This document shows positions 1 to 55,966 of a stretch of DNA of 55,966 bases, piece by piece; position 1 is the first letter of the stretch; each line of letters opens with the position of its first letter. The translations under genes and the position numbers were made by a program. The DNA is from Spirogloea muscicola (lineage: Eukaryota > Streptophyta > Zygnematophyceae > Spirogloeales > Spirogloeaceae). The stretch is from assembly GCA_009602725.1 (NCBI GenBank), contig WELB01000075.1, positions 345,464 to 401,429 on the forward strand. Direction: 5' to 3'. The notes below the pieces were generated by a model that was not told the origin of the DNA, did not search any database, and worked only from the letters and a program-made list of their open reading frames with translations.

Positions 1-162
1 CGGTCGGGCACGCCCCCCCGCCGCCGCGCCCGGGCCAGCCCGCCGCCCCCCACTACTCCCTCTGACGTCCCGCTCCGGCTTCCCCCATTCCCCTTCCTCC
101 ACTGGGACGACGACGTCCCGCTCCGCCCCGTCGCCGCCAGCGCCCCAGCCCCGGGGGAGGCC

Positions 163-3040
163 ATGGCGGCGCTGGTGGACCAGGCCGACGGGCGGTGGGA
201 GCGGTACGTGAAGAAGGGCGAGGACGCGGCGGCGGCGGCCATGGCGCTGCCCCCGCTCCCGCTCTCCCGCACCTCCTCCTCCGCGCTCGCCGAGCAGCGC
301 CGCGTCGCCGTCGTCGGCACCGGCGCCCTCGGCGCCGCGCTCGGCAACCGCCTCGCCCAGGCCGGCTACGCCGTCACCTTCGGCTCCCGCTCCGGTACGA
401 CGGCGCCGGCCACCCAACTTGCCCCGCCTCCTTCTAGACGACGGCGCGCCTCTCCAACGTCGCTACGCACTCCCCAGTCGCCTCCTTGTGCCAGCTCTGA
501 GTGCTGCTCCGCCGATCCACGCCTGGGAGGCGACACCCGCCGGCCCCTGAGCCGCAGACCTCGCCCGGCGGGGGCTTGAGCCACCCCTTATCCTCCCGTG
601 CCAACCTGGGCTGCCTTCCTCGAGCTGGGCTCCGAGACCGGAGACTGGGTGTTGCCGTCTGTCGGGCTTTGCTCGCTGAGGCTGCCCAGAGACGTCCGTC
701 TTGATGGGTTTCGCCGTGCGCCTGTCGATTGCTCCGCTAGCTCGGCCGACGGTCCGACCGCTACAGCGACCCCTTGTCACCGCACGCCCACTTCTGGGGG
801 TCTTGACAACCCCCTTCGTGCTCACCCAACTGGCTGTGCTCTTGTGGGCTGACCGTTCGACAGCGCGTGGCTGCTGACAGGCAAGACCAAGAATGCGGTG
901 CGAGGCGACTGCTTGGTGGTGTCCGTCAAAACTGCCATCTTCATGGGAGACATTGTCATCCTCGCGCTCCCGCCCAAGAGCATCTCCTCGTTCGTAACCG
1001 GTGGGGCTTCCTGCCTTAGCAAAGTCTCTTGCACGCTCTTACTCCTGTGCTGCGAGCAGAGGAGCTGCTCCTCTGCTATTTGATAGAGCGCTCGCCTACT
1101 CTATTGCCCCCCTGCATCACAGTGGTCTAATTTGTACGACGTCGCTCATGTGTCACCTCTGTCAATGTCTTCTGACGTGTCGTACTGTACTCATCGTGGC
1201 CGACCTTCCTGTCCTCCGAGTGCAGAGGCTGGCCATGCTCTGGAAGGCAAGGTGGTCGTGGACACCAGCAACCCCGGGGTCCAGTCCGAAGATGGCCAGT
1301 CTATGGGAGAGCTCGTGGCTGGCCTCCTTCCTGCGTCGCTCGTCGTCAAGGCCTTCAACACACTCTCTGCTTACCAGGTATCACAGCCCATAGCGATTTT
1401 CATCCAAAGTGTTTGGCCTGCTGAGTAGCTCGGAAGCCCTCCGATACAGATATGTATAGAGGGCCGATCAGTTAGATTTTGACTACACATGGACGCTGTG
1501 CAATGTGTGCTAAGCTCGATGTATCTCCTCAGAGCCTCACTTGTTGAGAGCTTGTACAGGCAGACAGTGTCAGCTGCATGGTAGCTTCATAACTGCCAAG
1601 TGTTCACTCTGGTGTGGGTTGCTTCTTGGAGCAGATCAATGCAGCAAGCACCAGCGCCGGCCCAAAGGTCGTTGAGCTGTGCAGCAACTCCAGCAGAGCA
1701 AAGATGCTGGTCGCCAACATGATCTATGACATGGGCCTGATGCCAGCCGACTTGGGCAGTAAGTACAGTCCGCCTTGCTTGGGTCAGTCTCTAGTGCTGG
1801 CAGTACACAAAAATACGACCGAAACACCTTCAGGCAAATGAGCCTCAACATGTGCGTGAGCGTTAAGCCTTGTCTGATTTGCTAGTGTTCTTACAATGTA
1901 CGTGCTCCCTACTGACACCAGCCTGCGCTTGCTTACGTGTATCTCCCTGCAGGCATAAAGGCAGCAGGCAAGATGGAGAGAAAGCCCTTCATATTCTACA
2001 CAAAGTGGCGCCAAGCCCTTCTTGTCAGCCTCGCCCTCTTCTTGCCATGCTTCGCCTACGTGGTGGTGAGGGACGTTCATTATGGGGAGGGCTGGTCTCA
2101 CATTCCCTTGTCCGGGATATCGGGAGCCGTTGGATGGCTGAGCATCAACCTGATCACTGCCACGTACTCCGCTGGCTTGATAGCCACCGTCCTTCCAAAG
2201 CCCCTCCCTAGGTGGCTCATCAGTTGGCTGGAGATCCGGAAGCAGCTTGGCCTGCTGGCTTTCTTCTTTGCTGCCTGGCATGCTGCCGGCGCCACGCTCA
2301 TCTTGAGGGATGGCTACAAGCACACGGCAGCTCTGTTCGATGGTGGTGAGCTTCTTCTCATGGCCGCTCTTTTCGCAAGGAAAGCCCTCAGTGGTCCTCG
2401 CTAGCCGGCATAGCTTATGCTCTGCTGAACTCGTTGTGCCTTGTTCCAGAGAGCAAGGTGCTTACAAAATTCTCCTGATGACCTGCCTACAGTTGGGCGA
2501 TTGACGGCCTTGGGGGAGAGTTCCCTTCTTGTGGGCCTGCTCGGCCTGGCATGTCTGGCCATTCTGAGCATCACCAGTCTCCCCAGCGTTGTGGCCTCTC
2601 TCTCCTGGCGAGAATGGGACTTTGTGCACAAGAAGCTCGGATGGCTGTCGGTCATCCTTTCCCTTGGCCACGTTGTCATCTTTGCGACGCCACTTGACTG
2701 GCCACACAGTGGAAGATGGCCGAGGTATTGTGCCACGTCCTCTATCTATGGCCTTGTGAGCTGCACAGGCTCTCAGAGGAAGAACTCAAGTTGCCAGCGG
2801 CATTCTCAGTCCCTCCTTGTCTCTGCTCTTGCACCTTGGGCTTAAGGTCGTAATTTGGAGAGTGCTCATCACTGTGGCACTGTCTGCTGCAGGTCCTTGC
2901 CACCTGCGACCATCTTCATATTGGCGCCCATCTCATTATTGGTAGTTTGCAAATTGCTATTCATATTGTCCAAGAACTTTTCTGCCATGCTTAGGAGGAT
3001 GCGGAGGTATCGCACAGTCAGCACTGAAGTGCCGGTCTGA
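163..3040 (+). CDS. STEAP-like metalloreductase (F420/NADPH reductase domain + six-TM haem domain)
   Basis: Seven exons with agreeing phases: 163-394, 881-1000, 1226-1377, 1635-1758, 1953-2345, 2493-2724, 2893-3040 (466 aa). The N-terminal half is an F420-dependent NADP oxidoreductase-type Rossmann fold with the motif VAVVGTGALGAALGNRLAQ and the blocks DTSNPG and VVKAFNTLSAYQ. The C-terminal half is a ferric-reductase-like membrane domain with RKQLGLLAFFFAAWHAAG, ITSLPSVVASLSWREW and LGWLSVILSLGHVVIF; the His residues in WHA and LGHV sit where STEAP proteins bind their single haem. By family, it would pass electrons from NADPH via flavin to haem and reduce Fe(III) or Cu(II) outside the membrane. 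ATG 163 has a strong context, but the frame is open to the window edge, so the protein may start upstream. The F420 + six-TM fusion is best known from animals. High confidence in family, moderate in exact splice sites. Confidence 0.88.
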
Positions 3041-4340
3041 GGTAATTGAAGGGGAGGTTTGACGTGTATTGTAGGGGTTGCGTCAGGGCTTGCGTTGAGC
3101 TCATGTAGAGTACATAAAAGGAGGTCTTTCTTAGCTCCTGACTGTGCAGCAACTCGCTGGCATATCGCGAAGACTGCTGTCAGCCTCAGCCTTGTTGCCT
3201 CACATGAGGCCCTTGGCACAGGTTTAGACCAATAATAAGCTATGCTGAGCAGAACTTGTACATACTCAAGAGGGGCATCGTCATTGTCATCGATGCCCTC
3301 AATTTTGTCCACAGATATACCTCAGCTCACCACAACCATATGCTCCTTTAAGAACCACTTTCTGCAATTTTTGCTCGTTCAGCAAGCAAGAAATGCAGAC
3401 AGAACGCAAGAGCCTATGGCAGCTGTGATCACCCTATAGACTGGCAGAAGAAATGTACTAAACAGTACTGAACAACAGCGCCATCGAATTAATCGAAGGG
3501 AGGGAAGAATATAATAGTCAGAGAGGGTGCCGGAATATTGTGCCAGCCTTGGCGACTGTCAGTGCTGGAAGGTTTGATATCGTTTGGCAGAGAAGCTTAG
3601 TGTTCACCTCCAAATATTATGCTCCATATGAAATGTCCGGCAGTAGTGTAGGTTGCAGTCATGGCAAGAGTTGCAGTGTGCTATGGCTTGCGGGACGGCT
3701 GCTGGCCTTTATTGACTTCATTCATAACGCAGTATGCTTGCATACTGCTACATTTTGATTCTCCGAATTCGAGCTAGTACTTTGTGCTAGCTCCCTTCCA
3801 CTGTCTCATCCCATGTCATTGACTGATGAGAAGTGCTCCGTCTGCTTACTTTATGTTGTTCTCCCTTGCTAAACCTTCTTGGTGACCTTGTCTCGATGAT
3901 GTTGAGGTGCACGTGCAAGTCACTGCTCCTTCGAGTAAAGTCAGCCTTCTATGACTGGTCGTGGCGTAAGCCTCACAAGTATGATTGTCACAAAGAGCTC
4001 CAGCCACAGTGCTCATTGATCTTCCAGTGAGGGAGGGGAGGTGACTTTAAACTACGCACGTAGTGGTGGATGACTAAAAGCGCAGTGTATCCTCTCGACA
4101 TGCTATGAAGCCAGTCATGTGGTGCTGGCACGAGGGAAACACACGGTGAAGCCCCGAGCTGCTGCTCTGCGATCAGTGTTACTCACAGGGGCATGCTTGA
4201 TGCATGACCTGAGCTCTGGGATGGGTTAGACCTGGGGGTTTGGCAAACAGTTACAAAACATGGACGGAATGGCCGAAATCTGCACTACTGGCCGCTAGCA
4301 TGACATTCAAGGTCGAGCAACACGCAATTTCGGCGGAGCG
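3041..4340. other. Intergenic stretch without recognised gene
   Basis: This 1.3 kb follows the metalloreductase stop and presumably begins with its 3' UTR. Frames are short and show no domain. A 147-codon minus-strand frame (3312-2869) overlaps the last metalloreductase exon and has no recognisable motif. No dispersed hairpin module is present here. Confidence 0.5.
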
Positions 4341-4814
4341 GTGCAAGAGGAAGCTGCAGCATCTGAAGTGGGGGCGAGGGCTGGAAAAAGCCAGCCCATA
4401 AGAGGCCAGAAGAGCGCTACAGCACACAGAAACGCAAGTGGCCACAATGTACAAGGCCGGGAAGGGCCGGAATGGCGGAAAAGGAAAAGGAGCAAGAAGC
4501 GACTCCCCGTGATAGATAAGAGGCAGGGGAAGAAAGGGCTCGCCCATCGAGGATAGGGGCTGGAAAAGCCAGCCCCAAAACAGAATGAGCAGAGCACGAG
4601 AAGGGGGCCAGGGGAAGAAGGGCTCGCCCATTGAGGATAGGGGCTGGAAAAGCCAGCCCAAAGAAGAATGGACAAAGTACGAGAAGGGGGCCAGGGGAAG
4701 CGCTGAGATTAACAAGCACAAGCACAAGCACAAGCAGGGGGGGAGAAGCGGAGTGCGTGCTCCCGATCAGGACGGCGGGCGGGAGGCGGGCAAAAGGGAG
4801 GCTGCGCAGGGCTG

Positions 4815-4832
4815 GGGTTTGGGGTTAGGGTT
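4815..4832 (+). repeat. Degenerate telomere-type repeat
   Basis: A short run of GGTTTGGGGTTAGGGTTC resembles the plant-type telomere unit TTTAGGG with substitutions. Two similar patches occur at 7754-7804 and 8853-8882. These are interstitial scars, not a chromosome end. Confidence 0.5.
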
Positions 4833-5284
4833 CAGGATGCCCGCCCGGCCCGGCCCGGCGGCCCGGGACACGTGCCTCCGCCGGCCGCTGCGTGCAGGCC
4901 GCCACGCGCCGACTGCCCCGCACAGGGCGCCGCTCTGTCGGGGGGTGCTTGCGCACGTGGTCCCCCCGTGGCCGGGAGGGGCGACGTCACCAGGCGGCCC
5001 CAGCAGAGCGCTGTCGCGACGCTCCTGGGGCCAGCCTGGGTGGCCGCCGCTGCCTTTGCGGCCAGAGGGGGAGGGACGGCCGGCGTGCGGGGCCGGGCGT
5101 GAAGGGACCCGCCCGCCGCGCACAGCTTGGGCAGTGGGCGCGCTTTTCAGCTCGCCCGCCACGCCATCGCCCGCCGCTTCCATGGGGGAGCGAGATGAAG
5201 AAGTGGCACTCCCCATGGGGGCAAGGGCTGCAAGAAGCCAGCCCAACAAAGAATTGACAAAAGGTTCGAAGGGGCCGGTGGGGA

Positions 5285-5715
5285 GCCGGTGGACTTCCCT
5301 GCAGCTGGGTCGCTAGCGCAAGTCTACCGCATGCGCCTGGCCATCTCGCTGCAGCGGTCTATGGCCCGCGCGCTACACCTTCGTGCCGGCCGCGCACTCG
5401 CTGCTGCCTCTGGCTCTGGCCAGGGGACCCCCTTCCAGGCGCCTAGCCTCTCTGATCTGCGGCTGCTTAGCAGGGGTTACTGAGTGATTCGTAGCAGCTA
5501 TGCTTCGTTTTGTGCTTGCTTTCCTTACGCTTCCCCTGTCGGAAGCCTTCCAGGAACCCTGTCTCTTCTTCCAGGAACCCTGTCTTCTCTGACCTCAGGC
5601 TGCTTAGCAGGGGTTATTGAGCTTGTTGGCCCCTTCAAAACTTTGTCAATGCTTTTTGGGCTGGCTTTTCGCAGCCCTTGCCCCCATTGGGAGTGCCACT
5701 TCTTCTTTTCTGGTA
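5285..5715 (+). mobile_element. 5'-truncated LINE fragment, family A (3' end)
   Basis: Encodes only the last about 60 residues of the LINE protein (QVYRMRLAISLQRSMA ... SDLRLLSRGY, stop at 5481-5483), then a 3' UTR ending in the hairpin module (5630-5715). It matches the 3' end of the longer copy at 8973-9790 almost residue for residue. A second, partial copy of the LLSRGY-coding end is repeated at 5590-5625, so the tail is internally duplicated. Confidence 0.75.
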
Positions 5716-5759
5716 CGCCATCCGGCCCTTTCAGCTGAGCTTCCATCTGCGATCGTCTC

Positions 5760-5920
5760 GTGCCTTCCAGACCTTGTCCATTCCCTTTTTGGGCTGGCCT
5801 CTGTCAGCCACTGCTGTCAACGTGGAAAAGCTGTTTCTGGAAGAGAAGTGGCTCTCCCAAAGGGGGCAAGGACTGTGAAAAGCCAGCCCGAGAAGGAACG
5901 ACAAGGTCTGAAGTTGCCAA
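5760..5920. repeat. Tail-to-tail inverted pair of hairpin modules
   Basis: A plus-orientation module (CCTTGTCCATTC ... GGGCTGGCCTCTGTCAGCC) at 5760-5830 is followed by a minus-orientation module at 5848-5920, so the two arms are imperfect inverted repeats around a short centre. The same layout recurs at 21236-21470, 22385-22600 and 32720-32915. Confidence 0.65.
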
Positions 5921-6054
5921 AAGCGCTCTCAGAACTTAGTAACCACGAGTGAGGAGCCGCAAATCCGGAAGACAAGCACTGAAAGAAAAATTCAAATTTC
6001 CCGAGTTGACAGCAGTGGCTATGAGAGGCCAGCCCGAAGGAATGGACGGAAAGC

Positions 6055-6180
6055 AATCCCCCTAACGAGATCCAGAGGCTGCAGCGAGAGCACGGCCAGC
6101 ACGCAGGTGCAAGGCGTGGCCCATGGACCGCTGGAGGGAGATGAAGAGGCGCATGCGATAGACCAGAGCTAGTGAGCCAG
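6055..6180 (-). mobile_element. LINE family A fragment, antisense
   Basis: The minus strand reads LALVYRMRLFISLQRSMG then HALHLRAGRALAAASGSR, matching the C-terminal region of the family A LINE protein. It is truncated at both ends and non-coding today. Confidence 0.65.
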
Positions 6181-6983
6181 CGGCATTGCAGTCAGCCTGC
6201 TCACCTCGCCTGCGGGAGCGCAGCACGCCGCGCAAGAGGGGCCAACAGGTCGAGCCACTGGGACCCGAAAGCCACGGAAGCCGTGCATTCAATCAACATC
6301 GTCAGCTCTTCTACTCTAAAGAAGAAAGAGCTTTCTACTCTCGTTATCACAGAACAGCTGCCAGACTGGGACGAGCAGATAGACGGTATTCAGAAGAAAG
6401 AAAGACTCTTCCAGACAGAGAGAGCGGTGGCTGTGATTGGCCAGCCCAGGAAAAATCATGCACAGTCCGAAGGCGCTCCTCAGAGGGCAAGGCGGCCGAA
6501 TATGTACGACCTCAACCTTCCGAAGTGAACAAGGAGAGAGGAGCACATCAGCAAGGCAAAAGTAGATGATAAAGCTATGATTAAGAAGAGCATGAATGGC
6601 TGGCATCCAGAAGCAACCATAGAAGCTTCCTCTGCTCTGAGCCCTCATCTTTGGTGCTCTGCATAATCTTGCCTCCTCACATTGTCACACCCAAAGTGTA
6701 AGCCTAACAGCACAATCAGTTAGCAACCCCAGAAAGTCGAACCCCCTTTGGTCTGTCCTTTCTTTAGAGTCAGCTGGAAAGCTTTGTGAATGCTCTGGCA
6801 ATTCATATGACTTCTTTCGCTGAGCTCATGCTGTGCCTGTGGATGCTACAGGAGCGGCGTTTGTCGTGGCAAGTACAACAACAGAACAGACTGCATAGCC
6901 ACTTCGTATTTAGTCCAACCGATCCATCAAACTACGTGAATTACTATGTTCCATCTCCAACTATCCTCCACCCTTTCCCCCAG

Positions 6984-8553
6984 GGAGATGCTTGCAACAT
7001 CTACACATGTGACGGCGATTTTAGGTGAATTGAAGCTGGACACTGCCTTCTGAGGTGCATAGTCTGGTGCACTTATTTGGCATGTTGACATTGCTCTCTG
7101 GCCCTGACTGCTAGAAGAGCTTCGTGATGTTGTCCAGTAACACTCAAGTCTTCTGTTAGACTTACGGTCACCTTGCAATGTGTTTGGCACAGCCAAAGCG
7201 CAACCGGCTACTGCAGGAATCACTTTGCTCCAAACACAACGGCATGCTTGAACACCGACAAGTGCACCAATGTGTACTATTGCAAGTAAGGGCAAACCTA
7301 TGCTTTGACATCTCAAGCATCACAGCATGATGACATCAGAGCGCACCTCATTTGTTGCCTAGCAGCTTAGCAGTCAACTCGAAGTCGTGGCTAAAGCTGA
7401 GTCCAAAAGGACCTGCTGGTCGCATGCTTGGTGCATTTGATGTACTTCAGAAACACAGGCTCATGCTAGACTATTTTAACAGGGCTATATGCATGTGGGC
7501 TTGCGTAAGCAATCTTGCGTTCTGACTGCCCGTTGGCTGATTGACTCCTCTGGGACTTGTGACGACGGCTCCTTGGGAGCAGTGGTACAGGAACTTGCGA
7601 CATGAGCCAATCCTACAACGCCACGGACGGCACGAAGTGTGGCTTACTGACAGGGACCCCCTGCTTCGACCAGGAGTGCAGGTCTTGTATTCCTCGCTGG
7701 CCACTGAGATGCTTTGTCTCCGTGTCTTGAGCATCTTGCATGCCTTTCCAAACCCCTAAACCCTAGACCCTAACTATTAACCTAACTCCTAAACCCTGAA
7801 CCCATGACACTGGTCGGTTCTCCTAGCCGGGAGATACCGAGCATCTCATGGGATCGGCTTTGTTGCGCAGGGGTGGCAAGTGTGAAACCGTGAGGATTCA
7901 TCACGATGGCACTTTCTGCGATGTCAACACAGCCAACGCAACAGCCATCGATCCCCGCTGCCAGATCAACGCATGCAGGTGACCATGCTCCACAACGAGC
8001 AACACACCTCGTGTTCATGTGTTATCGCTGTGACTTTGACACTTGTGAGCTCAAGCAGCTCATCATTCACCGAGCACACAAACTTACTTGGTATGTAGTT
8101 GCGACCATGATCTTCTGGACCATGATGTACCAAAAACACCCAGTGCATCGCTAAGATGATGTGTTTTCAGCTATTTCTTGGGCGTGCGACTGACTGATCT
8201 GACCCATCCACTTCTGCAGCAATGGGCAATGCACAACGGTGGTGAGCAAGAAGCCGGTCGGCAGTGTGTGCCACCCCAGCTTCCTCGATGTTGACCACTA
8301 CTTTGACTTCTATGACACTGGAGGATCATGCATCAGCAATGAATGCTGCGCGCAGTGCGACGCTGCAGGTAGATGTGACGATAACATCAGAGACGGCATG
8401 AGCTGTACCAAGTGCACAGAGGGATACTGCAGTGAAGGGCCCGGTGGTTGCGAGCCCGACGGATGTGAATGCTCAGTAACAATTGCGTACACCTTGGATA
8501 CTGAGGCTCCTACGACCTGCTACTTGCATGTACTATGGAGTCTGAGGCGCTAA
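6984..8553 (+). CDS. Cysteine-rich, probably extracellular repeat protein (partial)
   Basis: Four exons join in one frame through phase-2 introns: 6984-7024, 7583-7681, 7871-7978 and 8220-8553 (stop). The product is cysteine-dense, with repeating words such as DGTKCG, TPCFDQEC, GGKCET, DGTFCD, NACSNGQC, CCAQC and GCEPDGCEC. That spacing resembles disulfide-knotted extracellular modules (ADAM/disintegrin-like cysteine-rich regions), but I cannot assign a family. No start codon or signal peptide was found, so the N-terminus is missing or in upstream exons. A possible further exon with a similar cysteine pattern lies near 6820-6930, but its phase does not fit. The last about 25 codons lack cysteines, so the true final exon may end near 8477. 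It could be a decayed gene. Confidence 0.55.
7754..7804 (+). repeat. Interstitial telomere-type repeat (CCCTAAA)
   Basis: Several near-tandem units (CCCTAAACCCTAGACCCTAA and variants) match the complement of plant-type TTTAGGG. The patch lies in an intron of the cysteine-rich gene model. It may mark an old break repaired with telomeric DNA. Confidence 0.7.
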
Positions 8554-8723
8554 CGACCTGCTCCAGCTCTGTAAGAAGGTAGAGGAAGCAGTAGAAACAT
8601 TAAGATAGACCTCTTGCTGTACTGTTGTTACACTAACCTCCAGGTCGAAGGTTGATGCTCGGAACCAGAAGAGACAATTATGCCTGCAACTTGTCCCTTC
8701 AAAGACGCTTTCTAGAAAACTCT

Positions 8724-8979
8724 TGTAAAAGCCGGCATTTATCCACAAGTTGAGGAACCTTATCTTAAGGGACATGCAGAGGGTTGATCTTGGCCACATC
8801 GGAAGTGGTCAATATATGATCAAGCCATTCAATATGGATTAAGATTAACAAACAATGGTTTGGGGTTGGGGTTGAGGGTTTGTAAAAGCCGACTTTTATC
8901 CACAAGTTGAGGAAGCTTATCTTAAGGGACATGCAGAGGGTTGATCTTGGCCATATCGGAAGTGCTCGATAAATGATCA
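8724..8979 (+). repeat. Direct repeat pair (about 99 bp) flanking a G-rich telomere-like patch
   Basis: Positions 8724-8823 and 8881-8979 are near-identical direct copies (key words CCACAAGTTGAGGAA, CTTAAGGGACATGCAGAGGG). Between them is a GGTTTGGGGTTGGGGTTGAGGG patch at 8853-8882. The second copy ends exactly where the long LINE frame opens, so the repeat may be the LINE's upstream sequence or a duplicated target. Confidence 0.75.
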
Positions 8980-9790
8980 GTGCGAATGTGGCGAGCGAGG
9001 GGCCGACCCTGGAGCTGGCCGCTCAAGTTCCACGCTGCGCCCACGGCGGCGAGCGGACAGCGGCCCACGACCGCCTCCGCGATGCGATGCATGGTATCCT
9101 GGTGGAGGATGGCTTCTCGGTGGCAGCGAAGACCTCCGCCGTCACGCCGCTCCAGGAAAGGGCCGACGGTCTCCACGCTCGTCGCGTAGACCTGGTGGTC
9201 AGCCGGCGGGTACGTCTTATCCTGGACGTGGTGACTACCGACGCGTTCGACCGCTCCCATCCAGTCCAATGCGCCACCAAGGCTGGGTATGCTGTCGCCT
9301 GCGCCGCCTGGGCTAAGGAGCTCAAGTACGCCAACCATCCGCGGGAAGACGACTTCTTCCCGTTGACTATTGACACCCATGGAGCGCTGGGCGCTTGTTG
9401 GCTCGAGCTGCTCAACCAGCTCGCCCGCCACGCCATCGTCCGCCGCTTCCATGGAGAGCGGGTGGACTCTCCTGCAGCCGGATCGCTGGGGCAAGTGTAC
9501 CGTATGCGCCTGGCCGTCTCGCTGCAGCGGTCCATGGCCCGCGCGCTGCACCTGCGTGCTGGCAGAGCCCTCGCTGCTGCCTCTGGCTCTGGTCAGGGGA
9601 CCCACTTCCAGGAGCCTAGCTTCTCTGACCTGCGGCTGCTTAGCAGGGGGTACTGAGTGATTCGTAGCTGCTTTGTTTCTCTGTGTGCTTGTCTTTCTTA
9701 GCGCTTTCCCTGGCCCCCTTCTCGTCCTTTGTTCATTCTCTTTTGGGCTGGCTAGTCCAGCTCCTATCCTTAATGGGCGAGCCCTTTCTT
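8973..9790 (+). mobile_element. Longest LINE (non-LTR retrotransposon) 3' fragment, family A
   Basis: An open frame at 8973-9656 encodes about 227 residues of what appears to be the C-terminus of a non-LTR retrotransposon protein. Visible blocks are QERADGLHARRVDLVV, LILDVVTTDAFDRSHP, a Lys in ATKAGYAVAC, and FFPLTIDTHGALGA. The D ... D-x-V ... K spacing looks like a PD-(D/E)XK nuclease-type fold, as at the C-terminus of some algal and oomycete LINE ORFs. It ends in SFSDLRLLSRGY. No reverse transcriptase motif is present, so the copy is 5'-truncated. The 3' UTR runs through TGATTCGTAGCTGCTTTG to a hairpin module at 9726-9790. The nuclease label is inferred from motif shape only. Confidence 0.65.
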
Positions 9791-10128
9791 CTGCCCAACC
9801 GTTGGCACGCCGTTCGGCCTTCAACAATCTTCCGCTGCTAACGGTAGCCCGCCATGGCTACCTGAATGCATACTGGACTTCAGGTGGGGCCCGCAGGATG
9901 CTGACCTGGCTTGCCACGAGCGCGGACATGTCCACCTTGCTTTGAGGTCACCTGATGTGACCGCAGCGGGGGCCTCCACCGCTGGGCCCGCATGTGCCAG
10001 GCCCAGGCTTACCCGTAATCATCGTAGTTGGGCTTGCTGAACAGAATGGTCAACGGCAGCCTTGGAGGGCTAGCGTCAGCAGCGGAACACTGTTGAAGGC
10101 CGAACGGCGTGCCAGCGGCTGGGCAGAG
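9787..10128. repeat. Inverted repeat with about 63 bp arms
   Basis: The arm at 9787-9850 (key word GGCACGCCGTTCGGCCTTCAA) returns as its reverse complement at 10064-10128, about 215 bp apart. It abuts the tail of the long LINE fragment and could be a second foldback insertion. Confidence 0.6.
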
Positions 10129-10249
10129 CCCAGTGAGAGGTGATGGGGGATGGAGCGTTGAGCGGGCAGCGAGGCAGGGCTTGGGCCAGTAAGTTGAAAG
10201 TGACTTCGCAGCGGGATTGGGCAAGTGCCTCTCCTTGTGTGAGTGTTCG

Positions 10250-10385
10250 GGCCCCTGCCCTCGTCTAGTGCTTTGCAGTGTAGTCCTTTTTCGGCACTTC
10301 TATCGTTGGCTTCGGACATTGTCCAAAAAGATTGGACATTGTCTATCTTTTTGGGCTGCCCCTCTTCTCTATGGGCGAGCTCTTT
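10250..10385 (+). repeat. Dispersed repeat, second copy at 31868-31980
   Basis: Shares the words TTTTTCGGCAC, TTGGCTT, ATTGTCC and TCTTCTCTATGGGCGAGC in the same order with 31868-31980. It appears to be a variant of the hairpin-module family with a longer 5' part. This copy carries a short local duplication of the GGACATTGTC word. Confidence 0.6.
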
Positions 10386-10389
10386 CTCC

Positions 10390-11925
10390 TGCGCCAGGCG
10401 CGTCGGGCGCCCGGGTCACGAAGGTCTGGTCGACAGAGGTCTGTGTCTGCGTCCGGTCAACCCTTGACCTACACTGACCTGCGGTCCGGTCAACAGTGAC
10501 CTGCCAGGACCGGCGCCAGGAGCTGTGGTGCCGCCATGTGGCGGCTCCTCGCTGCGCTCCGCAACTAACGAGAAGTAGCCGTATCCTACCTCGGTTAGCT
10601 TGGCACTATGGCTTTCCATCAGCCAAGTCTACCTATCAACCGTAATGGTTAACCCCAGATTCGCAACAGGCTTGTCATGAGTTATTCCGTCGGTGGCTTA
10701 TTGATGTCGATCTGACAAGGCATGTGAGGTGGCCGCACACGTGGACAACCAAGGCATGTCACCTTTCAGTCTAATGAGAAATAGGATTCGCCAAGACGGC
10801 ACCTCCAGCTCAGCCCCGGTCAGGTAAGTGCGCACTTGCCGCTTCGCTGTCAATCTGACATTGGCAGGCGGTCTTCATCCTGTTATCCAAACCACTCAAG
10901 AGAAGTGCGTAGCTGCCGGTCTCGGTCAAGATTGCTGGGAGTAGCAGAATCTTGGTCAGGGTCTGTTGTGCTCGACTTACTATCACTGTTACATTTTCAA
11001 GTCTTTGTAGTCAAGGCTTACTTTCTACATCCAGCGCCAGATTCCTATCACATTCCTATGGGGCCTCGCTGGCCATCTACAGGCCACAGCAAAACATGTG
11101 CCAAGGAAACCCAGCCTCCATTCTTGCAGGCAAGCTTCCCCAACGACGCACTACTGCTGAAGAGGACACCTCTACAGCACGTGAACGACGCACAGGTCGG
11201 AAATTACTCGAGGAAAGGGGCCCACGAATCAATCATAGTCCAGACCAAGAAGCAATGAAGGTGCGGAGTCATCGCCGCACAACGAGGCAATGCCTGATAA
11301 GGATCATGAGGTGCAAAAGAAGGCAGCAGCTGAAATGCAGTACGTGGGCTTGGTGAGTAATTAATTCCATGTTCAAGGTAGCTGAAAGATATAGAGTATT
11401 CGAATATATCGTGTCGTCTGTTGGCATGTTGTTCACTGACCTTTGCCAGGCCGCTAATCTACTAAAGAAGCTAATGAATTACGTCTGTAGCTGCAGGCGT
11501 ATGATATGCATCTGCGGCTCTTGTTGAATTAGATACCTAAGCTAATTTCGTTGAAGGAAGTATGTGGTTTTCTGTAGACCATACAAGTGCAGGAACTGTG
11601 TGACAAAGCTTGGAAGACTCTGATGCCACGTGATGGGTGGAAATGAAGGGTCAGGTTGCCTCGTCTCGACGATGCCTCAAACTGCGCTGATTGCTTTGAA
11701 CAAAGAAGAGAATGTCACTGACAGCGGGGAGTATATGGGTCGCATCCAGCCGGCTGCTAGCTCAAAAGGCTATGCGACAGAGGTAAGAGGGTTTTGCCCC
11801 GCAACCTCTTCTGCCACCGTCTTCATGGAGAGATTTTCCAAATTTGATACAAACGAAGGCCACATGGCCAAGTACAAAGGCAAGCACATCTGAAGACTTA
11901 CATGACCTACAGCAGATTGACCCGC
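10390..11925. other. No recognised gene or repeat
   Basis: Frames up to 140 codons occur (for example 10836-11258) but show no domain and no splice-consistent partner exons. Composition is mixed. I see no RNA gene. Confidence 0.4.
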
Positions 11926-12177
11926 TCAGTAACCACGGGTCAAAACATGAAGGTCGCTAATCGAAGCCTGATTACTAGCTGGCAGATACGAAGCCCTTCT
12001 GCCACCAACTAGAGCTCGCCCAGCTCTCTGGTGCAAAGCATTAGCCTGAGCACGCCGCAAACAGGCCGAAACGCGTATTCGCAAGAACGACAGATATGCA
12101 GCTGGCAGGCCCATCTCAGCTGGAAACACATCTGCACGTCGTGCATAGCCTAGATTGGCGGTATTCTGAAGGAGCAT
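11926..12177 (-). mobile_element. LINE fragment, family B, antisense
   Basis: The minus strand reads MGLPAAYLSFLRIRVSACL ... ALHQRAGRALVGG ... SDLHVLTRGY before a stop. It is collinear with the family A C-terminus (QVYRMRLAVSLQ ... ALHLRAGRALAAA ... SDLRLLSRGY) but clearly diverged. A related copy lies at 43130-43595. Confidence 0.65.
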
Positions 12178-13054
12178 TTGGAAACGAGGACCTAAACAGC
12201 CAAGATGTCAACTGCAGCTGGCAGGAGCTGATCGCATTGGGGGTAATTGGAGTAGCGCTGCAGCTTTCTTTGTTCTGCACTGCCCACTGCGTGGCCAGCG
12301 ATGTGCGTCGATGCTGGACCTTCATACGCCTCCGTAACAACAACATCAACCAAGGTCCGTGGTTCTCAACCAGGTTGCACGCCCACAATGTCAAGTGTGC
12401 GGCGATGATGACGTCCCTGGGCATCCGTGGTGATAGGCATGATGTCGTTCACATCCACGACCGCACTGTACCGGCGTCACACATCAAATCCGCAGGGGGA
12501 GAGCCACTTCTTCTTTCTTACGACTCTCACCGGGCACAAGTTGCCAACTTGGCTGGGCCGCCTCGTCTCCAGCTGAAATGGCTGACGCCGTCTTCCTGCG
12601 AAGCCGAGGAGAAGCAGCTCAGGTGCAAAGGCAAGGGCTGGGAAGAAGCCATTTCGTCCATGAACAAGGTCCAAAGGCGCCGGTGACAATTTGTTAAAGA
12701 CCACAACGGGTGCCTGCTGTGGTCTTGACAACAGCCACTTCTCCTCTCGCCTCCTCCACCTCGTCTTACCTCGTACATCTGGCTGGCTAGCTGTTCACAG
12801 CCCTCACCCCTTGGAGAGCTGCTTTTCTCGCCCCCGCTTGGATGTAGCTTCGTGGTGACTCAGTGTAGCTTCGTGGTAGTCGCTCTCCGGCCCCTTATTG
12901 ACCATGTCAAAAAAGAATCTGACTAGCTCACGGCCAACAACCATTCCAGTGGAGTGGCGGTTTGTCTGATGCTAGCACATCTCTCACAGCGCTTCCGTGA
13001 GCCCAAGAGGCCCTCAACATAAAAGTCTTCACCCCACCTCGGACAGAAGAAGCT

Positions 13055-13690
13055 ATACTAATGGGGCAAAGGCTATGAGAAGAGGGAGAGGCCAGCCCAA
13101 ATGGGAGTACAAGCCGCTTCCTCATACGCGCACAGCCTGCCCAAGCCACACATAGCATTCTGCCTGTGATTTGCTGCTCGGCGACCATCTTGACCCAGCC
13201 ACGGTGGGTGAGACAGGGGTCAGCCCGACAGAGATTGGATGCCATACTTAAATCGATCTGCGGATGTTGACTTGGGACTCCTGAGTAGCTCTTTGCGTTA
13301 GCTACTTCTTGTGCTTGGTATGATGTGCTCCATGTGCTTACCCCACAGTTTGCAATCCTGTCATGGCTGGCCTTTCGCAGCCACACACTTTCCTTCTGGA
13401 AAAGTTATTATTCCGAGTAAAAGCGACTGGGCGAGCAGCAAGCAGGCGGGGCCTGTCATTAGACGAGCACTTTCTCAAAAGGAGGTGAAACCAGAGCAAG
13501 AGGGAGAAGGGAGGCAAAAAGCGTGTGGTGAGTAATGGAGGGCCAATACGGCCGAGTTTACAGTCAAGCTCATCTGAAGATGTAAAATACCTGCTGCTGT
13601 TCATTACTCATTCAAGCCCTAGCTAAGCCCAGTTGTCTGGTGTGCAAAGCATGAGCCTGAGCTCGCTGCAGACAAGGTCCAGCTTCCGCA
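13055..13690. repeat. Scattered hairpin modules and a family B LINE scrap
   Basis: A minus-orientation module lies near 13055-13110 and a plus-orientation one near 13355-13400 (GGCTGGCCTTTCGCAGCC). At 13600-13690 the minus strand matches the family B LINE near its AGCGAGCTCAGG word, shared with 43470-43490. No gene is seen between 12178 and 15015. Confidence 0.5.
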
Positions 13691-14039
13691 CTCACATCGT
13701 TGGACCAAGTCAAACACCTGAGAAGGACCAAGAACGATACGAAGCAGCGTGTGGTAGGCCTTGGGAGCTGATTTAGAAAGCGTAGAATACAGGCGTGCGT
13801 AGATGTCAGTGCGGAAATAACTCATCATGTGTGTATAGCAATTTTGTGGGTCTGAAGTCTCTAATCTCGCCATGAAAGTCGGCTTCAATGGCCGGGGGCA
13901 TCCAGACAAGCTATGCTAGGCCGCTGCACGACTGGACCTTCGCTTCAAGCCTAATGGCAAGGCTTTGGCCAAACTCCTCGCACTTGGCAGCGCGCTTCTG
14001 GCCGTAGCATGACAGCGAAAGTGGATAAATGATAGTGTA

Positions 14040-14454
14040 GTAAGCTCATTCAGGGGAGCCTGTGAAAAGCGAGCCCGAAACTTTTGGCAAGGTTCGAAGG
14101 GGGCCAAAAAGCGCTGACACACACAATTAAGCAAGCACCGTGTAGGGAAATTTTCTTAGTAGCCGAAAAGCGCTGACATACACAATGCAGCAAGTCCCGT
14201 GTAGGGAACTTTTCTTAGTAACCTCTGATTAGCAGCCGCAAGTCAAAAAGACTAGCCGCCAGAAAGCAGTCCCCTTGACGGAAGCCAGAGGCTGCAGCGA
14301 TAGCACGGCCGGCACACACAAGCAAGGCGTAAGGCAAGCCCCACTGAGACTGAGAGACAAGCAGAGCGGGGAAATCCAGTCCTGTAGTGGCGAGGGAGAT
14401 TAGACTACCAAGATTTCTTGGATAAGCTCCGGCATCCGTCACAACGTCGTGCAA
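14040..14454 (-). mobile_element. LINE family A 3' end with duplicated 3' UTR segment
   Basis: The minus strand encodes a diverged C-terminus ending in LFDLRLLIRGY (start of match about 14440, stop near 14215), followed by a 3' UTR ending in a hairpin module at 14040-14110. Within the UTR a 58 bp segment is tandemly duplicated (14103-14160 and 14163-14220, key word GTGTAGGGAA). This copy shows clearly that the hairpin module lies at the 3' end of the LINE. Confidence 0.65.
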
Positions 14455-15023
14455 TGCTTGTCTGCTATTGCTGCCACAAGCCTATCCTGTGCCCCCGCTT
14501 GAGCAAGAAGGTGAGTGAGGCGAGGGTGAGGAGGGATTGCAGAGTGGGGGGGATGAAGCAGATTTCCGAGTTGCGTGTGCTCCTCACTTTTGCTTGAGAT
14601 GGGTATGGCCGTCCTCCACATTGGCTACGGGGCCAGCGAGGTATAGGAAGCGCGTGGGAGGCAGGGAGGCAGGGAGGCCTGGTGCCAGCAGCCGAAGAAG
14701 GCTGCCAGCGCTGCTTTGTTCTACAACCTGCAGCCAAGCCCGCGCATGCACGTGGTAAGGGATGCCTGCAGGGAGGCATGAAGGGAGGCAAGGTTGTAAC
14801 AGAGACGCCAGAGTCTGCAGCAACAAGAATAAAGTTCGTGAAAGGCCAAACCCAAGAAGAAGTAGCTCGACCAAAGTGGCGCTGGCTGGGTAACGCGAGC
14901 CCACAAAGGGTTGAAGAACAAGGTCCAAAGTAGCCGGAAGGGAAAGAGAGACTCTTCCAGAAGAGGGCGCTGGCTGTGATCGCACGAAACTCGAACAAGG
15001 AAGAATGGACATAGCCAGCGGGT

Positions 15024-18000
15024 GTGGGAGCTTGCCAGCGTCAGCTGCAGAAGCGCTCGTTTGGACGGCGCAACGGCGGCGCGACCGCCCGTCGTCCCGC
15101 CGGCGACTCGTCGCCCGCGCTCCCGCCCTGGCTGCAAATTCGGATTGGGGGCTCCCCCACCCCGCCCAAAGGACTTGCGGCGTCGCCGGGCCGAGGTCCG
15201 TCGTCAGGAGGGGGCCCGCTCGCCCCGGCGCGAGCTCCGGCGCGGCGAGCGCCGCCTCCCGCGCCGCTGACGCAGCAGCGGCGGCGGCGAGAGGCTGGCG
15301 ATGCCGACGGCGGCGGCGGCGTCGGCGGCGGCTGCGGAGGCAAGCGCAAGCCTGCCGTGCCGCAGGGTGCGGACGGCGTCGCCGTCGACGACGAGGACGT
15401 TGACGACGACGACGCCTTCCAGAGCGACGCGGTGAGCCGCCGCCGGGGCAGGTGCAGCGGACGGCCACGGCAGGCCAAGTGCTGCCATGACTGCTGAGGC
15501 CAGTCTTGCACCCCAATTAGGTGCTGCCGCTGGTGCTACGCGGGTGCCGTTCTCAGCGTTCTGGTCAGGACGACAGCCCAATGCCGCTGTCGTCCTGAGA
15601 GCTGCATGTTGCTCTGCTTGCAGCAGTCGCCGCCCAAGAAGCTGAGGCCCGGCGGGAGCCAGCTCGCAGTGCAGCCGTCGCTGCCTGTCAAGCAGGCGCT
15701 GCCTCTCCACAGCAGCCCAACGCAGCCCCTGGCGCCGGCCCAGCTCGGCGTCGACAAGCGCTCATCACCGGTCCTGCAAGCACCAACTCCGCCCACCAGG
15801 GACGCGCCTCGCCGGCTGGAGCTAAAGGTCACGGGAGTTGTCACACTGCAGCCGCCGCCTTCGGCGACCAAGCTCGTCGTGACTTCCTCACAGCCAGGAA
15901 GGCCAACGCTCGCTCCTGTAGCAGCCCCTGCGTTCAACGGCCAGGAGCCTCCAGCTCCGCTGCTGTGCTCGAAGCTGGAGGAACTCAGTGCATCTGCGCC
16001 AGTACTCCTTCAGGACGCAAAGGTCAAAGGCGCTGCACCACCGGGCAGGGATCCAGACGTGCAGCAATGCAGCAGAAGTGGCAATCTTGTCCATGTAACG
16101 TCAAAGACGGAGCCTTCGTCGTCATGGACACCTAACGGTTGTACCATCACCAAGGCATCATCTGATTCCTGCGGCAAGCAACCCACACGTGGTGGTCCGC
16201 CATCTCCTGTTCTGCAAGCAGAACTGTGGACAGCCAAGCACCGCCCGCATGCAGTTGCTGACCTCATTGGTAACTCCTCACAGGTGTGTTGTTGTCATCC
16301 TTTGTCATCATTGTGCACTTTCACTAGGGTTCCTCACTATGCATATTGCAGCGCAAGGCTGCCTCTTGTCAGTGGGAGCCATTACTCATTCTCTAGTCCA
16401 CAAGGGTCATTCAGCAGACAAGCTTGTGTGATGCTCCTATGCCGGGGCTGTGAAATTCACCTCTTTGCAGATCCAACGCCTTCGGCAATGGCTGCTAGAT
16501 TGGGACAAGCACCGTGACCATGGCGGTCATAAGCAGAACTCACAGAAGAGTGCTGGCAGAGGAGGGGTAGGCAGGAGCAAGGCTGGTGACAATGACAAGA
16601 AGGCTGTGCTCCTGTATGGCTCTCCAGGCCTAGGCAAGACAAGCACGGCAATCCTTGTGTGCCGAGAGCTTGGCTACAGCTGCATAGAGGTTCACATCAT
16701 GCTTCACTCGACCTCCCTCCATCTATTGGGTCACCGCGCGTCTTCTCCTCCTGAGTTGGGTGCTTGCGACCATGTTATCAGCAACAACATCATGTCCTAC
16801 TGATCATGACGGAGTGGCATTGGCTTCAACCGTCTTGTGGCCATTGATTGAAGTGCTGTGCCAAAGGGAAACTCTATTCTGCCCTTGAAGCATTTTCACG
16901 TCACCATGACCTCAGAACACCGTGGCTTTCAGGTCAATGCTAGCAACTCTCGAGGAAAGGCCGACAGAGATATCAAACAGGGTGTGAACGGGAAAGGAGT
17001 CAACACCTTCAAGGAGCTGATCTCCAACCAGACAATCACTTTTGCCAAGGCGGGTCAGTCTTTGGATCTAAGCTTGATGTGGGCAACCTTGCTCAATTCC
17101 AGGAGCTGGAGTACACCTGCAAGCACAGTCATTGTGCTTCATATGGAAAAGAGATCGATGGCGATTTGCAGACACCTTGACACCTTGAGCCAACGATGTC
17201 ATTGTATTGCAGGGCGACAGAAGGTAGCTCTTATAATGGATGAGGTGGACGGAATGTCAGGAGGTGATAAGGGTGGTGTGCAGGAGCTCGTACAGTCTAT
17301 CCAGACCACCAAGATACCTATCATCTGCATCTGCAATGATAAGTACAGCCCAAAAGTCAAGTCCCTTGTCAACTCCTGCTTGGAGCTGAGCTTCCAGAAG
17401 CCTCTCAAAGGGCAGGTGAGCAGACGAGAGTGCTTGCAGTGCTTACACTATCTCGTCAACACAGATGCAGCCGTGCCATGATTCATAATGCCAAAGGATT
17501 GACAACTGCTTAGTCTTAGTAGTAGCTCAACGTCTGACTGTGTCTGGGCTTGCTGCTTTCCCATTCAGGTCATGCAGAGGCTGCTGCAGATTGCGAGAAA
17601 AGAGGGCGTTCAAACGGACGAGGTCAGCCTGCTCATGCATGATTGTCATTGACACAGCCCGAATGCCGAGTTTCACAATTGGTGCAGAATAGTCGCTGGC
17701 CAATGCAAGGCTGCTTGCTGTTCATAGACAGCGCAATGACATGGCCAACCTCCACGCTGCAATAGCTGTACAACAGAAACTGAACATTGATTGCATTTTG
17801 CAGAGGGCTTTGGAAGTCCTCTTGGAGAATGTGCAAGGCGACATCAGACTTGCTATCAATCACTTGCAGGTAAGTGATGGCAGATATTTAGAGTTTCTCG
17901 CCATGGATTTTGTACCTGGTCTGCGGGTCTTCGATGATGCTTGCAATTCTCCTGACCTTCGCCCTGCTAGTTCCTGCACAAGAAGTGGGTAGAGCTGCAC

Positions 18001-20583
18001 AGGAGCATGGTTATGATGCAAGTGTCAGTCGTGGTTATATTTTGAAGTTAGAGGAGAGCAGGAGCTTTGAGAGATTCACCTACACCTTTGGAACTTCATT
18101 GCAGTTCTTTAGGAGCACCTCTAACAGCTTCAGAAGTCAAGATGTCAACATGCAAGCTGGAGTGACTCATAAGGACCAGGAGCTAAGCCCATTCATCGCA
18201 GCTGACAGGTAGCTGCATTGACAAGATGTGTTGTGCCTCTGAGAGCCTGCGCTGCACCTGTTAAGTGGCTGGAAGTCCATTGGAGAGGTGAAAATCTCGA
18301 GAGGGCCGGAGTAATTGGATGACCTCTGAGCAACACCTCTTCATGGCTGGCTGATGCAGGTTGCTTGGCATGAGCAAGAACTTGACAATGAATAACAGAG
18401 TTGACCTCGTCTTCCAGGATGCCGACCTCGTTCCTCTCCTTATTCAGGTCTCATCCTGGTTATTGGAATATCATGGCTATTTTGTGTTTGCATTATGCAG
18501 TCATTCCGTGTACACATCCATCTACTGCATGTACTGTGTTGTGAGAGCCGTCTGCGCTCTTGCTACACTACTGATGCGTGCTGATCAGATGTGGCTTGCC
18601 AGGAGAATTACCTGAATTACAAGCCCGCTTCGTGTAGATCCGACCATCAGCGATTGGAATGTGTAGCCAGAGCAGCTGACTGTATCGCCATTGGCGACAT
18701 AGTCAGTAGTCGAGTCCGACAGCAGCAACGCTGGGACCTCATGCCGTTTGGAGCTATTGCCTCTTCCACAGCACCGTGCGTCCTTCACTCAGCTTATAAC
18801 TTGAATGATAGTCCTGACTGTGTGCTTCTTGGTCTTCTGTGTGTGGAAAGATCCCATGAAGATGACAATGTCTTGCGCAACTTTCATGGTCAACCATACC
18901 ATGCTCATCGGAGCAAATACACTTAGGAGTTTGCATTGAAGCTGAATAGCAGTCTATGGCAGGTAGCAGGAGTAGTGGACTCAAAGCCTCACATACCTCA
19001 CACATATTCTCGGCCTGTGATTGGGCTGCAGTGCTTTTCACATGTGCGGTGTACGGGAGCCGTTTGCTCAGGTCCAGCCTATCAGTAGACAGCCTTCTTC
19101 CGCATGAACTCTCAATGGCAGCGCCCTTGGTGCTTTTGGACAGGGTTGAACTTGAAGCCAAAGAGGCATATCTGTGGTGAATCTGTAGTACATGCACTGG
19201 ACTGACTTATGTGATTGTTTTGCAATGAAGGGTGAACGCAACTTCAATCGCTTTTCAGCTTGGCTTGGCAAGAACTCAAGCACAAGCAAGAGCTGGAGAC
19301 AACTAGCCGAACTTCAACTGCATCTGCTGGTCTCTGGCAACTGTTCAGCCAGCAAGTGGGTTACACGCCAACGCCTAGCATCACATGTCACTTGGTTGCA
19401 GGGCAGATATTGCTTGCAAAGGCTAGACTGAAGTGTACCTTAGCGCTTAGTCTAAGACAAAATTCCAGACAGGCTACACAAATACATCTCATGCATCAGG
19501 TATTGCACATGTAAATGGTGTACTTCTCTGTATAGCTTGGACATGCTGACAGCAAGTAGTCGTGTTTGCATATGCAGGGATGCAATCAGACAGGACTACA
19601 TGAGAAATCTATGCTCTTCGCTAACAGAACCCCTGCTAATGCATGACAAGGTGAGATAGGCAGACTCTGGCTTTAGCTCAAGAACCCTGATAAGAGGAGG
19701 TACATTCACTTCCTGAACTGGACTCCAGTCATTCTGTGGCGGCCATCTCCTCTGCTGAAGCGCTCAGTAAGATCTCCTTGCTGGTCAATGCAAGATGCTT
19801 GCTACTTTGATGGCATCCTCTGGCAGGAGGGAATTCGAGAGGTTCTCGATACCATGTATGAGTACTGCATCACAAGAGAGGATCGTGACATCATTGTGGA
19901 GCTAGTGCAACTGCAGGTAAGATGCACTGGACAACGCATGCTGAATATGTCTGCATGATTGACGTTCATCATCACAATTCTCTATGCTCGCCCAATAGCA
20001 TAATCTCATACTATGTGCAGGCTTTCAATAACATTATAATTTGATACTGCTGTGAGCTCAACAAACAACCCGGCAAATTTGACAAGCATCCTCACCTGGG
20101 TTTGTCAGGGCATGCCGGACCCTTGTGCAAAGATAACAACGCAAGTGAAAAGTGCATTCACGCGTGTATATAATCAAGAAGCTGCAGGAGTTTCAGTCAA
20201 GTCAAGCTGCCTTCTTCCCAATGCCAAAGGCAAGCACAAAGTCAGCATGGCTGCAAGAGAAGTCCAGACGGTCGATGCTGACACGGGTACAAGTAAGCTT
20301 CACTGTCTGCTGGCACGACTGTGTGCTGCCAACCTGCCTTAGTGAGCACTTTCAGTAGTGAAGGATAAGAGATGTCTAATTACTACAGAGCAATCTGTCT
20401 ACTTGCTCTTCACATGCCTCCTGCGAGACTTGCTTAACAAGTGGCCATTGTGACCCTCATACAGCCTCAGTTGAGGAGGACCTGGAGATGGAGGAAGATG
20501 CGAGTCAAGGAGTGTTGCAGCCAATACCAGGTGTGAAGAAGAGTAAGGAAGTAACTGCAAAGCGCAAGGGAGGTGTTCGTTAA
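15024..20583 (+). CDS. RFC1: Replication factor C large subunit (RFC1)
   Basis: Fifteen exons: 15024-15431, 15624-16283, 16471-16689, 16933-17053, 17213-17415, 17569-17622, 17804-17869, 18105-18208, 18360-18447, 18603-18779, 19231-19355, 19578-19650, 19827-19916, 20109-20286, 20471-20583 (about 893 codons). RFC1 is the clamp-loader ATPase subunit that opens PCNA at primer ends. Seen: an acidic N-terminal stretch (DDEDVDDDDAFQSD), a Pro-rich linker, LWTAKHRPHAVADLIG, Walker A GSPGLGKTST, VNASNSR, Walker B LIMDEVDGMSGGD, IPIICICNDKYSPK, then the RFC1 C-terminal domain (DADLVPLLIQENYL, ARAADCIAIGDIV, FNRFSAWLGKNSSTSK, VKSAFTRVYNQ) and a basic tail. No BRCT domain is visible between the N-terminus and the AAA+ core, where RFC1 normally carries one. 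No ATG opens exon 1 in frame, so the start is unresolved. The exon 10 donor is non-consensus and tentative. Confidence 0.9.
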
Positions 20584-21090
20584 GGATGTGTTGCATCACA
20601 ACATCAAGTCTGAACATCGATCTCCAATTTAGACATTGACGTCAGAAGGACAGGGGCTGTCTTGACTGCTCTGCCGTGCATTGGAGATTGTTACAGGCCT
20701 AGTTTTGCATATCCCTGCTTACACTTTTCTGGTCAAGTAAGAAGCAGTGACAATGCTAAGAGCTAGCTGAGCATGCTTGCCTCAAACGCTTCTCCCAATG
20801 CGTGACAGGAGATCTTGACTGCTCTATAGATGCACATATGTAGGCCCTGCAGACCTCGTTGTGTGACTTCCAGCTTGAAGAATCCCTCTGTGATTAAGGT
20901 CGTGAACACAGATTGCTAAGAGCGAGACTATCCATCTGCCACCTCAGCGTCTTTGATACTTTCAACAAGAGCTTCAAACAGCAGCTTGCACCGTATACTG
21001 CTGTAGGTCGCGCTTGTCTTGTGGGCCCTGACTTTTTTAGAAGAGCATGGACAGTCCACTCTGCTGCCAATGTTCAATTAAAGCTCGTCA
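20584..21090. other. RFC1 downstream region, no gene seen
   Basis: About 500 bases of AT-richer DNA after the RFC1 stop with only short frames. The first hairpin modules of the next repeat block start near 21120. Confidence 0.4.
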
Positions 21091-21235
21091 CGGAATGTGT
21101 ATGAAGTAGCACGACAAAGACAAAGTGCTCCCAGAAGAGGGCGATGGCTGTGCAAGAAGCAGCTCATCCGAAGGGGCGAGGGCTGGACAAAGCCAGCTCA
21201 CAAACGAAGAAACAAGGGCTGTGAAGTAAGCTCTT

Positions 21236-21470
21236 TCAGACCTTGTCCATTTCTTGGGCTGGCCTCTCACAGCCACCAGTCAATTTGGCCGCGCTTTCTC
21301 TTTCAGAAGAGACGAGGGCTGTGAAGAGAGAGACAGCCGTTCCAATCCACGGCAATGGCTTTGAGAAGAAAAGAGAGAACAGCGCTGCCAAATTGACAGA
21401 GAGCGCGGCCGAATTGACTGGTGGCTGGGAGAAGCCAGCCCAAAAGGAATGGACAAGGTCAAGAGGAGCC
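21236..21470. repeat. Foldback element with about 65 bp arms
   Basis: The left arm (CAGACCTTGTCCATTTCTTG ... CCACCAGTCAATTTGGCCGC) and the right arm (GCGGCCGAATTGACTGGTGG ... GGAATGGACAAGG) are reverse complements with few mismatches around a centre of about 100 bp. The right arm recurs almost unchanged at 33480-33550, and left-arm relatives occur at 22393-22460 and 43695-43765. This resembles a MITE-like foldback; no target-site duplication was confirmed. Confidence 0.75.
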
Positions 21471-22384
21471 GAATGGCGCAGAAAGCAGGGGACGAAGAGC
21501 TAAGACGACAAGGAGGCTCTCAGTAACCTCTAGTCAGCAAGTGCAGGTCAGAATAGCTAGAGGGCGGGAAGACGTCGCCCTGACGAAACCCGGAGGCAGC
21601 CGCCAGGGCGCGAAGCAGTGGTTGTAAGAGGCCAGCCCCAAAGAAATGGACGAGGTCTGGAAGGGCCGGATGGCGCAAAAAGCAAAATACTATTCACGGC
21701 CGGAGTGTCGGGGTGGGCGTCCGTGCGGTCAGCCTGATTGGTCAGCCTGACTTCAACGCGCAGCCTCTCTAGCTGCAGCCTCTGGGCTGGCCTCTCACAG
21801 CCATTGCCGTGAATTGGAAGAGCTTTTCTCTCGCTCAGGTGTATAGCATGCGCCTGTCAGTCTCGTGCAGCGATCATTGGCACGCGCGTTGCATCTGCGT
21901 GCGGTCGCGCATTGGCTGCAACCTCTGGCTCTGGCCAGGACCTGCTACCTGGTGACTAGTTTCTCTGACCTGCGGCTGCTGGACAGGGGTTACTGAGTGC
22001 CTCGTGGCCACTTTATTTACTGTGTGCTTCAGCGTGTTCTCTGGCCCCTCAAAGTTCGTTCGTTCTTTATCTGGGCTGGCTCTCACAGCCCATCGCCCTC
22101 TACTGGAAGCGTCTTTCTCTCAGATGGTCGGGTGCGCTGGAAAAGAATAGCTCATTGTAGACTAGTTCCTCTGAGCTGCGGTTTCTAAACAGGAGTTATT
22201 GAGCACCAGTAGTGACCACTTAATTCGCTGTGTGCTTTAGCACCTCTTCTGGCCCCGTCAAACTTTGTTCATACAGCTGGCCGATCACAGCCATCGCCCT
22301 CTACAGGAAGAGACTATCTTCAAAGGGGTCGAAAAGCGCTGCAAGACATAGGTAAGCAAGGTCAGCCAAAATGGATAAAGCCCA

Positions 22385-22600
22385 AACGGACCTTTCTCCT
22401 TCGGACCTTGTCCATTCCTTTGGGCTGGCCTTTCCCAGCCACCAGTCAATCTGGCCGTGCTTCCTTCAAACAGAACCCACATGCCCAAATTTGACGTACA
22501 AAAGAAAAGAATGTACAAGAGAGAACGACTGTTCCAGTAGAGGGCGACGGCTGTGATAAGCCAGCCAGCAAAATAAATATAACAAGGTTTGCGGGGGCAC
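22385..22600. repeat. Tail-to-tail module pair, diverged foldback
   Basis: A left module of the CCACCAGTCAATCTGGCCGTG subtype is followed by a minus-orientation module (GTTCCAGTAGAGGGCGACGG then CTGTGATAAGCCAGCC). The two arms belong to different subtypes, so this may be two independent insertions rather than one element. Confidence 0.5.
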
Positions 22601-23383
22601 CGAAAATTTGTATGTTGATTTAGCAAACCAATGCTTTGCGGGGCTCGGTGCCCCGTAGTCTGTGACCGGTGGGGCGCGTCGGGCAAAGGCGCCGCTCCAG
22701 GCCGGTCAACCGATCGGCCAGCCGGGCGGGCCCTGCCCAGTTGCGCAACCTGCAACCTGCGGGCCCCCCCACCAAAGAGACGGCGCGCCCCACCAAAGCT
22801 GTCACCTCACGAGCTCACTCCTTACCTCTACAGCCCACGCCCTGCGGGATACCCTCCTTATCTCCGGCAGTCCCCTGTCGCCGACTTCCAGCCCGTGAGC
22901 GTGCTCCCGCGCCTGCAGCTGGGCAGCTAATGCGCGCACCGCCATCCCGCCGTGCCGGGCCCCCGCGCTCTCTGCTCTTGACGACGGGGAGCTGCTCGCT
23001 CTGCGAGTGGGCCAGCGACTACTTCCGTGGTCACCGCCAATTTGCAGCGTGAAGGTCTGAGCCGCTACTAGCTCTGGCTGCTGGCTCGTACAAGGCATCG
23101 TGCTGCTCCGTGCAGTATTGCAATACATGCATGTGCAGACTGGGCGGCCCAACCAGCTTTGAATACGGTGTATTGTTGGTACGTATACAGTCATACACAG
23201 CAGTCACCGCCTGCTAAGCTCCACTGTGTCACTTGCCACGCGGTTAGGTGTCAATGTGCTGCATCCATTTTCATTCTCAAAAACAGAAGTGATTAATTAC
23301 TGTAGCACCTCGTCTGATCCCCAGGATCCGATTGAGGCTTGGGAGCTCACAAGCTGCAGTCTTTCGGATAGTACAATCTTGCA

Positions 23384-24756
23384 ATGAGGTGGAGCATTTT
23401 TGTTGTGCTCCTACTTGCAGTAGTTGCAAGTCGAATTCTTCATCCTGCAGAAGCAACTGGTATGATTGGCAGCTGGTGACCGAAACTCAATACAGGCTTG
23501 CTTTAGGAGAGATCTTGCGTGTGAGACCTCGCTGGATCTGGGGACGTATCTAGGTCGATGCTATGCACAGTCGAGAAGCAAGAGCGAGCTGTACATCCAA
23601 AGAAACGTTTATCACGTGGCTACATAGCTATATAGGCCGAATCATTAGGAATGGACGCAATACCTACTCACGTCTGCATACTTGAATACTTACTATACGG
23701 TTGTCCATAATGCTCTCCAGCAGGCAATGATCCCGCCACTGTGGCGGCAGCTGTAAGTAGCAGCAGGGTGGTCGAGGTCCCCAGACTTTACAGGGGTTTG
23801 GCTTGCGAAGGGCTGAACATGACTGGTTGGTCGCCACTGGAAATCGCTGCTGCGTGTGCAAACATGCGTAACATCAAAAACATCACTGGGTCCAGCCTGC
23901 GGCAGGCAGCGCCAACCTTTGGTGAGTGTGAGTGAGCAGCTCCTGACAATTGAATCTTGGCTTGCCTTATCTTGCGCGTAAGCAAGTGTGGCCTCCACTG
24001 CGGATCTTGTCTTTTCGATAGCCAACTTTTATGTGTTTGTGCATCATAAAGGCGCACTATATATAAACTTGCGCCAGCAAATGGTGCTATCAACAACTAA
24101 GTGTCACTGCATTTTCGCAGGCTGCACAACCAACATGATACAAGTCATGCAGAAGACGGACAATCCGCCTATATTCTACCAAGATCCCATGTGGTGTCCA
24201 GGTCAATACTGCTGGTTGGCTACTTATCAGGTCTATTACATATATATCGTTAACCACTGCTGGACTGCCAAAGCCAGGGTCATTTATCTTACGTCCCAGT
24301 ATTTCCAAAACTTCTGGCCTTGGCAACCGCAACGTGATGGACTCCACTCAATTGGTGGTAGTAAGCACCACTTTCGCTTCCAAATCGTGAGTGCCAGGAC
24401 CATGCCCTTAAGCAGTTCGCGGATTGGAGTTTGATTCCTCTACTCGACATGCACTTCGATTGCTGCTACTATCTGCACCAATGATGTCACTTGCTCATAC
24501 CTGCATTAGAAATTTACTATGTAGACTAGTGCTGGAGGTCAGGAGTATCAAATGATGCTGCCATTGCTGATCTTATAGTGTATATCGTCTGCAGCCAGGA
24601 AAAGGGCATGCATTGTTGATCGGTCAAGAGTGGGTGGTCCGATATGCTACCAATTTTGGTCAAATTGCACGCGCTCCGTTTAACGGCTTCCCCTATGCCG
24701 TTTGGCCTTCTAGTGTAGTATGGGCAGAGCAAGAGGATGGCGATGTAAGTCCGTGA
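23384..24756 (+). CDS. Small secreted protein of unknown family
   Basis: Four exons join without a phase break: 23384-23459, 23724-23921, 24121-24230 and 24595-24756 (181 aa). The first exon encodes a textbook signal peptide (MRWSIFVVLLLAVVASRI). The mature part has scattered cysteines (GLACEGLNMTGWSP, AAACANMRNIKN, GGCTTNMIQ, MWCPGQYCWL) and an aromatic C-terminal region (HALLIGQEWVVRYATNFG, NGFPYAVWPSS). I do not recognise the family. It is likely exported or delivered to the cell wall. The final exon ends naturally in VWAEQEDGDVSP then stop. The agreement of phases over four exons and the signal peptide support a real gene, but the last acceptor is one of several nearby CAGs. Confidence 0.6.
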
Positions 24757-25321
24757 TTTGAGCTTTGCTGCCTATCTGCTCATGCATGTCCAATTGTCTG
24801 CATGATGCTGAAAGTGACTTCAAGTATTCTCACAACCTGGTAAGTACTGGAAATATTATGCAGATCTTATTGTCGTCTGACACTGGTATTGCTCGTCTAC
24901 AGGCTTCCTGACTCTGGACTTCTTTTTTCGGCGATTGGTGTATAGAAGAGCATACAAAATATTTGAGTAGGATTTCTTAATGGAGAAATTTCCAGCTTGA
25001 CTCTACCACAACCACAGCCTCCTAAAGTGGGCACATGATTCGCTATCCTCGGCAAGTCTTATGGAGACATCACAAAGGTCACAAAGTGACACCACATGGC
25101 ACCACATATATCTATGCTTATCTGTGCTGTGCCAGCACGCTTTGAGGAGAAGAACCAGATAACAATGATGGAGAACCCACAGTTCTTCAAGCATAGTGTC
25201 TCAAAACTTTATGGCTAATACCAGTCTCGCAGCCACAACTTGCAAACAATGTGTAGCAGGGCCGGGAAGGCGGCTTTGCGCTTAAGCTCAAATTGGAACT
25301 CCTGGAATCTAGACAAACTCA
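24757..25321. other. Convergent intergenic gap
   Basis: Lies between the 3' ends of the secreted-protein gene (+) and the PsbP-domain gene (-). It presumably holds both 3' UTRs. No other frame or repeat is recognised. Confidence 0.45.
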
Positions 25322-26865
25322 TCAGACTGAAAACGACTCAACAAGCTTGCGAAGCATCGCCTTGTTGGCAGACCACTGTGAGTCTGAGGCGCTGACCACC
25401 AGCAGAAGCACAACATTGCCCTTAGCGGTTGCTGCTGCCAGGTTATGTGCACCAGACCTCGCATAAGGAGTCTCCAATGCATATGTGTAGTACTGCACAA
25501 AAGCGATACCCTACCGCTCAGTCTGAGGAAAAAATCAAACATTTAACTTGAAGTACTGCAAAGCAACTTGGTAGTCTAGGCCAGCAGGCATTGATGCAGA
25601 CGACGAGTATGACTGAGGCAGTTGTTGTCTGTCAGGTACCGTGTAATCTTACAACAGAGTGTTGAGCACTTACTGTTTGACCATTGTTCTGCCGTATCTT
25701 GGTCTCGACCACCTCCTCCGAGTCATAACTATCACCGGTAACAAATGGACCCAGAGCAGAAATTATCTTCTCTGGGTCACCAATCTCCTCGATTGTTGAA
25801 TTTGGCTTGTTCGTAAGTCGAACCATAGGAGAAGCTATCACCTGCAAAATATCTGTCCCATCGACGTGAGTGCGATGATCCCCCTCATTGCATGTCTACG
25901 GGCCTATAAGAGGACTACAATCGTGGTGTACAAGTGGGATGGCTAAAATTTGAGAGCAACAAGGATGACATCCTGCTGCACAGAGCTTCGTATGACATGC
26001 ATAACCGGCTGGGCTACAGAAATCAAGGTGCATGAGCACCACCTGCAGCATCCCTTGACTTGGGTCCTCAAACTTGACCTCTGTCCACGGCTCAGCGCAC
26101 TTGGGCTGGCAGTAGTTGCCAGACATGATGTTGGCAATGCGAGCTTCCTTCCAGGTCGGAGGCAGGTAGAATGTATAGGGAGACACATTGCCTGTGAGCA
26201 AAGAAACGGAAGCCTTGAAATGACAGGTCAGGGGGATAGCAGCAGCAGGACAGTCTGAACACCGATAAAGGTCAAAGGAACAGAAGAGCTTCCTCCAGAA
26301 ACACACAACGAAGACCCAGATCAGCTCTGAGTGCCGCAGGAGCATTTGCGATCGCTTCAGAATGGCACGGAGTGGTGAATTGACAAGTCAGGACTGCGAG
26401 TCCCCTGCAACCAGCAAGCAGGCTGTCCTGGATCGGCGCACCGGCTCTGAGGGCTGGCGTTGCCGTCGAAGCGGGCGTGAAGACGACGAAGCCGTCGTCG
26501 GAGGCCTTGGGCAAATACTTGCCGACCTCCACAACCGCGGCAGACGCTTCGCCCCGACTGCCGACACCGGAAGTGGCAGCGGCCAGGCATGCGCCCGCAG
26601 CAGCCAAGAAGGCGTGTCTCCGGGAGAGATCCAGGCGGCCGCCCGCTTCGGCTTCGCTTGGCGCCGCCCCGGCGGAGCCCCGAGGAGCGTCGGCAGCCAT
26701 GGACGCCAGTCGTGGCGAGCTGGACTGCACGCCGCCGTCCTGGCGGTGGCCGCCGGTCAGGCAACTCGCCGGCGGCGGCGCGGCCGCGAGGCGCGGCGCC
26801 ATGGCCTCCGTGAGCGACGAGCGCGCCGAGAGCGCGCAGCAGGCGCCGCTGGCCAGCGCCGCCAT
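25322..26865 (-). CDS. Thylakoid lumenal PsbP-domain protein (PPD type)
   Basis: Four exons on the minus strand: 26865-26442, 26191-26043, 25841-25674 and 25492-25322 (303 aa). Exon 1 encodes an Ala/Ser-rich chloroplast transit peptide followed by a twin-arginine lumenal signal (SRRHAFLAAAGACLAAATSG ending in GEASA), so the mature protein should reach the lumen by the Tat route. The PsbP fold follows: SPYTFYLPPTWKEARIANI, WTEVKFEDPSQGMLQVIASP, TIEEIGDPEKIISALGPFV, YYTYALETPYARSGAHNLA, NVVLLLVVSASDSQW and a final LRKLVESFSV. The pair of cysteines in NYCQPKCAEPW is notable because PPD6 is a known redox-active lumenal member, but assignment to PPD6 is tentative. Members act in photosystem assembly rather than as the PSII extrinsic subunit itself. 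Exon 1 is far richer in GC than exons 2-4. Confidence 0.9.
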
Positions 26866-26949
26866 GGCGGCCGCAGCCGGGCGCGGAGCCGAGGCGGGTG
26901 GCAGGGGACGTCTGCCTCGACGTGAGGACCAGCCGGGCTCGTTGCCGCC

Positions 26950-28640
26950 TCAGATGGTCAGCTTCTCGGCTTCGCTTTCGTTAACTTACATGGGAAGAAA
27001 GTGGCTGTCCCAAAGGGGCCAAGGGCTGACGAGGCGCTGTGGCAAGAAGCTTTCCCGGATGGACCCACTTCCAGGACCCTAGCCTCTCTGATTTGCGGCT
27101 GCTTAGCAGGGGTTACTGAGTGATTTGTAGCTGCTTTCTTTCTTTGTGTGCTTTGGTTTCTTAGCGCTTCCTCTGGCTTCCTCTGGCCCCCTTCTCGTTC
27201 TTTGTTCATTCTATTTTGGGCTGGCTTGTCCAGCCCCTATCCTCAATGGGCGAGCCCTTTCTTCTTCTTCTTCTCCTTTCTTTCCCGGATTGAAGCGTGC
27301 TAGCCACCACCCGGCACAAGAGCTACGTGGCCACACAGGCCACGGACTGTGCCCGCCTTCACGTATGTGGCTGTTGGCTCGACTGACGCTTAGTATTTGG
27401 TCAAGTTCTGGTTACATTGCCTTGCCCTTACCGCCAGGGCAAGGCAATGCCCGCCACAGTATCTCTTCTGGACACCGTCTTTCCTATGTAAGTCCGAAGG
27501 GGCTAGACTAATGCTACTAAGTGAAGTAGCTCTGCCAAAGGGACGAGGGCTGCAAAGGGCTAGCTGACAAGAACCAATAAAAAGCGGACAGCCCTGAGTT
27601 AGCCTGTCGGGCTGACATCTGCTCACTCGTAGGAATCGAAGTCCACCTTCAGCTATGCTTTTGCCGTGTTGATTAGCCCCTATATCATAAGGCTTCGCTA
27701 TGTGTAGCCCACTCTTTGCTCTACTTTTTGCTTGAGCAGTAGACTGGCTCGTGACTTTGCCTCCTTTCAAAGTCATGCGCATGGCGCGCCTTTTCCTTCT
27801 GGGCTGGCCTTCCACAACAACTGCTTCGGCGAGGAAGTCCTTCGTTATTTCCTAGTCTTAAGGCTTCCGCCTTTGACCACCAGTCTCCTCGTTTGCCTTC
27901 CCAGCCCCTTTGTCATCTTTCTCAGCTGGCTTTCCAATTGCCTCCTTCAAGAAATAGGAAGCTTACTCCTGCTCTTCAGGAAGAGCTTCTTGTCCTTAGA
28001 GAGCCTTGCCTCCTAGCCCGCATTCACACTGTTACCTTGACCCCCCTTAGCATAGGGCTACACTTCGTGTAGCCCTGTCTCCGCACTAACTTCTGCCTAA
28101 ACAGTATACTGGCTTAATATGGCCTGCCTTCCATTTCATGCGCACCGCGTGCCTTTTTCTTCACCCTGAGTAGTTGTCCCTTCCTTTTGAGCTGGCCTTC
28201 CACAGCCACCGCCCCCACATTTAGTTTGCTGCCTTCCTCTGCTTGGCCATTCTCTTGTCTGGGCGCATAGCACAGCTCATCCGTCTGATTGTTGTCCCAG
28301 CGATATGCTGGCGTTCTCTAGCTTTCATCTACTTCAACAAAAGCACCCCTTGACTGCACTTCCTTTTATCTGAACTGTTTTGTCATTTAGTTTGCTGCCT
28401 TCCTCTGCTTGGCCTTTCTCTTGTCTGGGCGCATAGCACAGCTCATCCGTCTGATTGTTGTCCCAGCGATATGCTGGCGTTCTCTGGCTTTCATCTACTT
28501 CAACAAAAGCACCCCTTGACTGCACTTCCTTTGATCTGAACTGTTTTGTCTTAGCTGGCCGCTTCCAGTAACTGCGTTGCTCGTCCATCTCTCCTGGACA
28601 CCGCCCCTGACATTGGCGACACATCGTCTTCGACATGCTT
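26950..28640. repeat. Repeat block 3
   Basis: Starts just upstream of the PsbP-domain gene's start codon. Holds a minus-orientation module near 26990-27050, a LINE family A tail at 27050-27280 (SDLRLLSRGY-coding end, UTR, module), further modules near 27525, 27785 and 28180, two copies of another repeat at 27670-27830 and 28040-28210 (related to 53730-53840), and the tandem pair at 28218-28550. The repeat at 28040-28210 contains the perfect hairpin GGGCTACACTTCGTGTAGCC. Confidence 0.7.
28218..28550. repeat. Recent tandem duplication, 166 bp unit, two copies
   Basis: Units 28218-28383 and 28384-28550 differ at only a few positions (key words GTCTGGGCGCATAGCACAG, ATATGCTGGCGTTCTC, CAACAAAAGCACCCC). 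The minus strand has a 100-codon frame across both units that begins beyond them; no domain is recognised. High identity points to a recent duplication or an assembly artefact. Confidence 0.85.
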
Positions 28641-28931
28641 CATGCACATAAGCTTGTGTGCCGGATTGCTAACATCCTCCAAGCTCGCCTTTCAGAATGC
28701 AAGCTTGCACGATCCTGTTCCCAAGGGTTGCAATGGCAAAGGCCACTTACCAATAAATTGCACAAGCCTTCTCATTAGCCTACAGCATGCTTTGCTACTG
28801 CGCAGCTTGCCTGCTTTGTGGCCCAATCTGTGTTCAGAGTTCTTTATCAAACACATATTCCAAGAACTAATGTGAGTGCCTGCACTCAATGGCGGTCCTT
28901 TAGACAGTTGTTCAGGACATTCTATTGGCAA

Positions 28932-31208
28932 TTAGCTTTCTCTTGGATACAGGATGTCATAGTGGCCTGGCCGATAAAGCAAGTGGACCAGTGGTTGCGA
29001 GCTTGTCGAGCAGCTTTGTCCTTCCTTCGGTACTGGAAGTAAATCGTGATGGTTGGTATCGGCCAAGTTCATACTTGTTCCTGTCGAGCTCCTGTCAAGA
29101 TATTCAACCCGAACAGGGACCCCCAGAGCATCTGTAAGAGCAGTAATCTGCACGTGATCACTTTCTTCGCCCATGGGCTCGACTGAGCCTCGGCAGAACT
29201 GCATCGAAGTAAGTACCCAGTTAGGGTTATTGTAATCAACACGATGTTGCAAGTATGGGTGAGACTGCAGGATACTACAACCCTGAGTCCGATGTACCTC
29301 CTGAGATCAACATATATCATATGACTTCATTGCTGCTCTGAAAAGCTCCATCCAACACAAGGATGTAACTTCAACTTTGTATAGCTCCTTCCCATACAGG
29401 TATACTGACCTTTAGCACATCCATTCCAGTGAGGCCAAGGATGAAAGGCTCAAAGAACTCAGCTCGAGCCTGTATCTCACAGGATGTCACAAAGCGTAGA
29501 AATATTACAACTGCCACGCAATATATTCACGTCAGACTCCGTTGCGAGTGCTCAGTAATTTGCCTGGCATGGCACAGACTTGACATGCATGCCTGATGTA
29601 GAGCAAAATTACTGTGAAGGTTCATATAGCAGAGCCGGTAGTCCTGGCAAAAAATAAACTTTCTTGGTAGCCTGGCTGAGACATGGCAAATACGTATGTG
29701 TTACTCATGGACTAGAACAGTTACCGTAATTTGATATGGTCGGGTCCCTGCAGCGCTGCACCAGGTCATCAATGCTTGAAACGAAAGAAGGACACACCGT
29801 CAATTGTGTGAAGCATCAGTGGGCTATCAAAGATACACGGGCTCCATTTCTTTAAGAGAGACAAGCAAACAGTCTATGATATCAGCAGTAAAATTTTCGC
29901 GTATATCAATCACCTTATGCTTGCCTCATCACCAGGGACAACTGCTTCAAGCTGCTCTACGAAAGTCTGCACGCTTGCAAATCATTGGATTAGTGAAGCC
30001 AACCGGCCAAGCCATAGTTCATATGACCATAAGCAGATAGATTCACTTAAAAAAAATTGAGCAGGCTAGTATCACCATATTGGCATTCATCTCACTGCGA
30101 GGAAGTCTTCCCAAGTCAGCTCAGGATAGCCAGCCTTGACAAGAGAGTGCTTGCATTGCTCGAGAGCGTTGAGCATTCGGTCAACCTCCTCCTTGTCTTT
30201 TCGAATCAAAAGCTGCTCCTGCTTAGACAAAGAGTAGCAGAAATTGCCTCAGCTGCTCCTCACAGCCAAGTAGAATGCTGCAGTAATCAAGGCCTGGATC
30301 AAACGCACAACTGATTTTTCAGAGAGCAATGGCCGCGAGGAGATACCAGATATGAAAATATGAAACTTCTGAAAAAACAGTTGCCATCTCCTCGAGCTCG
30401 TCGGAATGCACCATAAGACTTGCTCAAGCTCTGCACAAGTGATGCACACAAAATTAAGGATGAGAATAGTTGACCAACTGCCTAACAACACAGAGAGTAA
30501 TCCTCAAACACGATGGCTGGATGCATTGCAGTCTGAGGATGGCGAAGGAAGCTTGCCAGATGTGCTTCTACACCAGGTCTAGCACAAATGGCAGACGAGC
30601 GAGAAATGTCAAGAGATGCTAGCGACTAACTAATGACGTGGTTCAAGCACAGCCTCAAGCCATCAGGGAGATGCTTCACCTCAATCTTGGTTCTGAAGAT
30701 GGTTGTGCCAACTGCATACTCAGCCGCAAGAGCAGCAATGCCCTCCTGGGCAAGGCAGGAGTTGGAAGAACAATCTGAAGATGTAACTGCTGCATTTGCT
30801 GGCATTCATAGCAGTTGAAGTCCTCTGCATGGCTCCTTCTACTGAAAGAAGAAATCTACGATGACCTGGCAAGCTAGGTCCAGCATATGTAGAGCTTGTC
30901 ACCTTGTCACCAACAAGCTCCGACTTTTGTGATTCTGCTGCCTCTATGGCATTCTCTTGTGCTATAATGGAATCATCAGATGGCCGGCAATCTCCAGCTG
31001 ATTCTATACAGGGGGTGCTGCAGCTGTCAAATTTGTGAGAGGACTCATCAATCGACAAGTTACGATCATAGATTCCCATTAAGTGCTCCAATCTGCGTAA
31101 CAGGAACACCAGAGTAGCCGCTGTCAGAATGTCATTCCTATGCTCAGGCAATCTGTGATCTAACAAATCTAGCCTGCTGCTGAGATTGTGAGGTTCCAAG
31201 TCAGCCAT
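28932..31208 (-). CDS. Otubain-type deubiquitinase (OTUB1-like)
   Basis: Eight minus-strand exons in consistent phase: 31208-30903, 30745-30680, 30430-30347, 30218-30096, 29966-29914, 29774-29725, 29510-29410, 29198-28932 (349 aa). Otubains are OTU-fold cysteine proteases that cleave ubiquitin chains and can inhibit E2 enzymes. Seen in order: DDSIIAQENAIEAAE, AALAAEYAVGTTIFRTKIE, the catalytic Asp/Cys block RRARGDGNCFFRSFIFSYL, MLNALEQCKHSLVKAGYPEL, SIDDLVQRCRDPTISNY, VIFLRFVTSCEIQARAEFF, SVEPMGEESDHVQITALTD, GVPVRVEYLDRS and the catalytic-His end LLYRPGHYDILYP. The N-terminal about 80 residues are not conserved, so the true start may differ. All three catalytic positions look intact, so the enzyme is probably active. 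Confidence 0.92.
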
Positions 31209-31619
31209 GACCAAGCGTGAGTGCACTACTTCGACTACATAACGAGAGGCAGCTCAAGAAAGACGAGTCTGCCTCCTCAAGCAGTTCGCCGACGCCAACC
31301 ATATCTTGCAAACACGAATTGCTTTTCTGAAGTGAGCCAGCTTGGAATTGACACTGACGAGCGTTGAGCTATGTGAGCCACAGGCTTGGTAAGTGAGCCT
31401 CCTGCTGATCGGTGGTTTGCTTTCGCCCGCTCCACAGTTGTCTTCACGGCCAGCTGTCGTCGCTGGCCCAGGCAGGCTGGCTTGCTCGAGCGAGGGCTCC
31501 CTCAAAGCGGATCCCCACTGCAGCAGCCCCGGCAGACTCCGCGCAGACTGGACGCCGACTGCCCCGTACCGGCGTTGGCGGCGCGCGTGGAGGCCGGCAG
31601 GCAGGCAGACCAGCGTCTG

Positions 31620-33610
31620 GGGGCCAGGAGCAAATGGGGAACGACGGAAGGAGACTCGAAGAAAGTGAGCTCTTCCAAAGAAAGTGGCTCTCCCATTGGG
31701 GGCAAGAGCTATGAAAAGCCAGCCCGAAAAGAATTGACAAGGTTCGAAGGGGCCAGATGACGGAGGAGCCTACAAGTGCTATGTTAGAATGGGTGTAGGA
31801 TGGACCACTCAGTAGCCTTAGTCCTTCCTAGTCCAAAGAATGTGCTCGTTCATAGTCCAAAGGCATGGATTGTAGTGTAGTTCTTTTTCGGCACCTCTTT
31901 CTTTGGCTTGGGATATTGTCCATTCTTTTTAGGCTGGCTTTGCCAGCCACTCTTCTCTATGGGCGAGCACTTTGCCTTGTAGCTACGAGTGAGGAGCCTC
32001 AAACCCGACAGACTAGCTGCCGGAAACCAATCCCTCTGACGAAAGCCAGAGGCTGCAGCGAGAGCAGGGCCAGCACGCAGGTGCAAGGCGTGGGCCATGG
32101 ACCGCTGTGGTCGCATGCGGTAGACATAAGAAAGGCGCGGTGCGCATGAAAGAAAAGAGAGGCCAATCCGAGACTTACAAAGTCCTGGAAGAAAGAAAGG
32201 GATAAACGCTGTGGTACAGATACACCGCGATACACCAGCGTGCTGGGCGCGCATTAGGCCAGGTCAATAGAAGAAGTGGCTCTCCCAATGGGGGCAAGGG
32301 CTGTGAAAAGCCAGCCCGAAAAGTATTGACGAAGGGTCAATGGCTTCCATGGTGGTGGTCTGGCTCCTCAGCTTAGCTTGTAAATATGTATGTGCTAACT
32401 CGTGGATGATAGTGTCACCCTTCGCCAGCTCGTTCTCCCGTTATCAAAACTTTTGTAAGGCTCGAATTGGCCTCCATTTCACTTTCATGTGCAGCGCGCG
32501 CCTTTCTCTCTAGTGCAGGAAAGTGCTCTCTCAATAGTGAGAATAATGGAAGGCAATGGCTGTGAGAGGCCAGCGCGCACGAGTGAAGAAGGTCTGAGAG
32601 GAAAGTCAAGGGAGCGCGCGTCTGTCATAAATCAGAGAAGGCGTGCCATGCACATGACATAATATGGAGGCCAAGCCGAGCCAACCTGTCAAAGGTAAAA
32701 GAAATTGCAAGAAAAGAGCGCTTCCTCACCGGCCTCTTTGGACCTTGTTCACAGTTTTCGGGCTGGCGTTTCATAGCCCTCGCCCCCTCTAAAGAGCTTA
32801 ATCATTTCTGGAAGTTTCAACCTCTTGAGAGAGCTGCTTCACTTCCAAAGTAAGGCGATGGCTGATAGAGGCCAGTCCAAAGGAATGGACAAGGTCCGAC
32901 GTGGCCGGAAGGCGCAATCACACGAAACTTCTCTCCGGAAGGTCGCACTGTCGAATGCGGGAGACGGCAGCCAAGGCGCAAAAGCTCGGGCAACACTTCA
33001 GCGAAGCCCTTGAGGGGCTAGTGGAAGCAGGGTGAAAGAAGCAACTCCTCCAATGTAATGGAAAGCACGCCTGGAAGGGGTGCTTCAGTACCCACGAGTG
33101 AGCGCATCACCTTGACAATACGGAAAGAGCGCGCATACATGGCGGACAGGCTAACTAGGGGAGCAGAGCGGAAGCACCGCGGAAGCCGGTGCGCCCAGCA
33201 TGCTGAAGGCTATGGGCGAGCACTCCTTTCTGCTGTTCCAGCCCCTATCTTTGTTTCTATCCTCAATGGGCGAGCTCTTTCTTCTTCTTTTTCCTTGAAG
33301 GAGGGGAGCGCTACAGGCTCAGCAAGAACCCGAGTTTGTAGCACGCAACTGGCGCCTGCTGTAAGCTGGTATGGCCCAACCACAGCTTGTTAGCACGCAA
33401 GTAACGCCTGCTGTAAGCTGGTGTACCCCAAGCTGCCTCCGCCGACTTTGGCGGCAAAGCAAAAGGGACAAGGTCCAAAGAGTAAGCGCGGCCGAATTGA
33501 CTGGTGGCTGGGAGAAGCCAGCCCAAAAGGAATGGACAAGGTCAAGAGGAGCCGAATGCCAAAGGGCCGATAGAAAAGCAAACCAAGGGCTCTCGTGGCG
33601 GGCGCAAGGG
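31620..33610. repeat. Repeat block 4 between the otubain and HD2 genes
   Basis: Modules on both strands near 31660-31760, 31905-31980, 32270-32330, 32540-32600, 32735-32910, 33225-33290 and 33480-33560, plus an antisense LINE family A fragment at 31985-32135 (YVYRMRPQRSMAHALHLRAG). The stretch 33305-33420 has a short imperfect duplication (key word GCCTGCTGTAAGCTGGT). No gene is seen, although it lies between two divergent gene starts. Confidence 0.7.
32720..32915. repeat. Foldback pair of modules
   Basis: A plus-orientation module starting GGCCTCTTTGGACCTTGTTC is followed by a minus-orientation module ending GGAATGGACAAGGTCCGACG then TGGCC. The outer ends are near-perfect inverted repeats, like 21236-21470 but of a different subtype. 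Confidence 0.6.
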
Positions 33611-33722
33611 TTTAAGGGTTACACTGTGCATCCTGTGAACCACTCCCCCTCTCACTTCCACGCCGCCGCCGCCACTGCCGCCGCCGCCACCTTTGCCGCC
33701 GCCGGGCTTACTTCTGCGCGCG

Positions 33723-36700
33723 ATGGAGTTCTGGGGTAAGGCTGCTGCTCGCCGCACGGCTCGCGACGCCGCGGCCGCATTAGGCGACGGCCTCTCGCCG
33801 CCGGCGGCCTGCCCCGAGTGCCGTTTTTCACGAAGTCATTGCTCGTGCTACACTCGGCAGGCGTGGAGGTTAAGCCGGGGAAGGGCTTGGAGCTGGAGCC
33901 AGAAGCCTACGTCCACATCTCTCAGGTGAGCACCCCTTGTTCTTACTGCAACTCCTCTGCTTCCTTCCCTCCTCTTTGCTGGCCGCCCCTCACCTGGGTA
34001 TGGTCTATATGTTCGTCTTAGCGAGCCTAGTTCACAAAGCCCTTCGTTTCTGAGTGTGAAAACTGGCGTATTCGGGTATGAGTAAGTCCATGCGGCGGGC
34101 CCTCATTGGCTCTTGAGTGGCAGCAGGGCTATCTGTCACAAGTTGTCTCGCAATTGCTCCACCTCGTCCAAGCTGCAGGTTGCTGCATGGTAGCGAGCTC
34201 GCCAGCTGACCCTGCCATTGGCAACAGAGGCTGCCTCCTACAATACGGCTAGGCTCCAGCAGTGCAAAGGGTAGTGCACAGCAGTCCGAAGGCCAGAAAG
34301 GGGCGTCTTCTGTCTACGAATGAGCCACACGATAATTCTGCCCAAGCCGTTCGTTTTGCATGCATGAGCACTCCAGGCACTCACGAAAGGTCACACGTAC
34401 TTTTCACTGGATCCCAGGCTGCTCTCGGTGCCAACCCAACAGATGGAGAGAGGGTTGTTCTCCAAGTGGCCAACGAGGGTGGAGATCCAGTAGTGCTGGG
34501 GACCCTGTCCAAGGGCAAGTGCGACCAGATACACCTTGATCTGGTCTTTGACCGCGACTTCCGACTCTTTCACACTGGGACGTCGAGCGTGTACTTCGTC
34601 GGATACACGACACCTGGGGCACTATATCCTCCTCTTTACTGCTGTACACTTGCAAACTTCATTGACACTTGTTTCATGATAGGCAATAGGATTGCCATGA
34701 CCGGCAGTCAACATCCACTCTGCTGAGGGTAGAATTATCTCTTGGAAGCACTGCAATTGATGTTGGTTAAGGCCCTTGATTCTGGCTTACCGAAGATGAC
34801 TTTGACGAAGATGATCTTGATGACGAGGATGAAGAGCTTGAAGAAGACGAGGAGGATGATGAAGACGAGGCAGATGCTGATGAAGGAGGTGCTGTCCACT
34901 TTCATCCTTTGCAGCCACTGAACAGCTGCTGAAGCCTTGCATATTGATCCTCTCTTTTAGTTCTGCAATTACCACCTTTGGTTATCACTACCAACTTGAT
35001 CCAACTTTTCTGTCAGCTGCAGGCAAAGAAGCTGCTGGCAAGGAGAATGGCCGAACAGCAGGTAGTTGCTTGGTCATTTCACCTTCCTTTCAAGCTTGCA
35101 AATGTCCATCTTGCCATGTTTCCACAAGATGCTGAGTTGCGGGAAATGTTGGGTCAATCAGGAAAAGTCATCAAGTCTGCGCTAAAAGCAGCGAAGGCAG
35201 CAATTGCTTCAAGGGCAGCGGGCGAGGTAACCTGCTGTCATTATATTGTAATGGTATTGCAAAGTGTGGAGTGTACAATCTGCTGCTCTCAATGCACAAG
35301 GCATACACACTGCCTTTCTCACAGATATAAATAATAAAAAAAATAAATATTTATATATATATTTGCTATGCTCTTTAACTTATCTTTGGTCAACGTGCTA
35401 CAAACATATGGGTATAGGATGACGACGAAGATGACGAGGACGAGGACGAGGACGACAAAGAATTCCTGAAAACAGCCAACACCTTTGACATGGACGATGA
35501 CGATGACGATGAATCCGACGACGAAGATTTCAATAATGCCGATCTTGCTGACCAGGTGCAGAGGCATAGAGTGCTTCATAGCTATCTCAACCCTTGGAAT
35601 CTAGAGCAATTAAACTATGTTCAGTGAGAGACCAGATTTTGAAGGCCATGCAAATTTTTGCTGTGACGGGATGTGGACTCAAGCAGAACTCAATACCTCA
35701 CTCATGGTGCTCTTTAAGGTAAGGAAAGGCCTAAGTGATTCCAGTATTAGACCATTGCCGTCATGTCATTCCACATATATGACTGATTGGCAGTCTCAGT
35801 AGCTTGTGGGAATGGTCAATGGCCATCAGGCTTACTTGTGTCAGTCTTGCAGGATGACGATGATGAGGACGACGACGATGATGAGTTTGATGATGATATG
35901 GACGATGACGATGATGAGGAGGATGATGAGGAAGACGAGGAATTGGACGTCAAGGGAACCCCTAAAGCAGTAGGCATTATTACTCTGCCTATGCATTTGC
36001 GGTCGTTGGTACAGAAGCAAGACACTGCCTGACAACTTCACTAGAAGCTCTAGGACTCCAATCCCGACTAGGAGCTTAAGAGTACAAATCTTACTAGGTA
36101 GAATTATCGTTAGAAGTACCAAGTAACGCTTCATTGCAGGACATCTTGGATGCGGACAATATGCTAATGTGTGCATCACAAGAGTAGTTACCAGGGGTCA
36201 TGACTGCCTCGCACCTGTTGCTACATCAGAGTTGCTGGCTGCTTCCAAGATACGCCGGTCGGCCCTCTTCACTGTCTACTCTAAGCCAGTGTATATTTGC
36301 CACCACACAGGCTGGGAGCAAGAGAGCTGCTGCTGCTGGCCCTATGCCTGTATCTGCAAAGAAACTGAAGGCTGAGACGCCTGGCAAGAAGCAAGGTGAG
36401 AGAAGGAGAGCGCATCATTGTGCTTCATGTCAGAGCACTGGCTTTAGTACGCTCAGTGGTCAGCTGATTACTTAGTGTACTGAGCCCTTCTAGGCTGATG
36501 TGCTTCAGTGGACATTTGCATGGCTGGATCTATGTGTTACTGTTCAACATTTGATAGTCCGCTTTGTTATTCTTATTATAGTTACTCCAGCCACCAAGGG
36601 AGCCCCTGCAGCTGCCAAGGCGACACCAAGTCCTGGCAAGACACTAACACCTGCAGCAAAATCAAGTCAGGTACAGAGTTTCAAGGGATAGTGCAAAGTG

Positions 36701-37560
36701 CACGAGTAGTAGGTATTTGTCATGCAATGGCATGTAATCCACTACCAGCCTTGAGAGTCACTCAAGGTAGGCTAGCTGACATAGGTGCCATTCTGAGCTG
36801 CATATTGGTGCAATCATGTGGCTGCATCAGACTTTCTCATCCTAATTCACATGATTTGAGATACCTACCTCTGTACAGAAGCCTGCCAAAAGCGCAACAC
36901 CAGGAACGCCAGGAACACCAGGCTCAGGCAAGAAACCGGGACTGGGCGAGTACACCTGCACGCCATGCAACAGGTAACGTGAATCTGACTGACGGGGCTA
37001 TGGTTGGTCATGCTCTCAGACAGCTTCGCAGAGGCTAAGTCTGGTACCTGGCTTTATACTAGTAAACTGGGTCACTTGTTGGGGCTGTCCATAGCCTGTT
37101 GTCCATACCATCTGAGAAGATGTGGCTGCAGAAGGGATGTGATTGGATGTGGATGGGTGTTAGTAAGTTGCCATTGGTGCCATGATGAGATGCATCTCGT
37201 TAACCTGAATAAGCCTCAAGTAGACAACCATCCATTTGCCAACTGAGCATCCAATGGCATATTAATTGGGTATTCAGAGTCTGGTGCTGTATGTATTGTG
37301 AAAAATGCTAGTCAGACATCTGACAATCTCAGCATAGGCCGCTGCCCTGTGATGCTGCTGCATTTATCTTTCATCAGACGTGTGGGTAACTCTTTTAGCT
37401 TTGGCTGTGGCAAGCAGAGGTCTACATCATAGTAGGTGCTCAGTGATAGAGTCGTGCCAGACCGTCAGCAATGTTTCTGACAGAATGTGATGGTTGTTGC
37501 AGGAAATTTGGCACAGAGCTGGCTTTGAACCAACACAGCAAGTCCAAGCATGGGTCTTAA
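33723..37560 (+). CDS. HDT1-like: HD2-type (plant-specific) histone deacetylase / nucleoplasmin-like protein
   Basis: Twelve exons: 33723-33735, 33861-33925, 34418-34643, 34796-34888, 35023-35061, 35129-35226, 35418-35555, 35853-35969, 36311-36395, 36582-36670, 36879-36973, 37503-37560 (371 aa). It opens with the family signature MEFWG then VEVKPGKGLELEPEAYVHIS; the His in VHIS and the Asp in LDLVFDRDF match residues reported as essential in maize HD2. The nucleoplasmin-like core is VVLGTLSKGKCDQIHLDLVF to SSVYFVGYTTPG. Three long Asp/Glu tracts, each on its own exon, come next, then a Lys/Pro/Ala-rich nuclear-localisation-type region (GSKRAAAAGPMPVSAKKLK) and a C2H2 finger, YTCTPCNRKFGTELALNQ with HSKSKH. 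HD2 proteins are nucleolar chromatin regulators of rRNA genes. The exon 3 donor and exon 4 acceptor are the least certain joins. Confidence 0.92.
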
Positions 37561-38708
37561 GATAAGCCTCAGCAGCACTGCTGGCATCCATCTCGTTCTC
37601 ATGCTGAAAACATGCACAAGATGTTGCTCGAGGGTCGTTTGCTGGAAGTAGCATGCAAGGTGGAGGGATACTATGCTCTTACAGCTGTCAGGCGCTTGGC
37701 CCCTTGTGAGCGATAAAGGGCCCTGTAATCATCAGAGGATGCACTGCTTGTGTTACTTAGTCCCATCCTCTTGGAAGATCTGGGAAAAGATGTTCTGTAG
37801 AGCACCTCATACTTCTTGGTTTGGCAGGACTACCCAGACTTGAGCACTGGGTGCCCTGCAAATGTAACCATCAGAGGCTGCAATGCTTGTGTTACTTAGA
37901 CACATCCTGTCGGAAGATTGGGTAAAGAAATTTTGTTGAGCACGTTATAGTACTTGGTTTGGCAGGAACGCCCAGACTTGAGCTCTGATTTCCCGCAGGT
38001 GTTTCTTTTCTCGCTGTCAATTCGAAGTCATGCATCCTAGATTCATACATTGAGCAGAAAAAGCTCACAGTTACATGAGTTTCTTCAACTTGGACAACTT
38101 GGACATGGAGCTTTCAAGGGCAGTGAGGGATGAGTGACGTTATCAGCGTGTAGTAGAAGGAATAGTGAATTTTGCTGTCAGGTTAAGGAAGGGAGGTAGC
38201 AAGTGGAAGGTAGCTTCAAGGGTGACGAGGAGTCTGGAGCAATGGGAAGAGTTGTCATTTTATTGCAAGTGGATCAGCAAGCAATCAAGTTGACTGATAG
38301 TTCTCTATCAGCAGCCGCTCGAGCTGGGCTTCATTCAACCTGTTTCCCTGTGGATCTCAGTCAGACCTGTACGTGCAGAGCATATATACAGGAAAACTTG
38401 TTGGCGACATTTTCCATTTTCTTGTGACTGTGGGAAGACTGGTGCGAAGCATTGGACGCAACCTTGTCACTAGATCTGGCTTGGAAAGGTCTTGCAACCT
38501 CTCCTTATTGATCGCCGAGAAGAGGAAGCCATTTGTATGAGCAAATGGGCAGCCCCACGTTGGGATCATGAATTCAATGAATGCTACTGCTGTTTACTAA
38601 GCTGCCAACACCTTGGTGGAGCACCTTGAGGGACTGGAAAGGGTTGAGCAGCTGGAACGGAGTGGCCTGATCCTAGATAAGAGTAATTCCTGCTGGACTA
38701 AGACTAGG
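37561..38708. other. Convergent intergenic region between HD2 and E2 genes
   Basis: Holds the 3' flanks of HD2 (+) and UBE2C (-). Apart from the tandem pair at 37721-37995, no gene or known repeat is seen. A 74-codon frame at 38203-38427 has no recognisable feature. Confidence 0.45.
37721..37995. repeat. Tandem repeat pair, about 133 bp unit
   Basis: Two diverged head-to-tail copies meet near 37853 (shared words CATCAGAGG, GCTTGTGTTACTTAG, TTGGTTTGGCAGGA, CCCAGACTTGAGC). The divergence suggests an older duplication than that at 28218-28550. Confidence 0.7.
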
Positions 38709-40158
38709 TTAGCTATTTGGTACTCCACATTCAGTGTACTTCTTCAGGAGGACATCTCGGTACTCTGTGGAGGACAAGCAGCTATATGTGAAAAGGAAGG
38801 CAGTACTGAATGAGGTATCTCACTGTATGCCTCGTCATCAGAGCAGATTGTCTCATGGAAGTGTTTCACGCTAACATCACTTCACTAACACAATCTGTCT
38901 GCAGACTTGTGGACTAACCGGTCTGGTTGGACCACAGGCCGGCTGCAAAAGCGTTGAGTGGGCTATCGTTGTTGGGCTCTGGAAAACCACAATCAGTATT
39001 CAACAGGGTCCAGGTTTCAGTCCATGACTTATTGTCCTACTTCTTAGATTACTTTTGTGGGTGTAGCTTAACCTTTTTTCCTATGCATTTCTTAGGACTT
39101 GCATTGCAGGCGTACTTGAGCTGACACCTATATAAAATACCTCAACATATTTACTTGTGATAAGCTTGGAGGTAGTACTCTTTCAGCAACTGCAGGAGGA
39201 AGACTTGGCAGTCATTAGACTCAACATGACAAGCTAAGTCACGAACCTCCCAGGAGGCTTTGTATTGAGAGGAGGATTGAGCGGATGTCGTATGCGGACG
39301 ACCATTTTTCCTGCAATGGCATCGGATCAGACTAAAGTGAGCCAACAGGTGCTGTGCCTGAGCACTGAGGAGATTTATGAGCAATCCAGCTGCCGTCCCA
39401 TTGTGACATGGTAGTATTGAAAAGCTTGGAGTGGCTTGGACGAGGATGGATGGTCAGATGCAGCACAAACCTTCAGAATGTCCAGGCAGATGTTGCCGTA
39501 CTGGTCGACGTTGGGGTGGAAGCAGTAGGTGTCGAACTTCACTGTCGGCGCCTTGAAGGGGTACTCACCAGGAAACCGGAGGCTCAGCTTGTAGGTGAGC
39601 CCCTCGTAGACGGTGCCGGCGCTCCCCTTGATGGTGCCTGCCCACTGGAAGATGTTGTCCCCTTCTGGGAACGCGGAGATGCCGGGGTCTCCACAAGTCT
39701 GCCGAGCTCCACAGACAAGGGTTCAGCAGTCTACGGCCAGCTCGAGCTGCCGTCGAGGCCTGCTGTGCTCATCTCACGCCTTGCTAGCTGGGCGTCCTGC
39801 TAGACTCGAGCCAGTAGCTGGACCCAACCATAGACTGACGTTGTGCTGCAACAGTGAGCAATGCAGGTGGCGGCAGTCTGCGAGCAAGCGTTTCGAACGA
39901 GGCCCACTCTGGGTGTGCACGCTGGCACCTTACCATGAGCGCCATGAGCTCCGACTGGAGCCTGCAACGCGCACACCAACGGAGCGCGGAGTCAGCTCTG
40001 GCGAGCCCGAGTTGGCGCTGCGGAGCGACGTGGGCGCCCAGCTGGGAGCGGAGGTGGCCCACACCTGCGGGCAACGGAGTGGCCGTCGGCCGAGGGGCAG
40101 CCGGGCTGGCTGTGCTTGCCCGCCGCCGGCGCCGGGAGCCCGCCGTGCTGCAGGTTCA

Positions 40159-40159
<1 letters not shown>
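38709..40159 (-). CDS. UBE2C: Ubiquitin-conjugating enzyme E2 C (UBE2C/UBC19-type, APC/C E2)
   Basis: Six minus-strand exons: 40159-40065, 39961-39934, 39698-39471, 39310-39247, 38978-38919, 38764-38709 (176 aa, near the 179 aa of human UBE2C). Motifs in order: [71 protein letters not shown] (Cys in GNICLDIL is the catalytic residue), [37 protein letters not shown] and [13 protein letters not shown]2C primes substrates of the anaphase-promoting complex, driving mitotic exit. The N-terminal extension is Gly/Pro/Ser-rich, as in animals and plants. The start codon is flanked upstream by a (GGC)n tract running towards the assembly gap. Confidence 0.93.

Positions 40160-40190
<31 letters not shown>
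40160..40190. repeat. (GGC)n trinucleotide tract at the E2 5' leader
   Basis: About ten GGC/GCC units lie immediately upstream of the UBE2C start codon (minus strand). A similar (GCC)n tract precedes the F-box gene start at 48673-48708. Confidence 0.8.
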
Positions 40191-40191
<1 letters not shown>

Positions 40192-40224
40192 GAGATGCGG
40201 CGGCTAAGGCGGCGCTTTGGGCGG

Positions 40225-40885
40225 NNNNNNNNNNNNNNNNNNNNNNNNNNNNNNNNNNNNNNNNNNNNNNNNNNNNNNNNNNNNNNNNNNNNNNNNNNNN
40301 NNNNNNNNNNNNNNNNNNNNNNNNNNNNNNNNNNNNNNNNNNNNNNNNNNNNNNNNNNNNNNNNNNNNNNNNNNNNNNNNNNNNNNNNNNNNNNNNNNNN
40401 NNNNNNNNNNNNNNNNNNNNNNNNNNNNNNNNNNNNNNNNNNNNNNNNNNNNNNNNNNNNNNNNNNNNNNNNNNNNNNNNNNNNNNNNNNNNNNNNNNNN
40501 NNNNNNNNNNNNNNNNNNNNNNNNNNNNNNNNNNNNNNNNNNNNNNNNNNNNNNNNNNNNNNNNNNNNNNNNNNNNNNNNNNNNNNNNNNNNNNNNNNNN
40601 NNNNNNNNNNNNNNNNNNNNNNNNNNNNNNNNNNNNNNNNNNNNNNNNNNNNNNNNNNNNNNNNNNNNNNNNNNNNNNNNNNNNNNNNNNNNNNNNNNNN
40701 NNNNNNNNNNNNNNNNNNNNNNNNNNNNNNNNNNNNNNNNNNNNNNNNNNNNNNNNNNNNNNNNNNNNNNNNNNNNNNNNNNNNNNNNNNNNNNNNNNNN
40801 NNNNNNNNNNNNNNNNNNNNNNNNNNNNNNNNNNNNNNNNNNNNNNNNNNNNNNNNNNNNNNNNNNNNNNNNNNNNNNNNNNNNN
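40225..40885. other. Assembly gap (661 N)
   Basis: A run of N separates the UBE2C leader from the sequence before GPRP1, so the divergent promoter region of this pair is missing. Confidence 0.99.

Positions 40886-40970
<85 letters not shown>
40886..40970. repeat. (TC)n microsatellite
   Basis: Over 80 bases of CT dinucleotide with one interruption, directly abutting the gap. This repeat is the likely cause of the assembly break. Confidence 0.95.
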
Positions 40971-40971
<1 letters not shown>

Positions 40972-41228
40972 GCGCACTCTCCCTTGCAGCCCCGTCGGAG
41001 GCTCCTCGCCAAGTGCCTGTGTCTGCCGTTTCATCCTTGTCCCGCCGCATTTCAGAACCCAGCACCAAAGACCAGCCTTGGCCTCCCTGCTCTGCCGCTT
41101 TCCGCCACCAGCAGCCTGCCCCCCCCCCCCCTTGTCAGCCTCGCTTGTGCGGCACCTGACTGGGGTCTGGTTCTAACCCAGGCAGCTGGCCGTCATTGTT
41201 GACGGCTGCTCATTCCGTGTGCACGCCG

Positions 41229-42360
41229 ATGGCCTCAGGTGTGTGGCTTCTCCTCCCGAATGGCCCTTCGCACGCGTGATTGCAGGCTCATGAAGTCTAG
41301 GCCAGCGCTTCCGACTCTGTACTCAAATGGGGGGGAAGGCATGGTGCCCGCTGCTCAACATGCTCATCCTCGCCATGCGGATTGTGATTGTGGGTGCCCG
41401 CATGCAGAGCCGCCGCAACCGCCGTCCTCCTCCTCCGCCTATCCGACGCTGGCCGGTGAGGCCGCTGAGCAACCTCCAGCGGGCTACCCAGGCGTGATCG
41501 GCGCTGCTGCAGACCATCGGCCAGCCGCGGCTTATGCGGGGTTTGGCCGCATCCGCCCCCGAGCCGCTGCCGCCTGGCTACCTGGCAGCCGGCGGCGAGG
41601 GCGAGGCCAGCGACTACTTGCCCTCTGAGAAAGTTGGCGACAAGGGCCTGCCAGACGATATTGTGGACAGGGGGCACCACGGCCATCATCACGGACATGG
41701 CTCCTATGGCTACCCTCCGCCGCCGTATGGACCACGCGCACCAGCCTACGGGTACCCCCCACCAGGAGCATATCCTCCCGCCTATCCACCGCCACCTGGT
41801 TACGGTCCTGGTGAGTCATTGACTTCACGGAGCAAAAACAAGATGGACTGTGCAGCAAATCCCCCCGCCCAATGGTCTTAAGCGTGCTGCTCTCTTGCTG
41901 ATCGACTAATGGTCGGATGGGACTCTTGCTTTTGCTGTTACTAGTTCCGTGCTAGGCTTCTTACCCAACAACTGGTGGTAACCCTCATCCATTGTGGCCA
42001 ACAGTGTGTCAGCACCTCTTTGGCCACCTGGCAGTGTCCTCTTTGGGTGCTGTAGCTTGAGAGTGCACTTGCTGCATAAGCCCTTTCGGTGTAGGCACGG
42101 CGGCGGCGGCCGTTGGTTGGCCTGTGGCGCTCATGACACCAAGCTTGTTTCGTGGTGGCACAGTGCCTGGAGCATACCCGGCACCGTACCCGGGGCACTA
42201 CCTGCACGCAGGGTATGAGCAGCACGGTCACCACCACTACAAGCACGGCAAGCACAAGTACAAGAAGCACAAGCCTTTTGGGAAGATCAAGCGCGGTTGG
42301 AAGCACTTCAAGCACGGTATCAAGAAGCCCTTTCACCACCTCAAGCTCAAGAAGTGGTAG
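41229..42360 (+). CDS. Glycine/proline-rich XYPPX protein with His/Lys tail (GPRP1)
   Basis: Proposed exons 41229-41238 (MAS plus one base), 41408-41493, 41564-41810 and 42095-42360 (202 aa). The N-terminal half carries XYPPX-type repeats (GYPPPPYGPRAPAYGYPPPG, AYPPAYPPPPGYGPG), the middle is short and Ala-rich (GTAAAAVGWPVALM), and the C-terminus is His/Lys-rich (HHHYKHGKHKYKKHKPFGK, FKHGIKKPFHHLKLKKW). That order is the plant GPRP layout. Such proteins are small, possibly membrane-associated or disordered, with no firm biochemical role. The join between exons 2 and 3 is the weak point: the reading frame changes between 41490 and 41565, and the proposed 70-base intron is one of several ways to bridge it (a sequencing indel is another). 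It is paralogous to 44412-45348. Confidence 0.75.
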
Positions 42361-43130
42361 GGGAGCTGGAGCTTTCTACTGCAGAGTGATAGATGTTGAA
42401 CCTTTGATACTTCAGCTTCTAGAGGAGCTCTGCCAAGCTGCACTACTAAGCAAAGGCACGACTTCAATAAAAGGAGACGTGAAACTCCTCATCAATCGTG
42501 CACTTAGCAAGCTCGGCAGGAGTAGCAGCTGACTGCAATATCTGTCCGCTAACTCTCTGTACAAACCTTTGTGCTGAAAGCCCGTCAGACACGCTTGCGA
42601 TCACTTCCAGGCTGGCATTCACAGCCATTGCCTCGCTGCATTTAAAAAAGGCCACTCTGGGACTGCCCGACACTGGAAGAAATATTCTGCAATCGAAGAC
42701 ATCGTCTTGCTAATCTCAACATGTAGCCAACGCTTGCATATGGGGAAGCCAATTCGAGACTGTCGTGTAACAGAGTCCCACCGGCCAGGTACAATAACAG
42801 CAACTTCATCGCAGTGAAGCACCACTTCTGGCCTTGCTCAACAAAGGCCAAAGGCGTCCATCAAGGCAGCCGCTTGCCTTCCAGGTCTGCAGTCCTCCTG
42901 GCTGGCCCTTGCTGCTTGTCCAACTCTCACTCCTGTCAACAGTGGTGACACGTTGAATGAGCAAAGTGGTCTTAGGATCCAATCTATCAATGCGATGACA
43001 TTACATGGTCGATCAGTTATTGGGCTGGGGGCCATCCTGTCAAATGTGGTAGTGTGATGAACGAGCGCATAGGCTGGGAACCATCCAACTCAGGCTACTG
43101 GGCCATGGGAGCCCTTCCTGTGACAAGGGG
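42361..43130. other. No gene recognised
   Basis: Begins with the presumed GPRP1 3' UTR. A weak relative of the hairpin module (GGCTGGCATTCACAGCC) lies near 42610-42630. Short frames only. Confidence 0.4.
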
Positions 43131-43865
43131 TGCCCTGGCACATCGGACTTGTTCGGATCTCAGGCATCCGCGCTGCTTCGGTGCACCCTACCTATGGCTG
43201 CAACGCTACCCAGATGGGCATGCCGGCAGCCTACTTGTCATTTTGCGACGTTGTGTCTCAGCCTGCTCGCAGCAAGAATCAGCGCAGTGATCACCTCCTA
43301 CCAGCCGCTATTGTCAGCCGCAATTGGCTGCATAGGTGACGTCACATATCCTACATGAAAACATCGCAAGTGTAGGATATGCACATGATGAAAGTACACT
43401 TCCAGTTCAGATGGGCATGCCGGCAGCCTACTTGTCATTTTGCGACGTTGTGTCTCAGCCTGCTCGCAGCGAGCTCAGGTTCATGCTTTGCAAAAGAAAG
43501 CTGGTCGAGCCTGAGCTGGTGGCACAAGAGCTTGTCAATTGCTGTCTGGTTTTCGGGCATCAACTAGCGGCCTCTATGTGCTGACTCGTGGTTATTGAAC
43601 GGGTCAGCTTAGCAGCAGGTGATGTATACCTGCCAATGTGCTTGGCCACACAGGCCCTCCATCACTTGTCTTGGTATTTAGCACTCCGGCTCGTTCAGAC
43701 CTTGTCCATTCCTTTGGGCTTGCCTCTCCCAGCCACCAGTCAATCTGGCCGTGCTTTCCCTCCATCACTCAATGCATACTCCAGTTTTCCTACCTGCAAC
43801 CCTACCCTAGGTGCGGGCGGAGCCTGCGCTAGTCTGATGTGTATCTGCCGCCACGAGCGCTTCTG
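43130..43865 (+). mobile_element. LINE family B fragments, including an exact 63 bp duplication, then a solo module
   Basis: A 63-base segment at 43211-43273 is repeated exactly at 43408-43470; both encode QMGMPAAYLSFCDVVSQPA, collinear with the family B copy at 11926-12177. The downstream copy continues to a TGTGCTGACTCGTGGTTATTGA end near 43590, equivalent to the LTRGY-stop end of the LINE. A plus-orientation module of the CCACCAGTCAATCTGGCC subtype lies at 43690-43770. All copies are truncated. Confidence 0.65.
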
Positions 43866-44411
43866 AGTCTATACCGCCAAGTGGAGGGCGGGCTGCTGGT
43901 TGTAAAGCAGGGGCGAGGTTTCAGCTGAGGACACCGACGGAAAAGATCAACAAAGGTCGTCGAGCACTAGTGGCATCTCGTCGATCTGAAGGTGGCTGGC
44001 CAACGACGGCGGTTGGAGCGCGCGGAAGCTTCCGAGCCCCCGACGCGGCGGCGACGCCGCCCGTCTGGCCCGACGGCTGCCCGATAGGAGCCGCCCGAAG
44101 GCCCCCCCCAGCCATGGCGGCCAGGCAGGCCGGAGTGCCCACCAACAACGCTGTGCTTGCCCTCGCACTCCTTGGCCGCTCGGGCCATCCGCCGCTCGGG
44201 ACGCACCTGACTGGCTTGCACAGCCTCTCTTGTAGTATCATCAGCAGCCGCATTCGTCTTCGCCACTCGGTGCACGCCGCCTCCCGTCTCCCCTGCAACT
44301 TGCTGCAGCTCCAGCGCCGTCAAGGCCAGGAGGAAGCCGGCCGCTCCTCCCGTGGCGAGGCTGAGAGCCCACTAGCGCGGACGAGGCGGGCGCTGTCCCG
44401 ACGTCCGAGCC

Positions 44412-45348
44412 ATGGCGTCCGGTGAGTACGGCGGCCCCATTGACGAGCCTCGCAGCGGCGTGCGGCTTTTGGAGCCGCCCTCCTGACGCTGGCGCCGCCA
44501 TGGCGCAGGCCCTCCGCCTCCCGGCTACCCCGTGGGGCAGGCCCCTCCGCCGGGTTACCCGACTTTCGCCGGCACGCCCAGCGAGGGGCACGCCGACGAC
44601 GGGGAACGTGGCCACGGTAGCGGCGGCGGTCATGGTGGGTACCCACTTCATGGCTACTACCCCCCGGCCGGCTATGGGTATCCCCCCGCGTACCCGCCGC
44701 CGCCGCCGCAGCAGTATGCCTCGGCGCCAGCTTATGGCTACCCTCCCACTGGGTACCCGCCATACCCAGGTGAGCATCCGGCACACAGTCGTCGCACGCC
44801 CAGCCAGTGTCGAAGCAGTCCTCATTGTAGGTCCCGCTCGACTGCCAGGCCCCTCTGGCTGCCGCGGGACCGCCACTTGACATGAGGTGCTGCTCGAGAC
44901 TGGGCCTCTTGCGCCGCAGGACCTTCGTCCGTCGCATGAGATTTAATGCGGCCAGTTGGCGGCTTCCATTGTACAATGAGAGCTGGTCCTGTTGTTCCAA
45001 GTTGGTGGCTGTCGCCACTGTTTGCGGTCGCGCCAGGCCCTCTCCACTTGTGAGCTGTGTAATGTCGCAGTTCCTGGAGGCTATCCGGGGCCTCCGCAAT
45101 ATGAACAGGGCGGCCACGGCGGCCATGGCGGCCACGGTGAATACGGCGGCCACGGCGGCCATGGCGAATACGGCGGCCACGGCGGCCACGGCGGCCATGA
45201 CAAGCACAAGGAGCATGGAGGGCACGAGGGCTGGGGTGGGCATGGTTATTCTCCGCATGGCTTCCCAACTGGGTACCATGAGCAGCACGGGCATGCAAAG
45301 CACAAGGAGCACAAGCACAAGCACAAGGTATGCTCATTACCATCTTAG
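44412..45348 (+). CDS. Glycine/proline-rich XYPPX protein with Gly-His repeats (GPRP2)
   Basis: Exons 44412-44421, 44509-44769 and 45071-45348 (182 aa). The gene repeats the design of GPRP1 about 2 kb downstream in the same orientation: a 10-base first exon coding MAS plus one base, a phase-1 intron, an XYPPX-rich exon (PPPPGYPVGQAPPPGYP, YGYPPAYPPPPPQQY, YGYPPTGYPPYP) and a His/Lys-rich end. It differs in a tandem GGHGGHGEY-type segment coded by repeated GGCGGCCACGGCGGCCATGG units (45105-45205) and a KHKEHKHKHK tail. It lacks the Ala-rich middle and the KKPFHHLKLKKW end of GPRP1. The stop at 45346-45348 is reached after a possible splice donor (AAG then GTATGC near 45327), so the real C-terminus may lie in another exon. 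Confidence 0.75.
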
Positions 45349-45559
45349 TAGTACTCATGCTCTCTGTGGCCAGGTAGTCAGATGTCACCTCACTGTTTGT
45401 GACTAGGTAGTAAGAGGTCTCTCACATCACTCACATTGTTTTTCTGGCAAAGCAGGCCGAAGTCACCATGATCTGCAACGTAAATGCTTAGGCTGTTGAG
45501 CCCACTTGATGGAGCCTGAAGGCTCCTCTTTCTTTGAATTTGACCACTATGTGCAGTGA

Positions 45560-45660
45560 ACAATAGATAGAAGATGCAGCTATTCCAAAGGGGGGGCGAG
45601 GGTTGCGGAAAACCAGCCCACCAAAGAATGAACAAGGATAGACCGCTTAGAGGAGTGCTG
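45560..45660 (-). repeat. Solo hairpin module
   Basis: A minus-orientation module (CTATTCCAAAGG ... GCGAGGGTTGCGGAAAACCAG then CCC) stands alone downstream of GPRP2, between its end and the 3' end of the C45 gene. Confidence 0.6.
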
Positions 45661-45897
45661 CCACTGCTGGTGGATGAATGACGCTGGAGAAAAAGCAATG
45701 AGCTGAGCATCCTTCCTGTTGCTCGTTCCAGCTGAGATTGTGATTTGATTTGTATAATTTCTTCAGCTATTTTACAGCTTTTCGTTGCTGCATTCAATGA
45801 ATGAACCCCTATGTTTCCTACTAAATAGTCGGCAGCTACTACTTAATTCCAGCAAATACAAGTATAGCAAGCTCTTGGTGCAGTCTTCGTTTCATCA

Positions 45898-48506
45898 TCA
45901 CTGTTCAAATACTTGTCGGTTGCTGGAAAGTGAAAGGACAGAGAGTACGTCTTGCAATTTGGGATTGCCAATCAGGATCTTTAGCTGCATGCTGTCCAGA
46001 TTAAAAATTGCTGTATGCAACGTAAACACCCGCGGACCTGCAAAAGCATGATATATGTACTGCATCATGACACAACATTGAAGCTGAACAAAGTACAGGG
46101 AAAAGTTACAGGACGTGCCATCAAAACATGCTGCACCAAGTGTAGTCCAAGTAACACATGCAGGAAAAGTGGACATTTGCAAAAGAAAGGGCTAATCTCC
46201 CCCTGTCAATACTGGTGACTGTTGCTATCTACTAGAAGCATGGGTTTTGGACTACCTGCTATTTCGAAAACGATGCCGCCCACATAAATCGGAAATTCCT
46301 CATCTGCAGTATCTCCTAGAATCGCTGAGATGGAAGTCTCATTGCAGCCAGGAGGCAGCTCTTCAGCTCGCCTTTGCCTATGGAGGGAGCTTGGCTGCTG
46401 CCTCTGCATCATTTGCCAACTCAAATATTAGTCAGAGCAATGAGAATATTTGCTGATGGACCGAGAACCTACTTGACATGCCAGCATGCCTTGGCATAAG
46501 CCACCTTCTAGCAGTTAATAACGGCTCCACATCTGAGTAATCAATTGCACGCCCAGCTTTGCCATGGCTGTCAATTGACAAGCATCTGAAAAACATCGGC
46601 ACGTGCTGTGAACGGTGACACCTGTGCAGTGTACTTTTTTCAGGGAAATCCGAGCAACGTACCTGCTTGACTAGAAGCCGCCTGTACATATTAGCATGGA
46701 AATAGGGTGTTTCGCCTATCTCCAGCAAAGAGTGGCGATCTCTTGATGTTGTCTCAACAGTCACTATGTGGCGATTCCCAACGTCCATAATGTTGTAATT
46801 GTGTCCTACTGCAAGATTTGGTAGCATGACTCGCTGCAGTGCTAGATCAGGGCAATTTGGGCAATGCAATGCTCCAACACCACACGGCACAACCATCAGA
46901 ATACATGATATCACAGAGTGGCACATGCATTCAACAGCATGTCATTGATAGGAGGTGCTACCATCTGCAAGCAAGGCAACCTTGTGCTCAACAACCAAGG
47001 AGTGGATCTGGTCGCCCATGTCATGATGGCTCTTAGGTACAAAGTGTGGCTTGGCACATTCTTGACTATGTCCCCACTTACTCTGATGGCGTCCTGAAAA
47101 TCAGCAGCTTCCAGGAGATCACGAGATACAAAGTTGCGAGCAACTCCACCAGCCACCACTTCAGATGGGCAAGGTGGTACAGCGTTCAGCGTGAAGGCCT
47201 GAGACCACACGGTCTGAGACCTTGATGAGAAAGGACAACGTGTTGATGAACACCCTCATCTTGTGACATGGCCACACCATCAAACAGGCAGCAGGTCTTG
47301 ACAAAAACCTAAGGTCTTAGCAAGCAAAGAAGCTGTAGCTGCTCTGAGGACCACAGTAGTAGGTCTGTTATTCTTGACAGGAAACTTCGGCTCAGTACAA
47401 AGCTCTACCAAGAGACCTCACCACACCATTGCTGTTGTAACCGAATGCACAACTTGGCAACTCGCCAGCATATGTGTAAGCTGTGTACTGAACTCCAGAC
47501 TCTAATCTGGCATGCACCAGGTACCTGTCATGGAGGTGGTACTATGTAAGGCTCACAAACAGGATTCCCATATCTAAGTGTGGCCATCAAAGGAGGTGAC
47601 CGCCAAGGAGGTACGCGTAAAGGTCAGATTTGTCAATGAAAGAGCCGATTGGGATGGAGCTACGAGCATGAATGCAGGTTCCCCACCAGCAAGCCTACTG
47701 GTGCTTACACGTGGCCTCTCAGAGCTTCGTCGGCATCCTCGTTATGGCCAACGAGTGCGGCTGCTTTGCTGCACACGAGCACGTCCGAGCACTGATCGGC
47801 CTGCGAGCCTGCCTCCCGCGCTTGGGCGTCAGGCAGAAACGGAGCCAGCTCCTTCCGAAGATTGATGAGCAATATCTGCATCGCAGAAGGCCAAGAAGCG
47901 ATTGTCACCTCGTGGTTAGGCAATCAAGGGCGCTGAGAGGCTCATGCAGGCTACAGCTCAGTCTCATGCTCCAACCATGTGGCTGGTATCGAGACGCGAT
48001 CCCCACCTCAAGGAAGGGCTGGTCACTGCCTGCAGCGACTCCTTGCAGCTCCGTCCAGTACCTGGGAAATAGAGACCTGCAGAACTGACGCAGAGCGCCA
48101 TGGCCCTCTGGTAACCGCGATCAAGTAGTGCACCTCCCGAGCAGAATTGAGCGTCAGAAGCAGGGACGACGATCAGCTTGTGCAGATCATGTGAAGAGCC
48201 AACAACGGCTTCGTCGTCACGTCACTACCAACGTCTCCTTCGTTAGCATCGCAACAAAGGGACCGAGCTGTGTCACCTGTTGGTCTCGGACAGCGCTTCC
48301 ACCATTTGGGCGCCCTGGGGGCTCGCCGCGAACGGCAGCAGCGCCGTCCGGAGGTTCCGGTCGCCCGCCAGCCTGCCGGCGATGAGCTCCGCGAACGCGC
48401 GGCCGATGGCGAGGCCCATCTGGTAGGGGCTGCCAGCGACGGCCAGCGACGGGATGCGGCGCTCGTCGGCGGCCGCCATGACCGGAGCGGCGGCGAGGCC
48501 CGCCAT
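45898..48506 (-). CDS. Peptidase C45 / acyl-CoA:6-aminopenicillanate acyltransferase-like Ntn hydrolase
   Basis: Eight minus-strand exons: 48506-48277, 48076-48007, 47875-47709, 47524-47422, 47198-47082, 46833-46663, 46403-46256, 46037-45898 (381 aa). The C45 family are N-terminal-nucleophile hydrolases that self-cleave before a Cys. Seen: IPSLAVAGSPYQMGLAIGR, FPRYWTELQGVAAG, ILLINLRKELAPFLP, DQCSDVLVC with the likely nucleophile Cys in QCSD, AALVGHNEDADEA, YTYAGELPSCAFGYNSNG, FTLNAVPPCPSEVVAGG, NFVSRDLLEA, GHNYNIMDVG, VETTSRDRHSLLEIGETPYF and ILGDTADEEFPIY. Plants carry uncharacterised homologues; the substrate is unknown (an amide or acyl peptide). The start at 48506 is chosen as the first ATG of the frame. 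It is head-to-head with the F-box gene, with 211 bases between start codons. Confidence 0.88.
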
Positions 48507-48671
48507 GAAGGCCAGGCAGGGGTGCACTCTGACTGCCCTCGTTCAGTATTTCCGTTTCTCCCAATGGATCTCTACCAGTGTTNCTTCTCCCAATAGATCC
48601 CCATTATTGTCTCCCATCTATCGCCGTCGCACCACCGACGGCGCCTGGCCCTGCCAATGTCCGCCGGCCCT

Positions 48672-48706
<35 letters not shown>

Positions 48707-48717
48707 GCATTGCCTCC
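48507..48717. promoter_or_regulatory. Candidate bidirectional promoter
   Basis: Only 211 bases separate the divergent start codons of the C45 gene and the F-box gene. The interval contains a (GCC)n tract at 48673-48708 next to the F-box ATG, an imperfect direct repeat of CTTCTCCCAATGGATC and one ambiguous base (48583). No TATA-like word is obvious. Confidence 0.5.
48673..48708. repeat. (GCC)n trinucleotide tract
   Basis: About twelve CCG/GCC units just upstream of the F-box ATG, probably in its 5' leader. Confidence 0.85.
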
Positions 48718-51700
48718 ATGGAGGCCTCGCCGCTGCCGCAGGAGCTGCTGTGGAAGGTGCTGGCCTGCCTCGAGGACGCGCCGGACCTGGGGCTGGCCAT
48801 GTGCGCCTGCCGCGCCTTCCGGGAGGCCGCCCGCCGCGCGCGCCGCCTCCGCTTCCGCTTCTCGCACAAGCCCCGCGCGCCCGGCTTGCTGTCCGTCGAC
48901 CAGGCGGCTCTCTGGACGGGCGAGCACGCAGGCCAGTGGCCTGGCTTCAGCTTGTTCACGATGGGCTGCCCATTGGCTATGTCCTGACCACTCTGGAAAG
49001 GCCGGAGCTCGGTCAGCTAACGTGGGTATTGCGTGGCTTGGCAGATGCCCTCCTCACCAGCATCATCTTCAACCTTCAGCGCAGCCACCTGGAGGTCCTC
49101 AATATCGGGTGGAACGACAAGCCCGTGATCGCGCAGAGCTTCACTGGCTACTCTCCTGGCGCGGTGGCTGCCTGGCTCATGTGCCTGAAGTCCAGTCTCA
49201 AGGGTGAGACCACCACTGTACACCTGATGGCTGCCCTTGCGCTTTGCTTGACTTTGCGTACGAGCTGAGCACGAGCTGAGAAAGCGTTTGTAGAGGCATT
49301 GACAAGATCCTCATCAGCTAGGCACACGTGAGAAGGCGTGCGATCTGCCAATCATACCTACCAGCATCCCCTTCCCTTTGCAACTGCATTAGCCCGTCAA
49401 AGCAAGGCTGCCCTTGAGCTTCAACAATCCGAACGTCCGTCGGGTCTCAGCCCAAGGCTCGTAGTGCTTCCCCCGTGCCACAGAGATTGGAACATTTCCT
49501 GTGCTCATTTGACCTTTGGCTTTGTCATGCTTCTGCATCGTGCAGAGTTTCGCTTGGAGAATAGGCGGGTGGTGCACGAAGACTACATCGAAAATGACAG
49601 TCGGAAGAGGTACCATACTTGTGAATGGAGCTGCTGTCCCCTTACTGAAGCCAAAGACTGTACAGTATGCTGCATGCATCTTCCAACTCTACAACCTTCT
49701 GGATACTCTTTGTGCAGCTTGTGGAAGCTCTGAAGATGGTATTTGCAGCATTCGTGTGTTCTGACAGTGGTTGCTTCGTCTCTCAACAGCCCTGTACTGA
49801 GCCACCAAGTGTTCACTCATCTCCACAAGAGTGGCATCCGCGTGCTGGAACTCACTGATATTCAGCTGCCAACCCAGCTGCATATGCTTCGACTACCCAG
49901 CCTGGTCAAACTTCACCTCAGCCACATCTCGCTTGCACCAACTAGAACTGTCATTGATGACATTTTGACTGGTGAATACATGCTGTCTCTTAACCTACTT
50001 TAAGCGTCTCTAGGGAGGTTGCTGGTTAGCTTTTGGGTTGCTGCATTTGTAGGTGACTATTGAGGCATGCTATGTCAATGTGCTCGCGTCTGAGCACAAT
50101 CAAGAGAGAGTACGCACACAATCAGTTAAGTCGCATGAGCATATGTCGTCTCTCAATGGAAGCTCCCTTTGGTGGCTTACTCACACCATCGCCGTGTCCA
50201 AGCCAGGTTGCCCTGTTCTTGAAGATTTCACCCTTGAGAAAGTAGGTATACTTCATGGAGACCCTCTGGCGTATATGTGGAGATCTTCAAGCCTGAAGAG
50301 GCTGCAAATGCGACAAGTTGGAGTTGTGGATGACCTCTGCTTGCACATGCCCTCCTTGAAGGTCTTACAATTAGCTCAAGTCCATCTAATCATGTGCAAG
50401 CAACAGTAGCAGGTATTCAAAAATTGTCCCCCTGAGAGAGCAGAGCACAAGCTTGCTACGTTGTCAACTGAGCTGAGCATCTAGTTGCCGCGCTTGTGCT
50501 GCAGGATTTGCACTTGGACCATGTAACCCCTCTGACAACCTTGAGAATACACGCATCAATAGCACTTACCAGCTTACGGCTTATCCATGCTGGCACACCA
50601 TTTTCAAGTATGGAGCTCTCTTTCCAATAGCTCGTTCTCAGACCGCCTGACTGTTAGTGCTTGATGTAGAAGGACGAAGGTCTTTATAGATCACAATAGC
50701 TGTGTATGGGGCACATGATATAGGTGGCTGATGTGAGTCGTCATGTTTGTACGTCCGTGCTAGGATGCCTTGATTTGGGGCAGGCTGAAATGCTCGAGCA
50801 GGCAGACATCTCCATATTTCCAGCGCAGGTGACAAGGAGCAAGTCTGTCAGAGCACATGCAAGTCCAAGTTGCAGCTGAATCATTCATGCGTGCAGAAAG
50901 AGACACAGGTCGAATGTTGAGTTACACTTACGTGTACCACTGGCATGCAGTGGTCCGACACTGCTGCATACTTGCTGGGGGCTGCAACCTCAATAATAAA
51001 GAGGCTCTCATTCGAAGTACGTCCATGCGCTAAAGGTTTCGTGCAAGTTGCCAAGAATTTCTGCATTTCTGACTCTGACGGGCAGCATTGCAGACTGCTG
51101 CGGTGGGCCTTTCAGAACTTGCTAACACGACGTTTTTGAGGAGCCCTGTCTCATCCTCGTCAGAGCTTTTCTTGTGTGCTTGTGCTTATGTGCTGTGTAC
51201 TTCATGCAGATATTTGGAGGAAACCGCAGGGCTTTGTCAGCTCCTCCAGAGTTCGTGCCAGCCCATGCTTGGCCAGAAGCACCTCAGATCATGCTATTGG
51301 ACCTTGCCAGAGCGGCCCCACATGTGAGGAGACTTGGCATCGGGTCAGGCCTGTGGCACTGCTTGTTGGAGGCTGAAAAGGACGTGGGGAGAGGTCCACA
51401 ACAGTGGTCGTTTTCTTCATTCTATCAGCTCGAGGAGCTCTTCATCGACATGCAGGATGCAACACTTGACTCACTGCAAGTATGTGTGAGACAGACAAAG
51501 TCAGAAGTTGCAATGGAATGCACTGAATGTGTAACAATCCGAGGCAGCCCTTTCCTCAATCGATACTGATTAGCCCCACCTACTTGTCAAGCAAAGAGGC
51601 TGATCATGTGTGAATGCTCTGTCTCACAATCAGATTCTGTCGCGCCTTCTCAAGGATTGCAAGCATCTCACCAGATTAGAAATTAGCTGCTGCGGGGGAC

Positions 51701-52034
51701 CAAGCATGGAAGGCAGCTTTGAGCCTTTCAGGACGTTGCTGGTGGTGAGCTTTCTGTACATGATTTACAAGAGAGTGCAGATTAGGAAGAGCATAACTGA
51801 AGACTGTGTCAGTCAGTGCTCCAACAAGCTTGCTGGGTTGCTTCAGACTGCTTGTGAGTTGTACATGAGTTGCATTGCCCACCTTCCTGCAGAGAGTGAA
51901 TGCCAGCTCAACTTGGGCGAATGCAGGGAATGGTGGGTCGGTTGCACCCAGACTTGGAGCTTCTTGGTCTGCAACATGCAAATGGCGACGAGGACTCCAA
52001 AATCTACACTCTGGCTACAGCTAAGGCGACATGA
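48718..52034 (+). CDS. F-box / leucine-rich-repeat protein
   Basis: Exon 1 starts at ATG 48718 with an F-box (SPLPQELLWKVLACLEDAPD, LAMCACRAFREAARRARRL). Later exons give LRR-type segments: near 48990-49203 (LTWVLRGLADALLTSIIFNL, SHLEVLNIGWND), about 49545-49610, 49790-49971 (GIRVLELTDIQLPTQL, LPSLVKLHLSHISLAP), 50207-50361 (SSLKRLQMRQVGVVDDLC), 50505 onward (DLHLDHVTPLTTLRIHA), 50950-51018, 51211-51480 (APHVRRLGIGSGLWH, YQLEELFIDMQDATL), 51633-51740 (HLTRLEISCCGG) and 51936-52034 (GRLHPDLELLGLQHANGD then stop). It would be the substrate adaptor of an SCF ubiquitin ligase. The frame shifts between the F-box and the first LRR without a convincing GT-AG intron, so that join is unresolved (missed intron or indel). 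Exon borders after 50500 are approximate. Confidence 0.78.
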
Positions 52035-54050
52035 CTGAGGTCCGACGGTTGCGCACCTGCCACCACCAGTTTTGTTGACGAGCTTTGCAGGTAAAGACTG
52101 GTGCAGACTCTCAAGCACCATGACGAGCGTAAGGAACAGGTCCAGGCTGTTCACAAGCAACCTGCTTAGTCTCACACCTTCTTGTCTCAGTACTCAACGG
52201 TAGTAAAGTTCTCCGACGGTCGTTTATCATGCCTAGCACCTCTGAGATTCTCTTCAAGCAAAAGTAATTCTTGTCTTTCAAGCAACTCTGATCCCCACAC
52301 TTTCTTCAATGCGCAGGGGCGAATGCACAATGTCGTCTTGCTGTGCTTACAAGCTCACTCTGCTGTGATTTATCTCGCGCCTAAGGTTGTGAGGCGACCA
52401 GACGAGGACATGTGACTGCAGCTAAACTGCACCCATGCTGGGGAAATCAGTCTCAACTGCAGCATAGCAGCAAGCCCAGGCAGGCGAGCCAACTTGCTAG
52501 GGTCAATAAGCCATGCTCGTTCATTCCTGGCCGACGAATGTGCGTCCTAGCCTTTTGACTGCCTACGACTTTTGTTGGGGATTCTGCTTACACATCGATA
52601 GACCAAGTGACTTGCTCATGCTACAGATTCCCATGTATTGAGGACTGATTCCACCTGCATTGGCTGGCGATCAACTTTGTTGTCTCTGTGCAGTGTAAGA
52701 GAAGCTATAGTTTCGTGCCATGGTGCCCGTGCCAGCTGCAGTAGAGGTGATCTAACCTGCCCTGCATCCTGACCAGGGTGCTGAATATCCTCCAACTAGT
52801 ACCTCGACCTTACTGTCTTGCACCAGCATCAATGGGCAGAGGACGAATAAGCCTCCCGCTTCCTGCTCACCAGAAGCTGCTGACTTATCAATAACGACTT
52901 GCTGTGCTGAAACACTAGGCCTATAAGTGCAGCTCAACACAATGAAGTGTCCTTGATGACACAGCTCATACTGAGACGTGCGACTCTTGCATGAAATCAT
53001 TGTTCTGCATTTAGTGCTGATTGCACATCCCAGCTTCCATAGGACCTGTCCTGGCATGCCCTGCGGCTGCTGCAAGCACAAGTACTGATGGACTGTAACT
53101 GCGATGCCTATATTTCAAGACGCCCTTCATATACATTGGCAAGCACCTGAACTCATCTACCAAGCTATGATCCACTTTCACGTACATCGTAGTGGCTATA
53201 ATTTACACAATTCATGTGAAATAGTGCAGCATGTAGCCACCAAAGACTCGAAGTCTCCTACGTCCTTCTGTTGTGGCACTCTTAGGCCAAGTTTGGCCAA
53301 GCGTACTGCCACATCAAGCACTGCCGATACTTATCTCACTCAGTTTTCACTTATTCACTTGCACGTTCATGTAGCTCATAGTGAATGCTTCGACTAGGCC
53401 TTGGGGACCAGTCGCAAAACAATTAGAAAATCAAAAGGTTCCTGAGCAAGCGTCTTTACTGCCAGAGTTCCTACCTTTATCCTATATCATATCAGCACTA
53501 TCAGCTGTTTGGTCTCATGTGGGCCTAAGTTCGTTGGAAGGGTATCAAATTTTGGCTGGTATCTTGTTTGCACAAATGCCTGGGCTGTAGAACTTCCCTG
53601 AAGCCCTTGCCTCCAGCTACATTTGCCAGCTGGCAGACTTTTTCTCCCTGAATACTGATAGTGATAAAGAGCGAAGAGTGTGTCAAAATTGCAGCACCTC
53701 TATTCAGTGGGTACTAACGTGACACTGTTACCTTAGACACCTCAATATAGGGCTCGGTTTTATGTAGCCTTGTATTTTGCACTAGATTCTGCCTGAACAA
53801 CCCTATCATTTCGTGCGATCCGCGCGCCTCCACCCTAGCTGGTATCGTAGAGCTACTCAATGTGCAGATGTGATCGAGGTCAGAAACAAGCTCTTCTTTG
53901 ACCAATCTTCGGCAGCTCCTCTTGAGGCCGGATCTGGCCTCCACTTTGCTCATCGGTCGACTGGGTACCAGCAGTCACTCTTCACTGGTGTGACACAATG
54001 CATGTGGGGTTGGGATCCTCCACTGATATAGTCTTTCTTCCGGATCTGGG
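52035..54050. other. No recognised gene; one dispersed repeat
   Basis: About 2 kb of AT-richer DNA. Frames reach 109 codons (minus 53081-52752) without motif or signal. At 53730-53840 a repeat related to 27670-27830 and 28040-28210 is present (words GGGCT ... TGTAGCC, TTCTGCCT, CATTTCGTGCG). I see no RNA gene. Confidence 0.4.
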
Positions 54051-55966
54051 CTGGCTCGAGGTGGAGCCAGGCCGTGTCACATGACGACGTCAGAGTGGCT
54101 GCCCGAGACGCACAACAACAGTGACGGGCACGGCGGCGCGTCTGCAGCCAAGCGCGCCAGCGCGAGAGCCCGCCAGCGGGCAGGCGGGAGGGCGTCGTGG
54201 TGGTGGTGGCAGCGGTGGTGGCAGTGGTGGCAGTGGTGGTGGTGGTGGTGATTGTGGTGGTGGTGTCGCCCCCTGTTGAGGGCGCGGCGGGGATTCGCCA
54301 CCCGGCTGGCAGCGGGCAGCAGGAGCGGGGGCGACGGCTACGGCACTGGCGCAGCGCAGTGGGGGGCCGCAGGAGACAGGAAATCGCGGCTGCTGATAGT
54401 CAAAGAACGTAAAAGCCAACGAGCCAGGTGCATACACAGGGTTCTCATGAGACTACAGCAGTGAAGGACCCGCCCTCCGTGCTTCTTCCCTCCATTCCCC
54501 TTTGCTGTTGTGGGCTGGCCTCGCACAGCCTGTCATGGCCTTACATTGGAAGAACAAGTCTGCCGACATTCCTTCTTTTCTGGCGTCGCCGACACCTGCT
54601 AAACGTTTTCTGGGGGCAGGCCAATCACAGCCATCCCGCGCTCTACTGGAAGAGTCTTCTTGCCTTCTGACTCTCTTTGTTCTGGGCTGGCCTCTCCCAG
54701 CCCTTGCCTCCATTGGGAGAGCCACTTCTTCTTCTCCCTTCTTCTCCCAGCCACCGCCCTCTCCTGGAAGCGGCTTGCCTTCTGACAGGCGCACGACAGG
54801 CGAGGTGGTCCTGGTCCCCGGCGACGCGCCGACGTCGGCGGGGCGGTTGGGCTCGGGCGGCGCGGGAAGGGAAGGGGGGCCGGGTGCCCCGGGGCACTGT
54901 TCCTCGGAGGGATGGAGCACAGCCGCCAGGCGGGCGGCGGCGGCGGGTGGCGCCACGGGCCACGTTGGCTGCGCCGCCGGCTGGAAAAGCGGCCAGCCGC
55001 CGCCGCCGCCGCGGCCCCCGTGAGCGACGGCGCGCGGTGCGCACGCCCTCAGAAAATAGGAGAGAGAGAGTGGCTTCGTTTTCACGAAGCGGGCGCGGGC
55101 TGTGAACAGGCCAGCCCGACGAGTTTGACAAGGTCTGGAGGGGCCGGCGAGCGCTGAATGACACGACTGAGCAGCAATGACTATGTAGGATAATCAAAGA
55201 GGGTGCGCGCGGTGCCCTGCGAAGCAGAGGGCGATGGCTGTGACTGGCCAGCTCAGGAAAGCAAAGAAGAATGAACAAGCTTTGGCTTCCCTGAGAGGGA
55301 GGCCAAAAGGGGGCGGCGGCTGTGAAAGCAAGCCCGGCTATGACAAGGTCCCATGGGGCCGAAAAGGGCTGAAATACACAACTGAGCAAGGACAAGTGCT
55401 CCTCCAATTTTCCAAAGGGGGCGGGGCAAGCGAGCGCACTCTGCAAGAAGAACAAAGGGACATCTGAGGGGGGCTAAGCTAATGGGGCTAAGGCAAGTGG
55501 CACTTCCAAGGGGGCGAGGGCTGTTTGAAGCAGCGAAGCGAGCCCGACCAAGAGGGAAGGATCAGCTCATCCAAGCATACGGAAATGGCTGTGAGAGGCC
55601 AGCCCAACGAGAGAAGCCCAAAGGAATGTACAAGGTCCAAAGGGCCGGAACACGCAGAAAAGCATAGAGCTACCACCCTTCATGACTCCTGCGAAAGGAC
55701 CAAAAATGACACGGAGAAGCAAGGGAAGAAGGGCCAGCCCACGAGACAGAAGAAAGAGAGTGCGCGCGCCCATAGAGGACGAGAAAGGAAGACGCTTCCA
55801 GGAGAGGGCGGTGGCTGGGTGGGAGAGGCCAGCCCAGAGAAACGGATGAACAGAGTTCGAAGCCACGAGAGCAAGCGCGGCCAGAGACGAGAGGGTGACG
55901 GGGTGCGAGCCAAGGAGTGGCCGGCCAAGTGGAGTGTCGGGGACGGGGCGGGGGGGGCCGCCGGCC
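54050..55966. repeat. Repeat block 5, densest in the window
   Basis: Begins with a GC-rich stretch and a (GGT)n tract at 54196-54272. From 54500 on, modules follow one another: plus orientation near 54500-54550, 54610-54660, 54680-54740 and 54750-54780; minus orientation near 55060-55150, 55210-55260, 55305-55370, 55500-55530, 55575-55650 and 55790-55870. The orientation switches once, around 54800-55050, where the sequence is GC-rich and gene-like in composition but holds no supportable reading frame. The window ends inside this block. Confidence 0.7.

Follow-up and report, generated by a model that had tools for sequence, protein, structure and literature searches.

An abundant hairpin module in Spirogloea muscicola is the 3′ tail of a probable R2-like LINE lineage

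Zepp of Chlorella is an L1-type LINE with poly(A) that is clustered at telomeres, and the zebrafish elements ZfL2-1 and ZfL2-2 belong to the L2 clade and carry an APE-type nuclease. The two zebrafish elements are described, in an excerpt of PMC4176376, as stringent-type LINEs whose ORF2 protein recognises a stem-loop in the 3′ tail. LINEs with a restriction-like endonuclease (RLE) are generally site-specific according to the consulted part of PMC5678591, and R2 inserts into 28S rDNA (excerpt of PMC12503042). In the open literature we found no paper on restriction-like-endonuclease non-LTR elements in green algae or Viridiplantae, on NeSL in Chlamydomonas, or on LINE elements of the streptophyte Spirogloea, and one query on stem-loops and SINEs likewise gave none. 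Papers that touch on both Spirogloea and retrotransposons exist, and Repbase may hold the element described here.

We studied a stretch of 55,966 nt from Spirogloea muscicola (the window), in which an initial annotation had noticed a recurrent module of about 45 copies in both orientations, with a core able to pair with itself. Both observations hold: a 67-position profile finds 49 copies, 22 on the plus and 27 on the minus strand, at a threshold of at least 9.5 bits that was chosen after seeing the shuffle scores (the top score of five shuffled windows was 6.4). A core pattern with up to three mismatches matches the window 26 times against 0.06 expected, and the genome contains 16,801 matches to the module core compared to 2 for the reversed control. 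The copies form nine clusters whose positions broadly agree with those first described. Four of them contain both orientations (4361-6472, 21129-22593, 31686-33543 and 54502-55861), one consists of diverged copies (12766-14980), and the others lie at 9721-10380, 27194-28220, 43694-43754 and 45583-45639. An isolated weak copy (9.6 bits) is found at 42610-42632. An Rfam search of the window gave no match.

We found that the module is the 3′-terminal 60-100 nt of a probably R2-like, single-ORF LINE lineage with at least five tail subfamilies (F1-F5). A TTTGTTCATTC/CCTTGTCCATTC box, the GGGCTGG...CAGCC hairpin and a short segment specific to the subfamily make up the tail, together with a pyrimidine-rich end that lacks poly(A). 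The window holds a C-terminal fragment of the retrotransposon ORF (8973..9656, plus strand), an open frame of 227 aa that ends in SDLRLLSRGY with its stop codon at 9654-9656. It is followed in the same copy by the 3′ UTR and an F1-type terminal hairpin (9657..9794, plus strand; 36.9 bits in the profile), 88 nt past the stop and with one changed base in the 3′ arm. The fragment has 149 further scored places with 81-86% identity, some within open frames of at least 1300 aa. Of 30 loci picked by the ORF fragment alone, among them the copy in the window, 28 carry the hairpin at a distance of 75-88 nt past the stop position, with arms that are exact in 24 and have one base changed in 4. The two exceptions are L010, which has no hairpin, and L015, where an F2-type hairpin stands at 137 nt. 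The 29 hairpin-bearing tails represent 19 distinct sequences and therefore are not all independent.

The same linkage was observed starting from the hairpin. From 216 module hits of at least 15 bits, 180 with a readable 5′ arm were kept, giving 174 distinct copies (L004 and L009 were omitted as overlaps), of which 170 entered this test. The C-terminal motif of the ORF is present within 200 nt upstream of the hairpin in 67 of these 170 copies compared to 2 of 850 shuffles, a count on which it bears that the motif was derived from copies carrying it. All five tail types include copies preceded by the motif (F1 36/54, F2 12/33, F3 1/8, F4 8/22, F5 2/14, unassigned 8/39), and it precedes 19 of the 76 copies at loci not picked by ORF. 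In the window, an F2-type tail (5632..5707, plus strand) follows SDLRLLSRGY and a stop 37 nt upstream of its hairpin, an F3-type tail (22047..22122, plus strand) follows SDLRLLDRGY and a stop 76 nt upstream, and a 211-bp F4 copy (21402..21612, minus strand) retains the C-terminus SDLHLLTRGY and its stop. The module, first taken for a stand-alone element, instead forms a retrotransposon's 3′ terminus.

The ORF of one fully read copy encodes 1299 aa with an RVT_1 domain (Pfam 7.9e-16, above the cut-off), and R2 retrotransposon proteins are its sole PDB matches at E up to 0.01; to our knowledge, solved structures exist for few LINE clades. For this ORF, Pfam lists no APE-type nuclease and, at E up to 0.1, no N-terminal Myb motif. 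Two C2H2-like motifs are visible by eye at the N-terminus (zf-C2H2_4, E 0.086, below the cut-off). A cysteine/histidine motif located by eye before the nuclease region of the L039 ORF reads CX1CX12HX3C, a variant that departs from the CCHC knuckle spacing CX2-3CX7-8HX4C published in PMC5678591 (consulted part). The C-terminal region is a putative restriction-like endonuclease, judging by its place and a residue pattern read by eye that suggest the type. The C-terminal 249 aa matched no PDB sequence up to E = 10, and Pfam gave no match of note on the 227-aa fragment; an AlphaFold model of that fragment, made without an alignment, had a pLDDT of 40 and was discarded.

With the R2 retrotransposons, which are RLE-type LINEs, the element shares a single ORF with a reverse transcriptase, a cysteine/histidine motif and, by eye, finger-like motifs and a nuclease-like C-terminal region, together with a structured 3′ UTR; like them, the copies examined lack poly(A). 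Unlike R2 with its 28S rDNA target, it has 31 distinct F1 3′ flanks that share no common target, and its window copies lie between genes. The tail contains a stem-loop, as the excerpt cited above reports for ZfL2-1 and ZfL2-2, but here the part of the tail below the hairpin varies between subfamilies, and recognition of the tail is what we infer. The accumulation of a LINE in a green alga and the clustering of its insertions recall Zepp. Most likely this is a known kind of element, a very abundant and dispersed R2-like LINE.

Next we consider the copies without coding sequence, which look 5′-truncated and have a constant 3′ end. Genome-wide, we counted 10,342 matches to the tail, 4,649 to the stop-codon region and 119 to the RT motif (controls 1, 0 and 2, respectively), a gradient overstated by some amount because a single element supplied the RT pattern and the three patterns are unequal in length and mismatches. 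The 5′ limits, scored in 74 of 78 unselected copies, spread from 0 to more than 200 nt upstream of the hairpin with no evident peak, there being few copies per family.

Because the region has two homeologous contigs, C25 and C165, with about 77-91% identity, it is possible to tell whether a given insertion predates the split or followed it. A 91-bp F4 copy (43667..43757, plus strand) is absent from both contigs, where the aligned blocks share 12 and 13 bp, and 12-bp duplications CCCTCCATCACT stand at 43655-43666 and 43758-43769. A 5′-truncated F1 copy (27061..27280, plus strand; flanks CTTTCCCGGAT at 27050-27060 and 27280-27290) is absent at the corresponding place in C25, where 13 bp are common to the two aligned blocks, and C165 has 60 bp against 252 bp in the window, which is compatible with absence; this copy has at least 36 other places at 95-100% identity among 40 candidates scored. 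Homeolog comparison also shows that an 81-bp F4 copy (33480..33560, minus strand) is absent from C25, with aligned blocks that overlap by 2 bp only. The 211-bp F4 copy has some 30 other places at 92-99% identity, and C25 has about 93 bp opposite it compared to 373 bp in the window; this site is not cleanly empty, as part of the C25 stretch matches the module at 73%. The copy at 45583..45639 (minus strand) sits inside unbroken alignments to both homeologs, with a query that exceeds the C25 block by 70 bp and the C165 block by 19 bp, and is probably older, although a gap in C25 is possible. Target-site duplications are clear in two empty-site copies (43667..43757 and 27061..27280); a general excess is not clear, with repeats of 9-13 bp in 33 of 154 copies (from the 174 distinct ones) versus about 25 expected from mismatched pairs.

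These observations bear on whether the short copies are a non-autonomous, self-transcribed SINE-like family that borrows the LINE tail, an arrangement for which SINEs sharing LINE tails offer a precedent (consulted parts of PMC5135761 and PMC6510757). Such a family would fit the large excess of tail over RT matches and the 91-bp unit inserted as such. It is disfavoured by the ragged 5′ limits and by the longer copies that extend into the LINE ORF, and aragorn, which scans for tRNA genes, found none in the window; we consider it improbable. A miniature DNA transposon (MITE), or a REP-like hairpin of bacterial type mobilised by a transposase, would likewise be short, palindromic, dispersed and present in both orientations, but the constant 3′ end with ragged 5′ ends and the linkage to a reverse transcriptase ORF leave this reading almost no probability.

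A host role between genes, as terminator, insulator or RNA processing signal retained by selection, turns on the stem and on the distribution of copies. At 91-99%, the stem columns rank with the best conserved positions of the module, a figure that is inflated because the profile seeds were picked by core. Paired cells fall from 89.7% to 37-56% when the stem partner is slid along. The outermost pair fails in 22 of 39 aligned copies. Folding predicts the canonical hairpin at minimum energy for the F2 and F3 copies and in the centroid structure for F1; a mutated F4 copy is predicted to fold differently, and F5 to retain a short part of the hairpin within a longer stem (folding z-scores: F1 -2.2, F2 -2.7, F4 -1.1, F3 0.0, F5 -0.1). 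The compensatory change proposed in the initial annotation as a check of the stem is practically absent: in an alignment of 39 of 42 selected copies (L076:3765, L013:1313 and L006:270 left out), 0 of 6 pairs changed on both sides, and across 212 distinct copies 1 of 70 changed cells was doubly changed yet paired. In the 39-copy alignment the 5′ arm is invariant, partly because only hits with a readable 5′ arm were kept, and for that reason the shuffle control cannot discriminate. Nor do intact stems in both orientations point to a functional hairpin, as had been suggested, since insertion in either direction suffices to represent both strands. The integrated copies show no sign of the stem being kept, and the hairpin in the RNA could still play a part in retrotransposition.

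Besides the conserved stem columns, the distribution speaks for a host role. None of the 49 copies overlaps the window gene spans (23.5 kb, approximate and unannotated, drawn from ORFs and the gene names of the initial annotation), where about 21 would be expected (P about 2e-12 with independent copies, 0.007 with the nine clusters as units). Pfam matches agree with the names otubain, NPL/HD2, E2 and F-box, and an AAA motif with RFC1; two PsbP ORFs and one C45 ORF gave no Pfam match. A ferric-reductase Pfam match in the window is below the cut-off. Module density is 0.886 copies per kb in the window, 0.556 in ten random stretches (19 copies in 4 of the 10; 34.1 kb of sequence letters and 26 kb of N) and 0.010 at 30 loci anchored on Helicase_C exons (1 copy in 97.3 kb, introns, exons and flanks pooled), where a strict pattern finds 1 copy against 10.7 expected. 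The reported absence from named gene spans therefore stands, avoidance holds in one test elsewhere, around helicase exons, and copies are apparently seldom inside genes. Against selection for a host role stand the near lack of compensation, the place of the module as a mobile element's tail and the absence of three copies from one or both homeologs; we regard this explanation as very unlikely.

We consider it highly probable that the module is the 3′ tail of an R2-like LINE, recognised by the element's own reverse transcriptase, whose early-stopping synthesis leaves copies little longer than the hairpin, nearly all outside the gene bodies examined. The hairpin itself is most likely the RNA tail that this enzyme recognises. 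Under this model, the encoded reverse transcriptase would bind the tail in the element RNA and begin target-primed reverse transcription there. Because synthesis would begin at the tail and usually end early, many new copies would barely exceed the hairpin. Insertions occur in either direction and have no common target, and depletion in gene bodies could arise through insertion bias or selection.

What appeared to be a functional intergenic hairpin becomes a legible history of a single LINE lineage. A broader proposition, which we hold to be evenly balanced between right and wrong, is that an R2-like lineage with a restriction-like nuclease lost its fixed target and became a dominant dispersed repeat of a green-lineage genome, mainly as bare tail hairpins of at least five subfamilies, with gene bodies nearly clean; the hairpin recognised by the RT would then by itself be the most common mobile unit. 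A dispersed and abundant R2-like lineage in the green line with several tails for one kind of ORF would open tail recognition, lost site specificity and gene avoidance to joint study.

The initial annotation had described a short hairpin repeat in about 45 clustered copies, and both its recurrence, which is far above chance, and the copy number and cluster coordinates proved broadly correct. We found 26 matches to the core pattern in the window (at most 3 mismatches) against 0.06 expected, and a profile derived from 35 copies identified 49 copies at a threshold of 9.5 bits, the top shuffled score being 6.4. Across the 153.1 Mb of genome scanned (471 contigs), the core matched 16,801 times (at most 2 mismatches), compared with 2 matches for the reversed control. 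At least five tail types can be told apart by the segment below the hairpin among 174 copies, namely F1 (AATGGGCGAGC, 55 copies), F2 (ATTGGGAGAGCCACTTC, 33 copies), F3 (CTACTGGAAGAG, 10 copies), F4 (CAGTCAATCTGGCCGCGC, 22 copies) and F5 (14 copies), with 40 copies given no type.

The identity of the module emerged from an ORF fragment at 8973-9656, for which 149 scored genomic relatives besides itself are 81-86% identical (150 of 19,946 candidates scored), some of them within open frames of at least 1300 aa. We examined 30 loci downstream of the ORF end, with the ORF rather than the module as the basis of selection, and found the hairpin 75-88 nt past the stop position in 28 of them, 24 with two exact arms and four (L017, L018, L023 and the window's own copy, L009) with one base changed. 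In L015 an F2-type hairpin lies 137 nt after the stop position, in L010 no hairpin was found downstream of the ORF end, and L013 has an altered stop codon. Because several of these loci are near-identical copies, the 29 hairpin-bearing tails give just 19 distinct sequences. Past the terminal CTTTCTTC(T) the flanks diverge, one copy (L036) breaking off earlier, and no common target was found among 31 distinct F1 3′ flanks. Given the hairpin following the ORF end at loci chosen by the ORF, and the diverging flanks, we identify the module as a retrotransposon's 3′ terminus.

Of 170 copies, 67 have the ORF C-terminal motif no more than 200 nt upstream, a count that takes in the ORF-chosen loci, compared with 2 of 850 shuffled stretches (F1 36/54, F2 12/33, F3 1/8, F4 8/22, F5 2/14, unassigned 8/39). 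At loci not chosen by the ORF it was found in 19 of 76 and, as copies are closely spaced, part of the matches may stem from an adjacent copy.

The one complete open frame read (L039, 1299 aa) encodes a reverse transcriptase (Pfam RVT_1, E 7.9e-16), its PDB matches at E <=0.01 are R2 retrotransposon proteins only (E ~1e-6), and its Pfam matches at E <=0.1 include no APE-type nuclease. By eye, and without support from Pfam cut-offs or PDB, we noted two C2H2-like motifs in the N-terminal region, a cysteine/histidine motif and, C-terminally, a putative restriction-like endonuclease. The cysteine/histidine spacing deviates from that given for RLE LINEs in a section of a published study (PMC5678591). 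With these motifs seen by eye and this deviating spacing, R2-like is the best filing for the element and is not proven. A related LINE family at 11800-12100 (-) and 43283-43667 (+) resembles the element, by eye, in how its ORF ends (SDLxxLTRGY and stop) and has a different tail with a GGCCATTTGGCC palindrome; its copy at 43283-43667 has relatives at many places (74-88%).

Genome-wide, the F1 tail matched 10,342 times, the stop-codon region 4,649 times and the RT motif 119 times (controls 1, 0 and 2), a gradient that is rough because the three patterns are unequally long, allow different numbers of mismatches and, for the RT motif, derive from a single element. Among 74 copies taken without selection, the point where resemblance to ORF-bearing copies stops lies 0 to more than 200 nt upstream of the hairpin (<=25 nt, 17 copies; 26-60 nt, 22; 61-100 nt, 14; 101-200 nt, 4; beyond, 17), with no evident peak.

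Two homeologous contigs (C25 and C165) are collinear with the window region, which occupies 345464-401429 of contig C75, at roughly 77-91% identity, and helicase matches often seem, by eye, to occur in threes, which together suggest a triplicated genome; a genome triplication in Spirogloea muscicola is mentioned in a passage of PMC7994812. An F4 copy at 43667-43757 is missing from both homeologs and has 12-bp duplications, an F1 copy at 27061-27280 is missing from C25 with a C165 alignment compatible with absence, and an F4 copy at 33480-33560, with almost no duplication, is missing from C25. A general test gave no clear excess of target-site duplications. Alignable stretches of a homeolog contain the copies at 27793 and 42610 and the greater part of the one at 28167, which thus look older, as the copy at 45583 probably is; the comparison gave no verdict for the copies at 31686-32901 and a partial one for that at 21402-21612. 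The 91-bp F4 insertion directly adjoins the end of the related-LINE copy at 43283-43667, and a 166-bp unit is tandemly duplicated (98% matching) at 28218-28550, immediately after a module copy.

The reported absence of the module from genes held in the window, where none of the 49 copies overlaps the approximate gene spans. Around Helicase_C exons, copies are clearly depleted, whatever the cause: 30 loci (97.3 kb of letters; exons, introns and flanks taken together, with homeologous copies of the same genes) contain a single copy, in L051 about 1 kb off the exon, against 10.7 expected by the strict pattern and about 54 from the density in a small random sample (34.1 kb of letters; 19 copies confined to 4 of 10 stretches). 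This is one gene family, a second, RRM, having yielded no loci. As about 26 of the 60 kb of random stretches are N, densities per assembled base may fall below the true repeat load.

Genes in the window include an NPL/HD2-like gene and a PsbP-like gene, the latter named in the initial annotation. By eye, the gene at 120-3040 (+) opens with an NADPH-binding-like portion and has a membrane part that looks like a ferric reductase (Pfam Ferric_reduct, under its cut-off), and we take its product to resemble animal STEAP metalloreductases. Neighbouring genes at 41280-42360 and 44110-45330, apparently a tandem pair, encode proteins rich, by eye, in glycine, proline, tyrosine and histidine, the second gene carrying 9- and 27-bp repeats. 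A degenerate plant-type telomere repeat (AAACCCT-like, by eye) lies at 7755-7805.

It had also been suggested that the hairpin might be functional in itself, and the compensatory stem changes looked for were all but absent: none of six stem pairs shows two-sided changes in 39 aligned copies, 22 of which have the outermost pair broken. A set of 212 distinct copies offers 967 lettered cells, of which 70 carry a change; 69 of these are one-sided, with a G-U pair left in 27, and the other one is two-sided and still paired. Inserted hairpins show no sign of being retained as a structure. Fold z-scores of the tail RNAs are -2.2 (F1), -2.7 (F2), 0.0 (F3), -1.1 (F4) and -0.1 (F5), and F2 and F3 show the canonical hairpin in their best fold and F1 in its centroid, while the mutated F4 copy folds without it.

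According to sections of PMC12503042, R2 proteins recognise the 3′ UTR of their own RNA, whereupon target-primed reverse transcription begins, and many R2s have a stem-loop in this 3′ UTR; part of PMC4176376 describes two zebrafish LINE proteins with strict recognition of their own tail stem-loop. By analogy with both, we infer that the GGGCTGG...CAGCC hairpin is most likely the recognition site in the RNA of the element.
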